Of a stretch of 64,000 nt of DNA, positions 1 to 64,000 are shown piece by piece; within the stretch, counting starts at the first letter, position 1; each line of letters begins with the position of its first letter. The position numbers and the translations under genes were made by a program. Under the pieces are notes generated by a model, which searched no databases, was not told the origin of the DNA, and saw nothing but the letters and a program-made list of their open reading frames with translations. The stretch spans positions 139,749 to 203,748 of the forward strand of contig NZ_CP006878.1 of the NCBI RefSeq assembly GCF_000816845.1, written 5' to 3'. This stretch comes from Rhizobium gallicum bv. gallicum R602sp. Lineage in GTDB: Bacteria; Pseudomonadota; Alphaproteobacteria; Rhizobiales; Rhizobiaceae.

Positions 1-179
1 AGGAAAGCGGCAAGCAGCAATATCGAACGCGCGTTACGGGGCGAAATGAACCCCGGAACAAGGATCGTACCCAGCACGAGAAGTGCGGCAAGCAGACCAA
101 AGCCAATCACGATGCTGCGCTGCAGCTTTACCGATCGTCCTGTTTGGCTCATCGTCTGTTCCGTTGCGAGTGAAGTCAT
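1..179 (-). CDS. ABC transporter permease (partial, cut by window edge)
   Basis: Only the N-terminal 59 codons are in the window. Reading starts at the ATG complementary to 177-179 and begins MTSLATEQTM. After about 20 polar residues comes a hydrophobic stretch (IVIGFGLLAALLVLGTILV), then a segment like that of RbsC-family permeases just after the first membrane helix. It follows another permease gene by 12 nt on the same strand, so it should be the second membrane subunit of the sugar-type importer encoded upstream. The substrate is unknown. Confidence 0.75.
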   Translation of the reverse strand, partial: MTSLATEQTMSQTGRSVKLQRSIVIGFGLLAALLVLGTILVPGFISPRNARSILLLAAF

Positions 180-191
180 TACAAGTCCTCC

Positions 192-1157
192 CTAGAAAGC
201 CGGGCGCCGGGCCGTCATGAATACGTTGACGAGGAGCGATGCCACGAGGATCAGGCCGAAAGCCATTTGCGTCACGAACCCTGTCACGCTTCCGAAACTG
301 AAGGCGGAAAGCAGGTACGAGATGAGGAACATGTTCAGCGCACCAAGCGTCGACCCCAAAGCCCCCCCTCTCCCGCCAGCCAAATTTGCGCCACCGAGCA
401 CCAAGGCGGTAACCGCCTGGAGCGTGTAGCTGCTTCCCTGGGTAGGATCGCCCGAAGAGATCAATGCCGTATAGCTGAGCGCGGCAAGGCCGACGAAGAC
501 GCCGCCGAGGAGATGGGCGCAGATGCGTACGGTGTCGACTTTCACTCCGCTCGTGTAGGCCATCCGTTCGTCGGCGCCTGTCATGCGGAGGTGGGAGTAA
601 AAGGTGGTCCGGCGCATAACGGCCCAAAGAGCGAACGCCGCCAGGACGATGATCAGCACCGGAGATAAGATCGTGGTTCCTGCTCCCCACGTCATCATCC
701 AGTCCGGCGCAACGCCGCCCGGCCTTGACATGACCATGAGGTTCAAACCTGAAAGGACGAGGAAGCTGGAAAGGGTGACGATGATGGGGGCGACCCGGAC
801 GTAGATGATGATGAGCGCCTGCAGCAACTGGTACAGTGCGCCGACTGCCACCACCCAGCAAATCACCGCGAGCGGAGACGTGTAACCACTTGCCGAGAGC
901 CAGCCTATCAGGGTGACGTTCACGAAACCCATCAGTGGGCCAACGGAAAGGTCGACCGAACCGCGGCCTGCCATCACGATCGGTGTCAGGGCCAGCGTCG
1001 TGAGGATCAAAGGTGCTGCGACGATGATTGCTCCGCCCACTCCGGTTGCGGTGAACAGCCGCGGCGAGAGCACGGCTGCGGCGACGAGCAACACTCCGAA
1101 AAGAACGAGCGGTACGGTCAGCGACCTGTCGAGCGGAGGAACAAAACGTTGCGACAT
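192..1157 (-). CDS. ABC transporter permease, RbsC-like (BPD_transp_2)
   Basis: A 321-residue, strongly hydrophobic protein of the ribose/xylose-type permease family, the usual length. Near residues 60-75 it has the loop typical of this family (MAGRGSVDLSVGPLMGF), and near 240-265 the segment ALVLGGANLAGGRGG that contacts the ATPase. The ATG overlaps the last base of the upstream ATPase stop codon, so translation is probably coupled. Inner-membrane subunit of an importer with the ATPase at 1157-2716, the partial permease at 1-179 and probably the binding protein at 4904-6073. Substrate not determined. Confidence 0.9.
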   Translation of the reverse strand: MSQRFVPPLDRSLTVPLVLFGVLLVAAAVLSPRLFTATGVGGAIIVAAPLILTTLALTPIVMAGRGSVDLSVGPLMGFVNVTLIGWLSASGYTSPLAVICWVVAVGALYQLLQALIIIYVRVAPIIVTLSSFLVLSGLNLMVMSRPGGVAPDWMMTWGAGTTILSPVLIIVLAAFALWAVMRRTTFYSHLRMTGADERMAYTSGVKVDTVRICAHLLGGVFVGLAALSYTALISSGDPTQGSSYTLQAVTALVLGGANLAGGRGGALGSTLGALNMFLISYLLSAFSFGSVTGFVTQMAFGLILVASLLVNVFMTARRPAF

Positions 1158-2716
1158 CAGTGTGCCTTTCTCTCTTTGGAGAATTCCGTAGTTTCGGCAA
1201 CCGAGCGGCCGAACATTGCAGCGAGAATGGTTTCTTCGTTGATGTCGGTGCCGTCGAGGGAGCGATGGATGCTCCCTTTGTGAAAGACATCGACGCGATC
1301 GGCGAAACCGAGAAACTCCTCGATCTCGCTCGAAAGGTAGATTACCGAGCCTCCACCTTCGGCAAACAGCCGAAGCTCGCGATACAGGTCGCGCTTGGTG
1401 TTGAGGTCCACGCCCCGAGCAGGGTCGTTAAGAACGATCACTCTGGGATCATTGGCGAAGGCACGACCGATCAGGACCTTCTGCTGGTTACCACCGGAAA
1501 GGGATGTAATCCGGTTGTCCGGGTGCCCGATCTTGACGCGGAGCCGCTCGACCTCCCGGGCAAACGTCTGCTTCAGCTTTTTCCGCCTGATGACACCGAG
1601 CGGCCCCAGGTTCTTTTGGTAGATACCGATGGCGAGGTTCTCGAAAATGCTTTGCTGTGGGAAAATTCCTTCCCGCTTCCGGTCGCCGGATACATACACA
1701 ATGCCCTTGTTCGCGGCGTCGTCGAGCGTGTTGACTTCGACGAGACCGGTGCTTTCCCTGTTTAGGATCCGGACCGCTCCTCCGAACGGTGACATGATCC
1801 TTGCGACCAGTCGCACGAAGGCGTCCTGGCCCTGGCCGTCCAGTCCCGCAACGCCCACAATGGATCCCTGCGGAAGGACGAAGTCGAAGGGTTGCGATGC
1901 CTCCTGGGGGCGCGCACCATGCACGGATAGAACCTCCTTGCGATCACCTGACAGGCCCAGTGCAGACTTTGAAGCAGCGGCGGAAATCTGGCGGTCTTGA
2001 GGGGTCATCATGCGCAGGAGGTTGGCCTCGGTGATCTCGGATTTCTCAAGGACACCGACAGTGAAACCGTCTCTCAGTATTGTCGCCCGATCGGCGATAC
2101 GAACGAGCTCGGCGATGCGGTGCGTGACGATGATAACCGCGCATCCCTCGGACCGCAGCCGATCGATCTCTTCGTGGAGGCGGACGGTCGCGTCGAGATC
2201 GAGTGCAGCCGAGGACTCGTCCAGGATCAGGACCTTGGGTTTCCTCAAAACGGCTCGGGCAATCACGATCCATTGCTTGATGCTGAGCGGAAGATCGCCG
2301 ACGTTCTGCCTGAGATCGACATGCTTTCCGACCAGACGGTGCAGAAGGCTTTGCGCAACGCTTTCACGTTCCTTGGAGGACTTCCGAAACGAGAACATGT
2401 CCTCGCTTCCCACGAAAAGGTTGTCCAGGACACTCGCCTCATCGGCGACAAGGACTTCCTGGAAGATTGTAGCGAGACCAACCCCTTTGGCATCGACTGG
2501 CGAGGTGATGGGCTTACCAAGGATCAGGACAGATCCTGCATCGGCAGCGATAACTCCGGACATGATCTTCGCCATGGTGCTCTTGCCGCTGCCATTCTCG
2601 CCAACGATCGCGTGCACCTCTCCTGCCCTGGCGACAAAATCGCATGTCTTCAAAGCCTTCGTTTCGCCAAACGATTTGGCCACGGCCGTCATGCTTACGG
2701 CGACGTCATTCGTCAT
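1157..2716 (-). CDS. sugar-type ABC transporter ATP-binding protein (two ABC domains, RbsA-like)
   Basis: A duplicated ATPase of about 519 residues. The first domain has a canonical Walker A (GENGSGKST, about residue 40) and a Walker B segment LILDESSA. The second has the degenerate P-loop usual for this family (GLDGQGQD) but a perfect signature motif (LSGGNQQ) followed by LNDPARGVD. The start is the ATG preceded by AGGGAGG at a 6-nt spacing; the open frame extends 14 codons further upstream without a better ribosome site. First gene of a transporter operon running off the left edge. A GntR-type palindrome lies about 120 nt upstream. Confidence 0.9.
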   Translation of the reverse strand: MTNDVAVSMTAVAKSFGETKALKTCDFVARAGEVHAIVGENGSGKSTMAKIMSGVIAADAGSVLILGKPITSPVDAKGVGLATIFQEVLVADEASVLDNLFVGSEDMFSFRKSSKERESVAQSLLHRLVGKHVDLRQNVGDLPLSIKQWIVIARAVLRKPKVLILDESSAALDLDATVRLHEEIDRLRSEGCAVIIVTHRIAELVRIADRATILRDGFTVGVLEKSEITEANLLRMMTPQDRQISAAASKSALGLSGDRKEVLSVHGARPQEASQPFDFVLPQGSIVGVAGLDGQGQDAFVRLVARIMSPFGGAVRILNRESTGLVEVNTLDDAANKGIVYVSGDRKREGIFPQQSIFENLAIGIYQKNLGPLGVIRRKKLKQTFAREVERLRVKIGHPDNRITSLSGGNQQKVLIGRAFANDPRVIVLNDPARGVDLNTKRDLYRELRLFAEGGGSVIYLSSEIEEFLGFADRVDVFHKGSIHRSLDGTDINEETILAAMFGRSVAETTEFSKERKAH

Positions 2717-2833
2717 GCCCATCCTCCCTTTAGGCAGCAGCAAACCGCGCCAGGGCATCCGATGCCCGGGCCTCTTGCTGGATTGTGACTGCCGTTTTGA
2801 ACGCTCCGAGAACTCACTCTGTGAACTATAGAA

Positions 2834-2858
2834 TGACAGATTGTCTGCTAATCTGTCA
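2834..2858. promoter_or_regulatory. GntR-type operator palindrome, site 1
   Basis: Perfect 9-bp inverted repeat TGACAGATT / AATCTGTCA separated by 7 nt (GTCTGCT). It contains the core ATTGTCTG shared with six other sites in the first 17.4 kb. It lies upstream of the ABC-transporter operon, with nothing divergent close by. Binding by the GntR protein at 10998-11687 is inferred from this recurrence and from known FadR-subfamily operators (TTGTnnnACAA type). Confidence 0.75.
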
Positions 2859-3211
2859 ATAGAGCCGCCATGCCCTTATCGGGATGTCGAGTTGGTTTCG
2901 ATGAAATGGGTTGGTTGCTCGACGCCCTGAAGTTGTAAACGCACGTCACATGCCTGAGGTCGGTCAGAGGTTCTACGATCTGGCGGCCTTCGCCATCAAG
3001 CCAGGACCAAAGCGCTATTGAGTGTCCGGTCATGGAATGATCATCGCACCCACTCCGATGAAGGCGACCGTTTCGATTGGGGCATACGGAACACTCCAAC
3101 CTCCACGCGTCGAACGCGGAAAGTGCCACTCGATCATCCAGCCCTTCCACGCTGGGGGGCAGATCGAACTCATTCTCGATCAGCCCCTAGGCGCGCGCAA
3201 CCGTGAACGGA
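2859..3211. other. intergenic region, no convincing gene
   Basis: About 350 nt between the operator and the end of the GFA-fold gene. Short open frames exist on both strands but none has a recognisable family or ribosome site. On the minus strand near 3030-3085 one frame reads ETVAFIGVGAM before a stop, resembling the Rossmann start of a 3-hydroxyisobutyrate-dehydrogenase-type enzyme. It may be a decayed gene fragment. Confidence 0.4.
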
Positions 3212-3616
3212 TCACGGGAACTCTTCGAAGTTTTCCTTCGCGGGGTCGTGAGCAAGCCACGGTCTGGCGTGGGACAGCCAGACGTTGGACATAGGAACCG
3301 AACCAGGATCAGTGTCAAAGGTGCCTGCCCGCAGCACCTTCATCTCCGGGTTGGCAGGCCGTTCGGCATAAACGTGCGAACCACAGCGTGAGCAGAACCA
3401 CCTCAGTTTCCCCGGGCTCGACTCAAAGCTGTGAAGGACGTCCTCGCCGCAAAGCAGCTTGAAGTTCTCACTCTTCACCTTGGCGGCAGTGTTATGATCG
3501 GCCGCATGGGACTTTCTGCACGTCTGGCAAAAGCAGTTCCACATCGGGCCGTCCAGTTCCGACACTTCGTACTGGACCGCTTTACATTGGCAAGATCCGA
3601 GGATAGGCATCTTCAA
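3212..3616 (-). CDS. GFA-family (glutathione-dependent formaldehyde-activating enzyme/CENP-V fold) zinc protein
   Basis: A 134-residue protein with the zinc-cysteine layout of the GFA/CENP-V fold: CQCKAVQYE at the N terminus, then CFCQTC near residue 30, then CSRCGSH near residue 80. Length is normal. The start overlaps the stop of the upstream aminotransferase (ATGA), implying an operon. Characterised members bind glutathione adducts, but most are of unknown function, so the family name does not prove formaldehyde chemistry. It may handle a reactive carbonyl product of the neighbouring monooxygenase pathway; that is inference. Confidence 0.85.
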   Translation of the reverse strand: MKMPILGSCQCKAVQYEVSELDGPMWNCFCQTCRKSHAADHNTAAKVKSENFKLLCGEDVLHSFESSPGKLRWFCSRCGSHVYAERPANPEMKVLRAGTFDTDPGSVPMSNVWLSHARPWLAHDPAKENFEEFP

Positions 3617-4836
3617 AATCCTTTCATCGCTCTATCGTGTTGTGGCAGTCGTGCGCTCGGAGAAAGCCACCGCTTCAGGTTCCGTGCAGCCTGCCGGATT
3701 CTGTCTTCGTTCTCCACGAAAGCCAGCCGTACGTATTCGTCACCCATCTCGCCAAAACCGATACCGGGCGAAATCGCGACCTGTGCCTTCTCGAGCACGA
3801 GTTTCGAAAACTCCAGCGAGCCAAGGTGTCGAAAATCCGGCGGTATCTTGGCCCATGCGAACATCGTCGCCGCAGGAGCTGGAACGTCGAACCCGGCATC
3901 GGCAAATGTCTTGACCAGTGTATCTCTGCGCGTCTTGTAGATGTCTCGGGCCCGCGCGGCGTCCTCCCCGTCCGAGTTTAGGGCATAGGCGGCGGCGACC
4001 TGGATCGGCGTAAATGCTCCGTAGTCCAGGTACGATTTCACGCGCGTCAACGCTCGGATGAGCCGTTCGTTGCCCACCGCAAACCCAACGCGCCAACCGG
4101 GCATAGAGAATGTCTTCGACATCGAGGAGAATTCGACGGCCACGTCGATCGCGCCGGGGACTTCGAGAACAGACGGCGGCGGACCGTCGAAATAGATTTC
4201 AGCGTAGGCGATATCCGACAGAACGATGAGATCGTGCTTCTTCGCGAAGGCGATGACGTCCTTATAGAAGTCGAGCGTCGCGACGCGAGCAGTGGGGTTC
4301 GACGGGTAGCTTATGATGAGCGCAAGGGGCTTCGGTACCGAATGCCGCACTGCCATTTCGAGAGGCTGGAAGAAGGTCTCATCCGGCTCGACCGGTACCG
4401 ACCTTATCACGCCCCCTGCCATGAGAAATCCAAACGTATGGATCGGATAGGAAGGGTTCGGACAGAGAATGACATCCCCGGGGGCGGTTATGGCCTGTGC
4501 CATGTTCGCAAACCCCTCTTTGGACCCGAGCGTCGCAACAACCTGGGTATCCGGATCAAGCTTCACATTAAACCGGCGGGCGTAATACGCAGCCTGGGCG
4601 CGGCGAAGCCCGATAATGCCCTTGGAAGCCGAATAGCGGTGCGTGCGCGGGTGCTGCACCGCTTCGCATAGCTTGTCCACAACCCATTTTGGCGTGGGAA
4701 GATCGGGATTGCCCATTCCAAGATCGATGATGTCGGCTCCGGCCGCGCGCGCGCTGGTCTTGAGGCGGTTCACCTGGTCGAAGACGTATGGGGGCAAACG
4801 CTGTATCTTGTGGAATTCCAACTTCTGGTTCCTCAT
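3613..4836 (-). CDS. class I/II PLP-dependent aminotransferase (AlaC/DapL-like)
   Basis: About 407 residues, fold-type I aminotransferase. Visible elements are GMGNPDLPTP near the N terminus, the SYPSNPTA segment, VLSDIAYAEI (Asp that contacts the PLP ring nitrogen) and SMSKTFSMPGWRVGF with the Schiff-base lysine near residue 240. The ATG at 4836 has GGAGG seven nt upstream; the open frame extends 17 codons further without support. The family includes glutamate-pyruvate and LL-diaminopimelate aminotransferases, and specificity cannot be read here. It follows a periplasmic binding protein gene and precedes the GFA gene with a 4-nt overlap. Its ribosome site lies inside a strong hairpin. Confidence 0.85.
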   Translation of the reverse strand: MRNQKLEFHKIQRLPPYVFDQVNRLKTSARAAGADIIDLGMGNPDLPTPKWVVDKLCEAVQHPRTHRYSASKGIIGLRRAQAAYYARRFNVKLDPDTQVVATLGSKEGFANMAQAITAPGDVILCPNPSYPIHTFGFLMAGGVIRSVPVEPDETFFQPLEMAVRHSVPKPLALIISYPSNPTARVATLDFYKDVIAFAKKHDLIVLSDIAYAEIYFDGPPPSVLEVPGAIDVAVEFSSMSKTFSMPGWRVGFAVGNERLIRALTRVKSYLDYGAFTPIQVAAAYALNSDGEDAARARDIYKTRRDTLVKTFADAGFDVPAPAATMFAWAKIPPDFRHLGSLEFSKLVLEKAQVAISPGIGFGEMGDEYVRLAFVENEDRIRQAARNLKRWLSPSARLPQHDRAMKGF

Positions 4837-4843
4837 CGTAGGT

Positions 4844-4876
4844 CCTCCGCGCCGACGGATGATGCCGGCGCGGAGG
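4844..4876 (-). promoter_or_regulatory. intercistronic hairpin covering the aminotransferase ribosome-binding site
   Basis: Perfect 11-bp inverted repeat (CCTCCGCGCCG / CGGCGCGGAGG) with an 11-nt loop. On the minus-strand transcript the second arm contains the GGAGG that serves the ATG at 4836. There is no T-run, so it is not an ordinary terminator. It sits just after the binding-protein stop codon, where such stems often protect the highly expressed binding-protein mRNA and damp downstream translation. Confidence 0.65.
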
Positions 4877-4903
4877 TCGCGGGACAACTTGGGAGGTCGT
4901 CGA

Positions 4904-6073
4904 TTACTTCTTCGGCCGCCAGGCCAGCGGATCTTCCGGGCGCTCGAAGTACTGTGCTGCTACGTCCGCGGGCCACCATGCATCGCCCTTAGGCTCGATC
5001 CACGCCGTGGAGTTCGGATCGCAATCTTCCGGAATTGCTTCCTTCACATCGTCGATCGTGTAGGGAAGAGCCGGTCGCAGGATCGACTGGATCTTCGGCC
5101 CCTGGCCTTGGAGCGTCCGCATCATCACGTCCCACACCAGGCGAGCGTCGGCCCGCGGCGGCCAGAAGTGGAAGCTCTTGCTGATGAAGTCGGGATTGTT
5201 GCGCCAGTAGCACGCCGCCGACGCCTCGCCGCCGAGAACGATTGGCATCATGTCGCGGCCGGACTGCTGGACCGCGTTGACCACACCGTTTTCCGACGCC
5301 GACTGGACGAGGATACCTGCGATTTCGGTGGGGTTCGTCGCGAGGAATTTCTGGACTTCGACCTGGGCGACCTGATCGGTCCACTTGCCAGCGACATCGC
5401 CCACGACGGTGATGTCCTTGTACTCGTCGAACGCCTTCTTGGCACCGACATTGAAGCTGTCCGACGATGCGAAGCCCGGAATGCCCGAGACCGTCAGCAC
5501 GTTGCCCTTGCCGCCGATTTCCTCCGCCAGCCATTTCGCGGCCGTGTAGCCGCCCTGGGTGTTGTTTTCGGTCGCGTTGATCGCGTAGGGCGATGTCACG
5601 TAACCCGAGAAGGAGAACACTGGGACGCCCTTGGAGTGCGCGTATTCGATGGTCTGGTTGATGGCAGTCACGTTCGAGCAGCAGATGATGATGGCATCGA
5701 CGCCGTCGTCGACCATCTGGCGCATCTGCTGGATTTGCGTCGCGTCCTTCAGGTCGGACTGCGTGACGACAAGCTCAGATACCAGTCCAGCCTCCTTGTA
5801 TTTCGGAAGCAGAACCTCGTTCATTTCAGTGAGGATCTGGGCACGCCACGTGTTGCCGGCATAAGTGGACGCGTAGCCGATTTTCCACGGCGGCGGCCGC
5901 TTGGCAACAAAATCCTTGAGCGGCGTACCGCCGAGGGGAATTGCCGGGTCCAAGAGCTCGTAGAGCTTCTTCTGGTCCGGTGGTAGCGAGTCTAAGCCGT
6001 CCGCGAATGCGGCGGTGGTCATCAGGCCTAGCCCGATGATCACGCTCAATGCGGTGTAAACCTTCTTCAGCAT
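4904..6073 (-). CDS. periplasmic substrate-binding protein of a sugar-type ABC transporter
   Basis: About 389 residues of the periplasmic binding protein type I class (Peripla_BP_4). A Sec signal peptide is clear: MLKKVYTALSVII..GLMTTAAFA, with likely cleavage after AFA. The mature part has the usual alternating pattern (KIGYASTYAGNTWRAQ, VDAIIICCSNVTAINQ, VPVFSFSG). The start is the second in-frame ATG, preceded by GGGGAGGAG. It belongs with the ATPase and permeases at 1-2716 although other enzyme genes lie between them. It is co-directional with the flavin monooxygenase genes upstream, suggesting the imported ligand is the pathway substrate. Confidence 0.88.
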   Translation of the reverse strand: MLKKVYTALSVIIGLGLMTTAAFADGLDSLPPDQKKLYELLDPAIPLGGTPLKDFVAKRPPPWKIGYASTYAGNTWRAQILTEMNEVLLPKYKEAGLVSELVVTQSDLKDATQIQQMRQMVDDGVDAIIICCSNVTAINQTIEYAHSKGVPVFSFSGYVTSPYAINATENNTQGGYTAAKWLAEEIGGKGNVLTVSGIPGFASSDSFNVGAKKAFDEYKDITVVGDVAGKWTDQVAQVEVQKFLATNPTEIAGILVQSASENGVVNAVQQSGRDMMPIVLGGEASAACYWRNNPDFISKSFHFWPPRADARLVWDVMMRTLQGQGPKIQSILRPALPYTIDDVKEAIPEDCDPNSTAWIEPKGDAWWPADVAAQYFERPEDPLAWRPKK

Positions 6074-6201
6074 GTGTAGGGTCTCCTCCCCTTCGTACAT
6101 CCGCTACAGCAGTTGACGCCGTTGGCGTCGAGCCACGGAATTGGTGAAACGTGTTTCGATCTCGGATTGGTGGCGGGCGGCTTGCGCCGCCCGCGGAACG
6201 G

Positions 6202-7326
6202 TCAGTTTCGGAGGCCAGCCTGTTTCAGCAGGGGCATCACGCGGTCGTTGAAGAACGGCAGCTCTTCGTTGTAGTCGACCATCGTGAGAAGCGCGCCGTC
6301 GACGCCGGTATTGCTCAATGCGACGAGCTTGTCGGCGACTTGTTCCGGCGTTCCGACGATCGGGTAGCCGCCCCAGCCAGCGATAAAGCGCTCCTTGAAC
6401 TTCTGGTACATCTCCGCCGAGTGGTTCTGTGACTGAACCTGAAGAACCTCGCAGATGTTTTCGCAGGCTTCCCAGTCGCCTTTCTGGTTCACGTAGTAGT
6501 CATAGTAGTCCTGGGCTTCCTTTTCGGTCTCGCGAACGACGACCGGGCACGCGGTGAAGGTTCCGAGTTCGCGCTTGTATTCCTCGCGAGCTAGCTCCTT
6601 CACCTTCTTCACCCAGGCTGTGCCCGATTCCATGTCCTGCATGAAGCCGAAGTTGAAGTCGCAGAACTTCGCGGTGAAGTGCAGGCCCTTGCCCGAGGAG
6701 CCGGCGCAAATGAGGACCGGGCGGCCCGCCTCCTTGTTGTAGGGCTTCGGCTCGCTGAACGCGTCTTTCACCTTGAGGAACTGGCCGTCATAGGTGACAC
6801 CGTTCTTCTTCCACAAGGTGTCAACGATTTCCATCCATTCGGTGGCATATTCGTAACGGGTGTCGTGCTCCATCATAGGAACGCCGAACATCTCCATTTC
6901 CGGGGTAAACCAACCCGTCACCAGGTTCAGGCCGTATCTGCCCTTCGAAATATTGTCGATCGTCGTCGCCATCTTCGTCGCGACGATCGGGTTCAGGGTC
7001 GGGATATGCGTCGTCGAGAAAAACTGCAGCTTCGTGGTCACGGCAGCCAGGGCCGCGGCCCACGTGAACGTGTCCATGTTCACGCCGTTGAAGTTCGTCG
7101 GCCCGCCGAAACCGCGCCACCGGGCGATCGGCACCATGCATTCCCACCCAGCCGCTTCGAGCTTTTTGGCAATTTCGACATTGTGTTCGAAAGTCGGTTC
7201 GAACGTCGATTCCGCGGTGGTGATGGCGCAAGCGCTCGAACAATTTGTTCCAAATACGCCAAGTTTTAGCTTGTTGCCGTTAAACATAGGGTTTCCGGCG
7301 GCGCGGAAATCATCGCTGGTCGTCAT
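6202..7326 (-). CDS. LLM-class flavin-dependent monooxygenase (RutA-like)
   Basis: About 374 residues, bacterial luciferase-like TIM barrel. Segments such as ARWRGFGGPTNFNG, TWAAALAAVTTKL and SKGRYGLNLVTGWFTPEMEMFG match the RutA/pyrimidine oxygenase and sulfone monooxygenase branch of the FMNH2-dependent family. The start at 7326 follows GGAGGAG. Such enzymes take reduced FMN from a separate reductase; a matching reductase is encoded three genes upstream in the same run (7876-8385). It is therefore the oxygenase component of a two-component system, probably opening a ring or cleaving a C-N, C-S or ester-type bond. The substrate is unknown. Confidence 0.88.
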   Translation of the reverse strand: MTTSDDFRAAGNPMFNGNKLKLGVFGTNCSSACAITTAESTFEPTFEHNVEIAKKLEAAGWECMVPIARWRGFGGPTNFNGVNMDTFTWAAALAAVTTKLQFFSTTHIPTLNPIVATKMATTIDNISKGRYGLNLVTGWFTPEMEMFGVPMMEHDTRYEYATEWMEIVDTLWKKNGVTYDGQFLKVKDAFSEPKPYNKEAGRPVLICAGSSGKGLHFTAKFCDFNFGFMQDMESGTAWVKKVKELAREEYKRELGTFTACPVVVRETEKEAQDYYDYYVNQKGDWEACENICEVLQVQSQNHSAEMYQKFKERFIAGWGGYPIVGTPEQVADKLVALSNTGVDGALLTMVDYNEELPFFNDRVMPLLKQAGLRN

Positions 7327-7382
7327 ATTGAAGTCTCCTCCACAGAGTTGGTCTGTTCCCGGCCCGAAAGCCGGGGTACCAT

Positions 7383-7802
7383 TCAGATGCCCATGTCCTC
7401 GAAGACTTCCTGCGCGACGCGGAAACTGTCGATCGCCGCCGGCACGCCGCAATAGATTGCGACCTGAAGGAAGACTTCGCGAAGCTCGTCCTTGCTGAGG
7501 CCGTTATTGATCGCGCCGCGAACGTGCAATTTCAACTCGTGGGGGCGGTTAAGGGCGGAAATCATGCCCAGATTGAGAAGGCTGCGTGACCGGCGGTCGA
7601 GGCCGGGCCTGTTCCAGATCTCGTTCCAGCAATACTCGGTGACAAGCTCCTGCATCGGCCAGTTGAACTCCGTCGCCTTGTTTACCGAAGCGTCGACATA
7701 TGCACCGCCAAGAACCTCCCGACGGGTCTGCAGACCCTTCTCGAACCGTTCACTGACGGGACGCCCATTCACTTGCGATTTCACATCGGTGGCAATAGTC
7801 AC
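7383..7802 (-). CDS. carboxymuconolactone decarboxylase family protein (PcaC/AhpD-like)
   Basis: A 139-residue helical protein matching the CMD family over its full length: RREVLGGAYVD near the start, FNWPMQELVTEYCWNEIWNRPGL in the middle, and the segment from SLLNLGMISALNRPHEL to REVFLQVAIYCGVPAAID at the end. It lacks the CxxC pair of AhpD peroxidases and so sits nearer the PcaC branch. It lies between the flavin reductase and monooxygenase genes. True 4-carboxymuconolactone decarboxylation is possible but unproven, since many pathway clusters carry CMD-like proteins of unknown role. Confidence 0.85.
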   Translation of the reverse strand: MTIATDVKSQVNGRPVSERFEKGLQTRREVLGGAYVDASVNKATEFNWPMQELVTEYCWNEIWNRPGLDRRSRSLLNLGMISALNRPHELKLHVRGAINNGLSKDELREVFLQVAIYCGVPAAIDSFRVAQEVFEDMGI

Positions 7803-7875
7803 GGATCAAACTCCTCATTATCGGCCGAAAGGCATTTGGTGGATGTCAAAGGCCGAAAAAGCTCGGCCAAACGTT

Positions 7876-8385
7876 TCAGGCGGCAGCATCGATCAGCGCT
7901 GCCGATCGAACCAATTTCCCGTCCTCGTAGAGAAGCGGGGCAATATTCTCGATAAACCGGGCCTCGATGACTTCGCCGAGAACGACGTCATGGGTGCCGA
8001 CGGTAACGGCGGAGTTGAGGCTGCAAACGAATGCTGCCTGGGCGTCGGCAAGGATGGGTACTCCCCCAGCCGCGATCCACTCACCATGCGCAAACCTCTC
8101 CTCTCCCTTCAGCTTTCCACTGAACAGCGGAACCAAAGGCGCATGGCTAAGATGCAGCATGTTGACCGCGAATTTTCCCGTAAGCTTGAGTGGGCCGCTG
8201 ATCGAAGCAGATTGGTTGATGCAAACCAGGAGGGTCGGCGGGTCAGCCGTCACCGACTGGACGGCGGTTGCAGCCATGCCGTAACGGGCACCTTCCCATT
8301 CCGTTGTGATCAGGCAAATTGTCGATGTGAACCGGCGCAAAGCGGTCTTGAACGCCGCTTGCGCTGCTATTTCAGCACCAGCCAT
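7876..8385 (-). CDS. flavin reductase (HpaC/RutF family)
   Basis: A 169-residue FMN-binding split-barrel reductase. Family landmarks are RRFTSTICLITTEWEGARYGMAA near residues 18-40, SVTADPPTLLVCIN near 45-58, KFAVNMLH and the C-terminal GTHDVVLGEV segment with its conserved histidine. It is the first gene of the run flavin reductase, CMD, LLM monooxygenase, binding protein, aminotransferase, GFA. A GntR-type operator lies about 35 nt upstream of the ATG. It most likely supplies reduced FMN to the monooxygenase at 6202-7326. Confidence 0.9.
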   Translation of the reverse strand: MAGAEIAAQAAFKTALRRFTSTICLITTEWEGARYGMAATAVQSVTADPPTLLVCINQSASISGPLKLTGKFAVNMLHLSHAPLVPLFSGKLKGEERFAHGEWIAAGGVPILADAQAAFVCSLNSAVTVGTHDVVLGEVIEARFIENIAPLLYEDGKLVRSAALIDAAA

Positions 8386-8418
8386 GGTTACCTCCCCAAG
8401 TCATTTGATAGCCAAGAT

Positions 8419-8443
8419 AAGCAGATTAGCAGACAATCTGTCA
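8419..8443. promoter_or_regulatory. GntR-type operator, site 2
   Basis: CAGATT / AATCTG arms flank AGCAGAC; the right half extends to AATCTGTCA exactly as in site 1 (opposite orientation), while the left half is weaker. It lies about 35 nt upstream of the flavin reductase start, in the divergent gap shared with the SDR gene. Probable control point for the whole monooxygenase operon. Confidence 0.7.
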
Positions 8444-8461
8444 ACACGTTTTATTCGTCAT

Positions 8462-8479
8462 TGACAGATTGTCTGCGAA
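8462..8479. promoter_or_regulatory. GntR-type operator half-site, site 3
   Basis: TGACAGATTGTCTG matches the left half and core of site 1 exactly; the right half has decayed to AAAATG. It sits about 37 nt upstream of the SDR start and 19 nt from site 2, so the divergent promoters each appear to have their own site. Confidence 0.55.
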
Positions 8480-8514
8480 AATGTTTTCTCGATACAGCGA
8501 AAGAGGAGACGATT

Positions 8515-9282
8515 ATGGATCTGGAATCGAAAGTATGTGTGGTGACCGGGGCTGGCAGCGGGATCGGGCGCGCAACAGCTGAACTGTTTGCGCGCCAGGG
8601 CGCTAAGGTTGGCGTCGTCGACGTCAACATCGATGCCGCACGAGACGTCGCGCGAGAAATGGGGACAGGTGCGATCGCGTTAAAGGCCGATGTGTCTTTG
8701 TCCGCCGAAGTCGAGGCGATGGTTAGGTCAGTTAAGGAAAAATGGGGGCGTATCGACGTTCTCGTCAACAACGCGGGGTTCGGAATGACCGGAAACGTCA
8801 CGACCATCGCCGAATCCGACTGGGACCGGATCATGGCGGTGAACGTGAAGGGGATATTCCTATGCTCGAAATACGTGGTTCCCATTATGGCGGAACAGGG
8901 CAGCGGATCCATTATTAACACGACCTCATACACGGCCGTGTCAGCCATCGCTAACCGCACGGCCTACGTGGCGTCGAAAGGCGCGATCTCGGCACTCACG
9001 AGAGCCATGGCACTGGACCACGCAAAAGACGGGATCCGCGTCAACGCTGTCGCCCCCGGAACGATCGACTCGCCCTATTTCACCAAGATTTTCGCCGAAG
9101 CGGCAGACCCGCAAGCCCTGCGGGAAGACTTCAACGCCCGTGCAGCCCTGCACCGGATGGGCGACCCGGAAGAGATCGCCGAGGCGATGCTTTTTCTAGC
9201 TTCGGACCGCTCGCGGTTTGCGACCGGAAGCACTCTCACCGTCGACGGAGGATCGTCGATCGGGAACCACTTGGTGCGCTAA
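8515..9282 (+). CDS. short-chain dehydrogenase/reductase (SDR)
   Basis: A 255-residue classical SDR with the cofactor motif TGAGSGIG near residues 11-18, NNAG (VNNAGFG) near 90, the catalytic serine in TTSYTAVS and YVASKGA near 150, ending in the family-typical TGSTLTVDGG. The acidic residue in VVDVN after the second strand favours NAD(H). The start is an ATG preceded by GAGGAG; a much longer open frame extends upstream but covers the flavin reductase and the operator region. Transcribed divergently from the monooxygenase operon under operator site 3. Probably oxidises a hydroxylated intermediate. Confidence 0.92.
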   Translation: MDLESKVCVVTGAGSGIGRATAELFARQGAKVGVVDVNIDAARDVAREMGTGAIALKADVSLSAEVEAMVRSVKEKWGRIDVLVNNAGFGMTGNVTTIAESDWDRIMAVNVKGIFLCSKYVVPIMAEQGSGSIINTTSYTAVSAIANRTAYVASKGAISALTRAMALDHAKDGIRVNAVAPGTIDSPYFTKIFAEAADPQALREDFNARAALHRMGDPEEIAEAMLFLASDRSRFATGSTLTVDGGSSIGNHLVR

Positions 9283-9300
9283 AGCACATGGGTGCTGATG

Positions 9301-9334
9301 GGTGCCTCCTTCTTGACCAAGGGGAGGCACCTTT
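9301..9334 (+). terminator. terminator after the SDR gene
   Basis: GGTGCCTCC / GGAGGCACC, a 9-bp stem with a 13-nt loop, followed by TTTA, 18 nt after the SDR stop codon. The remaining gap to 9656 has an 8-bp inverted repeat (GATCACGC / GCGTGATC at 9386-9409) without a T-run and no recognisable gene. Confidence 0.7.
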
Positions 9335-9656
9335 ACTGTGGCAACTACATGTCGGAAACACAGAGGCCCGCGGCGGGAAGATAGAGATCACGCGCAAGGC
9401 TGCGTGATCAGGACCCTGCGATGAGACGCCGCTACGGCATTTTTTAAACGCATCGCCGCGCCTGATCCTTCACTCAGATATCGCAGGAATTTTTCCAATT
9501 TCTTACCGGAATTTCTCGGGAGCGTGAGGATGCCGCCCGCGATGCCGGCTGTGTCATCGCCGGGACGCCAATTGCGAAGCCTCGGTAGGCGCCCGCCCAC
9601 TTTCAAATTTGATCGCCCGGCGTGTTGCACCGAGCGACCAGAGTCACTGCGACCGC

Positions 9657-10889
9657 TTAGCGCGCGGCTTGCCGTACGAACTCGAGCCCTTTTACAAGAT
9701 AGCTCCGAAAGAAATTCGGGTGTTCGCACATGGGGAAATGACCCAGCCCATCCATGACGAGGTGGAGGCATCCCGGAATAAGTTCGGCGAGCCTGGCCCC
9801 ATCCGCCGGAGTGGCTGAGTAGTCATAGTCGCCCGAGAGCAGCGCCACCGGGGCGCGCGACGGGTCAATCCGGGGAGCTGTCACTGCTCCGTCGAACTCG
9901 TCGCTGTAGAAGGAAAGATCGCCTGGGTAAACTCCGGGTGCTCCCTGCGAATAGATCCAGCTTGACCTCCTGCGCTCCCCTGCGGGGCTGAGTGGGCTCA
10001 TGATCCCTCTGACATACGCCGAGTTATGAAGTGAGCCGTGTACGTTTACGTTGTGCTGGTATGGGTTCCGGCGTCCCTTGGAGCGGAAAGGTGGCTCGAT
10101 CGCCACGATCCCGAGGACATGCTCCGGCCGTTCCGCGGCGAGAACCAGCGACATTGCCGCGCCCATGGACCCACCCGCGACAATCGCCTTTTCGCGAACC
10201 ACCTGTTCGAGTATGGCCGTGCACCATTTCAGGTACAGCGATGCCGTGAGCTTGTAGGGTGCGCCGTCCCATGTCAGCGGCGGCATGGACCGACCGTGGA
10301 ATGGTAGGTCAACCGCGATCAGCCTGTAGTTTTTCGCAAGCTCGGTGTCCGCCAGCTGAGGCAAGAATTGGCGGCTATCCGCTCCGGCGGTGTGGAGAAA
10401 CAGGACCGGCACCCCCTCGCCTGCTTCTTCGTAATATATTTCATGGGGGACGTCATCGATATCGACGACGGCATACTGCCCCCGGATTTGACGCAGGTCG
10501 CGTTGCGCATGCTCCGCTTTCATCTCGGGGGACGTTACGACGAGCTCAATCACCCGTTCCAGAGCCGGGCGTGCTTTCGCGAGGGCGAGCGGTGAGCCGG
10601 CGATCTCGAAGAGAGGGTTTGCAAGCTGTAACGCCGTGAAGGAGTGAAAGGTGGCGGGCGGCGGCGTCATCAGAAGCTGCTCCCAGGCGTCCGCAGTGGC
10701 CCTCACTGTCACCTGGGGGTCATCGCTTTCCCCCGAGATCGCCGCGCCGCCTTCAGCGAAATTGAGGGCGATCACCTGATCGCCGACGTAAAAGGCGATG
10801 TCCATTGTCAGGTCCGGAGTGAGCCGGGGCAATTCCCGATCCCCAAGAGCCTCCGCTATGCGGGACCGCAATTTATTAAAAGTGCCCAA
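9657..10889 (-). CDS. alpha/beta hydrolase with N-terminal SCP2-like domain
   Basis: Two parts are visible. Residues 1-120 resemble a sterol-carrier/SCP2-like lipid-binding fold (MDIAFYVGDQVIALNF, ATADAWEQLL). Residues from about 140 form an alpha/beta hydrolase with VLFLHTAGADSRQF, the nucleophile elbow GGSMGA, the acid SGDYD and the catalytic histidine in GLGHFPM. The likely start is TTG at 10889, where GGGAGG lies 5 nt upstream; an in-frame ATG at 10925 has no ribosome site and approaches the operator. Probably a serine esterase or C-C hydrolase acting on the pathway's acyl or lactone intermediate. Single-gene unit behind operator site 4. Confidence 0.82.
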   Translation of the reverse strand: MGTFNKLRSRIAEALGDRELPRLTPDLTMDIAFYVGDQVIALNFAEGGAAISGESDDPQVTVRATADAWEQLLMTPPPATFHSFTALQLANPLFEIAGSPLALAKARPALERVIELVVTSPEMKAEHAQRDLRQIRGQYAVVDIDDVPHEIYYEEAGEGVPVLFLHTAGADSRQFLPQLADTELAKNYRLIAVDLPFHGRSMPPLTWDGAPYKLTASLYLKWCTAILEQVVREKAIVAGGSMGAAMSLVLAAERPEHVLGIVAIEPPFRSKGRRNPYQHNVNVHGSLHNSAYVRGIMSPLSPAGERRRSSWIYSQGAPGVYPGDLSFYSDEFDGAVTAPRIDPSRAPVALLSGDYDYSATPADGARLAELIPGCLHLVMDGLGHFPMCEHPNFFRSYLVKGLEFVRQAAR

Positions 10890-10950
10890 AGCAACCTCCC
10901 TGTTCGAACGAGCGCCAGGCCGCACGCATCGGCAGCGCCATGACTTCGAA

Positions 10951-10977
10951 TAAGCAGATTATCAGACAATCTGTCAA
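10951..10977. promoter_or_regulatory. GntR-type operator, site 4
   Basis: TAAGCAGATT and AATCTGTCA flank ATCAGAC. The reverse strand reads ATTGTCTGATAAT, a near-perfect FadR-type core. It lies about 60-90 nt upstream of the alpha/beta hydrolase start, in the gap between that gene and the 3' end of gntR. Confidence 0.7.
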
Positions 10978-10997
10978 TACCGGCTGTTGCCGCTTTT

Positions 10998-11687
10998 TCA
11001 ATCGCCGTCGTTTTCGGAGGTTTTACGAAGGTAGTCCAGTGCGACTTTAGCCGCCATATCGATGTGGTACTTGCAGGCTGCGGCGGCTTTCGCTCCGTTT
11101 CGGTCAGTAATGGCCGCAGCGATCTCCTTTATCTCTTCCACACTGTGGTTCAAGCGCCCCGGCTGCGTCATCGACGTCATGCGCAGGAGAGTCACCCGAT
11201 TGTGGAGCGATGTCAGCATTTGCTTGACGAAGACGTTTCCACTCCCTTGCATCAGGCAATCGTAAAACGCGGTTTTCGCCTTGATGAGCCTGCTCCCACC
11301 GCCGCTTGCCGCCGCTTCCGCAAACTCAGCAACCGCCTCATTGAGTGTATGGATATCCTGGGCGGTTCCGTTTTCAGCGAATTCCTTTCCGGCATAGCTC
11401 TCTAGCAAAGCCCTGACGCTGTAGAGCTGAGCGGCTTCTTCGTAAGTGATAGTGCTGACGACGGGACCGCGGTGCGGATAGCTGGTAATGAGGCCCTCGG
11501 CCTCGAGTTGTCGAAGCGCCTCGCGGATTGATGTCCGTCCTACACCGATCGACTCGCAGAGTTCTCGCTCAACGAGGCGCTGACCCGGCTTGAAACGACC
11601 GCTTGATATCGCCTGCCGCAGTTTATCTTCTACCTGAGTGCGCAATGTGGCACTCTGTCGTGCAATCTGTAAATCCATATCACCCAT
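10998..11687 (-). CDS. GntR-family transcriptional regulator, FadR subfamily (FCD domain)
   Basis: About 229 residues. The N-terminal winged helix is unmistakable: LRQAISSGRFKPGQRLVE, then VGRTSIREALRQLEAEGLI. The C-terminal all-helical FCD ligand-binding domain covers roughly residues 75-220 and carries the acidic and histidine positions typical of metal/carboxylate-sensing members (FYDCLMQ, SLHNRVTLLR, HSVEEIKEI, CKYHIDMA). ATG codons at 11687 and 11678 are both possible. It is embedded in the cluster whose operators share the FadR-like core, and its own upstream region carries one (site 5), so autoregulation is likely. The effector is presumably a carboxylic acid of the pathway. Confidence 0.92.
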   Translation of the reverse strand: MGDMDLQIARQSATLRTQVEDKLRQAISSGRFKPGQRLVERELCESIGVGRTSIREALRQLEAEGLITSYPHRGPVVSTITYEEAAQLYSVRALLESYAGKEFAENGTAQDIHTLNEAVAEFAEAAASGGGSRLIKAKTAFYDCLMQGSGNVFVKQMLTSLHNRVTLLRMTSMTQPGRLNHSVEEIKEIAAAITDRNGAKAAAACKYHIDMAAKVALDYLRKTSENDGD

Positions 11688-11773
11688 TGGATCCAAAAGT
11701 CCGTTTTACCAAGGCCGAACGCGGCCGCGCACGTCATGGTACTATATGGTGGGTTATCCTAATGAGACAACCC

Positions 11774-11787
11774 GATTGTCTGACAAA
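11774..11787. promoter_or_regulatory. GntR-type operator, site 5 (gntR autoregulation)
   Basis: GATTGTCTGACAAA contains the symmetric core TTGT-CTG-ACAA, the classic FadR-subfamily form, about 90 nt upstream of the gntR start. It lacks the outer TGACA arms of sites 1 and 6, so it may bind with different affinity. Confidence 0.65.
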
Positions 11788-11838
11788 AGCGAAGAACGCC
11801 CTAGCTTTGTCTCTTACCGGACATTCCACGCGTCCCCA

Positions 11839-12615
11839 TTACCGCAGAACCTTCGCAAAAGCGAGATCGGGTGACAGCGATCGAAAACCCGTCAGGACTG
11901 CGGGATCGTGGCCTGGAACAAGTACTCCGGACGGTCCTGATAGCTCACGGAGAGTTCGGTATCCCTCCAGTACGTCGGCGTAATCGGCGAAAAGCGGAAA
12001 GACGTCGTCATGCTCCAGATAGCGTTGAAAATGGAGTGCGTCCGATGCGATGACGACGATTTCATCGCCATCGTCCAGCCTCACGACCTGGAGGCCTTTG
12101 GAATGGCCGCCGACGAGATGGATGGTGAGCCCCTCCATAATCTCGCCGTTCCCGTCGTGGAAGCGCATGCTGCCGGAAAACGTCAGACGGACCGCATCGA
12201 CGACGGCGTCCACTGCAAAGGGACGCCGAAGACGATCATGGCACATGCATCGTCCTGTACCGTAGGCCATCTCCCGATCCTGCAAGTGGAACAGGGCTTC
12301 GGGGAAGTCCGCAAGGTTTCCCGCGTGATCATAGTGGAGATGCGTGATGACGACGTCGGTAATGGACGATGCGGAAATCCCGAGCTGGCGAAGCGCCTCG
12401 ACCGGATGGATCAACATGGTCCTCCCGCGCCTTTCAGCCTCCTGCGGGCTAAACCCGGTGTCAACCAGGACCAGACGTTCACCATGGCGGATCAACCAAA
12501 CGAAATACTCGATCCTGCCCGGGGCGTCGTGGGGATCTCCTGCTTCCAGGCCGAGTTCGCCAACGGGGCGAACCGCAGTGCCGTAATGTATCGCCAGGAC
12601 TTTCCAGTCGCTCAA
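11839..12615 (-). CDS. MBL-fold hydrolase of the N-acyl-homoserine lactonase type
   Basis: A 258-residue metallo-beta-lactamase-fold enzyme with the metal-binding motif THLHYDHAGN near residue 105, the later VGGHSKG histidine, ASDALH and the C-terminal LVPGHDP. The HxHxDH-AGN form and the length match the AttM/AiiB lactonase branch more closely than the other two MBL proteins in this window. It is the third gene of an operon with the alcohol dehydrogenase and another MBL hydrolase. It could cleave a lactone produced by Baeyer-Villiger-type oxidation rather than a quorum signal. Confidence 0.85.
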   Translation of the reverse strand: MSDWKVLAIHYGTAVRPVGELGLEAGDPHDAPGRIEYFVWLIRHGERLVLVDTGFSPQEAERRGRTMLIHPVEALRQLGISASSITDVVITHLHYDHAGNLADFPEALFHLQDREMAYGTGRCMCHDRLRRPFAVDAVVDAVRLTFSGSMRFHDGNGEIMEGLTIHLVGGHSKGLQVVRLDDGDEIVVIASDALHFQRYLEHDDVFPLFADYADVLEGYRTLRELSGPSGVLVPGHDPAVLTGFRSLSPDLAFAKVLR

Positions 12616-12636
12616 ATTCTCGCTCCTTCCGCAGGC

Positions 12637-13761
12637 TCAGGGAACCAGCAGATGCCGGATCACCTCGCCACGGTCCAGCCGGTCGAAGGCCTCGTTGATT
12701 TCCTCAAGCGGGCCGGTGCTGGACAGCAGTCTCTCCACGGGCAACCGACCTTTGAGGAACAGGTCGATATAACGGGGAATATCGCGCGAAGGCACGCAGG
12801 ACCCCATGTAGCTGCCTTTGATGATGCGTTCTTCCCCGACAAGAGGAAGCGGCGAGATCTCGAATTTGGTGTTCACGTTCGCCAGACCCGCTGTGGCTGT
12901 CGTGCCGCCGCGCCGCGTAATGCCATAAGCGGTTTCGAACGCTTTGCTCGACCCTGCCATCTCGATGGCGTAGTCCACTCCCCCGCGTGTCGCTTCCTTG
13001 ACCTCGCCGACCACATCCGGCGAGGTTGCCAGGAAGGTACGCGTCGCGCCCAGCGACTTAGCCAGCTCAAGCTTTTCCGGCATCAAATCGATGGCAACGA
13101 TCTCGCTTGCCCCGCTGGCCACCGCTCCGAGGACCGCCGACAAGCCCACGCCCCCAAGGCCGATGACGGCGGCCGACTGTCCCGGCTTCACGCCACACGT
13201 GTTTACGACCGCACCGACGCCTGTCATGACGGCGCATCCGAACAGGGCCGCCATCGTGACGTCCACGTCTTTGGTGATCTTGACGACCGAGTGCGCCGAC
13301 ACGACCGCGTATTCCGAAAACGCCGATACGCCGCTGTGATGGTTGATATCGTAGCCGCGAAGACGGATATGCTTGCTACCGTTCAACAATGTCCCGGCGG
13401 CGTTTGCGCGATAGCCAGGCTCACAGAGGCTAGCGCGTCCTCCCGCGCAGTAATCGCAGTGTCCGCAGATCGGCAGGAACGACATCACAACGTGATCGCC
13501 AACCTTCACTGTATCGACACCGGGTCCGATTTCTTCGACGATGCCGGATGCTTCATGCCCCAACGCGACAGGCAGCGGGCGGGGCCGGTCGCCATTTATC
13601 GCCGACAGGTCGGAGTGGCACACACCAGCGGCCTTGATTTTAACCAGGACCTCAAGATTGCCCGGAGGCGTCAGATCGACGGTCTCGACACTGAGAGGTC
13701 GCGAACTTGCATACGGCTTGGGAAGCCCTGACTCTCGGAGAATGACGGATTTCATCTGCAT
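12637..13761 (-). CDS. zinc-dependent alcohol dehydrogenase (class III-like MDR family)
   Basis: A 374-residue medium-chain dehydrogenase. Catalytic-zinc ligands are visible in AGVCHSD and LGHEASG; the structural-zinc cysteines form CGHCDYCAGGRASLC. The Rossmann motif is VIGLGGVGLSAV near residue 195 and VAIDLMPEKLELAKSLGA binds the cofactor, with aspartate favouring NAD. Substrate not readable. Middle gene of the MBL, ADH, MBL-lactonase operon; 12 nt separates it from the upstream gene. Confidence 0.9.
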   Translation of the reverse strand: MQMKSVILRESGLPKPYASSRPLSVETVDLTPPGNLEVLVKIKAAGVCHSDLSAINGDRPRPLPVALGHEASGIVEEIGPGVDTVKVGDHVVMSFLPICGHCDYCAGGRASLCEPGYRANAAGTLLNGSKHIRLRGYDINHHSGVSAFSEYAVVSAHSVVKITKDVDVTMAALFGCAVMTGVGAVVNTCGVKPGQSAAVIGLGGVGLSAVLGAVASGASEIVAIDLMPEKLELAKSLGATRTFLATSPDVVGEVKEATRGGVDYAIEMAGSSKAFETAYGITRRGGTTATAGLANVNTKFEISPLPLVGEERIIKGSYMGSCVPSRDIPRYIDLFLKGRLPVERLLSSTGPLEEINEAFDRLDRGEVIRHLLVP

Positions 13762-13773
13762 TGTCGGGTATTC

Positions 13774-14667
13774 CTATCTCGAGAGCATCTGCATGGCGGC
13801 GGGTACGTAGCGGAAGCCTTCCCGCTCCCGGGCGACGTTGCCGAGTCCGGGCCACGCAAAGTGATAGGACATCACTGGTATGCGGTCTGTCGCGAGCATA
13901 TCCAGCACCCGGGTGCGCGAGCGCGCCGAGAGCTTGGGATCGGTGTCGTACTTGAACTCCATCCACGGGCGTTCCATCAGCAGGATATGATGATGGGTGA
14001 GATCGCCGAGGAAGCAGAGCCGGTCGTTGTCCGATTGCATGAGGAAGCAGAAGTGGCCCAAGGTGTGGCCTGGAGCGTGCACCGCCTGCACGCCCGGCAG
14101 AAACTCCTGACCGTCCACGAAATGCGTTATCCGATCACGGTGTGGAAGAAGGTTCCTCCGGGCATTTTCCACCTGGGCCTTGAAACCGTCATCAAGCTTG
14201 CCTCCGTCGGTCCAGTCATCGAAGTCGCTTTCGCTTATGAAGATCTCCGCGTTCGGAAAATTAAGCTTTCCGTCCTGATCGCAAAGGCCGCCGGTGTGGT
14301 CGATGTGTGCGTGGGACAACACCACGGCATCGACTTCTAACGGGTCGATCCCTGCCTCCTGCATGCTCTTCAGCAGGCGGCCGGTCGTCGGCCCGAATAT
14401 CTTCGACGTCCCCATCCCGGTGTCAAACAGGATGGTCTTTCCGTTGATTTTGACCAGGGGGATGTTCTGCTCGAGGGTCACCGACGAACTTGACAGGAAG
14501 TTCCTGTCGAGCATTTCCGTCACCGTGGCCGCGTCGACCCCGAGGAAATTCTCCCGCGGGTCGCCCAGTTCCAACGGTCCGTCCGAAAGTACCGCTATTT
14601 CGCCGCTTCCGAACTTGAACGGATAGAAATAGGGCAACTTAGTCTGATGCGCTTGGTCATTGAGCAC
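13774..14667 (-). CDS. MBL-fold metallo-hydrolase
   Basis: A 297-residue metallo-beta-lactamase-fold hydrolase with SHAHIDHTGG as the HxHxDH motif near residue 120, APGHTLGH near 200 and FLGDLTHH near 225. No signal peptide. A close paralogue with a Tat signal lies at 21215-22213; both share HTLGH, GDLTHH, DTDPKLSA and the MSYHF..PG segment near the C terminus. First gene of an operon with the alcohol dehydrogenase and the lactonase-like MBL. Its start is about 30 nt downstream of the strongest GntR-type palindrome. A lactone, ester or thioester is the likely substrate class. Confidence 0.87.
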   Translation of the reverse strand: MLNDQAHQTKLPYFYPFKFGSGEIAVLSDGPLELGDPRENFLGVDAATVTEMLDRNFLSSSSVTLEQNIPLVKINGKTILFDTGMGTSKIFGPTTGRLLKSMQEAGIDPLEVDAVVLSHAHIDHTGGLCDQDGKLNFPNAEIFISESDFDDWTDGGKLDDGFKAQVENARRNLLPHRDRITHFVDGQEFLPGVQAVHAPGHTLGHFCFLMQSDNDRLCFLGDLTHHHILLMERPWMEFKYDTDPKLSARSRTRVLDMLATDRIPVMSYHFAWPGLGNVAREREGFRYVPAAMQMLSR

Positions 14668-14698
14668 GCCGCTTATCCTCCCAGATTGGCTGCACTAT

Positions 14699-14725
14699 TT
14701 GACAGATTGTATGAAAATCTGTCAA
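14699..14725. promoter_or_regulatory. GntR-type operator, site 6 (best palindrome)
   Basis: Perfect 10-bp arms TTGACAGATT / AATCTGTCAA around GTATGAA. It lies 32 nt upstream of the MBL hydrolase ATG at 14667 and downstream of the chemoreceptor gene, so it controls the MBL-ADH-MBL operon. Position near the start suggests direct promoter occlusion. Confidence 0.75.
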
Positions 14726-14751
14726 CACAATATTGGTAATCGTCTACGACG

Positions 14752-17268
14752 TCAGGAAACGACCGAAAGCACGTGACCCCTCGGCCTGCCGATGTTGAAC
14801 TGTTCGACCTGCTGCATCAGCCGCTGGGTCTCTTTTGTGAGTTCCTGAGTGGCGGCGTGGGCTTGCTCGGCGATGGCAGCGTTTCGCTGTGTGCTGTCAT
14901 CGATCTCGCCAACGGCCTGGTTCACTTCAATAAGGGAAGCCGCCTGGTCCCTGGCCGCCGCAGCGATAAGCTCTACCCTTTCGGAAATTCCGGCAACATT
15001 CGACGATATGGCAATCAGCACCTTGCCCGCCTCGTTCACCAATCGCGATCCGGAGGCGACTTCCTCGGTCGATCTCGCGATGAGTTCCTTGATTTCCTGG
15101 GCGGCGAGAGCCGACCGCTGGGCAAGCTCCCTGACTTCCTGGGCGACGACCGCGAAGCCCTGCCCCGCTTCTCCAGCTCTCGCGGCCTCGACGCCAGCAT
15201 TGAGTGCCAGGAGATTGGTCTGGAACGCTATTTCGTCGATAACGCCGATGATCTGCGAAATGCGGCCGGAAGCCGCTTCTATACGGCCCATAGCGTCGAC
15301 CGCGTTCGTGACCACTGAAGCAGACGCATCCGCGGCCTGCTTGGTTTCCTTTACAAGCCGGGCTGCGGCTTGCGCCTGCTCTGTCGACGAACGCACCGTC
15401 GCGGTGAGTTGATGAACCGCAGCCGCGGTCTCCTCCAACGACGCGGCTTGACGCTCGCTGCGGCGGGAGAGATCATCGGCGCCACTGCTGAGATTGTCTG
15501 CATTTTGCCGAATGAGCACGATGTTGCCGCGAAGTTCCGACATCGTCGCCTGCAAACGCAGCAACGAATTGTTGAAGTCCTTTCGCAACTGTTCCAGCCG
15601 CCCGGAGAACGGTTGATCGATCGTGCTCGAAACATCACCGTTGGATAACCTCTCCAGCCCAGCGGCGAGACTGTCGACGGCGTCGCCGATCTGTTTGTCG
15701 ATCTCAGCTTTCTCCGCCTCGTTGTGCCGACGTTCAGCTTCGGAAGCCGATCGTTGACGATCAGCGTCGTTCTCGATCTCGATTTTCCTCGCGGCATTCT
15801 CCCTGAAGACACAGAGTGCCCGGGCCATTTCTCCGAGCTCATCAGCGCGCTCAGAACCGCCAATCTCGATGTCAAGGTCCCCTTCGGACAAACGCCGCAT
15901 GTCGTCGGTCAACCGGACGACAGGTTTCTTGAAAGTCGCAATCATCCCGAAGCCAGCGAGAAGCGCGACGAGGACGCCTGCAAATGTCGTGATGAGGCCA
16001 ATGGCATTCGCGTAAGCCGTCTCTTCAATGGCCTTTGCGCGCTGGGCGTCGGCAAACGTCGTGAGGTGGCCCCATATGGTGTTCAACTGGTCTGTCGTTT
16101 GCCTATATTGCGCACGCCTGACTTCCGAGATCTCGACGAGCTTCGCACTGTCCTGCGTCATACCCTCTACCGCCGGAGGGACCGTATTCTGGACTGCCTT
16201 AAAAAGGTCGAGGTCGGAAGCGGCACTCCAAATGTCCAATATCTCCTTCTTCGTTCTGTCGAAGTTCTGGACGAGCTGCGCGCGGTTTTGTTCGGTAGGG
16301 TCGGCTATGAAGCGCGCAAGGTTTATCCTGATGAGATAGCTGGAGTCCGAAAGTCTTCGGCTGCCGTCCAAGGCGCTGCTGATCTTCGCCAAACGTTGGT
16401 CGAGACCTGCGAACTCGACGATTGCTTTCTTTGTTTGCTGGTTCGCCACCGCGTTAATCGCGACGGAGATTTCCTTGAACGCGGACATTGCCGTGTCGAG
16501 GCCCACGGCGTTGTTCGATGCGGCGCCCTGCGACAGAAGTTGTGTTACGCTTTTCACCGCGCCATCGACCGAGCTTGACAGTTTTGTGTCGTCCGACGGC
16601 AAGGAAGCCCTCAGATTTCGGGCGCTCCGACGCAACTCGCCCACTTTGCCGCGCAAATATTTGACTTTCAGCTCGGTCGTTCCGGCGGATTGGTAGCCCG
16701 CGGCAAGATCAAGGAAGAAGGTTGCATAGCCTGTCACCCTGTCGGCATCGCGCAACATCGATTTGGCGGCGCCCTCGGACTGCTCGCCGGACTTCCTCAA
16801 CTCGTCAGCTAGCCTGAGCATTTCATCCTGCGACCAAACCAGCGATTCAGAATGATTGGCGATCGAGGTTATCAGTTGCTCTTCGCTTTCATGGATGCTC
16901 CAGAGAGAGCCAAAATTGTCCACCACGTCCCGCATGATCGCGTTTGCCGACAGGAGGCCTTCGCTTTCCGCCGTAGCTCCGGCATTCGTCACTAAAGCCT
17001 GCAGATGCGATTGCTGGGCGAGCAGGTCAGCCTTCACGCGATCGCGCCTTTCCTCCGACGCCTCGTCGAGAAACTCTCTCATCGAGGCGGAGACGTCACG
17101 GAAACCTGAGAGCACCTGCATCACCTGGCTCGAGGTTTCCAGGCGGCTTTGTAGGAGACCTGCGGCGTAGTGCCCCAAAAACCCCACCGCGCAAATGCTG
17201 ATTATGAAAGGCAGTACGAAAATGATTACTTTGGTCTGTAGCCGGAAACGGGACAACAGCCTGTCCAT
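14752..17268 (-). CDS. methyl-accepting chemotaxis protein with helical periplasmic sensor
   Basis: An 838-residue chemoreceptor. TM1 covers roughly residues 14-33; a long helical periplasmic domain of about 390 residues follows, in the size range of helical bimodular (HBM) sensors; TM2 is near 418-440. Then come HAMP ([21 protein letters not shown]) and the cytoplasmic coiled coil, with the highly conserved hairpin tip ([20 protein letters not shown]) near 680. No CheR-binding pentapeptide is seen at the C terminus. The gene ends 53 nt from the MBL operon's operator and has its own GntR-type sites upstream, tying taxis to the same ligand or pathway. HBM receptors often sense organic acids. 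Confidence 0.92.
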
Positions 17269-17377
17269 TGTGGTCGATCCTTGTCCATAGGCGGTGAAGA
17301 AACTTCATCAATCGGGATCCGCCTCCGATGGAAGCATCGAATCATCAATGACGACACGAAAGCTGCGCGACCGAGGA

Positions 17378-17404
17378 TTGTCTGTCAACAGATTGTCTGA
17401 TAAA
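17378..17404. promoter_or_regulatory. GntR-type operators in tandem, site 7
   Basis: Two overlapping-phase cores, ATTGTCTGTCAA at 17378-17389 and ATTGTCTGATAA at 17393-17404, spaced 15 nt apart (about one and a half helical turns), roughly 110-135 nt upstream of the chemoreceptor ATG. The second is nearly identical to the core of site 4. Confidence 0.65.
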
Positions 17405-17735
17405 CATTGCTAAGGTTCAAACTGTCTCACGAACTTGCGGAGGAATAACTCCGTAACAGAACCGGCGCTGCCGCAGCACAACTTTCACTGCTGACATCGA
17501 TCAAATCGCGATGTCCTTGTTTTCAGTGGAAAGCGGTGACTGCATCTCGGCTATGTGAAGGCTGCGAACATGTCGTCGTCCTCGCGACGGCGGGACGCGA
17601 CGCCTTGGTGAACAAACGGGCCGTCCTTCTCATGGATGGACGGCTCCATGGCGCCGAGATCACCAGCTTCCCCAATATGCATCTCGAGATGCCGATCTGG
17701 GAAAGGTAAGTATTGAGATTGAGGAAGCAGAGAAG
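17405..17735. other. intergenic region with a possible gene remnant
   Basis: Between the chemoreceptor operator and the GH3 gene. A plus-strand frame from a GTG at 17536 to a TAA at 17707 encodes 57 residues including VNKRAVLLMDGRLHGAEITS. It looks like coding sequence but I recognise no family, and there is no ribosome site. It could be the tail of a decayed gene. The last 25 nt carry the GAGG ribosome site of the GH3 gene. Confidence 0.35.
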
Positions 17736-20180
17736 ATGATTGATACGAAAGCATTGCTCGATAATATGACCTTGGCCGAGCAGGTTTCGCTACTTTCCGG
17801 CGATACGTTCTGGTCTTTACCGCCCATCGACCGCTTAGGGATAGGGAGATTGCGCTTGACCGACGGCCCCAACGGCGCCCGCGGGGCGGGGTCTTTTGTC
17901 GGAGGTGTGACTGCAGCGGCTTTCCCGGTGGGCATCGCCATCGGAGCGAGTTGGAACCCGGACCTAGCCAAGGAAATCGGCAGTGCCCTAGGTGACGAGG
18001 TTCTTTCAAAAGGTGCCCACGTCTCGTTAGCCCCCACCGTTAACATCCAGCGCAGCGTCACAAACGGCCGCAACTTTGAGTGCTTCTCTGAGGATCCGAT
18101 ACTGACGGCGGAACTTGCCGTCGGCTATATCGAAGGTCTGCAGTCCAAGAAAGTCGGTGCCACGATAAAACATTTCGTCGGCAACGAGTCCGAGATTGAA
18201 CGTACAACCATCTCTTCAGATATCGATGAACGCACTCTGCGCGAAGTCTACCTGATACCCTTTGAGGCGGCGGTGAAGCGGGCAAAGGTCTGGGCCGTGA
18301 TGTCTTCGTATAACAAACTAAACGGTACTTACACGGCGGAAAGCCATTGGCTGTTGAACGAAGTTCTGCGCGGTGACTGGGGTTTTAACGGCGTGGTGAT
18401 GTCGGACTGGTTCGGCTCGCGTTCGACCGCACCCACTGTGAATGCCGGGCTGGATCTGGAGATGCCGGGCCCTACCCGCGATCGCGGCTCCAAGCTACTG
18501 GCCGCGGTCGAAGCGGGCGAGACAAGTGCCGAGACGATCCGCGCCTGTGTGCACAATATCCTGACGTTGATGGAACGCACCGGTGCAATCAACGATCATC
18601 GCGAATTTAAGGAGTACGCCATTAATCGGCCGGAACATAGGGCGCTCATCAGGCGTGCGGGAGCGGAAAGCGCAGTTCTGCTGCAGAATGACGGCATCCT
18701 GCCATTGGCTCAGCAAGGTACTGTCGCCATCATCGGCCCCAATGCCAAGATCGCGCAGGTTATGGGAGGTGGCTCGGCACAGTTGAACCCTCACTATGTC
18801 GTCAGTCCGTGGCAGGGGCTGGTGGACGCGCTGGGTGAGGAAAACCTGTTCTACGCTCGGGGCTGCAGCAATTATCGGTTTCAGCCGCTGATCGAAAACC
18901 CGACAACCTTCGAATTTTTCCAAGGAAGGGAACTTGCTGGAGAGCCGGTGAAGGTTGTCGAGGAACCATCGAGCCTTGGTGTTTGGTTGCCCCCCGTGGC
19001 CGAGGGCACGGTCGATCCGCATCGCTTTTCGGCCCGGATGCGCACCACTTTCAGGGCGTCAGAAGCGGGCGTCTATCGCGTCGGGCTGACCTCGGCTGGG
19101 CTTGGCCGGGTCTATGTGGACGGCAAGCTTGTGGTGGACGCCTGGGCTTCCTGGACACGCGGTACCACATTCTTTGAAGAAGGCTGCGAAGAGGTCGTGG
19201 GTGACGTCACGCTCGAAGCCGGCCGTACATACGAGGTCGTTGCCGAGTACGCCCGGCACGATCACGTCAACCTCTATATCGCCGCAATTCGGGTAGGAAT
19301 AGGCAGGTTCTCGGCCGAAGCGGAGATTGCCGAGGCAGCAGCCGTCGCCGCAAAGGCTGATCATGCGGTAGTCTTCGTGGGCAGAACGGGCGACTGGGAT
19401 ACCGAGGGCTCCGATCTCCGCGGCATTGCACTTCCTGGTCTGCAGAACCAGCTTGTTGAGGCGGTAATTGCGGCCAATCCGAACACGATTGTCGTACTAC
19501 AAACCGGTGGACCGGTGGAAATGCCCTGGCTTTCCGGTGCTCGTGCAGTACTGCAATGCTGGTATCCCGGCCAGGAGGCTGGCAACGCGATCGCCGATGT
19601 GCTCCTCGGCAAGGCCGAGCCCTCCGGCCGACTGGCACAGACCTTCCCCGTGCGCTGGGCTGACAATCCCACACATACCGAGGATGACGCGGTCTATCCA
19701 GGCAAGGATGGCCATGTGCGATATGACGAAGGTGTGTTCGTTGGATATCGGCACTACGATCGCCTCCGCATTAAGCCGCTGTTCCCGTTCGGTCATGGTC
19801 TCGGTTATTCAAGGTTTGCGATGTCGGACCTGACGGTAGAGCTACCGGATGCTGCTGGCGCGGTGACAGTAACACTGGGATTAACCAACATTGGCGAGCG
19901 TCCGGGTTCGGCAGTGGTGCAAATCTATGTCGGGGATGTTGAAGCATCTGTACCCAGACCGGTAAAAGAACTGAAAGCCTTCTCGAAAATCGCCCTGGAA
20001 CCTGGTGAGAAACGAAAAATAAGTTTCGTTCTCGACGCCCGAACATTTGCCTTCTTCGACACGACCGAGCGGCGCTGGCAGGTAGAGACGGGGGAATTTG
20101 CAGTTATGGCTGGGTTCTCGGCTACTGACGTCCGTTTGAGTGGGGCTGTCACGCAAAAGGGCGCTGTCTTGGCGCTCTGA
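17736..20180 (+). CDS. glycoside hydrolase family 3 beta-glucosidase with PA14 domain
   Basis: An 814-residue GH3 enzyme with no signal peptide, so probably cytoplasmic. The N-terminal barrel shows DGPNGARG, NIQRSVTNGRNFECFSEDP, KHFVGNESE and the catalytic nucleophile aspartate in VVMSDWFGS near residue 223. The alpha/beta sandwich follows. A PA14-like insertion spans about 385-520 (VYRVGLTSAGLGRVYVDGKLV, GRTYEVVAEYARHDHVNLY). A fibronectin-III-like C-terminal domain starts near 700. This order is typical of PA14-containing beta-glucosidases and beta-xylosidases acting on plant oligosaccharides. A GAGGAAG ribosome site supports the ATG. No transporter is adjacent. Confidence 0.92.
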   Translation: MIDTKALLDNMTLAEQVSLLSGDTFWSLPPIDRLGIGRLRLTDGPNGARGAGSFVGGVTAAAFPVGIAIGASWNPDLAKEIGSALGDEVLSKGAHVSLAPTVNIQRSVTNGRNFECFSEDPILTAELAVGYIEGLQSKKVGATIKHFVGNESEIERTTISSDIDERTLREVYLIPFEAAVKRAKVWAVMSSYNKLNGTYTAESHWLLNEVLRGDWGFNGVVMSDWFGSRSTAPTVNAGLDLEMPGPTRDRGSKLLAAVEAGETSAETIRACVHNILTLMERTGAINDHREFKEYAINRPEHRALIRRAGAESAVLLQNDGILPLAQQGTVAIIGPNAKIAQVMGGGSAQLNPHYVVSPWQGLVDALGEENLFYARGCSNYRFQPLIENPTTFEFFQGRELAGEPVKVVEEPSSLGVWLPPVAEGTVDPHRFSARMRTTFRASEAGVYRVGLTSAGLGRVYVDGKLVVDAWASWTRGTTFFEEGCEEVVGDVTLEAGRTYEVVAEYARHDHVNLYIAAIRVGIGRFSAEAEIAEAAAVAAKADHAVVFVGRTGDWDTEGSDLRGIALPGLQNQLVEAVIAANPNTIVVLQTGGPVEMPWLSGARAVLQCWYPGQEAGNAIADVLLGKAEPSGRLAQTFPVRWADNPTHTEDDAVYPGKDGHVRYDEGVFVGYRHYDRLRIKPLFPFGHGLGYSRFAMSDLTVELPDAAGAVTVTLGLTNIGERPGSAVVQIYVGDVEASVPRPVKELKAFSKIALEPGEKRKISFVLDARTFAFFDTTERRWQVETGEFAVMAGFSATDVRLSGAVTQKGAVLAL

Positions 20181-20216
20181 TTGTGCAGAGAATAAATGAT
20201 TGCGTTGGTGGTTGAG

Positions 20217-20533
20217 TCACTGAGCGCAGTGGCGGTGAAGCTCGGTGAGTGAGTGAAAGAATGGCTCAAGACGGGCGATATTGTCATCGACAGGAAGGAT
20301 ACGACCTTCATAGGCGGCGAAGATGGAGTCGGAAGTGTTGGCGGACACGTTCGCGACAGCGTCGGTCCTACGCTTTTTTTGATGCCTTTCGCAGTCTCTC
20401 GAACTGAACTCACGCTTGTCGCGAGATCGGAATCGTAAAACGTATCGAGTCGAGCTGCCACATTCTCGTGCAGTTCGGCTCGACCGATCTCCTTCAGGAC
20501 ATTTGTATCGAGCAGAAATTTCAGCTTAGTCAT
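20217..20533 (-). pseudogene. PIN-domain (VapC-like) toxin, frameshifted
   Basis: The N terminus MTKLKFLLDTNVLKEIG is a clear PIN-domain start with its first acidic residue (LLDTNV). The reading continues to AKGIKK and then shifts: the next frame gives DAVANVSANTSDSIFAAYEGRILPVDDNIAR, the expected continuation. The shift falls in a run of seven A residues (T on the plus strand at 20374-20380), where one more base would restore the frame. After IAR the C-terminal metal-binding part is missing. No antitoxin is recognised upstream. Confidence 0.6.
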
Positions 20534-20648
20534 CCCGCGCGCTAAGATCGGGAGCACCGATCGACCCGAGCGATATCGTATCCACCGGTGCGAAGATTGT
20601 GGGCAGCAAAGTGCGATCTCGATGGCCCAACTCTGATCACTCCTGGCA

Positions 20649-21035
20649 ATGCGAAATCTTGTTTTCGGACGCAGAGCCACGGACAGACGCCGTCGCTCTG
20701 TGCGGAAACTTGAGCTTGCAGCCCTTTCCAGGTATTTGTCGGTCGAGAGCGCAAAATTACAGGCACGGGATGCGGCGATGCTGAAAACCGACACCCGCCA
20801 AGCAAATTGGCGCCGTGCTAATCCAGCGAAATATAATGCTCATCTTGCCGTGCAGCGAGCCGTGAAGGCAGGCGAGCTGGAAAAGCAAGCATGTGAGGTC
20901 TGCGGGATTGAAATGGTCGACGCCCATCATGATCAATACGACGACCCTTTGAAGGTGCGCTGGCTATGCCGACGGCATCACACAAGGCTTCACCACTACG
21001 GCGAGGATATGTTTCCGATCAGGAATGGCCTTTAG
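20649..21035 (+). CDS. small HNH-like zinc-finger protein
   Basis: A 128-residue protein whose C-terminal half carries CEVCG near residue 84, then VDAHHDQY, then WLCRRHHTRLHH. The spacing matches small phage- and plasmid-borne HNH-like zinc modules with two CxxC/CxxH clusters and an AHH active-site-like motif. A second ATG at 20778 would give an 85-residue form that holds the whole motif; neither start has a good ribosome site. Nuclease activity is plausible but not shown, since many such proteins lack demonstrated catalysis. Its neighbours give no functional clue. Confidence 0.55.
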   Translation: MRNLVFGRRATDRRRRSVRKLELAALSRYLSVESAKLQARDAAMLKTDTRQANWRRANPAKYNAHLAVQRAVKAGELEKQACEVCGIEMVDAHHDQYDDPLKVRWLCRRHHTRLHHYGEDMFPIRNGL

Positions 21036-21214
21036 GTGCGGTCCGCCGATCGCTCATGATTTCAGTTGCCGTTCCCGCGCGACTTCCTGTCCAATAATGC
21101 GATGGAAGCGCAGGCCCTCTGCTTGTCGCCTGCAACTACGCCATGGGATGTTTCGTTCGACCGCCTTCCCGATGGAATTGGCGCGAAGGCATTGCCCTCG
21201 CGCCATTCTACCAC

Positions 21215-22213
21215 TCAGTCCAACAGGCTCAGATGTAGTGGCTCAGGAAAATACTCGAAACCGTCTCCCGCTATGCCAACGTGCCCGTAGCCCGGCCATG
21301 GGAAGTGGTAGGACATAAAGGGAATTCTATTGGAGGCCAACATTTTCAAAATACGCACACGGGATTGAGCCGATAGTTTGGGATCGGTATCGAAGGCAAA
21401 TTCCATCAAAGGCTTTTCGAACAGAAGCACCGGATGATGAGTGAGATCGCCACCATAGCACATTGTTTTGCCTGCTGATTCTATCATAAAGCAGCTATGG
21501 CCGAGTGTGTGTCCAGGAGCGCTAATGGCATGAATACCCGGAAGAAACTCTTGTTCGTCCTTGAAAAAAATTATGCGGTCCCGCACGGGTTTGAGGTTGT
21601 GGATCGCGGATTTAACAAGACCGTTGAGCTCGCCGCCAAGCTTTTTCTCGTCGGTCCAGAAATCGTAGTCGGTTTGGCTGATGTACACCTGGGCGTGTGG
21701 AAACGTTGGTTTCCCGTCGTCGCCCCAGATTCCGCCGACGTGGTCCCAATGAGCATGCGAACAGACGACAGCATCAATATCTTCCAGCGCAATATTCGCG
21801 GCGGCCAGGCAAGACTTGAGACGGCCGGTCGTGGGGCCAAATTGCTTGAGCGATCCCATCCCCGTGTCGAACAAAATCAGCTTGCCACCGATGTTCACGA
21901 CAGGTGCGTTCTGAGCGAGAACGACCTCATCCGCGGGCAAGAAGCTGTGGGTCAGCATGGATCTTATCTCGGCGGCCGGGATGCCGAGAAAGCTTTGTGT
22001 CGGGTCGCCAAGCGGAAGTGGGCCGTCTGATACGACGGTTACCTGGGCGTCCCCAATGGCAAATCGATAAAAGTCTGGAGCTTGTGCGCCGGAAACGGGG
22101 CTCGCCTCAGCGTGAGCCGCTACATTGTTCGCACCCAAAACGGCTCCACTCAAAGCAGCTCCTCCTGCCAATAGTAAGTTGCGGCGGTCGATCTCGAAAC
22201 GTTCATTTCCCAT
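21215..22213 (-). CDS. Tat-exported MBL-fold metallo-hydrolase
   Basis: About 332 residues. A twin-arginine signal opens the protein (DRRNLLLAGGAALSGAVLG, then AAHA as a likely cleavage site), so the folded metalloenzyme should act in the periplasm. The catalytic core shows SHAHWDHVGG, APGHTLGH and GGDLTHH. It is a close paralogue of the cytoplasmic hydrolase at 13774-14667 and keeps the same C-terminal MSYHFPWPG segment. The start is the ATG with GGGGAGGAG upstream; the frame is open 35 codons further without support. It may process the same class of ester or lactone outside the cytoplasm. No GntR-type palindrome is visible upstream. Confidence 0.87.
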   Translation of the reverse strand: MGNERFEIDRRNLLLAGGAALSGAVLGANNVAAHAEASPVSGAQAPDFYRFAIGDAQVTVVSDGPLPLGDPTQSFLGIPAAEIRSMLTHSFLPADEVVLAQNAPVVNIGGKLILFDTGMGSLKQFGPTTGRLKSCLAAANIALEDIDAVVCSHAHWDHVGGIWGDDGKPTFPHAQVYISQTDYDFWTDEKKLGGELNGLVKSAIHNLKPVRDRIIFFKDEQEFLPGIHAISAPGHTLGHSCFMIESAGKTMCYGGDLTHHPVLLFEKPLMEFAFDTDPKLSAQSRVRILKMLASNRIPFMSYHFPWPGYGHVGIAGDGFEYFPEPLHLSLLD

Positions 22214-22843
22214 TTTCACTCCTCCCCATTTGTAAAAATGCGTTTGCAGTGCGAGCGCATATGCATCGCGCTTATCTTGCGACGGATTTCGGCTTTGACT
22301 GCATCGGAAAGGTATCAAGTGGCAGGTCTAGGACAATTGAATTGCACGTCCATTTCAATGAGCATCGCTCAACAAATGATCTCGCTCGGACCTGCGATTC
22401 ATCAATCGAATCAATTGGTTTCGGGGTGCCGCGTTGCTTCGGCCATCAGATCCCGTTGGCTTTCAGTGAGTTCGGAAGAACTCTTGGCTCCCTGACTGCG
22501 GGACGCGGCTCGCATCCGAATATCGGCAAGATTATCGCGGATTTCCTTGGCTGCCTCATCGTCATGTGAGTGGCTCTGCGTCAGGTCGCCAACGGGTGCT
22601 CAGAAAGCGGTCGGAGGAGAGATGTTACCTCTGCTCTCGAAGGACGCACCGCTCCTTGAGGAAGATGCCACGGAAAACCGCGACGACGTCACGATCTTCC
22701 GGTGGTCACTATATTTCTTCCCGGACATGTTGCGGAGCCAGCAGCATGCTTCTGAAGCACGTTGCCAGCCCGGCATTCCACCTTATCCGACATGGTTACG
22801 ACCGTAGAATGACCGACTTCTCTGCCGGCCGCCTGCGGTCACG
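22214..22843. other. intergenic region with traces of decayed coding sequence
   Basis: About 630 nt between the Tat-MBL gene and the TRAP permease gene. On the minus strand a frame ending in a stop near 22415 encodes HDDEAAKEIRDNLADIRMR and about 35 further residues and looks protein-like, but it has an upstream stop and no start. I recognise no family. No hairpin terminator or RNA gene was found. Confidence 0.4.
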
Positions 22844-24709
22844 TCACAGGAAGCCGATCGAGATCCAGGGCACCGCCGCGACGATCGCAAGCCCGAGAAG
22901 CAGGGCGATCATGTACCCCCACAGCGGCTTTATGCCTTCCACCGGGTTCACACGGCCGATTGCACAGGCGGCATAATAACCGACGCCGAACGGCGGGAGG
23001 AACAGGCCCACTCCCATGGCGAGAATGACCACGATCGAATAGTGCACGTCGTGGATCCCCAATCCCTTGGCGATCGGAAATACCAGGGGTGCGAACAGAA
23101 CCACCGCGGGAATGCCTTCCAGCACGCTACCGAGCACAATGAACGCGACGATCGACACGATCATAAAGATCGGCGCTCCTCCGGGAAGACCCGCCATCGT
23201 CTGAACCAGGCCACGCGAAAAACCCGATTGAGTCAGGCACCAGGCCACAGCCGTTGCCGCCGCTATGATGAAAAGGATGGCTCCGGACAAGACCGCCGTT
23301 TCCACCAGCATCGGACCCACCCGCTTCCAGTCGAACCGGCGGTAAATGAGGAGGCCTGCCAGCAGCGAGTAGGCAATGCCGATTGTCGAGACTTCCGTGG
23401 CGGTAGCGACGCCTTCGGCAACCGCTGTACGGATGATAAAAGGCAGGGCCAAAGCCGGAAGCGCAATCAGGAATGTGCGGAAGATCTCCCTGGCTGGCGG
23501 CTTGCGAAAACCCGACATGTCCTCGTTGCGATAGCGCCACCAGACGACAACGCAAAGCATCAATCCGCAGACGAATGCCGGCAAAAGACCGCCTATGAAC
23601 AGGGCCGAAATCGATACGCTCGTAACCGATCCGATGGTGATTAATACGAGGCTCGGCGGGATCGTCTCCGTCTGCGCACCCGTAGCCGCAAGCAGGGCCA
23701 CGAGATCGCCGGGCTTTGATCCTCTCGCCTTCATCTCCGGGAACAGTGCCGGGGCGACAGCAGCCATGTCGGCGGTCTTCGAACCCGATATCCCAGATAC
23801 CAGGTACATTGCCGCTACGAGGACGTAACACAGGCCGCCTCTGACATGTCCGAGCAAGGACGCCAGGAAGTTCAGCATCGCTTTTGCCATGCCCGTAACC
23901 TCCATCAGCATACCCAGCAGCACGAACAGCGGGACCGCCAGCAGGAGAAGATGCGACATTCCCTCATCAAGCCGACCCGCGATCACGCTTATCGGACGGC
24001 TCGTACCCAGAGCCACATAACTGATGGCAGCGAGAGCGAACACGAACGCGATTGGTACGCCGCTCAGCACACCTAGTGCAATGAAGACTACGAAGAAAAG
24101 CACGAGATTCCAGTTGCCCATCGCCATGATCAACGGTTTCGCCGCAATCGCCAACCCTATCAAGCATGCGGCTACAAGGACCCCGATCAAGAAATCGCTC
24201 AGCCTGATGCGCTGAAGGGCATTGGTCATGCCAAGGATAAGCATCAGGCCAAGTCCGATCGGAAGACCAAACGAACGCCATGCGACCGAAACTTCCATCG
24301 CGGGAGTGACGACCGGAACTTCATGAAGAGCGTAGGCCGTGGCCTTGGGCAGAAGAAGCACGCAGACCGAAAGGCAAAAGACAAGTGCACCCACCTCCAG
24401 TCTTGCCCTTACGACGGGTGGCATCGCGTCCGCGATAACACCCATCCTCATGTGCTGTCCGCGGTGAAAAGCGAGGACCGCGCCCACGATCGAAAGCCAG
24501 AGGAACAACATGGAGGCGAGCTCGTCCGACCAGATGAGTGGCTCGCCCCATGCATAGCGGGCGAAGACGCCCGCCGACAGCACGAGTACCTCGACGACAA
24601 CAAGTGCTGCGCCGATCAATTCAATCAGGCGCACCAGACCCGTTTCAGCTTTCGCCAGGACTGGCCACGTGCAGATCACCGGGCGGCTGACATTTTCAGA
24701 AGTAGCCAT
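22844..24709 (-). CDS. TRAP transporter, fused small and large permease (DctQ-DctM)
   Basis: A 621-residue membrane protein joining two TRAP subunits. Residues 1-175 form the four-helix DctQ part (FARYAWGEPLIWSDELASMLFLWLSIVGAVLAFHRGQHM). From about 195 the large 12-helix DctM part begins, with GVPIAFVFALAAISYVALG, VSGISGSKTADMAAVAPALFPEMK, the ETIPPSLVLI segment and FLPPFGVGYYAACAIG. Such fusions are common in Rhizobiales. It uses a sodium or proton gradient and the periplasmic protein encoded 9 nt upstream. Ligands of this class are usually carboxylated sugars or organic acids. Confidence 0.92.
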   Translation of the reverse strand: MATSENVSRPVICTWPVLAKAETGLVRLIELIGAALVVVEVLVLSAGVFARYAWGEPLIWSDELASMLFLWLSIVGAVLAFHRGQHMRMGVIADAMPPVVRARLEVGALVFCLSVCVLLLPKATAYALHEVPVVTPAMEVSVAWRSFGLPIGLGLMLILGMTNALQRIRLSDFLIGVLVAACLIGLAIAAKPLIMAMGNWNLVLFFVVFIALGVLSGVPIAFVFALAAISYVALGTSRPISVIAGRLDEGMSHLLLLAVPLFVLLGMLMEVTGMAKAMLNFLASLLGHVRGGLCYVLVAAMYLVSGISGSKTADMAAVAPALFPEMKARGSKPGDLVALLAATGAQTETIPPSLVLITIGSVTSVSISALFIGGLLPAFVCGLMLCVVVWWRYRNEDMSGFRKPPAREIFRTFLIALPALALPFIIRTAVAEGVATATEVSTIGIAYSLLAGLLIYRRFDWKRVGPMLVETAVLSGAILFIIAAATAVAWCLTQSGFSRGLVQTMAGLPGGAPIFMIVSIVAFIVLGSVLEGIPAVVLFAPLVFPIAKGLGIHDVHYSIVVILAMGVGLFLPPFGVGYYAACAIGRVNPVEGIKPLWGYMIALLLGLAIVAAVPWISIGFL

Positions 24710-24718
24710 GTCAACGCC

Positions 24719-25735
24719 TCAGATCAATTTGCCCGAGGTAGACTCCAGCAACGCCCATGCTTCCTCGCCAAAACGCCCCTTCCAATCGGAGTAGAACGAC
24801 GAAGCTTGCAGCGTCGCGCGGAACTTGGAAACATCGACGTCGATAAATTCAAGACCCTTGCTCGCCAGCTCTGCCTGGAGTTCGGAATTCAGCTTTTCGA
24901 CATCGGCGCGTTGCACGAGAGCCGAGCGATTGATCTCGGTGACGACAATGTCACGCAAGTCCTCAGGCAGCATCTCGAAGTTGTCCCGATTGGCGAGAAT
25001 CCAGAAGCCGTCCCACATATGGTTGGTCCGGGAGAGATACTTTTGAACCTCGTACATCTTGGCAAAGTAAATGCCAGCGAGCGGGTTTTCGAGACCGTCG
25101 GCGACGTGGGTCTGGAGTGCGGAATAGGTTTCGCCCCATGGAATCGACGTCGGCGCGGCGCCGAGAGACTTGAAAAGCGATGTCCAGAGCGGCGCAGGAG
25201 GGACGCGGATCTTGAAGCCCTTGAGGTCCTCGGGCGACTTGATCGGTTTCCCGATCGAGGTCGTCTGCCGGAAGCCGTTGTCCCACATCTTCTCGAAGGC
25301 GATCAGGTTGACCTTCTCAAAAGCCGTCCGGATGCTCCGGCCGAGCTCGCCATCCACCGACTTCCAGACCTGCGCGTAGTCGGGATAGGCAAATCCTACG
25401 CCAGTGATGGCCGCCGGCGGGACGAGCGTGGCTGCGATGAGGCCTGTCTGCGCAAGAAGGTCCAAGCCACCCGATCGAAGCTGGCTGAGCATGTCCGCAT
25501 CCGTGCCGAGCTGGCTCGCGGGAAACACCTGAATGCTGACCCGGCCGTCGGTTTGCTCGCTAATCTTATTGGAAGCCTCGGTCATGCGGGTGTTGAGCGG
25601 ATGGTCAACGGGCATGATGTTGGCAAATTTAAACGAAAACTCAGGCGAGCTCGCGTGCATGATGCGCGGCGTCGCGAGCGTGGCGGTCATCGCCACGGAA
25701 CTCATAATAAGCGTCCGTCGATTCATTGTGATCAT
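24719..25735 (-). CDS. TRAP transporter substrate-binding protein (DctP family)
   Basis: About 338 residues with an N-terminal export signal starting MNRRTLIMSSVAMTATLATP; the double arginine suggests Tat, though Sec is possible. The mature protein shows DctP features: FKFANIMPVDHPLN, ISEQTDGRVSIQVFPASQLG, then LKGFKIRVPPAPLWTSLFKSLGAAPTS containing the arginine that normally binds the ligand carboxylate, and YSALQTHVADGLENP. The start has GAGGAGG six nt upstream. It heads the operon with the fused permease and is divergent from the LtnD-like dehydrogenase. Confidence 0.9.
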   Translation of the reverse strand: MITMNRRTLIMSSVAMTATLATPRIMHASSPEFSFKFANIMPVDHPLNTRMTEASNKISEQTDGRVSIQVFPASQLGTDADMLSQLRSGGLDLLAQTGLIAATLVPPAAITGVGFAYPDYAQVWKSVDGELGRSIRTAFEKVNLIAFEKMWDNGFRQTTSIGKPIKSPEDLKGFKIRVPPAPLWTSLFKSLGAAPTSIPWGETYSALQTHVADGLENPLAGIYFAKMYEVQKYLSRTNHMWDGFWILANRDNFEMLPEDLRDIVVTEINRSALVQRADVEKLNSELQAELASKGLEFIDVDVSKFRATLQASSFYSDWKGRFGEEAWALLESTSGKLI

Positions 25736-26159
25736 TGGTTCCTCCTCTAACCGTGTTGATCTATGTCGATGTTTTTGGGAATTTTCTGTGCAGGCGCTCT
25801 CCTCGTAAGCGTCCCACAGCACTCGCAGGTCGCCTAACCTTTGAATGATGTCCCTTGAAAGGTGGAAGCTTCCCAGTATGCGGCTGGACTTAAAATAGGC
25901 GCTTGCGCCAAACGTCTGCAAATGAATTGCCACGGGGCATTGGTGAACTGGGCTCAGGGAAGTTCGGCGAGATGCGGGAGGATGACAAAGGTTTCCCGGT
26001 AGAGGCGTCAGGCAACATGAATCCAGGTCACATGTTCACCGCACAAACTCTTTTGATGCGGGCGAAGCGGCCATGGTAACCGCTTCGTATGCGAGTACGG
26101 CACCCGCCTATGGAATGTGCCGGCCTATGACGTGCCAGTATCGCGGAGGAGACCCGGAA
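25736..26159. promoter_or_regulatory. divergent promoter region between TRAP operon and dehydrogenase operon
   Basis: About 420 nt with no gene. It contains the perfect palindrome GGCGC-TT-GCGCC at 25898-25909, a plausible operator centred between the divergent units, and the GGAGGAG ribosome site of the dehydrogenase at 26145-26152. No copy of the ATTGTCTG core from the first cluster is present, so control is separate. Confidence 0.4.
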
Positions 26160-27101
26160 GTGCACAAAGCTTTAGAAACAAAGCCGAGCCCGGCACGAGG
26201 GCCGGGAAAACCGACAATCGGTTTTATCGGTCTCGGCTCCATGGGATTGCCCATGGCGTCGCATCTCCTGAAAAGCGGCTTCAGGGTCAAGGGGTTTGAC
26301 ATCTCGGAGAATGCTCTAAGAAGCTTCGCTGACAGTGGCGGGACTGCCTATCCAGACGCTACGGAAGCCGCCAGCGAGACCGACGTCTTGATGTTGATGG
26401 TGGTCAACATCGACCAGGCGCACCAAGCCCTCTTCGAACGGGGCGCGCTGGCAAATTCAACCAGGGCCAGCGTCGTCGTCCTGATGTCAACATGCCCTCC
26501 CGGCGAGGTTGAACAGCTCGCCGAGGCCGTGACTGCTCGCGGTCACCGGTTTCTGGATGCGCCTGTTTCCGGCGGCGTCGCCGGAGCGCGCGGCGCGTCG
26601 CTTTCCATCATGGTGGCTGGCGACAGGCAAACCTATGAAATGAGCCGCGATCTTTTCGACGTGCTCGGCTCCAAGATCTATTATCTCGGGGAGCGGCCTG
26701 GCCAGGCATCGGTTGCCAAAGCGGTCAACCAGTTGCTGTGCGGCGTACACTTGGTGGCGGCGGCTGAGGCGCTGTCGCTCGCCGAAAGGGCTGGCCTCGA
26801 CACCTCAACGGTACTCGAGATCGTGTCCGGCTCGGCGGCTGCCAGCTGGATGCTCAACGATCGTGGCCAGCGTATGCTTTTGGAGGACCCTGAGGTAACG
26901 AGCGCGGTAGACATCTTTGTGAAAGATCTCGGTATCGTGCTTGCCGCTGGCTCCTCTGCCAGGGCCGCCCTGCCGCTCGCCTCCGTTGCGCATCAGTTCT
27001 TCATTGCCGCGTCTGGGCAGGGGTCAGGCTCGGCAGATGACAGTCAGGTCATTCGTGCGTATCGGGGAATGACCGCCGGTCAGAAGGAGGCAAAGAAATG
27101 A
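26160..27101 (+). CDS. NAD(P)-dependent oxidoreductase, 3-hydroxyisobutyrate/L-threonate dehydrogenase-like
   Basis: About 313 residues from a GTG start chosen because GGAGGAG lies 8 nt upstream; the frame is open 29 codons further. It shows the beta-hydroxyacid dehydrogenase signature: GFIGLGSMGLPMASHLL near residue 22, DAPVSGGVAGA near 135 and the catalytic lysine in SVAKAVNQLLCG near 185. FDISEN after the second strand suggests NAD. The family includes 3-hydroxyisobutyrate, tartronate-semialdehyde and L-threonate (LtnD) dehydrogenases. Context (TRAP uptake, epimerase, DhaKL) favours a sugar-acid substrate. The next gene starts within its stop codon. Confidence 0.87.
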   Translation: MHKALETKPSPARGPGKPTIGFIGLGSMGLPMASHLLKSGFRVKGFDISENALRSFADSGGTAYPDATEAASETDVLMLMVVNIDQAHQALFERGALANSTRASVVVLMSTCPPGEVEQLAEAVTARGHRFLDAPVSGGVAGARGASLSIMVAGDRQTYEMSRDLFDVLGSKIYYLGERPGQASVAKAVNQLLCGVHLVAAAEALSLAERAGLDTSTVLEIVSGSAAASWMLNDRGQRMLLEDPEVTSAVDIFVKDLGIVLAAGSSARAALPLASVAHQFFIAASGQGSGSADDSQVIRAYRGMTAGQKEAKK

Positions 27102-27946
27102 GTGCCGAGATCAAAAGCAATTACGCGCGACTGTCCAGCATCACCATGCACTACCTGACCGCAGGATCCGGCGAGCCGCTTGTTCTCCTTCACGGGGTGC
27201 CGCAGAGTTCGCACGAATGGCGGCACGTGATCCCCTTCCTCGCCGACAAGTACGCGATCATCGCGCCGGACCTGCGGGGCCTCGGCGACACTTCCCGGCC
27301 CGTCGATGGCTATGACAAGAAAACCGTTGCCGCAGACGTGTGGGAGCTTCTTTCTGAACATCTGAAGATCGATCGCTTCAATCTTGTGGGACACGACTGG
27401 GGCGGCCCGGTGGCGTTTGCCCTGGCCGCGCAGCACCGGGAGGCTGTTAGCAAGCTCGCGATCCTGGACGTTACCATTCCTGGCGATGGAGCGGACATGT
27501 CGCAAGGCGGCCGGCGTTGGCACCACCCCTTCTTCAGGACGCCGGATTTGCCCGAAGCGATGTTCGGCGGTCGCGAGCATATCTATCTGGAATGGTTGTT
27601 TGACAATTATGGCAGCCGGGCAAACGTGCTATCTCAGGAAGACAAGAATGAGTACTTCCGTACCTACCTGAAACCCGGCGGCTTGCGCACACTTCTCGCC
27701 TATTATCGCGGCCTTCCAACCGACGTCCATGACAACGAGTTATTCCTCGAGAGGGATGGCAAGCTCGAAATGCCGGTCCTCGCCCTAGGCGGAGACAGTG
27801 GTTTTGGCCGCGGCATCGAGACGATGGAATCAATGCAGCGGGTGGCAAGTGACGTTCGAGGCGGAGTGATCCCGGGCTCCGGTCACTGGGTTGCGGAAGA
27901 AGCTCCCGAATTCATAGCGAGCGAACTCCGGAAATTCTTCGGCTAA
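27098..27946 (+). CDS. alpha/beta hydrolase, epoxide hydrolase/haloalkane dehalogenase type
   Basis: A 282-residue alpha/beta hydrolase. HGVPQSSHEWRHVIP carries the oxyanion-hole segment, GHDWGGPVAF has an aspartate nucleophile rather than serine (about residue 104), and GSGHWVAEEAP has the catalytic histidine. An aspartate at this elbow defines the epoxide hydrolase and haloacetate dehalogenase branch, which forms an alkyl-enzyme ester. The start overlaps the dehydrogenase stop (ATGA). Its role in a sugar-acid pathway is unclear; detoxification or opening of an epoxide intermediate are options. Confidence 0.88.
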   Translation: MSAEIKSNYARLSSITMHYLTAGSGEPLVLLHGVPQSSHEWRHVIPFLADKYAIIAPDLRGLGDTSRPVDGYDKKTVAADVWELLSEHLKIDRFNLVGHDWGGPVAFALAAQHREAVSKLAILDVTIPGDGADMSQGGRRWHHPFFRTPDLPEAMFGGREHIYLEWLFDNYGSRANVLSQEDKNEYFRTYLKPGGLRTLLAYYRGLPTDVHDNELFLERDGKLEMPVLALGGDSGFGRGIETMESMQRVASDVRGGVIPGSGHWVAEEAPEFIASELRKFFG

Positions 27947-27993
27947 ACCACTGCCTGAAGTCGGTGATGCGCGTCTGATCCACCAGTCGCGCA

Positions 27994-28947
27994 TCATCGA
28001 CCTTGAGTGTGAATAACTCCCGTCCCGCCGACGTCGATTTCACTAGCAGAAGCCGCGTCGGCAGCCAGGGTCTCTTCGATCCATCGTCTGAACAGAGCGA
28101 TCTTTGGCGTTCTCGCCCTGGACCGTAAGTACACGAGACTATGGCAATTGATCCTGGGGCCTTCCAGGCCAAAAGGCGCAACGAGCCTTCCGCTTTTAAG
28201 ATCTTGCCGGACGAGTACGAGGCTTTCCAGGCAAACGCCGAGTCCATCTGCGGCCGCGTTGATAGACATGAAAGATCTATCGAAACGTAGTCCTCTGTCC
28301 ATGTTGAGCGTAACGCCGTGGTCGTCCGCCCAATCCTGCCAGCGATAGAGGTTCACTTCGGAGTGTATGAGCGGAAATCTGGTGAGATCCTGCGGTGAGC
28401 GTAGTCCGTTTGCGCCCTCGACCAACGATGGGGCGCACAGGACCATGATCGGCTCAGGCGGGAAGGGCTCAACGGCGATGCCAACCTCTACGGGCTGGGT
28501 TCCATAGCGGATGTCTATATCGACGTTGCCGGTCCTCAGCTCGGCCGGGTCACCAGAAGCGTGCAGTCGAAGATCGATCTCCGGATAGCGGGCGCTAAAC
28601 CGGGCCAGGCGGGGCATGAGCCACTGCGAAGCGAGACTGACAACCGAATGGATATTCAGAATGTCACTTTTGCCCTTCTTCGTGAAATTGCGCGTGGCGC
28701 TCTCGATCCTTCGAAACGAGGCGCTGATCTCTTCGGCGTAAGCCCTACCCGCGTCAGTCAGCATGATTGAACGCCCGGAGCGATGAAATAAAGCAATTCC
28801 GAGCTCCGAATCCAGCGCGGCCATTTGATGGCTCACGGCCGAGGGGCTGATGCTCAGTTCCTCGGCGGCTTTTCCAAAAGATCCAAGACGTGCGACAGCT
28901 TCCAACACCTGTAGCGATCGCAGCGAAGGAAACTCCAACGCGCTCAT
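27994..28947 (-). CDS. LysR-family transcriptional regulator (GcvA-like)
   Basis: About 317 residues. The N-terminal winged helix has the usual pattern LRSLQVLEAVARLGSFGKAAEELSISPSAVSHQM and LGIALFHRSGRSIMLTDAG; the periplasmic-binding-type effector domain follows from residue 90. FPPEPIMVLCAPSLV and the MDRGLRFDRSFMSINAAADGLGVCLES segment resemble GcvA-type members. The ATG at 28947 follows GGGAGGAGGGG. Divergent from the epimerase-dhaK-dhaL operon, whose upstream region contains a LysR-type box, so it probably controls that operon. Confidence 0.9.
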   Translation of the reverse strand: MSALEFPSLRSLQVLEAVARLGSFGKAAEELSISPSAVSHQMAALDSELGIALFHRSGRSIMLTDAGRAYAEEISASFRRIESATRNFTKKGKSDILNIHSVVSLASQWLMPRLARFSARYPEIDLRLHASGDPAELRTGNVDIDIRYGTQPVEVGIAVEPFPPEPIMVLCAPSLVEGANGLRSPQDLTRFPLIHSEVNLYRWQDWADDHGVTLNMDRGLRFDRSFMSINAAADGLGVCLESLVLVRQDLKSGRLVAPFGLEGPRINCHSLVYLRSRARTPKIALFRRWIEETLAADAASASEIDVGGTGVIHTQGR

Positions 28948-29094
28948 CACCCCTCCTCCCGTTTATGCGTGCCTCACCACCTTTCCCACTGGAGACATTC
29001 AGTACGCTGGAGGACGCCCTTCCTCTATATTCCATGAGGAAATTTAACGCAAATGATGCAGTTGTTGAGATGGATTCATGCATTGACCGATAGA

Positions 29095-29119
29095 ATTCGC
29101 TTGTCCGGATGAAGCGTAT
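29095..29119. promoter_or_regulatory. LysR-type T-N11-A operator
   Basis: ATTCGCTT and AAGCGTAT form an inverted repeat (7 of 8 positions) around 9 nt; CTT-N9-AAG fits the T-N11-A box of LysR regulators. It is about 60 nt upstream of the epimerase ATG at 29177 and about 150 nt from the divergent lysR start, the usual placement of an activator site. Confidence 0.6.
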
Positions 29120-29176
29120 TCAACATTTTGCCCATCGGGACGGCCCTTGCTCCGTTCTTCGCGAACGGAGGAATGC

Positions 29177-30028
29177 ATGGCTGAACGGGTGATCTCCGTA
29201 TCCGGAGCGCCGTACGATGGGCATAGCAGAGAGGCCGCACTGGAGAGTGCGGCTTCCCTCGGGTTCACGCATTTCGAGCCGGCCTTTATCAAAAGGTATA
29301 CAGAACCCTTTGACGAGACCGCCTTCATACCTTCAGAGATGACCAGTTGGCGCAGCGCGCTTAAGTCTTCAGGGCTCTCATGCCACGCTATGTCGTCGCA
29401 CATCGACCTCGGTTTCGAAGATTCGGTCGAAGTATTCACGGGCCGCATGGCATTCGCCGCGGCGATTGGAGCCAAGGTTATTGCGACCAACGCCGCCGCC
29501 CGACAAAGAGAGGCAACATTCCGTCGCAACGTCGAGATCATACTGAGAAGAGCAGAAGCCTTTAATATCGTCGTTGGCCTGGAAAACCCAGGAGACGGCA
29601 GCGATAGCCTGATCAACACCGCGCGGGACGGTATTTCTCTTGTTGAGGAATTCGGATCGCCCTTTCTAAAGCTAAATTACGACGCCGCAAACACGGCGTC
29701 ACATCGACCGGACATGGACGATCTCGCAGGTGATGGAATCCTGGCGCTGCCGGAATCGGCGCACGCCCATATCAAGGATGTCCGTGAAACCGACGAAGGT
29801 TGGTTTTTCTGCGATATCGGCGACGGCAAGGTCGGGTGCGAGCGCCTCCTGGCTGCAATCGCAAAGCTCGACAGCCTCCCGGTCAGTATTGAACTTCCCT
29901 TGAGACTGCATCGCAATCGGCAGGCGCAGCCCGTTCGCCGCCAAGATCCCGTGCCGCTGTCAACGATCGAGGACTCGCTGGCTCGGTCGCTCAAGGTCGT
30001 CCGGCGAGCGCTCAACGACAATCAATGA
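29177..30028 (+). CDS. sugar phosphate isomerase/epimerase (AP-endonuclease-2-type TIM barrel)
   Basis: A 283-residue TIM-barrel protein of the xylose-isomerase-like/AP endonuclease 2 family. Visible elements are LGFTHFEPAF, ALKSSGLSCHAMSSHIDLGF, GAKVIATNAA, VVGLENPGDGSDSL with the metal-binding glutamate near residue 144, LKLNYDAANTA, HAHIKDV and a final glutamate in VSIELPL. The start is the ATG after GGAGG; a TTG 30 nt upstream is less likely. It precedes dhaK by 21 nt. It probably isomerises or epimerises a C4-C6 ketose or sugar acid, but the substrate cannot be assigned. Confidence 0.85.
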   Translation: MAERVISVSGAPYDGHSREAALESAASLGFTHFEPAFIKRYTEPFDETAFIPSEMTSWRSALKSSGLSCHAMSSHIDLGFEDSVEVFTGRMAFAAAIGAKVIATNAAARQREATFRRNVEIILRRAEAFNIVVGLENPGDGSDSLINTARDGISLVEEFGSPFLKLNYDAANTASHRPDMDDLAGDGILALPESAHAHIKDVRETDEGWFFCDIGDGKVGCERLLAAIAKLDSLPVSIELPLRLHRNRQAQPVRRQDPVPLSTIEDSLARSLKVVRRALNDNQ

Positions 30029-30049
30029 CCGTGTCTGGAGGAGGACGCA

Positions 30050-31042
30050 GTGCAACGTTTTGTAAACAACCGCGATGAGGTCGTGGAAGATACCATCAAG
30101 GGCTTTGTGAAGGCACACCGAGACATCGTGCGCCTCGCCGAAAACCAACGCGTGGTGACGGCGATTGACCGGCCCGCGCAAGGAAAAGTGGGTGTCGTAA
30201 CTGGAGGTGGCTCCGGACACGAGCCTGCCTTCATTGGCTATATAGGCCGCAACATGCTCGACGCGGTCGCGGTCGGCGAGCTGTTTTCGTCGCCAACGGC
30301 CAAGAGCTTTCAGGATGCCATACGCGAAGCGAATGGTGGAAAAGGGGTCGTTGTCCTCTACGGAAATTATGCCGGAGACAACATGAACGTGAAGATGGCG
30401 ATGAAGCTCGCCGCAAAGGACGGCATCGAGGTTGCCACGGTCGTTGCAACCGACGACGTATGCTCCGCCCCCGCGGAGGAGCAGGCGAAGCGCCGAGGCG
30501 TTGCCGGAGAGATCTTCATGTGGAAGGTCGGCGGAGCGAAAGCGTCGATGGGCGCCAGCCTATCCGAGGTTCGTGACGCAGCGCAGAAGGCCATCGACAA
30601 TTGCCGCTCGGTCGGTGTCGGATTGGGGCCGTGCACTCTTCCAGCGGTCGGACATCCGAACTTCCAGATCGAGCCTGGCACCATTGAAGTCGGTATCGGC
30701 CATCACGGCGAGCCGGGCGTGCGAGTAGAAGCGCTCAAGAGCGCATCAGAGGTCGCCAAGGATATGTGCCAGATCGTGCTGGATGACCATGATCTCGGCT
30801 CGGGGACAGAAGTGGCCGTACTGGTATCTGGCCTTGGCGCGACACCGCTGAACGAACTTTACATTCTCTTCGACACAGTCGAGGAGGAAATCTCCGGCCG
30901 CGGCCTCAGGATCCACAAAGCGTATGTTGGTAACTACTTCACGTCTCTTGAGATGGTTGGAGCGACTTTGACGGTCATGGCGCTCGATGAAGAGCTAAAG
31001 TCGCTACTGGAGGTCGAGGTTCGCTGCGCGGCGACACTTTAA
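30050..31042 (+). CDS. dhaK: dihydroxyacetone kinase subunit DhaK-like
   Basis: A 330-residue DhaK family protein. GVVTGGGSGHEPAFIGYIG near residue 50 forms the substrate site, LYGNYAGDNMNVKMA and VATDDVCSAP follow, and the histidine that covalently holds the ketone lies in GIGHHGEPGVR near residue 217. The GTG start at 30050 has GGAGGAGG five nt upstream. It works with the DhaL-like protein encoded 10 nt downstream. No phosphotransferase subunit DhaM is present, so it may use ATP, as reported for tetrulose kinases of this fold. The true substrate may be erythrulose or a related ketose. Confidence 0.9.
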   Translation: MQRFVNNRDEVVEDTIKGFVKAHRDIVRLAENQRVVTAIDRPAQGKVGVVTGGGSGHEPAFIGYIGRNMLDAVAVGELFSSPTAKSFQDAIREANGGKGVVVLYGNYAGDNMNVKMAMKLAAKDGIEVATVVATDDVCSAPAEEQAKRRGVAGEIFMWKVGGAKASMGASLSEVRDAAQKAIDNCRSVGVGLGPCTLPAVGHPNFQIEPGTIEVGIGHHGEPGVRVEALKSASEVAKDMCQIVLDDHDLGSGTEVAVLVSGLGATPLNELYILFDTVEEEISGRGLRIHKAYVGNYFTSLEMVGATLTVMALDEELKSLLEVEVRCAATL

Positions 31043-31052
31043 GGAGGGAACA

Positions 31053-31694
31053 ATGCAAAAAATGAATAACGCGGCAGCCGGAGAAATCGTAGTCTCCATG
31101 GCAAGAGCGATCATCGATAACCGCGCCTACCTCAGCGAGATCGACGGCAAGATTGGCGACGGCGATCACGGAATAAATATGGCGAAAGGTTTCGGTTTAG
31201 TGGCCGACCGGATACGCGGCAAGGAGCTATCGCTCGCAAAAGCGCTTGAGACCCTCGGAACAGTCCTGATGACCGAGATCGGCGGATCTATGGGTCCGCT
31301 TTACGGTGTGATGTTCACCGAGTTTGCCCAGCAGATCGATCAGGTCGACCTGATCGACAACAAGACGTTCAGCCGAATGCTGCATGCTGGCTTGACGGGT
31401 ATTCAAGAAATTGGTTCGGCCAAAGTCGGCGACAAGACATTGCTTGACACGTTGGTGCCTGCTGTTGAAGCTTTTGACAAAGCGACATCAGAAGGAAAAT
31501 CCTTTGACGAGGCATTGGAACTCCTCGTTGCGGCAGCCGAAAGTGGCCGCGATTCGACGGTGAACTTGATCGCGCGGATCGGCCGAGCCAGCAGGCTGGG
31601 CGAACGATCGCTCGGCGTGCTGGATGCTGGTGCGACGTCTTGCGCGCTGATCCTCAAGGAGTTGTCTGAGGGAACCCGTGATAGGCTTCAATAG
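31053..31694 (+). CDS. dhaL: dihydroxyacetone kinase subunit DhaL-like
   Basis: A 213-residue DhaL family protein, the nucleotide-binding half of the kinase. The metal/ADP site is the GDGDHGINMAKGF segment near residue 35, followed by TEIGGSMGPLYGVMF near 80 and TLLDTLVPAVEAF near 132; GRASRLGERSLGVLDAGATS closes the lid region. The ATG follows AAGGAGG. It forms a unit with dhaK and the epimerase. Length is normal for DhaL and there is no fused domain. Confidence 0.9.
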   Translation: MQKMNNAAAGEIVVSMARAIIDNRAYLSEIDGKIGDGDHGINMAKGFGLVADRIRGKELSLAKALETLGTVLMTEIGGSMGPLYGVMFTEFAQQIDQVDLIDNKTFSRMLHAGLTGIQEIGSAKVGDKTLLDTLVPAVEAFDKATSEGKSFDEALELLVAAAESGRDSTVNLIARIGRASRLGERSLGVLDAGATSCALILKELSEGTRDRLQ

Positions 31695-32351
31695 TGTCAT
31701 CGCTTCTTGAGCGTGATCATAGTGAGAACCGAAGTGATGCCGAGCTTAAAGGGAAGCCAATCCAGAGTGCCGCTCGGTTATTGATGTGAAACGCGCCGCG
31801 ATAGAAATCCGGCAACACTCCTCCGTGTGCCGCCCGAGGGTGGACACCCGCTTTCGCGGCCATCCGGGAATCCAATTTAGCGGACAGATTGGGTCGGCGG
31901 CGAACTATGCATTCGGTCTCCGGGCACCATCGCTCTCGCTTGCAGGGTCGGGTTCCGCAAACCGCGAAAGGCACGACTCATCGGAACTTAGGCGGTGCCA
32001 CGACTGAAGCTGACGCGACATTCGGTCACGCGGCGACGCAGAGTCCTTCGCTCAGCCAACACCTGACCCACTAAATCGAAGACACGAGTAAGCGGCCTGC
32101 GGGGAGCGACGACCTGGCACGAAGCTCGAAAATCGTGCGTCAAACGGTGGCCCAAACGGAAGCAAGCCAATCCCGCTCTTACCGATGGCGTCCTGGCCCG
32201 GTTCCGGATCTTCCACGATCAACCCATAAAGGGTCCGCTAGCAAGCTGCGGCCGCTCCCGCTTCGCGTCGCGCGGTGATCGCGCCCGCGCCCCGTGCCTC
32301 TTGAGGAGCCATCGAGCGGGAATTGGCCCGCTCCCGAAGGAGGCCTCTCAA
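31695..32351. other. boundary region between catabolic cargo and plasmid-maintenance block
   Basis: About 650 nt without a gene I can support. It includes an inverted repeat GCACGA / TCGTGC at 32117-32138 and, just before the next gene, GAGCGGG / CCCGCTC ahead of a GAAGGAGG ribosome site. Gene style changes here from catabolic operons to compact orphan plasmid families, so this may be an insertion boundary. No transposase or att-like repeat was seen. Confidence 0.4.
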
Positions 32352-32528
32352 ATGTCGCACGATCTCTCTCTCGCCCAGTCACACGCCTTCCAGCTCTCCC
32401 GTGACCTCATGGTCCCGGTCACCCTCTTCGAGGTTGACGGCGAATATGGCGTCCTGCCTTCCGACGAGATCGATGCCGACGACGATCTGGCGATCGTGCA
32501 TGAGTACATGCCATGGCCGGCTCATTGA
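32352..32528 (+). CDS. small conserved plasmid protein, function unknown
   Basis: 58 residues starting MSHDLSLAQSHAFQLSRDL and ending EYMPWPAH, acidic in the second half (SDEIDADDDLAIVHEY). It has a strong ribosome site (GAAGGAGG) and codon use like its neighbours. I recognise no domain. It is the first gene of the plus-strand block running toward oriT. An 8-bp inverted repeat (CCCTTGCG / CGCAAGGG, 32548-32573) follows it, without a T-run. Confidence 0.65.
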   Translation: MSHDLSLAQSHAFQLSRDLMVPVTLFEVDGEYGVLPSDEIDADDDLAIVHEYMPWPAH

Positions 32529-32728
32529 GCCGGCGCCGCCTGGCTGCCCCTTGCGAGCGGCAAGCCGCAAGGGAAGCTTCGCCGCTGCCAATGTCAGCTT
32601 GCATGATCCGACAATTGCGCGCCCGCGCCCTTGCAGTCTTTGCTCTGCGGGGCCTGCCGGAAGGTGTCCGTGAACCGACGGGCAAGGAAGGGCTATGGAG
32701 GCCGATCGCCGGGCGATCGGAAGGAAAA

Positions 32729-33760
32729 ATGAAGAGAAGAGAAATAGAAGCGTTGCGCGAGCAGGTCAGATGTGCGGCGGTGCTTGAGCATGCCGGGTTT
32801 GCAATAGACGCGAAGGAAAGCACACGGCGGGCAGTCAAATTCCGCCGCGGCGGTGAGATCATCATCGTCATCTATGAAGGGCGTGGTTGGTTCGATCCTC
32901 TTTCCGAGGCGAAGGGCGATGTGTTCCGGCTCGTAGAGCATCTCGATCGGGTCGGTTTTCTCGAAGGCGCAGAACGGGTCGCGGCTCTGGTCGGTTTTCA
33001 GATCACGGAGCCGGAATGGCGGGCGGCGAAACATGGCGAGAGATCTGACCTCTCTCTTCCCGATCGTTGGCAGTCCCGCCGGCATCCCTGGCCGCGTTCC
33101 GCGTCATGGCGATACCTCAATCGCGAGCGCCGCCTGCCAGCGAACGTGCTGCGAACGGCGATCAAAAGCGATCTCTTGCGCGAAGGTCCGCAAGGCAGCA
33201 TGTGGGCGCTGCACCGGGACCAGGCCGGGGTTTTGACCGGCTGGGAAGCGCGGGGTCCGCTATACCGGGGTTTTGCATCCGGGGGAACCAAGGTTCTTTT
33301 CCGCTTTGGTTCGGACAGCGCTTCGCGCCTGGCCGTCACGGAAGCCGCGATCGATGCCATGACCCTCGCAGCGATCGAAGGTTTGCGAGAGGGCACGCTT
33401 TATCTCAGCACTGGCGGTGGATGGTCGCCGACCACCGAGGCAGCCTTGGAGGAGTTGGCTACGAAGCCTGGCGTCCAGTTGGTTGCGGCGACGGACGCCA
33501 ATCCGCAGGGCGACATGTTTGCCGAACGGCTGCGGACGCTTGCCGATGATGTCGGCTGCGACTGGACGCGACTTCGGCCGCCCGAGGAGGATTGGAACGA
33601 GTCCCTGAAGATCATGGAAAGGGAAAAGAGGGAAAGGACGGAAGGAGGAGGCGTGCCGCATGCGCGCGGTCCGCGTCAAGGGAAGCTTCGCCCGGCGGAG
33701 CCGGCCCTTGACGCGGACGGTCGCGATGCCGGCGGCAGCCAAGGGGTCATGAAGGACTGA
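32729..33760 (+). CDS. TOPRIM domain protein (DUF3991-like), primase-related
   Basis: About 343 residues. The N-terminal 90 residues (REQVRCAAVLEHAGFAIDAKEST, GRGWFDPLSEAKGDVFRLVEHL) resemble DUF3991, a zinc-free relative of primase N-terminal regions. The C-terminal half has TOPRIM features: a glutamate in VTEAAIDAMTLAAIEG and an acidic pair in ATDANPQGD. Proteins of this kind are common on conjugative and phage-like plasmids and are thought to help priming or DNA processing after transfer. The ATG follows GGAAGGA; the frame is open 72 codons upstream through a non-coding leader. Confidence 0.8.
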   Translation: MKRREIEALREQVRCAAVLEHAGFAIDAKESTRRAVKFRRGGEIIIVIYEGRGWFDPLSEAKGDVFRLVEHLDRVGFLEGAERVAALVGFQITEPEWRAAKHGERSDLSLPDRWQSRRHPWPRSASWRYLNRERRLPANVLRTAIKSDLLREGPQGSMWALHRDQAGVLTGWEARGPLYRGFASGGTKVLFRFGSDSASRLAVTEAAIDAMTLAAIEGLREGTLYLSTGGGWSPTTEAALEELATKPGVQLVAATDANPQGDMFAERLRTLADDVGCDWTRLRPPEEDWNESLKIMEREKRERTEGGGVPHARGPRQGKLRPAEPALDADGRDAGGSQGVMKD

Positions 33761-33824
33761 AGAGGAAGGCAAGGTCGAGAGGACAGTGCCACGCTTCGGC
33801 CCGAAACCTCCGAAGGAGCTGCAG

Positions 33825-34430
33825 ATGAACCCCTCTCCCGCAATCCAAAAAGTCTTCCAGGGCGTCGCAAGCCGACCGCAGATGTTCCGCATGTTTGACC
33901 GTCATCTCCAGCGGCCCAACCGCTGGGAAGACCACGCGATGCCGCTCTATGCGGGCGAATGGTTCGAGATCGACGAAGACGGGCACGACTACATGTTCGA
34001 AATCCTGCCGCCGCTTTGGATCCGCGGCTCTATGTTCGCGATGCGCGAGTTCCTGACCGGCTCGGTGACCTCAGTGTTCTTCGCACTCCGGATCGACGAG
34101 GCGATCCGCTATTTCCACGGCTATTGCGACCTGTCCGATCCCTCGTCCGTCGAGACCATGCGCCTTGCAATTATCGAGCGCGAGAGCCGGCCGGTCCGGG
34201 CCATGACGCGCGAAGAGCGCCTCGAGCATATCTGGAGCAGCACGGCGGACGACTATCGCGGCTATGCGGGCGAGCGCTGGCCGGAGGCCTCACGCGGCAA
34301 GCGCACCGTGATGTTATACGGCGGCAAAGACGGCACTGTTCTGAAGCTGCTGGAAGATCTCAGCGACGACGAGATCGCCGCCAAACTGCCGGTACAACTG
34401 CGCCACCTCCGCTCGCCGATTGCGGCTTGA
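33825..34430 (+). CDS. DUF1419-like conserved plasmid protein
   Basis: About 201 residues; MNPSPAIQKVFQGVASRPQMFRMFD begins after a GAAGGAG ribosome site. Segments such as EDHAMPLYAGEWFEID, YMFEILPPLWIRG and FFALRIDEAIRYFHGYCDL match what I recall of a Rhizobium-specific family (DUF1419). No catalytic motif is visible. It lies between the TOPRIM gene and the large helicase gene. The function is unknown; the family name is from memory and only moderately certain. Confidence 0.7.
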   Translation: MNPSPAIQKVFQGVASRPQMFRMFDRHLQRPNRWEDHAMPLYAGEWFEIDEDGHDYMFEILPPLWIRGSMFAMREFLTGSVTSVFFALRIDEAIRYFHGYCDLSDPSSVETMRLAIIERESRPVRAMTREERLEHIWSSTADDYRGYAGERWPEASRGKRTVMLYGGKDGTVLKLLEDLSDDEIAAKLPVQLRHLRSPIAA

Positions 34431-34575
34431 GAGTTTCCGTTTGCATCCGTGCGCGAAGCAATCGCGCTCGGCCCACGATCGCGGCGCAGCCCATGCTGGC
34501 GGCCTCTCCACCCCTTCGCGTTCCTCGACTGCCCCTTGCGGCAGATCGATGACGCTCGTTCACAAGGACTTTTCG

Positions 34576-37500
34576 ATGAGCAACGACCCCTTCACCCTCG
34601 ATATGTTTGATAGCAGCGCTATGTCATCAGGACTCGGTCTTGGCGTAACCGCGTTCGGTGCTTTTGGTCCGCCGACCTGATCGCCGCGATTCGACTGCCC
34701 GAAGGCAGTTTTCGGCGTGACGCCGGCACGGACGTCGTGGTCGACATCCTCTTCTTCCGCAAGCGCAAGACGGGCGAGCCCGAAGGCGACCTTTCGTGGC
34801 TCGACCTGGAGGACGTCCGGCCGGCTGTCGAGGACGAGGGGGTGATCCGCGTGAACCGCTGGTTCGCGCAGCATCCAGAGTTCGTGCTCGGCGGTCATGC
34901 CCTCACCTCCGGCCCGTTAGGGGAGACCTATACGTGCCGGCCACGAGCCGGCGAGGAGCTCGACGCGTCGCTGACGGCAGCCGTCGCGCTTCTTCCGGAA
35001 GGCCTTTATGACGGCGAGCCGACGGCCATCGACATCGATCTGGAGGACGAACTTGCCGAGATCGTCGATCTCCGCCCCGACAACGCCAAGGTGCGCGAAG
35101 GCAGCTATTTTGTCGACGTCAGACATGGTCTCATGCAGGTCGTCGGCGGCGTGCCTGTTCCGGTTCATGTGCGCAAGGCCCGCAGTGGCGAGGGAATTTC
35201 CGAAAAGCATGTCCGGATCATTTGCAAACTGATCCCGATCCGCGATGCCGTGCGCGAGGTCCTGAAAGCCCAGGAACTGGACCGGCCGTGGCGGGACTGC
35301 CAAGTGCGGCTGCGTATCGCCTGGTCGAGCTTCGTTCGTGATTTTGGCCCGATCAACCACACGACGGTTTCGATCATCGAAGATGATATGACGGGCGAGG
35401 TTCGTGAAACCCATCGCCAGCCCAACCTGCAGCCCTTTCGTGATGATCCAGATTGCTGGTTGGTCGCCTCCATCGAGGACTATGACCTCGAAACCGACAC
35501 CGCCAGGCCCGGGCCGATTTTCTCCGAACGCGTCATCGCGCCCCCTTCCCCGCCCGTCATCGCCTCCGCCGCCGATGCCTTGGCCGTGGTCCTCAACGAG
35601 CGCGGACGCATCGATCTCGATCATATCGCCGAGCTTTTGCATTGCGACACGGATGCGGTTCTCGATGCGCTCGGCGACACAATCTTCTGCGATCCCGCCT
35701 ACGGCTCTTGGCAGACCTCCGATGCTTATCTCTCCGGCGCCGTGCGCACTAAGCTTGGGATTGCGGAAGCCGCGGCTGGTCTCGATGCCGCCTATGAGCG
35801 AAACGTCCGTGCGCTTCAGGCGGTGCAGCCCGCCGACCTTCGCCCTTCTGACATCACCGCTCGGCTGGGTGCTCCCTGGATTCCGGCTGCTGATATCGTC
35901 GACTTCGTCCACGAGACCATGGGTGCCGAGATCAGGATCCATCACATGCCGGAACTCGGCTCATGGACAGTCGAGGCGCGGCAACTTGGATGGACGGCGG
36001 CCGGCACATCCGAATGGGGCACCGACCGACGCCACGCCGGCGAGTTGCTTGCCGATGCGCTGAACAGCCGCGTGCCGCAGATCTTCGACGTCGTCAAGGA
36101 TACCGACGCCGAGCGGCGGGTGCTGAACGTCGTCGATACTGAGGCGGCTCGCGACAAGCTGCAGAAGATCAAACAGGCTTTTCAGAACTGGGTGTGGACC
36201 GATCCTGATCGCACCGACCGGCTGGCGCGGGTCTATAACGATCGCTTCAACAATATCGCGCCAAGAAAGTTCGACGGCTCGCATCTCAAACTTCCCGGCG
36301 CCTCTGCCGCCTTTGTTCTTTATGGGCATCAGAAGCGTGGCATCTGGCGCATCATCTCGTCGGGCTCGACCTATCTCGCCCACGCTGTCGGCGCCGGCAA
36401 GACCATGACGATGGCGGCCGCGATCATGGAACAGCGTCGGCTCGGGCTGATTGCCAAGGCGATGCTGGTTGTCCCGGGACATTGCCTGGCTCAGGCGGCG
36501 CGCGAGTTTCTCGCGCTCTATCCGAACGCCCGCATCCTCGTCGCCGACGAGACCAACTTCACCAAGGACAAACGCGCTCGTTTCCTGTCGCGGGCGGCAA
36601 CGGCGACCTGGGATGCGATCATCATCACCCACTCGGCATTCCGGTTCATCGCCGTGCCGTCGGCGTTCGAACAGCAGATGATCCAGGATGAGCTGGAGCT
36701 CTACGAGGAGCTGCTGACCAAGGTCGACAGCGAGGACCGTGTCTCCCGCAAGCGTCTCGAGCGGCTCAAGGAAGGGCTCAAGGAACGACTGGAGGCGCTT
36801 TCCACCCGCAAGGACGATCTGTTGACCATTTCCGAAATCGGCGTCGACCAGATTATCGTCGACGAGGCGCAGGAATTCCGCAAGCTTTCCTTCGCCACCA
36901 ACATGTCGACCCTGAAAGGCATCGATCCGAACGGTTCGCAGCGTGCCTGGGACCTCTATGTCAAGTCTCGCTTCATCGAGACGAGGAACCCCGGCCGCGC
37001 TTTGGTTCTCGCCTCCGGCACGCCGATCACCAACACGCTCGGGGAGATGTTCTCGGTCCAAAGGCTGCTCGGGTCCGACGCTTTGCGCGAGCGCGGGCTG
37101 CATGAGTTCGACGCCTGGGCCTCGACCTTCGGTGACACGACGACGGAACTCGAGATCCAGCCATCAGGCAAATACAAGCCCGTCAGCCGTTTCGCGAGCT
37201 TCGTCAACGTGCCGGAACTGATCGCCATGTTTCGGTCCTTCGCCGATGTGGTGATGCCCGAGGATCTCCGCGACTACGTCAGGGTGCCTGATCTCTCGAC
37301 CGGCCGGCGGCAGATCCTGACGGCCAAGCCGACGCAGGCGTTCAAGGATTACCAGACGATCCTCGACGCCCGTATCAAGGCGATCGAGATGCGCGAGGGA
37401 CCGGCGCAGCCCGGCGACGACATCCTGCTCTCCGTCATCACCGATGGTCGCCATGCGGCAATCGATCTCCGCCTGATCGACGCGGATAATGACAACGAGC

Positions 37501-38813
37501 CCGACAACAAGCTCAACCTGCTGGTCCAGAATACCTTCCGCATCTGGCAGGAGACGTCGCAAAGGACGTATCTCCAGCCCGACGGCAAGCCTTTCGATCT
37601 GCCGGGTGCGGCGCAGATGATCTTTTCGGATCTCGGCACCATTAATGTCGAGAAGAGCCGCGGTTTTTCCGCCTATCGCTGGATCAGGGACGAGCTCGTC
37701 CGCCTGGGCGTTCCGGCCTCCGAAATCGCCTTCATGCAGGACTACAAGAAGACCGAGGCCAAGCAGCGCCTGTTTGGCGACGTCCGCGCCGGCAGGATCC
37801 GTTTCCTGATCGGCTCGTCTGATACGATGGGCACCGGCGTCAATGCCCAACTCCGTCTCAAGGCGCTGCATCATCTCGACGTCCCATGGCTGCCCTCGCA
37901 GATCAAGCAGCGCGAGGGCCGGATCGTGCGTCAGGGCAACCAGCATGACGAAGTCGATATTTTCGCCTACGCCACCCAGGGCTCCCTCGACGCCTCGATG
38001 TGGCAGAACAACGAACGCAAGGCCCGCTTTATCGCGGCCGCCTTGTCCGGCGACACCTCGATCCGGCGGCTGGAAGATCTAGGCGAAGGGGCGGCCAATC
38101 AGTTCGCTATGGCGAAGGCGATTGCGAGTGGCGACGAACGCCTGATGCAGAAGGCAGGGCTGGAAGCCGATATCGCTCGCCTCGAACGGCTGCGTGCCGC
38201 CCATGACGACGATCAATATGCGGTGCGCCGGCAGATCCGCGACGCGGAACGCGATATCGAGATCTCGGTGCGACGGATTGCGGAAATCGGCACGGACATC
38301 GAGCGCCTGGTTCCGACTGCGGCCGAAGCCTTCGCCATGACTGTCGTCGATGAGGCTTTCAACGAACGGAAAGCAGCCGGTCGCGCCTTGATGAGGGAAA
38401 TTCTCACCCTTGTTCAGCTCCAGCAGGAAGACGATAGCGTCATCGTCTCGATCGGAGGCTTCGACCTCGTCTATTCCGGCGAGCGGTTCGGCAGGGACGA
38501 TGGGTATCGCTACACGACCCTTCTCCAGCGCACCGGAGCGGATTACGAGATCGATTTGCCGGTGACCGTGACCCCGGTCGGCGCCATCTCCCGCCTCGAG
38601 CACGCGCTCGGTGGTTTTGACGAGGAGCGGGAACGCTATCGCCATCGCCTGCATGACGCCCAGCGGCGTCTCGCCTCCTACCGCTCGCGCGAGGGCGGCC
38701 TTTTTGCGTTTTCCGAAGAACTCGCCGACAAGCGCCGGCAGCTACGGGACGTCGATGAGGCATTGGCAGCCGTGGCACGCGAGAAGAACTTATCCGCCTC
38801 GGAAGCGGCCTGA
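34576..38813 (+). pseudogene. large SNF2-type helicase / N6-methylase plasmid protein, internal out-of-frame deletion
   Basis: The true start (MSNDPFTLDMF, ATG 34576 with an AAGGA site) reads only about 34 codons to a stop at 34680. A different frame then opens at about 34671 with ADLIAAIRLPEGSFRR and continues 1358 codons from 34737 to 38813. Intact relatives that I recall are near 1700 residues and carry an N6-adenine methyltransferase (NPPF-type) domain between these parts; it is absent here. The remaining part keeps the P-loop HAVGAGKTMT, the DEAQ box (VDEAQEFRKL) and the RecA-like C-terminal motifs (SSDTMGTGVNAQLR, QREGRIVRQG), so it could function only if translation starts internally. 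Confidence 0.8.
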
Positions 38814-39392
38814 GGTCCGATGCCATGCCGGACCTCCGTCCGCTCTGGTTTTGGAAGCACTGCAGCATCCACATAGCTGCAGTGCACAAAAAGTGTTTCC
38901 AAGTGCTCAAAAATCGAGCATAACGCACACAGCTGATGCATATGGCGGCTTTCCTCCCAGTTCCGCCGCAGCAGCTGTTCCCCTCTGGAGGTTATTGACC
39001 TTCACACTTTCATGGGCCGCGGTTTCCGCTGGCCCATTTTTTTGTCTCCCATCTTACCCCAATCGACATCCCGTCGCGCGCAAGCCGATGCGTTTTGCAC
39101 CGGCGCGTCAGCCGCCGAAATGAAGGCAAGTAAGGAAGGAAAGAAGGCAGAGGGAGGTGAACCGGTCGCAGAGCAGTCCGCCGGTTGCCGCTGACGCTCA
39201 ACCGCGCCGCTCGCAATCCCGGCCACTCGTCTTCGCAGGGCTACGAGCCCCGCTTATCCTTCGTGACAGGAATGCTCGGCCGCAGTTGCACCCGACCGCC
39301 CGCTCCGCGGTCCGGGAGATGTCTTCGGAGAGATGAAGACGCGAGAAGGACAGGCAGAGGGCCGTGTCCAAATCCCCGAGAAGGAGCATCCC
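38814..39392. other. intergenic region with terminator and leader
   Basis: About 580 nt between the helicase and the ParB-like gene. It contains the terminator at 39012-39043 and a roughly 350-nt leader before the GAAGGAG site of the next gene. No RNA gene or protein recognised. Confidence 0.45.
39012..39043 (+). terminator. intrinsic terminator downstream of the helicase gene
   Basis: TGGGCC / GGCCCA arms around a 12-nt segment that itself can pair (GCGG..CCGC), followed immediately by seven T residues at 39037-39043. Confidence 0.8.
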
Positions 39393-41133
39393 ATGCAACT
39401 CATGAAGGTCGATCCGCGTGCGCTGAAGGACAACCCCGACAACACGCGTCAGTCGAAGTCGACGCCGCAAGCCGACGCCCTGCTTTTGGCGACGATCAAG
39501 GCCGTCGGCGTGATCCAGCCGCCGGTCATTTTCCCGGAAGCCGGCGGCAACGGCTACGTCATCGAAGCCGGTCACCGGCGCACCCGCATGGCGATCGCCG
39601 CCGGTCTCGAGGAAATTGACGTGATCGTCGTCGAGGCGGCCAACGACAACGGCGCGATGCGCTCGATGGTCGAGAACATTGCGCGCGAGCCGCTCAATCC
39701 AGTCGACCAATGGAGGGGCATCGAGCGGCTGGTCGCCCTCGGCTGGACCGAGGAGGCGATCGCCGTGGCGCTTGCCCTCCCCGTCCGCCAGATCCGCAAG
39801 CTCCGTCTGCTCGCCAACGTGCTGCCGTCGATGCTCGACCAGATGGCCAAGGGCGATATGCCGAACGAGCAGCAGCTGAGGACGATCGCGGCCGCCTCGA
39901 ACGACGAGCAGAAAGAGGTCTGGAAAGCCCACAAGCCGAAGAAGGGCGACACGGCAGCCTGGTGGCAGATCGCCAACGGCCTCTCGAAAACCCGCATGTA
40001 TGCTCGCGATGCAAGCTTCGGCGACGATCTTCGCCTGGCTTACGGTATCGAGTGGGCCGAGGACCTGTTCGGCCCGGCCGATCAGGACAATCGCTACACG
40101 ACCAATGTCGAAGCCTTTCTCGGCGCCCAGCAGGAGTGGATGGCGAGCAACCTTCCGAAAAAGGGCGCCATCGTCGAGGTCAACAATTGGGGCCAGCCGG
40201 ACCTGCCCAAGAAGGCCGAACGCGTCTACGGCAAACCGGCCAAGGGCGATTGCACCGCGATGTATCTCGATCGCGACGGCAAGGTGCAGAGCGTCCACTA
40301 CCGGATGCCGGAGCCAAGGAAAACCGATGGGCGGTCCGGTCCCGCCGGTGACGCTTCGACGGAAGCCGATGACGACACCGATGTCGTCGGGAAGACCAGG
40401 CCCGAGGTCACGCAGAAGGGCCAGGACATGATCGGTGATTTCCGTACCGATGCACTGCATGAGGCGCTCGCCCGGGGGCCGATCGAGGACGACATGCTGA
40501 TGGCGCTCCTGGTCATGGCCTTCGCCGGCACCAATGTTCGGGTCGATTCCGGCGCCAGCGACACCGTCTTCGGGGCGAAGCGTTTCCTGCGTCATGTCGC
40601 GCGTCTCTATTCAGGCAGACGGAAGCTTGTCGTTCGACATGGACAGCGTGCGTGTCGCCGCCCGCTCCGTTCTCATCGACGTGCTCTCGTGCCGGCGCGG
40701 CATGTCGAACAGCGGTGTCGTCTCGCGCATTGCCGGTGACGCGATCGGCGCGGACGGTTTCCTTCCGAACATGGGGACCGAGGATTTCCTCTTGTGCCTG
40801 TCGCGTCACGCGCTCGAAGCCGCCGCCAAGTCGGTCAATCTCGTCCCGCGGGCGCGGGTCCGCGAAACCCGCGCGGCACTCGTCGATCACTTCGCGACCG
40901 ATGCTGCCTTCGTCCTTCCGGCCGCGCTGTTTGCGCCTGACCCGAAGGACATCACAGATCTCATGAAGCACGCCGATGCCGTGGGCGACGACAGCGATGG
41001 TGCGCAGGACGAGAGCATCGGTGTCGACGGGCTCGATCCAACGGAGACGGGACATGACGATCCCGTCACCGACCCGGTGAGTGATGAAGCCTCCGATGAG
41101 GAGGAAACGGCCTATGGGATCGCGGCGGAATAG
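39393..41133 (+). pseudogene. ParB/Spo0J-type nuclease-domain protein, single-base frameshift
   Basis: The N-terminal ParB nuclease domain is clear: LKDNPDNTRQSKSTPQADALLLATIKAVGVIQPPV-type start, EAGHRRTRMAIAAG near residue 60 and MVENIAREPLNPVDQW near 90, followed by a KorB/HTH-like helical part. The frame runs on to FLRHVARLYSG and then leaves the family. The continuation QADGSLSFDMDSVRVAARSVL is in another frame. Removing the T at 40608 restores FLRHVARLIQADGSL. The second half runs to a stop at 41133. This orphan ParB type is common in plasmid leading regions and is distinct from repB. Confidence 0.8.
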
Positions 41134-41163
41134 CCGCCGCCCCGTCCTTCTCCGCTTGATCTT

Positions 41164-41195
41164 CCGCCGCCGGTCGTACCGGCGGCGGTTTCGTT
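41164..41195 (+). terminator. intrinsic terminator after the ParB-like gene
   Basis: Perfect 11-bp stem (CCGCCGCCGGT / ACCGGCGGCGG) with a 3-nt loop followed by TTTCGTTT. It is 30 nt after the stop codon at 41133. Confidence 0.8.
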
Positions 41196-41229
41196 TCCAC
41201 CACCCGCAAAACTTGAAGGAGGATGCGCG

Positions 41230-41706
41230 ATGTCCGCGTCTCTGATTTATGACCTCGCCCCGATCGGCTCCATCGTCGCCTGGTCGGATGGTACCCCACG
41301 ACCGCCCGAGCGCCACAAGAAGAAGCTTTCAGCTTGGCAAACGCGCAATAGCCAGGGTCGGCTGATTCGCAAGGAAGGCAAGCGCGGCGTCGGCAGCACC
41401 AGTTTGACACCGTGTTTCACGCTGCATGAAGGCGATCTCGGCGCAAATGGCGTTATCACCGTCCGTATCCATCGGACCTTTTCGCTCGACAGCGGGCTGA
41501 CATTCAAAGTCGTCGAGCGTCCCGCTCTTGGATCAGCTCGCGTCTTCGATCGTCCCGGCGCTAATGCCGAACTCGTCCACCTGGCGGACAATCGGCAGGC
41601 GGCCGCGGAATGGCTCATCCGGCATGGCTATCCGCATGCCGTTCTCTCGGAGGTGACTGCCGACGAGGTCGCCGCCAATGAGATCGAAGGGAGGGCTGCA
41701 GCATGA
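41230..41706 (+). CDS. conserved plasmid protein, function unknown
   Basis: A 158-residue protein beginning MSASLIYDLAPIGSIVAWSDG, with a basic segment (RHKKKLSAWQTRNSQGRLIRKEGKR) and a beta-rich middle (FTLHEGDLGANGVITVRIHRTFS). It has a strong AAGGAGG ribosome site. The next gene starts inside its stop codon. I recognise no domain, but it has normal codon use and this neighbourhood recurs on rhizobial plasmids. Confidence 0.7.
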   Translation: MSASLIYDLAPIGSIVAWSDGTPRPPERHKKKLSAWQTRNSQGRLIRKEGKRGVGSTSLTPCFTLHEGDLGANGVITVRIHRTFSLDSGLTFKVVERPALGSARVFDRPGANAELVHLADNRQAAAEWLIRHGYPHAVLSEVTADEVAANEIEGRAAA

Positions 41707-42583
41707 CTATGCTCCCTTCGCAATCCTTCGAAGGCTCCACCCCTGACACGTCAGGGGTGGAGTTCGGCAGAAGCGCCGACGACATGGCTGTTGCACGTGT
41801 CGGCGATCTCGTGTTCGCCTTGGTTCCCGCCCGGGATAGGCAGTATGTTCTTGCCAGTGCCTGGCGCGTGTCGCGGGCGCTTGCCGAACTAAAGCGCGAT
41901 GATTTCTATTCGCACCACGGCTCTGTCGAGGGCGAAGCCGATTTCCGCAACCGCATGATCGAACAGGCCGGACACAGCCGCGAACTCAGGCTCCTGTCCC
42001 GCCAGACCGTCCGGATGACCTGCAGCACGCCATGGGGTCCGTCGCAGGGCACCACCGTCTACGCCGACGGAATCGTGTGCCATACGACGGCAGGGCATGG
42101 TGGCTTCAGGCTCTCCGACGCCCGCAATGCCAAGGTCCACCCGATGCTCAGGACAGATGGCGGCTGGTATGAAGAGGACGCCGCCTGGGCAATCGTCGCT
42201 CTCGCCTTTCCGGACCTGTTCACGACCTATGAGCGCAAGTGCGCCGACAAAACGATCCGGGACCGCTGGCCGGATGCCTGGGAAACGATCTTCGGCCGGC
42301 CGCTCGCACCGGGCGAATCTTACGAGAGGGACGCCCAGGCGTTCGCACGGCAACATGCCGACGACAGGATCGTCACCGCAGCACTGCGTTCGGACCAACA
42401 CCCTATGACCGAGGTGATCGCCGCTATCGGGGCAGGCGTGGCGAGCCTGCGCAGGAGCGCCGCTTTCTGGTCCCGAGCGACGAGTATACGGTCGGCCGCT
42501 TCGGCTTCGTCATCGATGAGACGCGGCATGCCGCCTATGAGGGTCCTTCCAGCTTCGCTGCTTGGCGCGGGAGGGCGGCGTAA
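41703..42583 (+). pseudogene. DUF7007-like plasmid protein, single-base frameshift
   Basis: The frame from ATG 41703 encodes a protein with VTMTCSTPWGPS-like core (VRMTCSTPWGPSQGTTVYADGI, VHPMLRTDGGWYEED) for about 245 residues, then turns to low-complexity shadow sequence. The continuation RRGEPAQERRFLVPSDEYTVGRFGFVID, ending at 42583, lies in another frame. One extra G in the run at 42429-42432 would join them (AIGG-RRGEP). The 3' frame overlaps the next ATG by one base, as expected for the true end. Family name is from memory. The shift is in a homopolymer, so an assembly error is possible. Confidence 0.72.
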
Positions 42584-42939
42584 TGTCCAATTCCGAGCAA
42601 CGCGCCGCGCAGTTTACCAGAATGGAATCGGCACGGCGGCAGACGCAGCACCAGCTCGATCTGATCGACCGGCAGATCACGCGACGCATGACCACAATCA
42701 TTCCCCAGCTTGGTCGCCGTCACTCCGGATATCGTCGCGGCAAGGCGCCGGAGCCAGGCGCCTTCCTCGAACGCTACCGGTCCAATCTGGCAGCGATCAC
42801 CGCCGAGCGTCAGCCGGAAATCGATGCGCTGTCGAGGAAACTCGCCCGACAGGATTCGGCAATCGCCGCGCTGCGGGCGCGAGCCGGTTCCGACGGCAAA
42901 GTCGTAACAGCTACCGGTCGTGGAGGCAGGACGCCATGA
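42583..42939 (+). CDS. small basic plasmid protein, function unknown
   Basis: A 118-residue, strongly basic and helical protein (MSNSEQRAAQFTRMESARRQ, then RRMTTIIPQLGRRHSGYRRG). The charged heptad-like pattern in residues 5-35 and 70-100 suggests coiled coil. GGGAGG lies upstream of the ATG, which overlaps the preceding stop by one base; the following gene also overlaps (ATGA). Translationally coupled trio of unknown role. Confidence 0.65.
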   Translation: MSNSEQRAAQFTRMESARRQTQHQLDLIDRQITRRMTTIIPQLGRRHSGYRRGKAPEPGAFLERYRSNLAAITAERQPEIDALSRKLARQDSAIAALRARAGSDGKVVTATGRGGRTP

Positions 42940-43343
42940 GCACGATCGGAGACCTGGAGCGAAGAGCAGGCATCGGCCCATCACCGGTGGAGCGAACCGC
43001 TTTCTGGCGGCAGTTCCATCACCTCGAAGGCGAAGCCTGCCTCAATGCCGGTGGCGCGGAACTCAAGCGGCTGATCGCTCTAAGGGAAGCACGGGCGGAT
43101 CCCAGACCGAAAACACGCGCCGTTCGTCGCACGCGCGAAACCCTGCCGCCTTTGACGCCGGAACAGGAAGCCGCACTTCAGTCCTATGCCGCCAGGCATG
43201 GACGGCGCTGGAAATCGATCCTCAACAACGCCTGGATGGGCGGGCCGCCGCATGATGACGGTGGTCTGCTGCGCGGGCTTCGCAACTCGCACGGTCCAAC
43301 CTGGCTGCAATCCTACCGGTTACCCAAGCCGGCCAAGCGATAG
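42936..43343 (+). CDS. conserved plasmid protein, function unknown
   Basis: A 135-residue basic protein. LTPEQEAALQSYAARHGRRWKSILNNAWMGG near residues 75-105 and a C-terminal LRNSHGPTWLQSYRLPK give it a recognisable, gene-like composition. A long upstream open frame in the same phase belongs to the frameshifted gene before it; the true start is the ATG overlapping the previous stop. No domain recognised. Confidence 0.68.
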   Translation: MSTIGDLERRAGIGPSPVERTAFWRQFHHLEGEACLNAGGAELKRLIALREARADPRPKTRAVRRTRETLPPLTPEQEAALQSYAARHGRRWKSILNNAWMGGPPHDDGGLLRGLRNSHGPTWLQSYRLPKPAKR

Positions 43344-43711
43344 GTCGAGCGCTTGACGTCGGCGAGCGGGAAAAGGCGGAGACAGGCGGCAGCGCCCGTC
43401 GTTTCATTCGAGGACTTCATGATCCCGGCCCTGCCGGATCGCCCTTCGGTTTTGCTGCGGTCTGAACCGGCGGCCGTGCGCTTCAAGGCCGCTGTCGCGC
43501 CGCGGGACGGCCGGACTCCGTCGTCCTTCACGGAGCAGGCTCGCGTGCTCTTTCGAGGGCAGTTTGCCCTCTTCGCCCGCAAACCGGCTCCGCTCGTCCA
43601 GGCAGGGCCGGACCCTGAAACGCCCTTCTTCCGCCGGTTCGGGATGACCGCACCGAAGGGCAAGCCGGCGTGGGCCGGAGCCCGTTCGGACGACCTCGAA
43701 AGGAAACGATC
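43344..43711. promoter_or_regulatory. leader region with a tight hairpin
   Basis: About 370 nt before the next gene. It includes a perfect hairpin GAGGGCA-GTT-TGCCCTC at 43555-43571, which overlaps a second possible pairing GTTTGC / GCAAAC (43562-43584), so the two are mutually exclusive. An open frame spans the region but its sequence is not protein-like. GAAAGGAAA lies before the ATG at 43712. Confidence 0.45.
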
Positions 43712-44299
43712 ATGGCCAGGCCCGCACCCTCCTCTCGCCATTCCGCCCGCGTCGTGCAACTGCGCAAGGGCGCCACCATCGAAATGGTCCGGCTGACATG
43801 CCCCGACGCCAGCCAGGCGCTGAAGATCGCCGAGAGTTTCGGCACCGCCGTCATCGACAGCGACGGCATCCGCGACCTGCATGAACGGCTCCTCATCGAG
43901 ACCGCCGATGCGCTCGGTGATGGCCTGGGCGACAAGGCCATGCAGATCCACCTGCAGCGGATCGTCGGCGCCTTCGTCGGCTCGGCCCACGGCGCCGGCC
44001 AGTTCTACAGCCGCGCTGTCACCGAGGCGCGCGATGCCACCGCAAAGGCCGCCAACGACGCCCGCGACGAGGACCTTGACGGTCCCGTCGGCTATGACAG
44101 CGCCGCCCAGCGCAAGCGCGAGTTCGCCGCCGACATGGGTGTGCAGGCCCATTCGCTCAGAATGGCGGCCGAGGGCGCCGTCGCCGCCTATGCCCAGGTG
44201 ATCGGCGAGACCTGGAAGCCTTTCGACCGGCCGGTCGGGCAGCCGGGTCACTCGCTGGGCCGCAAGGCCGCCGAAGCGCAGATCTCGGCCTTCGACTAG
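43712..44299 (+). CDS. conserved alanine-rich plasmid protein, function unknown
   Basis: A 195-residue helical protein rich in alanine, with ATIEMVRLTCPDASQALKIAESFG near the start and GSAHGAGQFYSRAVTEARDATAKAAND in the middle. No signal peptide or membrane segment. It ends nine nt before a terminator, so it is probably a single-gene unit with its own leader. I do not recognise a named domain. Confidence 0.7.
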   Translation: MARPAPSSRHSARVVQLRKGATIEMVRLTCPDASQALKIAESFGTAVIDSDGIRDLHERLLIETADALGDGLGDKAMQIHLQRIVGAFVGSAHGAGQFYSRAVTEARDATAKAANDARDEDLDGPVGYDSAAQRKREFAADMGVQAHSLRMAAEGAVAAYAQVIGETWKPFDRPVGQPGHSLGRKAAEAQISAFD

Positions 44300-44307
44300 G
44301 CCTTGCC

Positions 44308-44330
44308 GGCGGGGCTACGTCCCCGCCTTT
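44308..44330 (+). terminator. terminator
   Basis: GGCGGGG / CCCCGCC, a 7-bp stem with a 6-nt loop and TTT, starting nine nt after the preceding stop codon. Confidence 0.65.
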
Positions 44331-44603
44331 CGATGAACGCTACGACGGCCGGTTCCCTGACGGAGCCGGCCTGTTTTCGTGTTGCTGACACGGTCAATCG
44401 GGAAACGGGAATCAGGCAGATGGCACGCCCGTCGCGGCCCGTTCCGTTTGTCGGGTCTGCAGGAGCCACCGGCAGATGCAACGGCTACGCCGTCCTCCAC
44501 TTAAGTTCCTGCCGTTCCGGTGCATCGGCCGGCTGATCGGCTCCTGCCTCCTGCCCTCCGCAACGGGCCGCGATGGGCGCGGCCTCAACATGGAGGCTTG
44601 AAG
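44331..44603. promoter_or_regulatory. ardC leader containing the shared GC-rich hairpin
   Basis: About 270 nt. The element GGCCGCGATGGGCGCGGCC at 44566-44584 folds as a 7-bp stem (GGCCGCG / CGCGGCC) and ends seven nt before the GGAGG ribosome site. The identical 19-mer precedes both DUF736 genes (46111-46129 and 48677-48695). Confidence 0.6.
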
Positions 44604-45527
44604 ATGAGCAATACGGAGAAACACCGGGTCGATCTTTATACCCGCATCACGGATAGAATCGTTGAGGATCTGGCGAAGGGCGTACGTCCGTGGATGAAGC
44701 CGTGGAACGCCGAGAACACGACCGGCCGTATTACCCGGCCGCTACGTCATAACGGGCAGCCCTATTCGGGCGTCAACGTGCTGCTTCTTTGGTCGGAGGG
44801 CAACGCCCGGGGATATACGTCATCCACGTGGATGACGTTCAAGCAGGTCCTGGAGCTGGGTGCTACCGTCCGCAAGGGCGAGACGGGTGCCACGGTCGTC
44901 TTCGCCAGCCGTTTCACTAAGTCCGAAACCGACGGAAACGGCGGCGAGCTTGAGCGGGAAATCCCCTTCCTGAAGGCGTACAGCGTGTTCAACGTCGAAC
45001 AGATCGACGGACTTCCCGACCAGAATCATCACGGGCCGCTGCCGGTTCTCGATCCAGTCGAGCGCATCGAGAATGCCGATCGGTTCTTCCGCAACACCGG
45101 CGCTTCAATTCGCCATGGCGGCAACCAGGCCTTTTTTGCGCCGGCGGCCGATATCATCCAGATGCCACCATTTGAGAGCTTCAAGGATGCGGCAAGCTAC
45201 TACGCGACCTTGAGTCATGAAGTCACCCATTGGACGGCGCCGGGGCATCGCCTCGGCCGCGACCTCAGCCGCTATGCCAAGGACAAATCCGAGCGGGCGC
45301 GAGAGGAACTGATTGCAGAACTCGGCAGCTGCTTTCTTTGCGCCGACCTCGGTATTGTTCCCGAACTCGAGCCCCGCCCCGATCACGCCTCGTACCTCGG
45401 CTCCTGGCTCAAGGTCCTGAGCGACGACCGACGGGCTATCTTCCAGGCGGCGGCGCATGCACAACGGGCGGTAAGTTTCCTGCACTCGCTGCAGCCCGAA
45501 ACCGCTGGCGAGCGGCTCGCTGCCTGA
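44604..45527 (+). CDS. ardC: ArdC-type antirestriction protein
   Basis: A 307-residue protein with the two ArdC parts. The N-terminal ssDNA-binding domain (DUF1738) shows LYTRITDRIVEDLAKGVRPWMKPW near residue 10, then YSGVNVLLLW and TWMTFKQVLELGATVRKGETG. The C-terminal SprT-like zinc protease has LSHEVTHWTAPGHRL with HExxH near residue 205 and EELIAELGSCFL supplying the third ligand. ArdC from plasmid pSA protects incoming single-stranded DNA and blocks type I restriction; the same role is inferred here. GGAGG precedes the ATG. It is the most diagnostic leading-region gene in the block. Confidence 0.92.
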   Translation: MSNTEKHRVDLYTRITDRIVEDLAKGVRPWMKPWNAENTTGRITRPLRHNGQPYSGVNVLLLWSEGNARGYTSSTWMTFKQVLELGATVRKGETGATVVFASRFTKSETDGNGGELEREIPFLKAYSVFNVEQIDGLPDQNHHGPLPVLDPVERIENADRFFRNTGASIRHGGNQAFFAPAADIIQMPPFESFKDAASYYATLSHEVTHWTAPGHRLGRDLSRYAKDKSERAREELIAELGSCFLCADLGIVPELEPRPDHASYLGSWLKVLSDDRRAIFQAAAHAQRAVSFLHSLQPETAGERLAA

Positions 45528-45533
45528 GGACCA

Positions 45534-45710
45534 TCAGCGTCGGTCGTTGGTCTCGCCAGCGGCCGGCACCTGTTCAGGCTTAAACGCGGAGAGCGTGTCA
45601 GGATCAGCCGTAAGGTCCAGTTTGCCCCAGATCGAGGTTTTCCGGTCAATCGGCTTGAGCTTCCGGGACGGTTTGATTTCGACGATGAACGGCTTTGGCT
45701 GCTGACGCAT
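45534..45710 (-). CDS. small conserved basic protein, function unknown
   Basis: 58 residues starting MRQQPKPFIVEIKPSRKLKP and ending AGETNDRR, on the strand opposite to its neighbours. A good ribosome site (TGGAGGA, four nt before ATG) supports it. It converges on ardC with six nt between stops. Unknown family; the proline and lysine-rich start may be disordered. Confidence 0.6.
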   Translation of the reverse strand: MRQQPKPFIVEIKPSRKLKPIDRKTSIWGKLDLTADPDTLSAFKPEQVPAAGETNDRR

Positions 45711-45970
45711 AGATCCTCCAGGCGACGATTCGCGAGCACGACGATAGCCCGAAGAACGGCCAATGCAACGCCCTCGTTCGGCTGTTCCCGGACGTCTGAT
45801 TTTGACATGTGGACGGGGCGGCAGGTCCACCGTTGCAGGGATCCGGCAGGCAGTCGTCGAGCAGCTGCTATCGCCATATTCCTTTGGCCCTGAGCCAGGC
45901 CACGTCCTTTGCGGGCTCGATGAGGCATGTCTGATCGAAAACCGGCTTCGCCTCGATCGTCCTCCCGCAA

Positions 45971-46044
45971 CGGCCTTGCAAAACTTTCTTCCCCTGAGCG
46001 CGGTGCGCCCATTCCTCGCGGAACAACAAAGTTTCTCCTGGCCG
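45971..46044 (+). promoter_or_regulatory. nested long-range hairpin in the leader of DUF736 copy 1
   Basis: Outer arms CGGCC / GGCCG enclose AT-containing inner arms AAACTTT / AAAGTTT separated by 40 nt of GC-rich sequence. The same arrangement recurs in copy 2 and, with different sequences, before three further genes. Candidate single-stranded-DNA promoter or RNA leader. Confidence 0.5.
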
Positions 46045-46110
46045 CCCTCCATTTCATTCCGGCCTTTCAGGTGCGGTCCGATCGTCCCCGATCCTTGCGA
46101 CAGCTATCGA

Positions 46111-46129
46111 GGCCGCGATGGGCGCGGCC
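46111..46129 (+). promoter_or_regulatory. shared GC-rich leader hairpin (DUF736 copy 1)
   Basis: GGCCGCGATGGGCGCGGCC, identical to the elements before ardC and DUF736 copy 2, ending 24 nt before the ATG and just upstream of the AAAAGGA ribosome site. Confidence 0.6.
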
Positions 46130-46153
46130 CGAAACAGCAAAAGGAATACGACA

Positions 46154-46462
46154 ATGGCAACCATCGGCACCTTCACCACCTCCGAAACCGGCTTCAACGG
46201 CTCGATCCGCACGCTCGCCCTCAACGTCAAGGCCCGCATCGCCCGCATCGAAAACCCCTCCGACAAGGGCCCGCACTTCCGCATCTACGCGGGTAACGTC
46301 GAGCTGGGTGCGGCCTGGCAGAAGCGCTCCGAGCAGGACCGCGACTACCTCTCGGTCAAGCTCGACGACCCGAGCTTCCCCGCTCCGATCTACGCGACGC
46401 TCACCGAAGTCGAGGGCGAGGACGGCTACCAGCTGATCTGGTCCCGCCCCAACCGGGACTGA
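46154..46462 (+). CDS. DUF736 family protein, copy 1
   Basis: 102 residues, the full length of DUF736: starts [18 protein letters not shown], with [22 protein letters not shown] in the middle and [12 protein letters not shown] at the end. The family is abundant on alphaproteobacterial plasmids and integrative elements and its function is unknown; the beta-rich pattern suggests a small nucleic-acid-binding or OB-like fold (inference). It differs from copy 2 by only a few residues. It has its own leader with two hairpins and its own terminators. Confidence 0.9.
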
Positions 46463-46472
46463 GATCTGGACA

Positions 46473-46548
46473 GGCCCCGCCACTGAGGCGGGGCCAACCG
46501 GCCAAAAAGACAAGCCGGTGGCAGGCATCGAGCTGCCGCCGGCTTTTT
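46473..46548 (+). terminator. double hairpin terminator after DUF736 copy 1
   Basis: First a 9-bp stem GGCCCCGCC / GGCGGGGCC (46473-46495) without T-run, then AGCCGG..GCAG / CTGC..CCGGCT (46513-46544) followed by TTTT. The second is absent after copy 2. Confidence 0.75.
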
Positions 46549-46712
46549 CGGCGCCATGCGGGACCGGAAGTGTCTGATTATGTGAGCAAGGGCAAGCAGA
46601 ACTTGAGATGAAGAGGCGCGTTTGATTTAAATGCGCTGCTCCCAGGGCAAGCCATCCTAACAGGGCCGTCAACGAGCGCGTCTTTTTTCTGATTTAGCCG
46701 AGTTTCAATTTG

Positions 46713-47252
46713 ATGGCCGAAAACGATATTCAAGTCAGCCTCGAAAACTGCCTTCAGTTACTGGTAGGGCTGCCATTAAGCATTGCCCGCAACGCTGCGG
46801 ACATGAAGGTTTTCCATTTTGGTACGATTCGACCGCATCCCTCAGGCAGAGGGACTGTCGGGGCCTATGCACTGCATGTTCAATGCCCGTGGCGCTTCGT
46901 TGACGAGAAGACAATAGTCACAGGGACATCAGATCGTTTCGTCGAGCCGGCTGACGGAACGGACCCAAACGATGACGACCCTAAATCGGGAAACCTACAG
47001 CTCATCAAAATTGCATCTCTGCTGAAAGGCTACGACGCGGAGACAAACTCCTACGTGAACGCCACAGAGCAACTCGTCGTCATAGCCGTTAACACAGACA
47101 ACTATGGCGGGGCCGACTTCTTGCTGTCAGGTGGTTACCGCCTGCAGGTTTTCCCGGATGGTTCACTTGGTGAGGATTGGCGCTTTGTCGAGCTTCAAGG
47201 CCGCCATGTCGTTATCGAAGGCGGTCGCGTACAGGTTGACATAGCAATCTAA
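46713..47252 (+). CDS. orphan cargo protein, possibly immunity-like
   Basis: 179 residues starting MAENDIQVSLENCLQLLVGLPLS. The composition differs from its neighbours, with visibly lower GC. The sequence is beta-rich (FHFGTIRPHPSGRGTVGAYALHVQCPWRFV, LVVIAVNTDNYGGADFLLSGGYRLQVFPDGS) and resembles small orphan immunity proteins of polymorphic-toxin loci, but I cannot name a family. A TTG three nt upstream is an alternative start and the ribosome site is weak. It is inserted between the two DUF736 repeats with the next gene, suggesting acquisition as cargo. Confidence 0.65.
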   Translation: MAENDIQVSLENCLQLLVGLPLSIARNAADMKVFHFGTIRPHPSGRGTVGAYALHVQCPWRFVDEKTIVTGTSDRFVEPADGTDPNDDDPKSGNLQLIKIASLLKGYDAETNSYVNATEQLVVIAVNTDNYGGADFLLSGGYRLQVFPDGSLGEDWRFVELQGRHVVIEGGRVQVDIAI

Positions 47253-47371
47253 TCTCAACACCCGCTCGTCGGAGTTTTTCAACGGTATCTGCCATAAGCG
47301 GACGTTCGTTCGACGTCACAATGACCGTAAGGTAATGTTGGATAGAAATGCTGTGAAAGGAAAGGCAGAGA

Positions 47372-48286
47372 ATGAATCATTTCGATATACTTGGCCGCAG
47401 CATTGCCGACCCAGTTGTCGAGTCTTATCTTGCCCATCACGAGAAGCTAGACCCTATCGATTTTCGTACGAATGCTGAGATGGGATTTTTCGGCGGTTTC
47501 GATAGCGGTTTCGGTCTGCAGGTGGAAAGCCTTTCCGCATACAGTGCCGAATTCGAAGAGGTGCGGTCAAGACGCCTGTCGGACGGCGAGGAGAGGATCG
47601 TCTCTCGCCTGTCATTTACCGGGCCGGATGCGATCAGGGCAGTGCAACGCGCCTATTCGTCGGCGTTGCCATTCGGTCTGACGTTCGGAGACAGCAGCGA
47701 CATCGTGGCCGAGAAGCTCGGGACGGGCCCGTTTCGAGAAGGCAAGAGCAGCACGCTGCCGGAATATTCAGCCGAACGTTTCGTTCACTCATATGCTGTC
47801 GGCAATATAGTCGTGATCGCAAAATATGACGCGGACTTGCGGCTGATGGCGGTTTATCTGATGCAGGCTGACCGCACCATGCTCAAGGCCACGCGCCGAA
47901 AAGCGTCCTTGCCCAAGCAGAAGATCATGCCTGGTAATATCGATAAAGTCGAAGCATTGCGGGTCCAGATGCCGACGCAGCGCTGGCGGGAGTCCATGGC
48001 CGAGGGAGACGAGCTTTTCAACGAGGCCGATATCGCCACGGCTGAAACGGCGCTGAATGCGTTCATCGACACGGTGAAGGCCGCAACCAGCCAGCGGGAT
48101 GCGCAGGCAATCCAGGCAGCGGTCAAGGACATCGTTCTTGCGATCAATGAGATCCACGGCAGAAGCGGGATGATCGAAACACTGGAGCGCGACGAACTTG
48201 GTGTCCTGATCGACGCGGTCGTAAGGGCGTCGGGCTTCAGCCTCCCGGATGATGAAGATATCACCGCAGAATGGCGGGAGTGGTAA
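47372..48286 (+). CDS. orphan cargo protein, function unknown
   Basis: 304 residues from ATG 47372 after GGAAAGG. The N-terminal half contains GFFGGFDSGFGLQVESLSAYS and ALPFGLTFGDSSDIVAEKLG; an LPFGLxFG..DVxxxLG motif appears in several orphan proteins next to toxin-immunity modules. The C-terminal 130 residues are helical and acidic (ATAETALNAFIDTVKAATSQ, DEDITAEWREW). No signal or membrane segment. Located with the preceding gene between the DUF736 repeats. The toxin-immunity link is inference only. Confidence 0.65.
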   Translation: MNHFDILGRSIADPVVESYLAHHEKLDPIDFRTNAEMGFFGGFDSGFGLQVESLSAYSAEFEEVRSRRLSDGEERIVSRLSFTGPDAIRAVQRAYSSALPFGLTFGDSSDIVAEKLGTGPFREGKSSTLPEYSAERFVHSYAVGNIVVIAKYDADLRLMAVYLMQADRTMLKATRRKASLPKQKIMPGNIDKVEALRVQMPTQRWRESMAEGDELFNEADIATAETALNAFIDTVKAATSQRDAQAIQAAVKDIVLAINEIHGRSGMIETLERDELGVLIDAVVRASGFSLPDDEDITAEWREW

Positions 48287-48499
48287 CGAGACCCGTGTCG
48301 CGGAAATCCTGATTTTCGCTACGGGGGCGGCAAGCGTCGTGTCACGGATGTTCCCTTGATGACGGCAGGATCCGGCAGGCAGTCGGGGGCGGCTGCCATC
48401 ATCATATACCTTCCGCCACTGAGCCGAGCCACGGCCTTCGCGGGCTCGATAAGGCATGTCTGATCGAAAACCGGCTTCGCCTCGATCGTCCTCCCGCAA

Positions 48500-48573
48500 C
48501 GGCCTTCCAAAACTTTCTTCCCCTGAGCGCGATGCGCCCATTCCTCGCGGAACAACAAAGTTTCTCCTGGCCG
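48500..48573 (+). promoter_or_regulatory. nested long-range hairpin in the leader of DUF736 copy 2
   Basis: Outer CGGCC / GGCCG and inner AAACTTT / AAAGTTT arms are preserved exactly as in copy 1 while the sequence between them has small changes, consistent with the arms being what matters. Confidence 0.5.
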
Positions 48574-48676
48574 TCCTCCATTTCATTCCGGCCCTACGAG
48601 CCACCCCGTTGCGCAGGCGTAACGGGGACCCCGGGGGTGCGGTCCGATCGTCCCCGATCCTTGCGACAGCCATCGA

Positions 48677-48695
48677 GGCCGCGATGGGCGCGGCC
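48677..48695 (+). promoter_or_regulatory. shared GC-rich leader hairpin (DUF736 copy 2)
   Basis: Third copy of GGCCGCGATGGGCGCGGCC, 24 nt before the ATG of DUF736 copy 2. Confidence 0.6.
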
Positions 48696-48719
48696 CGAAA
48701 CAGCAAAAGGAATACGACA

Positions 48720-49028
48720 ATGGCAACCATCGGCACCTTCACCAGCTCCGAAACCGGCTTCAACGGCTCGATCCGCACGCTTGCCCTCAATGTCAAGGCC
48801 CGCATCGCCCGCGTCGAAAATCCCTCCGACAAGGGCCCGCACTACCGCATCTACGCCGGCAACGTCGAGCTGGGTGCGGCCTGGCAGAAGCGCTCCGAGC
48901 AGGACCGCGACTACCTCTCGGTCAAGCTCGACGACCCGAGCTTCCCCGCTCCGATCTACGCGACGCTCACCGAGGTCGAGGGCGAGGACGGCTACCAGCT
49001 GATCTGGTCCCGCCCCAACCGGGACTGA
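48720..49028 (+). CDS. DUF736 family protein, copy 2
   Basis: 102 residues, nearly identical to copy 1; visible differences are TSSETG for TTSETG, ARVENP for ARIENP and GPHYRIY for GPHFRIY, all conservative, so both copies appear to be under selection. The ATG follows the same AAAAGGA site. Having two near-identical copies on the same strand gives a substrate for recombination that would delete the cargo between them. Confidence 0.9.
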
Positions 49029-49110
49029 GATCCGGACAGGAACCGGAATATGTCTGCTCAGAAGATGCTATCGTGCCGGGAAGAAATGCCGGCGTCGAGG
49101 ACGAGCGGTG

Positions 49111-49164
49111 CCCCCAATTTTGCCTCTGCTCCGGTTCCCTCCACTCCAACAAAATCGGCTTCCC
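49111..49164 (+). promoter_or_regulatory. leader inverted repeat, AT arms with C-rich flank
   Basis: CCCCCAATTTTG and CAAAATCGGCTTCCCC: ATTTTG (49117-49122) pairs with CAAAAT (49150-49155) across 27 nt. The same conserved flanks occur at 49622-49676 before the next gene, and the unit lies about 100 nt upstream of the 54-residue gene. Confidence 0.5.
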
Positions 49165-49261
49165 CACTCGCCGGCTCCGCCGGTCGCTTCCGCGCTCCTT
49201 GACCCCGCCATCTCTTCCCGCCCCGGCGTCTCGTCTTTCACGAACTCAAGGAGATGAGACG

Positions 49262-49426
49262 ATGACCATCGAACAGCACATCGAGGAGCTGCGCGCCGAG
49301 TTGAGGAACGCCTGCGACGCCGTCGAGCGCCGCCAGGTCGAAGCGGAGCTTCAGCTCGCCGAGGCCGATCTGGCCGTGGCGCTTGCCGAACAGGACGGCA
49401 TCATCGAAGCCGAGCCGCCTTTCTGA
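49262..49426 (+). CDS. small acidic coiled-coil protein
   Basis: 54 residues, almost entirely one acidic amphipathic helix (MTIEQHIEELRAELRNACDAV, then QVEAELQLAEADLAVALAEQ). AAGGAGATG precedes the ATG. Length and heptad-like pattern suggest a small oligomeric or partner-binding protein. No named family recognised; its neighbourhood and leader are typical of this block. Confidence 0.65.
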   Translation: MTIEQHIEELRAELRNACDAVERRQVEAELQLAEADLAVALAEQDGIIEAEPPF

Positions 49427-49761
49427 GGCGGCTCTCATTCTGCCGGAATATCAGCCTGTCGGCCGGATCGACCGGCCTTCCGGCTGTCAGGGATTTCATC
49501 CCTCGACACTCCCGCCGGCTCACGCCGGATACGGTCACGCCCCCTCCGGGACCGTGGGTCTCTTCTCTCTATGACGTCCCACAGTACTCCAGCAAATCCG
49601 GCGTCAAGGACGGCGCGGTCTCCCCCAATTTTTCCGCCGTTGCGTTGCACTTCCCTTCAGAAAAATCGGTTCCCCCGCTTGCAAGCCGCGTACCGCGATC
49701 CTTGACCCCTCTTTGCCACGGAGTGGCCGATCTCCGTCATTAAGATGAAGGAGATCACACA
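49427..49761. promoter_or_regulatory. leader of the 163-residue gene with conserved inverted repeat
   Basis: About 335 nt. CCCCCAATTTTTC and GAAAAATCGGTTCCCCC at 49622-49676: ATTTTTC (49628-49634) pairs with GAAAAAT (49660-49666) across 25 nt. A palindrome ACGGTC / GACCGT near 49532-49557 follows the preceding gene. GAAGGAG lies before the ATG. Confidence 0.5.
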
Positions 49762-50253
49762 ATGACAACTGACCAGAATCTTGCGCTCTACACCAAGCTT
49801 TCCGGTTTCCGGCTCGTTGTCCGGGCGAACCGCTTCGGCTGCGATACCGACGTCTCGCGAAAGCTCCATGAGCGACTGCTCGAAGGGCTCGAGGCGGCTG
49901 CCGGTCGTATCCGGACCATCATGGCATTGGAGCAGAGCGTTCTCGCCGACGACGACGAATATGCCGCGTACCGGCTGGAAGGTGCGACCGAGATCTTCGG
50001 ACGCTTCACCATCAATCTGCTGGATGAGCTCGACATCGATTTCGACACGCACGAATACCGCGTCAATGGCGGCGATTGGTGCATCGCGTTGACGGCGGAC
50101 TATCGCGGCGTCGACATCGACTATCCTGAGCTGATTGCGCTCACCGACGACGAACTCGGCTCACTTGCGCCAATCATCAAGGATATCACGCGGGAAACCG
50201 GTATCGCGGTAAATGCCTCCCGTGTCAGCTACATCAGGTGCGGAGCATCATAA
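49762..50253 (+). CDS. conserved plasmid protein, function unknown
   Basis: 163 residues starting MTTDQNLALYTKLSGFRLVV, mixed alpha/beta and acidic (ADDDEYAAYRLEGATEIFGRF, LDELDIDFDTHEYRV, DWCIALTADYRGVDIDYPEL). Codon use and the strong ribosome site support it. I do not recognise the family. Transcribed in the same direction as the rest of the block, with its own hairpin leader. Confidence 0.7.
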   Translation: MTTDQNLALYTKLSGFRLVVRANRFGCDTDVSRKLHERLLEGLEAAAGRIRTIMALEQSVLADDDEYAAYRLEGATEIFGRFTINLLDELDIDFDTHEYRVNGGDWCIALTADYRGVDIDYPELIALTDDELGSLAPIIKDITRETGIAVNASRVSYIRCGAS

Positions 50254-50582
50254 CCGATCCTGCGGCGGGCTCGATCATCCGGAGGGCGGCGAGAGCGGCC
50301 CTTCGTTGATATGCCGCCGAGACCATCGCGATGATGGCGAGAACGACCAGTTGAGCCTCTTCCTTTCGACCTGCCGTCATCTCTCATCGGGGATGTTGCA
50401 GCCCGTTCGTCGGGACGCAACCTGCCGCCGCCAGAATTTTCCCCGCCGCGCTGCGGCTCCTCGCCGATCAAAATTCGGTCGCCGGCAGGTCCTCCACATC
50501 CGTTTCGGCCTTGTCAGGTGCATCCCTCCTTTCCGGTCTGCGCTCACACCCGCGATGACCGCAATCGACAAGGAGATCCATC
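50254..50582. promoter_or_regulatory. leader with elaborate nested hairpin
   Basis: About 330 nt. At 50421-50489 outer arms CCTGCCG / CGGCAGG enclose GAATTTT / AAAATTC (50434-50440 and 50470-50476), and the 29-nt interior can form GCCGC-GCT-GCGGC. It is the clearest example of the nested architecture seen before several genes here, about 95 nt upstream of the broken 57-residue gene. Confidence 0.55.
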
Positions 50583-50756
50583 ATGTAACAGCTCGCTCAG
50601 TTCCTCGCCGCCACCGGCCGCCGGCTGCGCACCCTCGGCAAGGTGATCAGTCACTTCCTCCGCAAGGGCAAGCTCGGCCTGAAGCTCGCCATCAAGATCC
50701 CGTTCCTCGTCGAGATCGAGGTGTCCTTCGAGACCGATTGGAACCGGCGCCGATGA
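50583..50756 (+). pseudogene. 57-residue plasmid protein with stop at codon 2
   Basis: AAGGAG, seven nt, then ATG TAA CAG CTC. Beyond the TAA at 50586-50588 the frame stays open to 50756 and reads QLAQFLAATGRRLRTLGKVI, then KLGLKLAIKIPFLVEIEVSF, ending DWNRRR. It looks like a complete small basic amphipathic protein whose second codon (probably AAA or AAG) mutated to TAA. A terminator follows at once, supporting a real former gene. The next in-frame start is a GTG at codon 19 without a ribosome site. Confidence 0.72.
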
Positions 50757-50764
50757 GGCATCTT

Positions 50765-50787
50765 GGCCCGCTTCGGCGGGCCTTTCT
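50765..50787 (+). terminator. intrinsic terminator closing the plus-strand block
   Basis: GGCCCGC-TTCG-GCGGGCC, a 7-bp stem with a UUCG tetraloop, then TTTCTC, starting nine nt after the stop at 50756 and abutting the end of the convergent WGR gene. Confidence 0.8.
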
Positions 50788-51086
50788 CAAGTCGCCACGG
50801 AGGCGCGCGGGCGGTAACCGCGTTTTCGCTTCTGTCGGAGCAGATCGAGAAACAGTTCGACAGCTTCCTCTTCCCGGCCGAAATGATGGACCATCATCTG
50901 ACCCTTTGCGCCAATGCGACCCCACTTTCGCATCAGGCAGACATCCCCGAACAAGTTCGGCTCGATCGACATCGCATAGTAACGCGCCATGTTCTTTGCT
51001 GCATCCGTGCGTTCGACATAGAGATGGTAGGGTTGCGCGATCATGAGACCAGAATCGCCGATCGCGGGAATCGCGTCCAACGACAC
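50787..51086 (-). CDS. WGR domain protein
   Basis: Up to 99 residues; the family motif is plain in LMRKWGRIGAKGQMMVHHF, preceded by YHLYVERTDAAKNMARYYAM and followed by a helix ending LLRQKRKRGYRP. It is a stand-alone WGR domain, the DNA-end/nucleic-acid binding module found in PARPs and many plasmid proteins. An internal ATG at 51044 (MIAQPYHLYV) is the likelier start because the domain begins there. Convergent with the preceding block. Confidence 0.82.
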   Translation of the reverse strand: MSLDAIPAIGDSGLMIAQPYHLYVERTDAAKNMARYYAMSIEPNLFGDVCLMRKWGRIGAKGQMMVHHFGREEEAVELFLDLLRQKRKRGYRPRASVAT

Positions 51087-51245
51087 TTATGAATCGGTCG
51101 GCGCAGATCGATTCATAACGGTGATGACATGCGAACGGTCGTGACAAGCTTGGGCGAGACGCCTTCGGCGCACGGCTCTACTCGCTTACGCTCCCCGAAC
51201 CCGCCGGGCGGTTTCGGCCTCCGGTAGCGATCCTCTCGCGGCTCC

Positions 51246-51824
51246 TCAGCCGCACCATCCGTGTCTTGCACCGTCCCAGCGCCTGGCGAGGCCCTCCTCA
51301 ACAAGTGTGATGCCAAGCGATTGTCCTGATCGTGTTACGGTCCGGAGCTTGCGGCCATACTTGTCTTCGTCGCGCCAGCCGGCCGCCAGCGAGAAATTGC
51401 CGGCGTTCAACAGCGCCAGGAGGCGCGCCTTTGCCGCCTCGCCTTTGATCCGTTCCGCCTCACAGCGCGGCGGGCTGAGTTCAGGCGTGTCGATATCCGC
51501 GATGCGGATTTTCTGCCCCTGGAACCAGAACGTGTCGCCGTCGACGACGCAATTCACATGACGGCCATCGCCGCAGATTGAAAACGCGGCCGACGACGAG
51601 TCCCCTACCGGTGTCTTGGCCACGGCCCTCAGTCCGGGGAGGTTGCCGGCGCCGCTGAAGGCAAGCCAGCCTGCCGCAGCAACGACGATGGCTGAGATGA
51701 CTGCCATCAGTGATTTGCGCGGACCGTTCTGTCCCGTTCGAGGTTTTCCCTGCGGGCTACGGCGATCGATCTTGCCGCCGGACTTCCGCGGCCTCCTGAA
51801 CGGAACCACATTCGATTTCGTCAC
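51246..51824 (-). CDS. thermonuclease (SNase-like) family protein, membrane-anchored
   Basis: About 192 residues from a GTG start with AGAGGA upstream; a TTG at 51887 is an alternative. A basic N terminus (FRRPRKSGGKIDRRS) precedes one membrane segment (SLMAVISAIVVAAAGWLAFSG), so the enzyme domain probably faces the periplasm. The SNase fold shows VDGDTFWFQGQKIRIADID with the metal-binding aspartates, the TPE glutamate and DKYGRKL. Two cysteine pairs (SICGDGRHVNC, PRCEAERIKG) may form disulfides. Such genes often sit next to traG on rhizobial plasmids. Role in transfer unproven. Confidence 0.85.
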   Translation of the reverse strand: MTKSNVVPFRRPRKSGGKIDRRSPQGKPRTGQNGPRKSLMAVISAIVVAAAGWLAFSGAGNLPGLRAVAKTPVGDSSSAAFSICGDGRHVNCVVDGDTFWFQGQKIRIADIDTPELSPPRCEAERIKGEAAKARLLALLNAGNFSLAAGWRDEDKYGRKLRTVTRSGQSLGITLVEEGLARRWDGARHGWCG

Positions 51825-52051
51825 CGTCGGTCCTCTTCTGTCCGTCTCAACATAACTTGGTTCGGTTTCATCTGCGTTTACGAACAAGGTGCCCCATGCG
51901 GTGTGCGAGGCCCGGGGCGCAGTCGGTCCCGCCTCCCCTGCGGGCCACTATGTTGAGGCTCCTGCGGCTGCGCTATTTCCCGCTCTCGCACGACGAGAAT
52001 TCCCGAAATCCCGCCCCTTGGGCGTCGCTATGCTGATTTCTCCGATACTCT

Positions 52052-54028
52052 TCATGATCCTTGATCGGCCTTGCTCGTTGCACTGCGCGCCGGCTCGATC
52101 GGTTGGGTTTCAGCCGTGTCGTCGAGCCTGTGAAACTTGTTCGTTCCGACGCACGCTTTCATATCGTCGCGCCGGAACCAGATCGCGCGACCGCATCGAA
52201 GCGGCGCGTTGCCAGCGGTGAAGACGATCTGCTCGTCGGTACGCATGCGAAGAACTTCATGGGGCTGGATCAACGGTCGCGCCGCCAGCTGTTTCGATCG
52301 CGTCCGCGAGGATCCCTTCGCCTGGAAACTGCGGCTGACCTGGTCGATCTCGACCGTCGTCATACCGCAGCGGCGCGAGATGTAGTCCGCTGTTTCCGGA
52401 TCGTTGATCGCCGCGAAACTGATCCAGCTCGCGCTCTCGAACCATTTGCTGGCGGCGTCCCGGCCGCCGTAGGTTTCACGCATCTGGCCGATCGATTGGT
52501 AAATCATGGTGAGCGTGATGCCATACTTGCGGCCGGCATCGCGCGCGGTCTCAAGGATCCGCATGTAGCCGAGCCGCGCCACCTCATCGAGGAGGAAGAG
52601 CGCCCGGCCCTTCATCGAGCCATCACGATTGTAAATGCCGTTGAGAAACGAGCCGATGATGACGCGTGCGAGGCCGGCATGCGTCTCCAGCGTCTTGAGA
52701 TCGATGTTGATGAACACGTCCGTGTTGCCATCGTCCAGATCGCTCGTCGAGAATGTCTTTCCGGAAACCAGCGCGGCATAGTTCGGGTATGACAGCCAAT
52801 GGGTTTCTTTGATCGCATTGGCATAGACGCCGGAGAAGGTTTCGGGCGTCATGTTCACGAAGGCCGCGACATTCTCCTTCACGAAACTCGAGTCCGAATT
52901 GTCGTAGATCTCCTGCAGGCGTTGGCGCAGTTGCGGCTCCGGCTCGGAGAGATTGGCGCGAACCTGGCGCAGCGTCTGGTTTTCTTTCTCCGTATGGCCG
53001 GACAGGCAAACGTCGGCGATCATCGCCGTCAACAATTGCAATGCCGAAGCCCGGAAGAAATCATCGCGCACACCGCGCGTGCCGCCGCTATCGCTCATTA
53101 TCCATGAGGCGACGGAGGCGATGTCCTCTTCCTTCGTCCCGCCGAACTTGCCGATCCAGTCGAGGGCATTGAAGCCTGTCTCAGGGCTTTTGGGGTTGAG
53201 GACGAACAGGTCACGGTTCGCGCTCGTCCGATGGGCTGAGACCATCGGCGCCACTTCGTTCGATGGGTCGAGGACGATCAGCGAGCCGCCCCATTTGAGC
53301 GCCGTCGGGATTGTCACCGATGTCGTTTTGAAGCCACCGGAGCCGGCAAAGACGATGCCGTGCGACGAACCGAAGGAGCCGTCGAAGCAGAGCAGCAGTG
53401 ATTTACCGCCGGCGCCCCATGTTTCCGGCTCGTCGGCACGAAACGCGCGCGCCGCGGTGCTGTCCTTGTCGACACGATATCGCTCACCGATGACAATGCC
53501 GCCTGTATCCGAAAACAGGTTTGCCGCTTCCGGCAGCTTCATCCACTCGGCCTCGCCATGCAGCGCCCGCTTGCCGCGGACGCGCTTCGGCTCGGCGCTG
53601 GCGAATGCCGCATTGCCGGCCAACGCGACACGCAGAGCAAAGCATGAGGCCGCCGCCGCCGCCGCCGCTCCGATCAGAGTCGCGGGATCGAGAAAAGAGA
53701 GGATGGACTTGCCGGCCGGGATCTGTTCCGCGAGTGTCGACAGCCTGATTGCTTCACGAACGGTGGCGACAATCATCGTCGCGACACCGCCGGCAACGAC
53801 GCCCCATCCTGCCGTCTTGATCCTGATTGCGCCGGCGCTCGCGAACAGGAAGACAATGCCGATGAGCGCCGCGGCGACATAGGGCAAGGCGATCCCGGTT
53901 CGGCCAAGTGTCTGCCGCGCGGCTTCCGTCTTTCCAAATCCGGAAAGCCAGTGCTCGATCCCGGTCAATCCGATCGTGAACAGGGACATCAGCGCGGCGG
54001 GTACGATAAAGAGCATGATCCTATTCAT
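52052..54028 (-). CDS. traG: type IV coupling protein TraG
   Basis: A 658-residue VirD4/TraG ATPase of the Ti-plasmid type and usual length. Four N-terminal membrane segments occupy roughly residues 5-140. The P-loop is [10 protein letters not shown] near 226, Walker B is [10 protein letters not shown] near 478, and [12 protein letters not shown] and the SRRCGM segment follow. It links the relaxosome at oriT to the mating channel. Its start overlaps the end of traD by 8 nt, giving traC-traD-traG order as in pTiC58. The gene looks intact although the channel genes are deleted. Confidence 0.95.
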
Positions 54029-54236
54029 CGGCTTTCCCGAAGGCCTCCGCGCCGATCGCCATCAGTCGCGCTCGTTCCATCTCATCGACTTTGAGCCGTT
54101 GGCGCAAATCGATCAGCGCACCCAGTAGAAGCGCGCGTTTCTCGTATCGAAGACCCGCTTTGACGATCAGACCGCCAAGCTCGATCTTCTCCCGCGTCTC
54201 TTTCTTGCGGGCGTCGGATGTCGTCGTGCGCGCCAT
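54021..54236 (-). CDS. traD: conjugal transfer protein TraD
   Basis: 71 residues, the length of Ti-type Tra[30 protein letters not shown], then [14 protein letters not shown]. It is a small helical accessory protein of the Ti-type DNA-processing set. It sits between traC (4 nt upstream) and traG (8-nt overlap). Confidence 0.9.
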
Positions 54237-54240
54237 CCGC

Positions 54241-54537
54241 TCAAGCCTCAGCAGTCCCGCTCGCAGCCGCGCCAGCCGCGTCCTGCGTCGACGATGCGCT
54301 GCTTTCGCTGGCGTTGCCTCCCCTTTTCCCTCCGTTCGTCGCGGCCTTTCCTCTGCGAAACCGTTTGGCCAGATCCTCGAAGGCCGCCTGCAATTCTGCC
54401 TCGTCGATCTCGATCTCGCCAAGACCAGCCTTGAGGGCGATCCGGCCGATGCGCTCGGCCTCACGGGTCTCGGCGGCCTTGAGCTGCTCCTGGAGTTTGG
54501 CGATTTCGTCGCGGATCTTCGAGGCTGGCTTCTTCAT
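54241..54537 (-). CDS. traC: conjugal transfer relaxosome protein TraC
   Basis: 98 residues; [23 protein letters not shown] begins after AAGGAGA. The acidic helix ([24 protein letters not shown]) is typical of Ti-type TraC, and the Ala/Ser-rich tail is low complexity. TraC helps the TraA relaxase at oriT. First gene of the leftward traCDG operon, divergent from traA across oriT. Confidence 0.9.
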
Positions 54538-54595
54538 TTCCTGATGTCTCCTTGATGAGAATGCGCGTGATACGGGGGCAGTCTTTCCGATCGGC

Positions 54596-54638
54596 GTGCG
54601 GAACGCACTAGGTGGATCATGCAATCGCCAGCGGCGAT
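54596..54638. promoter_or_regulatory. palindromes in the traC-traA divergent region
   Basis: Two inverted repeats: GTGCG-GAA-CGCAC at 54596-54608 and ATCGCC-AGC-GGCGAT at 54624-54638. Their position between the divergent tra promoters fits regulator or relaxosome binding sites. Neither matches the candidate box upstream of traI closely. Confidence 0.4.
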
Positions 54639-54680
54639 GCTTTGGTGAATGATCCCGGCCGTTCCGAAGGAGCGGATCCG

Positions 54681-54716
54681 AAGGGCGCAATTATACGTCG
54701 CTGACGCGACGCCCTT
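54681..54716. other. oriT: oriT, Ti-plasmid type
   Basis: AAGGGCGCAATTATACGTCG followed by CTGACGCGACGCCCTT. The outer arms AAGGGCG / CGCCCTT and the core are the conserved nick-region form of Ti/Ri and rhizobial Q-type oriT sequences as I recall them. It lies between divergent traC and traA, the canonical location. The exact nick position was not derived. Confidence 0.88.
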
Positions 54717-54790
54717 GCTTGAGGTCCCTGGCGGGCCTGCCGCTCCCGAAGAACTCGTTGATTTCGTTCGCAACCGGGAAGAATTCCGCC

Positions 54791-57700
54791 GTGGCCGTCC
54801 CCCATTTCTCCGTCAGCGTCGTCGCCCGTGGCTCCGGCCGCAGCGCCGTTCTGTCGGCGGCCTACCGGCATTGCGCCAAGATGGAGTTCGAACGCGAGGC
54901 ACGCACGATCGACTACACCCGCAAGCAGGGATTGCTCCATGAGGAGTTCGTCATTCCCGCCGACGCGCCGGAATGGCTGCGCTCGATGATTGCCGATCGT
55001 TCGGTGTCCGGCGCTTCCGAGGCTTTCTGGAACAGGGTCGAAGATTTCGAGAAGCGCTCCGACGCGCAGCTCGCCAAGGATGTGACGATCGCCTTGCCGA
55101 TCGAGTTGACCGCCGAGCAGAATATCGCGCTGGTGCGGGATTTCGTCGAGCAGCAAATCACGGCGACGGGCATGGTCGCCGATTGGGTCTACCATGACGC
55201 GCCCGGCAATCCGCATGTTCATTTGATGACGACGTTGCGGCCACTGACAGCTGACGGTTTTGGTGCCAAGAAGGTCGCGGTAACAGGACCGGACGGCAAT
55301 CCGATCCGCAACGACGCCGGCAAGATCGTCTATGAGCTCTGGGCCGGAAGCATCGACGATTTCAACGTATTTCGCGACGGCTGGTTTGCCTGCCAGAATC
55401 GGCATCTGGCGCTTGCCGGTCTCGACATTCGCGTCGATGGCCGCTCCTTCGAAAAGCAAGGGATCGATCTCGAGCCGACCATCCATCTCGGCGTCGGCAC
55501 GAAGGCGATCGAGCGAAAAGCCGATGGTGCCGCCCAGCCGATCGAGCTCGAACGCCTCGAGTTGCAGGACGCCAAGCGGAGCGAAAACGTCAGGCGCATC
55601 GACAGGAATCCCGAACTCGTCCTCGACCTGATCATGCGAGAGAAGAGCGTGTTTGACGAACGCGACGTGGCGAAGATCCTGCACCGCTACGTCGACGACG
55701 CGGTGCTGTTCCAAAGCCTCATGGTTCGGATCTTGCTCTGCCCCGAAACCTTCCGCATCGAGCGCGAGCGGCTCGACCTTGCCAGTGGTATCCGTGAGCC
55801 GGCCAAGTACACGACCCGCGACATGATCCGGCTCGAAGCCGAGATGGCCAATCGCGCCGTCTGGCTGTCTCAACGTTCGACACACGGCGTTCGCGAGGCA
55901 GTGTTGGCCGCGACATTTGCGCGTCATGAGCGTCTGTCGGACGAGCAGAAAACCGCGATCGAACATGTGGCGGGACCTGAGCGGATCGCCGCCGTGATCG
56001 GCCGCGCCGGCGCCGGCAAGACGACGATGATGAAGGCGGCGCGCGAGGCCTGGGAAGCGGCCGGCTATCGGGTCGTCGGCGCAGCACTTGCCGGCAAGGC
56101 GGCCGAGGGGCTGGAGAAGGAAGCGGGCATCATCTCTCGCACACTTGCGTCGTGGGAGCTCCGCTGGAACCAAGGCCGTGATCAGCTCGACGGCAAGACG
56201 GTGTTCGTTCTCGACGAGGCCGGCATGGTGTCGTCGCGGCAGATGGCGCTCTTCGTCGAAGCGGTGACGAAAGCCGGCGCCAAGCTCGTTCTCGTTGGCG
56301 ATCCCGAACAGCTTCAGCCGATCGAGGCTGGGGCCGCCTTCCGCGCCATCGCCGATCGGATCGGCTATGCCGAACTCGAAACCATCTATCGCCAGCGCCA
56401 GCAATGGATGCGCGATGCTTCGCTTGATCTCGCGCGTGGCAAGGTCGGCAGCGCGGTCGATGCTTACCGCGCCAATGGCAGGGTGATTGGGTCGGACTTG
56501 AAGGCCGACGCGGTCGACAACCTCATCGCCGCCTGGGACCGCGATTATGATCCGGCGAAGACGTCTCTTATCCTCGCGCATCTGCGCCGCGACGTGCGCA
56601 TGCTCAACCAGATGGCGCGCATCAAGCTTATCGAACGCGGGGTTCTCGATCAGGGAACCATGTTCAGGACTGCCGATGGCGAACGCAACTTCGCCGTCGG
56701 CGATCAGATTGTTTTTCTCAAGAACGAGGGATCGCTCGGCGTCAAGAACGGCATGCTGGCCAAGGTCGTCGAGACGGGACCAGGACGCATCACCGCGCGG
56801 ATCGGCGAAGGGGAGGATGCCCGCCACGTGCTGGTCGAACAGCGCTTCTACAACAACCTCGACCACGGCTATGCCACGACCATCCACAAGAGCCAGGGGG
56901 CGACGGTCGACCAGGTCAAGGTGCTCGCTTCCCTTTCGCTCGATCGCCATCTCACCTATGTCGCCATGACCCGTCATCGTGAGGACCTGGCCGTCTATTA
57001 CGGCCGCAGATCCTTTGCGAAGAACGGCGGGCTGATCCCGATCCTGTCGCGAAGCAATGCGAAGGAAACGACCCTCGATTACGAGAATAGCGCCTTCTAC
57101 CGTCAGGCGCTCCGTTTTGCCGAGGCGCGTGGTCTGCATCTCGTCAACGTCGCCCGAACCCTGGTTCGCGACCGGCTGGAATGGGTCGTCAGCCAAAAGC
57201 AAAAACTTGCCAATCTCGGCGCCCGCCTTGCTGCCGTTGCCGGCAGGCTCGGCCTCATCCGCGGCGCCGCGCAGTACCTAACACAAAACAACACCAAGGA
57301 GCCAAAGCCGATGGTCTCGGGTATCACAGCCTTCGCCAAATCGGTTGACCAGGCGATCGAGGACAAGGTCGCCGTCGATCCCGGATTGAAGAAGCAATGG
57401 GAGGAGGTCTCGACCCGCTTCCACCTCGTCTACGCCCAGCCGGAAAGCGCATTCAAGGCCGTCAATGTCGACGCCATGCTGAAAGACGAGACCGTTGCGA
57501 CATCCACGTTGGCCAAGCTCGGGTCGGAGCCCGAAAGCTTCGGCGCGCTGAAGGGCAAAACCGGGATCCTCGCCAGCCGCGCCGACAAGCAGGAGCGAGA
57601 AAAGGCACAAACGAATGCGCCGGCGCTGGCTCGTAACCTTGAGCGCTATCTGCGCCAGCGGGCGGAGGCGGAACGCAAGTTCGAGGTCGAAGAACGTGCC

Positions 57701-58102
57701 GTCCGTCTGAAAGTCTCGATCGATATTCCCGCACTGTCGCCAAACGCAAAACAGACATTGGAACGCGTTCGCGATGCGATCGACCAAAACGATCTGCCCG
57801 CCGGCCTCGAATATGCGCTCGCCGACAAAATGGTGAAGGCGGAACTGGAGGGTTTCGCCAAGGCGGTATCGGACCGTTTCGGCGAGCGGACCTTCCTGTC
57901 GCTTGCGGCGCAGGACCCCAGTGGACAGACCTTCAATGCCGTCACGTCGGGAATGACTGCCGGACAGAAGGCGGAGGTGCAATCGGCGTGGAATTCGATG
58001 CGGACGGTGCAGCAGCTCGCCGCGCATGAGCGCACGACCGAGGCGCTGAAGCAAGCGGAGACCCTGCGTCAGACGAAGAGCCAGGGGCTCTCGCTCAAAT
58101 GA
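54791..58102 (+). CDS. traA: TraA relaxase/helicase
   Basis: About 1103 residues, MobA/MobL-type relaxase fused to a RecD-like helicase, as in Ti plasmids. The GTG start gives [20 protein letters not shown]. The relaxase part has the catalytic-tyrosine region SAAYRH near residue 25 and the metal-binding histidines in [10 protein letters not shown] near 138. The helicase part has [14 protein letters not shown] near 402, VLDEAGMVS near 474, [13 protein letters not shown] and the C-terminal [15 protein letters not shown] and [11 protein letters not shown] motifs. It nicks oriT and unwinds the transferred strand. The stop overlaps the traF ATG (ATGA). Appears intact. Confidence 0.95.
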
Positions 58103-58483
58103 AGACATCCGTGTTTGCGTTTGGGACGCGACGCGCTCCAAGGGCGCATGCAGTCGTGCTCTTGGCCTTGGTGGCATCCATCGTTGGCGGCGGTGTTGCT
58201 TCCGCAATCGTCGGCGGTTTCCGCGTCAACCTGACACCGAGCGAACCCCTCGGCCTCTGGCGTATCGTGGCGCTCGATCGCCCGGCTGCTGCCGGAGACC
58301 TTGTCTTCATTTGCCCTCCGCAAACTGCGGTGATGATGGCGGCGAGAGAGCGTGGTTATCTCCGCTCCGGAACGTGCCCAGGCGGCATCGCGCCGCTCAT
58401 CAAGTCGGTCGTCGCCGTTGCCGGGCAGCATGTCGAAATCGGCGCCGGCGTGACGATCGATGGGCGACCGGTCCCTTTGTCCG
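58099..58483 (+). pseudogene. traF: traF, 3'-truncated by deletion (TraF pilin-processing peptidase)
   Basis: The first about 128 codons match Ti-type TraF, a signal-peptidase-like protease: a membrane segment ([20 protein letters not shown]), the catalytic serine in [12 protein letters not shown] and the lysine in [12 protein letters not shown]. After [12 protein letters not shown] the sequence is the reverse complement of trbB, so the last 50 or so residues are lost; the open frame runs on to 58761 as antisense trbB. Both catalytic residues survive but the fold is incomplete. Confidence 0.85.
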
Positions 58484-59382
58484 ATCTGAATGACATCGCG
58501 AACGCGCCGGCCCCTTGCCGTCCGTTCGATCGAGATAATGAGATCGACCGCCTCGCCGATCACCTCCTGCATCGGCTGTTGGCTGGCTTCGGCGGTCAGT
58601 TGCTCAAGGCGGCGGAGCGCCGACATTGCAGTGTTGGAATGGATGGTCGCGACGCCACCAGTGTGGCCGGTATTCCAGGCCTTAAGCAAAGTGAGCGCAG
58701 CGCCGTCACGGACTTCGCCGACGACGATCCGGTCGGGACGCAGCCGCATCGTGCTCTTTAGGAGCCGCGCCATATCGACAGTATCGCTTGTGTGGAGAAG
58801 GACGGCGTTGTCGGCTGTGCATTGGATCTCTGCGGTATCCTCGAGGATGACGAGGCGGTCGTCCGGCGCCGACTTGACGATTTCGTTGATGACGGCGTTC
58901 GCAAGCGTCGTCTTGCCGGAGCCGGAGCCGCCGGAGATGATGATGTTGAGCCGAGACGAAATCGCGCTGCGGATCGTCAACGCCTGCTGCTTGCTCATCA
59001 CGCCAGAGCGCACGTAATCCTCAAGGGGGATCAAGCGCGAGGCGCGACGGCGAATGGTGAACGCTGGCTTGGAGACCACCGGGGGCAACAGTCCTTCGAA
59101 GCGATGGCCACCGATCGGCAGTTCGCCGGAGACGATCGGCTGCTCGGTATCGACCTCGGATTGGAGCGCATGTGCCACCGTTCCAATCACCATTTCCGCC
59201 GCCGCGGACGACATTTCTCCGGCTGGTGCGACGCCATGGCCAAGCCGTTCGATGAACAGTTTGCCGTCCGGATTGAGCATGATTTCGACAACAGTCGAAT
59301 CATCGAGCGCGACGCAGAGCTGATCGCCGAGCGCCTCCTGAAGCTTGCGGACGAGTCGAGGATGAGAGCGAAGCTGGTTCAC
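58484..59382 (-). pseudogene. trbB: trbB, 3'-truncated by deletion (mating-pair formation ATPase)
   Basis: About 299 codons of a TrbB/VirB11-type secretion ATPase starting at a GTG with AAGGAG upstream. Visible are VALDDSTVVEIMLNPDGKLF, GGSGSGKTTLANAVI (Walker A) near residue 150, [21 protein letters not shown] and [11 protein letters not shown]. After RRVRDVIQI, about 24 residues short of the Ti-type end, the frame enters antisense traF and continues to 58069. The rest of the trb operon is gone. It follows traI by 10 nt, as in traI-trb operons. Confidence 0.85.
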
Positions 59383-59392
59383 GGTTTTCTCC

Positions 59393-60019
59393 TTATGCTG
59401 CCTGACCCAGCGGACCATTGAATTGCGAGCGATAGCTGGACGGGCGGAGCCTCAGAAATGTCTCCACGTTCGCCGGAAGGATCCCTGCGATGGCTGTAGT
59501 TACGCCGATACGGCTCGGGTCGCCAATGCGCTGAAGCGGCCAACCAACACGACCGAGAATGCGTTCGAACCGCAGGTCGGTCACGGTAACAATCTCGGTA
59601 ATGGCGCTCACGAGGCACCACTCGATGATGCCCGCAAACATCGTCAGCGTTGCCTCATGCACCGATCCCGATCCCCTGCCCTCTTCAAGGGTCGTATCCA
59701 CGCAGAAGCGGGAGCTCTCGATCATCGCAGGGTGTGCGTTCAGTCCGTCGCTCGGTAGCAGCGACGGAAAGATGTTCGTCACCATCGTCGGGCCAACGGC
59801 CGGCAGAAGCCGCGCGCAGCCGCTCACGTTGCCGAGGTCGGAGACGGCCAGGATGTAGGTGGGGTCAAGAGTATCGAAGCCGTCCGATTCCTCGCCATCT
59901 GCGACGTTGACCTCCCAGCCCAACCGCTCTGCGAAGACGCGAGCGCGTAGCTGGTGATGTTGCTGGATGAGCCGAGCTTCGTGAACATTCCGCGGTTTGT
60001 TGAGCGCGAAAACCTGCAT
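59393..60019 (-). CDS. traI: acyl-homoserine-lactone synthase TraI (LuxI family)
   Basis: 208 residues with the invariant LuxI pattern: RARVFAERLGWEV near residue 26, DGFDTLDPTY near 46, GCARLLP, then MIESSRFCVD and a helical C-terminal half. It makes the quorum signal that activates TraR in Ti-type conjugation. It normally heads the trb operon; here trbB follows 10 nt downstream but is truncated. A candidate TraR/LuxR box lies about 60 nt upstream. No traR or traM is in the window, so signal response must be encoded elsewhere or be lost. Confidence 0.93.
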   Translation of the reverse strand: MQVFALNKPRNVHEARLIQQHHQLRARVFAERLGWEVNVADGEESDGFDTLDPTYILAVSDLGNVSGCARLLPAVGPTMVTNIFPSLLPSDGLNAHPAMIESSRFCVDTTLEEGRGSGSVHEATLTMFAGIIEWCLVSAITEIVTVTDLRFERILGRVGWPLQRIGDPSRIGVTTAIAGILPANVETFLRLRPSSYRSQFNGPLGQAA

Positions 60020-60078
60020 GAATTTCTCCGTCGTCGTTGATCGGCGGAGAAGTCAGCATGGAACTGTATTGCGCGGTA

Positions 60079-60096
60079 GTTGGAGGATCCTGCAAT
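60079..60096. promoter_or_regulatory. candidate tra/lux-type box
   Basis: GTTGGAGGATCCTGCAAT, an 18-bp interrupted palindrome (TTG-G-AGGATCCT-G-CAA) of the size of Ti tra boxes, with the AGGATC core seen in lux boxes. It is about 60 nt upstream of traI and between traI and repA, where Ti plasmids carry TraR sites. Confidence 0.45.
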
Positions 60097-60217
60097 GTTT
60101 TGCGAGTGAGTCGCACCGCAGTGGCCGCGGAGGAGGTCGCTTTGCGCCCAACGCGGCTAGTTAGGTTTGCAGGATTCACAGATAAACAGATCGAGAACAT
60201 AGCCGAACGTCTGGCAG

Positions 60218-60295
60218 GTTAACGCCATGATTATTAACGAGGAATCGAGGGCTATCAATTTTTCCGACGCGGCGTTGTTAACCTTTCGTTAACCT
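60218..60295. promoter_or_regulatory. repA upstream region with repeated TTAAC elements
   Basis: AT-rich stretch with GTTAAC at 60218-60223, ATTAAC at 60233-60238 and direct repeats GTTAACCT at 60277-60284 and 60288-60295 (11-bp period, one helical turn). It lies about 100 nt before repA. Likely repABC promoter and RepA/RepB autorepression region. Confidence 0.5.
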
Positions 60296-60396
60296 AAAAC
60301 CGCTTGCTCAAAATTCAGAATCGGCTCTAATGGTTAGTGGCGGAACTTTACCGGTTTCGCGAAAAATACCGCCACTTGCAGGAAATGGGTTTTGAG

Positions 60397-61611
60397 ATGG
60401 CGAAGACCGCCGCAAAAACAGCGCCAGTCGTTGAAGGATTGACCGCACTGATGGAGCGTCACGCCGACGCCCTCTCCAGCCAACTTCAGGCGCATCATCT
60501 CAAGGTCTTTCCGCCGACGGCCGAAAAAGGCATTCGATCCTTTGCGCCGTCAGAGGTCTCAAAACTGCTCGGCATCGGTGAGTCTTATCTTAGGCAGACT
60601 GCTTCGGAAATGCCGGAGTTGCATGTGAGCATGAGCCCTGGCGGCCGACGCACCTTTACGATCGAAGATATTCATGCAATCCGCAAGCACCTGGACCAGA
60701 TCGGCCGCGGGAACCGGCGCTACCTGCCCCACCGTCGGGAGGGCGAGCAGCTTCAAGTTATCTCGGTGATGAATTTCAAAGGCGGTTCGGGCAAGACGAC
60801 GACAGCCGCGCATCTGGCGCAATATCTGGCGATGCGTGGCTATCGCGTTCTGGCCATCGATCTCGATCCCCAGGCAAGCCTTTCGGCGCTCTTCGGCAGT
60901 CAGCCAGAAACCGACGTCGGTCCGAATGAAACCCTTTATGGCGCCATCCGGTACGATGACGAGCAGGTTCCGATCGAGCAGGTTGTGCGAGGAACTTACA
61001 TTCCGGACCTCCATCTCATTCCGGGCAATCTTGAACTGATGGAGTTCGAGCACGACACACCGCGCGCCCTGATGAACCGAAAGGAAGGCGACACGCTCTT
61101 TTACGGTCGGATCAGTCAAGTCATCGAGGACATCGCGGACAACTACGATGTCGTCGTCATCGATTGCCCTCCCCAGTTGGGCTATCTCACGCTTTCGGCA
61201 TTGACCGCCGCGACGTCGATCCTGGTCACTGTCCATCCGCAGATGTTGGACGTGATGTCGATGAATCAGTTCCTGGCGATGACCTCGAATCTCCTGCGCG
61301 AAATCGAGAATGCGGGCGCTCAGTTCAAATTTAATTGGATGCGCTACCTCATCACGCGCTTTGAACCGAGCGACGGGCCCCAGAACCAGATGGTTGGCTA
61401 CCTTCGTTCGATCTTCGGCGAAAATGTGCTCAACTTTCCGATGCTCAAGACAACTGCTGTTTCTGACGCTGGCCTGACAAACCAGACCCTCTTCGAGGTT
61501 GAGCGTGGCCAGTTTACGCGCTCGACCTATGATCGGGCCTTGGAAGCGATGAACGCCGTCAACGACGAGATCGAGACTCTGATCAAGAAGGCATGGGGTA
61601 GAACCACATGA
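60397..61611 (+). CDS. repA: RepA partition ATPase (ParA family) of repABC
   Basis: 404 residues. The N-terminal DNA-binding extension (LSSQLQAHHLKVFPP, then RSFAPSEVSKLLGIGESYLRQ) is typical of repABC RepA; the deviant Walker A FKGGSGKTTT lies near residue 128 and the Walker B segment is VVVIDCPPQLGYLTL. It drives plasmid segregation and represses the operon. The start at 60397 (MAKTAAKTAP) matches usual RepA length; ATG 60385 and GTG 60337 are alternatives. repB starts within its stop codon. Confidence 0.95.
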   Translation: MAKTAAKTAPVVEGLTALMERHADALSSQLQAHHLKVFPPTAEKGIRSFAPSEVSKLLGIGESYLRQTASEMPELHVSMSPGGRRTFTIEDIHAIRKHLDQIGRGNRRYLPHRREGEQLQVISVMNFKGGSGKTTTAAHLAQYLAMRGYRVLAIDLDPQASLSALFGSQPETDVGPNETLYGAIRYDDEQVPIEQVVRGTYIPDLHLIPGNLELMEFEHDTPRALMNRKEGDTLFYGRISQVIEDIADNYDVVVIDCPPQLGYLTLSALTAATSILVTVHPQMLDVMSMNQFLAMTSNLLREIENAGAQFKFNWMRYLITRFEPSDGPQNQMVGYLRSIFGENVLNFPMLKTTAVSDAGLTNQTLFEVERGQFTRSTYDRALEAMNAVNDEIETLIKKAWGRTT

Positions 61612-62633
61612 GTCGGAAGCACCTCCTCGGCGTCTCCACAGACGCGCCCGACACCACATCAGCCGGTGACAACAGAGCGGCCAAGACTCGTTCTATGCCG
61701 CTTCTCGGCGTGGCGAGAAAAGAACGTGATCCTGCGACCAAGCTGACGGCAAATATCGGCAACGCATTGCGTGAGCAAAATGATCGTCTCGGCCGTGCCG
61801 AGGAGATTGAACGGCGACTCGCGGAAGGTCAGGCCGTCGTTGAACTGGACCCATCATCAATCGAGCCGTCGTTCGTCCAAGATCGTATGCAAGGTGATAT
61901 CGACGGTCTCCTTGTGTCGATCCAGGAGCAAGGACAGCAGGTCCCGATCCTTGTGAGACCTCATCCGCAAAGAGGTGGCCGATACCAGGTTGCCTTCGGC
62001 CATCGCCGCCTGCGTGCCGTGTCCGAGCTAGGACTTCCGGTCAAGGCGGTCGTTCGCGACTTGACGGACGAGCAGTTGGTCGTGGCCCAGGGGCAGGAAA
62101 ACAACGAGCGCGAGGACCTCACCTTTATTGAAAAGGCGCGTTTCGCCCATCAGCTGAATAAGCAGTTCTCGCGAGAAATCGTCATCGCTGCCATGTCGAT
62201 CGACAAAAGCAATCTGTCGAAGATGCTCCTACTTGTCGACGCCCTCCCCTCTGAGCTGATCGACGCCATTGGGGCCGCCCCAGGAGTCGGTCGCCCCAGC
62301 TGGCAACAACTCGCCGAATTGGTCGAGAAAGCAGGGTCTCCAGCGGACGCCGTCAAATTTGCCAGCTCGGCAGAGGCTCAGACGCTGCCATCAGCAGACC
62401 GGTTCAAGGCGGTGATCGGACACCTGAAGCCGCGTCGTATTGCGCGCGGTTTGCCGGACGTCATGTCGACCCCAGATGGGGACAGACTTGCGCAGGTGAC
62501 GCAGAGCAAGAGCAAGCTGGAGATCACGATCGACAGGAAGGCGACGCCTGAATTTGCCGCCTTTGTACTCGAACATTTGCCGGCGCTTTATCAAGAGCAT
62601 CGTGCAAAGCATCAACAGAAACAGGGAGACTAA
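61608..62633 (+). CDS. repB: RepB partition protein (ParB family) of repABC
   Basis: 341 residues. The ParB nuclease-like domain shows DGLLVSIQEQGQQVPILVRPH, GRYQVAFGHRRLRAVSELG and QGQENNEREDLTFIEKA near residues 95-175; the following helix-turn-helix (SREIVIAAMSIDKSNLSKMLLL) binds the centromere. Overlaps repA by 4 nt. It is a different family branch from the frameshifted ParB-like protein at 39393. Confidence 0.95.
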   Translation: MSRKHLLGVSTDAPDTTSAGDNRAAKTRSMPLLGVARKERDPATKLTANIGNALREQNDRLGRAEEIERRLAEGQAVVELDPSSIEPSFVQDRMQGDIDGLLVSIQEQGQQVPILVRPHPQRGGRYQVAFGHRRLRAVSELGLPVKAVVRDLTDEQLVVAQGQENNEREDLTFIEKARFAHQLNKQFSREIVIAAMSIDKSNLSKMLLLVDALPSELIDAIGAAPGVGRPSWQQLAELVEKAGSPADAVKFASSAEAQTLPSADRFKAVIGHLKPRRIARGLPDVMSTPDGDRLAQVTQSKSKLEITIDRKATPEFAAFVLEHLPALYQEHRAKHQQKQGD

Positions 62634-62635
62634 TC

Positions 62636-62694
62636 CGCAAAAGAAAAGAGCCCCCTCAACGTTGCCGTCGTGGAAGCCCTTCTGTATCTTTAGC
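62636..62694 (-). ncRNA. repABC antisense RNA (ctRNA/IncA)
   Basis: In the repB-repC gap the minus strand has a good promoter: TTGACG at 62729-62724, 17 nt, GATTCT at 62706-62701. Transcription from about 62694 gives roughly 55-60 nt ending in a stem (AGGGCTTCC pairing with GGGGGCTCT, with wobble pairs) followed by TTTTCTTTT. Size, position and layout match the known counter-transcribed RNA of repABC plasmids that represses repC and sets copy number and incompatibility. Exact ends are estimates. Confidence 0.8.
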
Positions 62695-62788
62695 ACGAAC
62701 AGAATCGCATTTCCTCGAATCTTCGTCAAGAGTCTTTGGCACCGTTTTGGTGAGTGGATTTCTTTTGCCTGCAGAAAGGTGAAAGACG

Positions 62789-64000
62789 ATGCAGACGGGA
62801 AGTGTAACGACGCCATTCGGGCGGCGGCCGATGACGCTTGCGCTCGTGCGGCGCCAGGCGGCCTTGGCGGAAATAAAGCAAGGCAAGACAGCGGACAAGT
62901 GGAAGGTCTTCAGAGATGCCTCCACGGCCATGGAACTGCTGGGAATTCAGTCCAATAGCCTCGCGGTTCTTGACGCACTGTTGAGTTTCTATCCCGAGAA
63001 TGAGTTGCGCCAGGACGCGCAACTGATCGTCTTCCCCTCAAATGCTCAGCTTTCACTTCGCGCGCATGCAATGGCGGGCGCGACTTTACGCAGACACATC
63101 GCCATCCTGGTGGAGGCGGGTCTCGTCGTTCGGAAGGATAGCGCCAATGGCAAGCGCTACGCCCGTAAGAACGGTGGTGGCGAGATCGAGAGCGCCTTCG
63201 GCTTCGACTTGTCGCCGCTCCTTGCTCGGGCGGAAGAGTTGGCCGTGCTGGCGCAGCAAGTGACCGCCGATAGAGCGGCATTGAGGCGAGCCAAGGAAAG
63301 CCTGACCATTTGCCGACGCGATGTCCGTAAGCTCATCACTGCAGCAATGGAAGAGGGCGCCGATGGAGATTGGCAATCGGTCGAGGACGTCTACGTGGCG
63401 CTTGTAGGACGGATTCCGCGGGTTCCCACGCTCGCAGGCACCACGGCTATCCTCGATGAGATGCAGATGCTTCGGGAGGAAGTCCTCAATCGCTTGGGAA
63501 TGCTCGAAGATTCTCAAAATAATAGCACCAATGATGCTCATAACGAGCAGCACATACAGAATTCAAAACCCGAATCCCACACTGAATCTGAACCTAGCTC
63601 TAGAACCGAGCAGGGGGCAAAGCCGAGTTCGAGCCACCAGCCGAGGAATGAACAGCGAGGGGCGTTTCCGTTGGGGTTAGTGCTCAAGGCTTGCCCGACG
63701 ATCGTGGACTACGCGCCGGGCGGCGTGGGAAGCTGGCGAGATCTGATGTCCGCCGCGGTTGTAGTTCGATCTATGCTTGGGGTAAGCCCCTCCGCCTATC
63801 AGGATGCGTGCGAGGCGCTGGGGCCGGAGAATGCTGCGGTGGCGGTTGCGTGCATCCTTGAGAGGGCGAATTTCATCAACTCGGCCGGAGGTTATCTGCG
63901 TGATCTGACGCGGCGCAGTGAGCGTGGGGAATTCTCGCTTGGACCGATGATAATGGCATTGCTCAGAGCCAACGGGCAGGGGAATTTGAAAGCTGGATAG
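62789..64000 (+). CDS. repC: RepC replication initiator of repABC
   Basis: 403 residues, complete to the last base of the window (TAG 63998-64000). Typical RepC segments are FRDASTAMELLGIQSNSLAVLDALLSFYP, SLRAHAMAGATLRRHIAILVEAGLV (winged-helix DNA binding) and FGFDLSPLLARAEEL. A polar linker rich in Asn, Glu and Ser near residues 245-290 is followed by the C-terminal DNA-binding domain (ACPTIVDYAPGGVGSWRDLM). The linker is encoded by a markedly AT-richer stretch where repABC plasmids carry oriV. Translation is controlled by the antisense RNA. Confidence 0.95.
   Translation: MQTGSVTTPFGRRPMTLALVRRQAALAEIKQGKTADKWKVFRDASTAMELLGIQSNSLAVLDALLSFYPENELRQDAQLIVFPSNAQLSLRAHAMAGATLRRHIAILVEAGLVVRKDSANGKRYARKNGGGEIESAFGFDLSPLLARAEELAVLAQQVTADRAALRRAKESLTICRRDVRKLITAAMEEGADGDWQSVEDVYVALVGRIPRVPTLAGTTAILDEMQMLREEVLNRLGMLEDSQNNSTNDAHNEQHIQNSKPESHTESEPSSRTEQGAKPSSSHQPRNEQRGAFPLGLVLKACPTIVDYAPGGVGSWRDLMSAAVVVRSMLGVSPSAYQDACEALGPENAAVAVACILERANFINSAGGYLRDLTRRSERGEFSLGPMIMALLRANGQGNLKAG
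63510..63605. other. probable oriV inside repC
   Basis: A roughly 95-nt AT-rich island within otherwise GC-rich repC (TCTCAAAATAATAGCACC and following). repABC plasmids are reported to initiate replication within repC at such a region. Placement is inferred from composition only. Confidence 0.5.

Follow-up and report, generated by a model that had tools for sequence, protein, structure and literature searches.

Several genes at 32–51 kb of the window (the whole 64,000-nt stretch of DNA analysed here) stand behind long hairpins, and we asked if these could be promoters that act on the single strand entering a recipient during conjugation. Judging from the sequence, three of them, called leaders C, D and E here, are very likely single-stranded promoters that would work once the minus (transfer) strand enters the recipient. 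The features on which this reading is based are collected in Table 1.

The plus-strand block lies in the predicted leading region of a Ti-type plasmid

The window belongs to a repABC plasmid whose transfer system is of the Ti type (MOBQ). As in Ti-type MOBQ2 systems, a MobA/MobL-helicase TraA adjoins divergent traCDG genes and an RSF1010-like oriT: the nuclease, traG, traD and traC genes lie on the minus strand and traA on the plus strand. A WGR-type gene on the minus strand was located by tblastn, and its relative at locus L004 is PF05406. The oriT core runs inverted repeat, TATAATTGCG, CCCTT, a motif that is presumably RSF1010-like; it adjoins traA on the minus strand at 57 of the 58 loci with a traA N-terminus and on the plus strand at none. 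We take the minus strand to be the nicked strand, following work on RSF1010 and pTiC58. The oriT sequence predicts that the T-strand is the minus strand and exits leftward, so that 32–51 kb would be the leading region and the T-strand would template its plus-strand genes. The same strand and direction had been proposed in the earlier note, in agreement with the strand of the core at these loci.

Between 32.5 and 49 kb the plus strand encodes Toprim_2/DUF3991, DUF1419, SNF2-type helicase, ParB_N and ArdC (ArdcN plus MPTase-PolyVal) proteins and two DUF736 proteins. The TOPRIM, helicase, ParB-like, ArdC and DUF736 layout given in the earlier note is thus recovered, except for a "methylase" part of the large protein, in which only helicase domains scored in Pfam. 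The 54-aa, 163-aa and 57-aa proteins obtained no name from NCBIfam, PADLOC, PHROGs or Pfam. DUF736 points toward traG/oriT/traA in 69 of 69 rows having both DUF736 and traG/traA, a set of loci picked by DUF736 and in part near-identical. With the nick strand assigned by homology, the genes behind the leaders are templated by the T-strand.

Table 1. Positions in the window of the leaders, their promoter-like boxes and neighbouring genes (strand "." means neither)
Feature	Position	Strand	Basis or remark
Conserved leader at left end of block	32131..32370	-	no -10 found
Leader hairpin of ORF 43712-44299 (p43k)	43430..43700	-	no -10 found
ArdC leader hairpin, 28-nt outer arms	44419..44586	-	no -10 found
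ardC	44604..45527	+	domain match
DUF736 leader, copy 1, long conserved hairpin	45866..46159	-	no -10 found
DUF736 gene 1 (PF05284)	46154..46462	+	Pfam
DUF736 leader, copy 2	48390..48725	-	95-97% repeat of copy 1
DUF736 gene 2 (PF05284)	48720..49028	+	Pfam
Leader C, hairpin on the T-strand, proposed as single-stranded promoter of 54-aa ORF 49262-49426	49060..49261	-	alignments, folds
Leader C -10, CACGAT	49070..49075	-	alignment; family NAnnnT, -11A 47/48, -7T 47/47
Leader C -35, TCGACG (TTGAgG in most relatives), 17-nt spacer	49093..49098	-	alignment
AT arm of leader C, paired to 49151-49156, at an UP-element-like position	49116..49121	.	A-T/T-A swaps stay paired
Leader C partner arm, TTGACC	49199..49204	+	NAnnnT at family spacing downstream in 1/46 relatives
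Leader D, hairpin on the T-strand, proposed as single-stranded promoter of ORF 49762-50253	49570..49761	-	alignments, folds
Leader D -10, TACTGT	49581..49586	-	alignment; family TAnnnT, -12T 16/17, -11A 17/17, -7T 17/17
Leader D -35, TTGACG, 15-nt spacer	49602..49607	-	alignment
Leader D partner arm, TTGACC	49702..49707	+	-10 at family spacing downstream 0/17
163-aa protein gene	49762..50253	+	no match in Pfam, NCBIfam, PADLOC, PHROGs at limits used
Leader E, T-strand hairpin upstream of small ORF	50380..50582	-	alignments, fold
Leader E -10, CAACAT	50393..50398	-	alignment; NAnnnT 29/31
Leader E -35, TTGCGT, 16-nt spacer	50415..50420	-	alignment
oriT core, inverted repeat and predicted nick region	54681..54711	-	core beside traA; nick strand presumed by RSF1010/pTiC58 homology
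traA relaxase (MobA/MobL, AAA_30)	54719..58102	+	domain match

Comparison, not folding energy, marks the leader hairpins

Inverted repeats exist at all five sites where they had been reported (45971, 48500, 49117, 49628 and 50434), and more leaders of the same kind occur at 43.4, 44.4 and 32.1 kb. Seven conserved types can be distinguished between 32 and 51 kb (C, D, E, p43k, ArdC, DUF736 and 32.1 kb), and in computed folds the T-strand forms long stem-loops. When best windows were ranked by energy in a scan of 638 windows, the leaders came at 4 (ArdC), 27 (E), 31 (D), 62 (p43k), 97 (DUF736 copy 2), 99 (32.1 kb), 182 (C) and 186 (DUF736 copy 1). Since they are not exceptional by energy alone, folding energy was dropped as evidence, and the lower folding energy of the minus strand was not taken as proof because strand composition favours it. 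The inverted repeats are thus weak on energy alone; it is comparison that raises them above chance. Compensatory columns, each with at least two sequences, numbered 23 for C, 20 for ArdC, 18 for E, 11 for p43k, 2 for the 32.1-kb leader and 1 for D, and compensatory types were seen in 32 of the 70 pairs of the DUF736 consensus fold, where one sequence was enough. Covariation of the arms, as the earlier note had anticipated, is strong in the family of the 49117 hairpin and present in the DUF736 hairpin; it is lacking in D, which hardly varies. Consensus folding restricted to Watson-Crick pairs (noGU) gave almost no pairs. The query proteins for p43k and TraD were translated out of frame and acted purely as markers of position; the p43k set was therefore anchored one base off, and some of its members may be missed.

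Leaders C, D and E carry promoter-like boxes on the predicted fold of the transfer strand

At 49.07, 49.58 and 50.39 kb (C, D and E), the 3' arm of the T-strand fold contains a sigma-70-like promoter with the pattern TTGA/TTGC, 15–17 nt, NAnnnT. The -35 and -10 would thereby be rebuilt on the folded strand and aimed at the gene, a reading opposed by a strict fork scan of single-sequence MFE folds, which picked out no leader in the window, not even C or D, and missed the F Frpo control as well. As that scan flagged nothing, the -12/-11 fork described below rests on ensembles and alignments. The proposal that folding the minus strand would reveal boxes, and that the hairpins are single-stranded promoters, is supported for those at 49117, 49628 and 50434, which have -35 and -10 on the correct arm and -11 unpaired; it is not supported at 45971 and 48500, where no -35/-10 was found.

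In 48 non-redundant C leaders the -35 is conserved on the T-strand 3' arm (T 48/48, G 46/47, A 44/47), and the inner bases of the -10 vary more than -11A and -7T. These -10 positions are alignment columns, which replaced two rejected regex anchors, one matching 36/46 with mis-anchored rows and the other falling mostly on the ribosome site (8/46). Spacer pairs of C are Watson-Crick at 0.803 versus 0.643 when shuffled, and 9 of 14 show compensatory types. Among 17 D leaders, the inner three -10 bases are among the few variable columns; the spacer of just 15 nt counts against a promoter. The window's own -10 copies (CACGAT, TACTGT and CAACAT) are weak, and its own C -35 is TCGACG. The small ORF after leader E has a start codon and then a stop in the window, and is open in a relative.

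The consensus T-strand fold pairs position -12 with a probability of 0.98 in C and 0.97 in D, and positions -11 to -7 with at most 0.08. Single-sequence folds with DNA parameters (46/48 C and 17/17 D sequences) gave a mean pairing of 0.78 at -12 and of 0.13 and 0.20, respectively, at -11. Modelled in this way, with -12 paired and -11 to -7 open, the C and D folds would resemble the RNA polymerase open complex; in E, -9 to -7 are predicted to be paired and -11 unpaired. The AT arms stressed by the earlier note turn out not to be the core promoter: they lie ~20–24 nt upstream of the -35, and may occupy the place of an UP element. Ordinary promoters were the alternative named in that note: sigma-70 sites of this type between 43.3 and 51.1 kb number 3 against an expected 1.6, which is chance level, with none inside C or D and one just upstream of leader E (50306–50335, plus strand).

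Inspection and the strict fork scan found no -35/-10 in the p43k, ArdC, DUF736 and 32.1-kb leaders. Boxes are thus missing in 4 of the 7 leader types, though the folds resemble those of C, D and E, and we regard these four as conserved DNA folds.

Related elements mostly keep spacing and orientation in other genomes

We searched 61 genomes, some of which may overlap the discovery loci, using a query without the -10. NAnnnT was present at 15–19 nt in 24 of 26 distinct elements, 21 of them by regex and 3 by eye; the spacer counts (20 rows) were six each at 15, 16 and 17 nt and one at 19 nt, and no other length between 0 and 27 had more than two. A regex for the whole architecture matched 67 times in the predicted orientation and 4 times in reverse, as compared with 1.0 per shuffle, in 1.475 Mb. 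Elements were found on 17 contigs, 7 of them without a traA match; of the 10 with one, 9 have the correct arrangement. One element in genome G020 is in the wrong orientation, and that misoriented copy has neither box. Leader C matched 468 of 72,556 plasmid records, 286 of these matches covering at least 80% of the query; this is a count of matches, boxes not included. What the sequences show is a conserved structure, together with its boxes, their spacing, the orientation and the place beside oriT.

Alternative explanations for the leaders

The leaders could be structured 5' UTRs, that is, RNA elements (attenuator, anti-Shine-Dalgarno or riboswitch-like) in the plus-strand mRNA: they directly precede start codons, the outer DUF736 stem extends to the ribosome site, and the DUF736 and ArdC loops are CCTCC. 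A structured cis-regulatory RNA should, however, tolerate G-U over A-C on the transcribed strand, which the leaders do not. Plus-strand G-U:A-C in shared pairs was 89:107 for DUF736, 82:120 for C, 19:39 for D, 53:95 for E and 75:90 for p43k; the slight lean to G-U of the ArdC (171:133) and 32.1-kb (20:15) leaders agrees with an RNA role but is far below the 11:1 of our control, ar15 RNA from the same plasmids (16 sequences). By direction of wobble the seven families have only a weak minus-strand bias (124 versus 159 columns, p 0.043), a point against the single-stranded reading; C, D and E together gave 44 versus 74 (p 0.007), both p values being rough for related sequences. A separate count in the C stem (G-T 170, A-C 34) used a structure chosen on the T-strand, was biased by that choice and was discarded as a test. 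With no Rfam family at gathering score in the leaders, and minus-strand -11A and -7T left unexplained, we consider an RNA role highly improbable. Operators or cruciforms to which a plasmid protein binds, a double-stranded function, would suit the near balance of G-T and A-C in the box-less leaders together (355 versus 345). Yet the -35/-10 signature, asymmetric bulges and orientation rule are unexpected of an operator, and loops of 30–40 nt do not favour cruciforms, making this very unlikely.

The boxes are also readable on the minus strand of dsDNA, where the left arm could be an ordinary promoter firing leftward and the hairpin incidental; but its transcript would enter the end of the preceding gene, and such a promoter accounts neither for covariation of the C spacer with the far arm, nor for pairing that ends at -12, nor for the single orientation toward oriT of elements by traA (9/10 contigs). 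We give this possibility very little credence. An unlikely, but less strained, idea is that the leaders are single-strand initiation (priming) sites for RNA polymerase or primase, gene expression being secondary. In its favour, a 1997 paper by Masai and Arai reportedly presents F Frpo in its title as a source of primers as well as a promoter, a TOPRIM/DUF3991 protein is encoded in the block, and priming would fit the leaders without boxes. Against it, C and D each immediately precede a gene of their own, where a ribosome site follows shortly after the predicted start, and several copies per plasmid seem beyond the needs of priming.

Proposed mechanism and significance

If C, D and E are single-stranded promoters, the incoming minus strand would fold back, its 3' arm acting as the non-template strand with -35 and -10 and its 5' arm as the template continuing into the gene. 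The C and D stem would span the -35 and most of the spacer, end at -12 and leave -11 to -7 unpaired, so that RNA polymerase carrying housekeeping sigma would find the -10 melted beforehand. In C and D, transcription would leave the hairpin base ~25–30 nt upstream of the start codon. Synthesis of the complementary strand would then remove the hairpin, and as both boxes on the minus strand of dsDNA face away from the gene, expression would stop. Sigma-70 recognition, start site, transcription and timing are what we infer for these leaders. A wider scheme, to which we give somewhat less than even credence, is that rhizobial and agrobacterial MOBQ plasmids have a whole zygotic expression programme, nearly every leading gene carrying its own fold-activated element: one class would be pre-melted sigma-70 promoters, the -12/-11 fork marking the exact end of their hairpin, the other would consist of single-strand elements that a primase or another polymerase partner recognises, and double-strand conversion would turn the promoters away from the genes.

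If C, D and E act as proposed, establishment genes could be turned on while the plasmid is still single-stranded. The structural prediction is sharp: by its fold, a naturally occurring DNA strand would imitate the RNA polymerase bubble at its upstream edge. The proteins behind C and D, of 54 and 163 aa, would be marked as probably required within minutes of entry into the recipient, which offers a way to search symbiosis and Ti-type plasmids for new proteins of establishment or anti-defence, and stem, fork and NAnnnT on the 3' arm would provide a portable signature for homology-free promoter finding.

Comparison with known systems

The passages on Frpo/ssi of F and on Frpo1 and Frpo2 of ColIb-P9 describe long leading-region hairpins with an AT-rich apical stem and -35/-10 on the folded strand (PMC9849209, PMC11541004), stimulated by single-strand binding protein (PMC11541004). 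As far as these passages go, C, D and E share the leading-region place, the T-strand-templated genes, the long hairpin, its AT-rich apical stem and the rebuilt -35/-10. Sequence homology was not seen: 32–51.2 kb of the window gave only 20–26-nt matches (E 0.9) to the F leading region. A consensus-match box scan of the F Frpo regions gave no clear signal, so we compare F with the leaders only in its fold. The -12/-11 fork is seen in the C and D alignments; F was scanned only by the strict MFE scan, which missed C and D too.

Leading-region anti-defence islands, in the parts of Samuel et al. 2024 that deal with them, have leading genes whose orientation follows the T-strand and which have single-stranded promoters. 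Three routes led to these promoters: BLAST with the known Frpo/ssi, a search of four islands for boxes and folds, and a further BLAST with the candidates so obtained (PMC11541004). In these sources the known single-stranded promoters are thus those of F and ColIb and candidates derived from them or from the four islands, and the main text of PMC11541004 has 0 occurrences of rhizob-, agrobacterium or ArdC. The relevant part of PMC7213743 presents ArdC as an anti-restriction protein needed in the recipient. Our block resembles the islands, so described, in its T-strand-oriented leading genes with predicted single-stranded promoters, and ArdC is present. In gene order, relaxase family and oriT core the window is like Ti-type traCDG/oriT/traAFB regions, on whose leading side no paper stood out in our literature searches. 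Unlike the setting of F Frpo, this is a MOBQ, repABC plasmid of the Hyphomicrobiales, in which a span of 1.4 kb contains three elements with boxes, each preceding a separate gene; in our model their mode of action would be that of F's Frpo, with no similarity in sequence to the F leading region.

Predicted transfer direction and gene order

The window comes from a plasmid with a Ti-type transfer region. Among the 58 loci that include a traA N-terminus (the window counted), 57 carry the oriT core on the minus strand no more than 250 bp upstream of traA and none carries it on the plus strand; at the single other locus, L008, it was found on neither strand upstream of traA. One relative, L086, has at this place GTAAGTGCGCCCTT, the RSF1010 form. 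By homology with RSF1010, the minus strand of the window is presumably nicked at oriT with the relaxase kept on the CCC end, and the transferred strand (T-strand) presumably runs leftward through traC, traD and traG and then the block from 51 to 32 kb. With the minus strand leaving leftward, the plus-strand genes of this block would be templated by the transferred strand. PMC6856555 relates the Ti and rhizobial TraA proteins by family to RSF1010 MobA; the nick base lies outside that support.

Features of the window (positions in nt unless marked kb)
Feature	Position	Strand	Remark
Leader, 32.1 kb	32131..32370
SNF2-type helicase gene	34737-38813		1358 aa
ar15 sRNA	38931-39041		117 bits
Leader, p43k	43430..43700
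Leader, ArdC	44419..44586
19-mer GGCCGCGATGGGCGCGGCC	44566-44584; 46111-46129; 48677-48695		identical, before start codons of ArdC and the two DUF736 genes
Leaders, DUF736 copies 1 and 2	45866..46159; 48390..48725
Duplicated leader plus DUF736 gene	45890-46369; 48419-48935		95-97%
Leader C	49060..49261
Leader D	49570..49761
Leader E	50380..50582
ORF after leader E	50583-50588		ATG, then stop
traG, traD, traC	52.05-54.69 kb	minus
oriT core	between traC and traA	minus	inverted repeat, TATAATTGCG, CCCTT
traA	from 54719	plus
repA, repB, repC	60.3-64 kb
ctRNA_p42d and S-element	adjoining repABC genes

With the DUF736 alignment as query, 79 loci were taken from genome contigs, the set having been limited to the best 80 of 371 relatives, together with five annotated plasmids. 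DUF736 lies on the plus strand, left of traG/traA, in all 69 rows holding it plus traG or traA, some of these rows being near-identical. The order ParB-like, 195-aa protein (p43k), ArdC, DUF736, 54-aa protein and 163-aa protein, followed by WGR and nuclease genes on the minus strand, recurs across loci, but with gaps and insertions. In the window two unknown ORFs (46710, 47372) separate the duplicated DUF736 units. The ar15 sRNA, situated in the leading region upstream of the ParB-like gene, recurs in relatives. Where the earlier note had proposed a helicase/methylase, the helicase, also in the leading region, stands, with weak similarity to DrmD (DISARM) under the NCBIfam cut-offs, and no methylase domain scored in Pfam.

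Conserved hairpins in the leaders

Long imperfect hairpins lie upstream of p43k, ArdC, both DUF736 genes, the 54-aa ORF (leader C), the 163-aa ORF (leader D) and the small ORF at 50583 (leader E), and at 32.1 kb. Near-identical and gap-rich rows were removed before folding, and the consensus folds hold 68-106 pairs per leader family, part of them in local hairpins beyond the main stem. Single-window folding energy places only ArdC, D and E in the lowest 50 of 638 windows, with C at rank 182 and DUF736 copy 1 at 186; as the leaders are unexceptional by this measure, the case for the structures is comparative. Compensatory-type columns, counted on pairs common to the folds of both strands, are many in five families and few in D and at 32.1 kb. 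The spaced inverted repeats of the earlier note are borne out as conserved long hairpins. The ORF after leader E is closed at its second codon in the window, though the leader is conserved; a relative (L004, 10377-10550) has an open 57-aa frame.

Comparative counts for the leader families
Leader	Distinct sequences	Non-redundant, folded	Compensatory-type columns	G-U:A-C
DUF736	98	56	32 (one sequence enough)	89:107
C	62	48	23	82:120
D	20	17	1	19:39
ArdC	66	55	20	171:133
p43k	53	40	11	75:90
E	39	31	18	53:95
32.1 kb	11	11	2	20:15

A folded mRNA is expected to show more G-U than A-C among its deviating pairs. These were counted on pairs shared by the plus and minus consensus folds, in columns at least 60% Watson-Crick. 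The ratio exceeds 1 only in ArdC and at 32.1 kb, and ar15 RNA from these plasmids, put through the same procedure, gave 11:1 (16 sequences). Set against this control, the leader ratios make plus-strand RNA unlikely as the selected folding molecule. Counted column by column, C, D and E pooled favour the minus strand (44 vs 74, p 0.007), as does the DUF736 leader (17 vs 31); p43k is balanced (20:24), and ArdC (31:23) and 32.1 kb (12:7) lean to the plus side.

Predicted promoter boxes in leaders C, D and E

The -35/-10 boxes that had been suggested for the stems are present and conserved on the T-strand 3' arm of C, D and E, but no -10 was seen on that arm in DUF736. Leader C carries TCCTTGAgG, 17 nt and NAnnnT in nearly all plasmids. 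Over 48 sequences its -35 has the first T in 48/48, the second in 38/48, G in 46/47 and A in 44/47; -11A (47/48) and -7T (47/47), the two bases most critical to a sigma-70 -10 element, are kept, the three inner bases vary more, and the six columns past -7 hold little information. Leader D has TTGACG, 15 nt, then T (16/17), A (17/17), nnn and T (17/17), the inner three being among its few variable columns, and E has TTGCG, 16 nt and CAnCAT, with NAnnnT in 29/31. The partner arm carries TTGACC, but just 1/46 (C) and 0/17 (D) sequences follow it with NAnnnT at the spacing of the family. Ordinary promoter-like sites in a scan of 43.3-51.1 kb were at chance level (3 vs 1.6); none lies within C or D, and one sits just upstream of E.

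In the minus-strand consensus fold of C and D, position -12 lies in the stem (P 0.98 and 0.97, respectively) and -11 to -7 stay unpaired (at most 0.08); a fork at -12/-11 is how an RNA polymerase open complex is shaped at its upstream edge. Single sequences folded with DNA energy parameters gave a mean paired probability of 0.78 at -12, 0.13 (C, 46/48 sequences) and 0.20 (D, 17/17) at -11, with 0.29-0.48 over positions -10 to -7; the -35 is paired, as is most of the spacer. In E, position -12 is again in the stem with -11 and -10 unpaired, but pairing is predicted for -9 to -7. A strict fork criterion on single-sequence MFE folds flagged none of C, D and E, nor the F control. As for covariation of the arms, compensatory change keeps the C spacer paired between them: Watson-Crick pairing is 0.803 vs 0.643 shuffled (sd 0.011; maximum of 500 shuffles 0.673), with compensatory types in 9/14 pairs, and A-T and T-A are swapped in the AT arm with pairing kept. 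D is nearly invariant, which makes this test uninformative for it. An AT block 20-24 nt upstream of the -35 lies, we infer, where an UP element would be.

A query from leader C with the -10 left out (49085-49262) matched 23 places in 14 of 61 genomes of the family, which may overlap the discovery loci. From the matched loci 26 distinct elements were taken, the window's own C and D included. By regex, 21/26 carry NAnnnT at a 15-19 nt spacing, and by eye so do three more: L091 (-35 TTGGCG, -10 TATCCT), L093 (-35 TGGAGG, -10 CAAAAT) and L097 (-35 TTTACG, -10 TATCGT). L102 reads TTTAAT, and L101 lacks both boxes. Near-consensus -10s (TATAAT, TACAAT, TAGAAT) occur among the elements. Among 20 rows the hexamer pattern is missing from just one, a reverse arm; it falls at spacers of 15, 16, 17 and 19 nt in 6, 6, 6 and 1 rows, and at any other spacer in at most two. 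The 23 places are spread over 17 contigs, of which ten have a traA match (E 1e-50 or better) and seven have none; on 9/10 the arrangement relative to traA is as predicted (p 0.011). The tenth holds L101 (G020:C10:47334-47483), at once the only misoriented element and the only one lacking both boxes, which appears to be a copy that is decayed or different. A whole-architecture regex over 1.475 Mb, in loci picked by DUF736 and overlapping the discovery set, gave 67 matches oriented as predicted and 4 the opposite way, compared with 1.0 per shuffle. Three C-type elements stand in a row in L108 (784-2100, genome G045) with differing downstream sequences, a hint that a hairpin may be duplicated together with its gene. 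Leader C also matches plasmids outside Rhizobiaceae (Sphingomonas, Sphingobium, Labrenzia).

In the DUF736, ArdC, p43k and 32.1-kb leaders inspection revealed no -10 on the 3' arm, and the folds are conserved. DUF736 and ArdC share a plus-strand loop element (CGCAACGGC, an insert, GCCGYCCTCCA, CGGCC). These four leader types may be priming sites, sites for other sigma factors or protein-binding folds.

Comparison with known single-stranded promoters

Frpo1 and Frpo2 of F rebuild -10/-35 boxes on the entering strand and are required for early transient expression (PMC9849209). Leading regions contain anti-defence genes along with thousands of promoters that BLAST identified as Frpo homologues; searching four islands for boxes and folds added more candidates (PMC11541004). 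A 2026 PLSDB survey ran BLAST from those sequences (PMC12826799). Neither rhizob- nor Agrobacterium occurs in the main text of the latter two papers, and no single-stranded promoter of rhizobial or agrobacterial plasmids was among the matches listed (titles and abstract starts of the open literature, mostly outside subscription journals). In sequence, the 32-51.2 kb block shows no resemblance to the leading region of F. Leaders C, D and E resemble Frpo in predicted function but are not assignable to it by sequence. For these three of the seven leader types there is a strong computational case that they are single-stranded promoters of a new sequence class, built to a clear structural rule.
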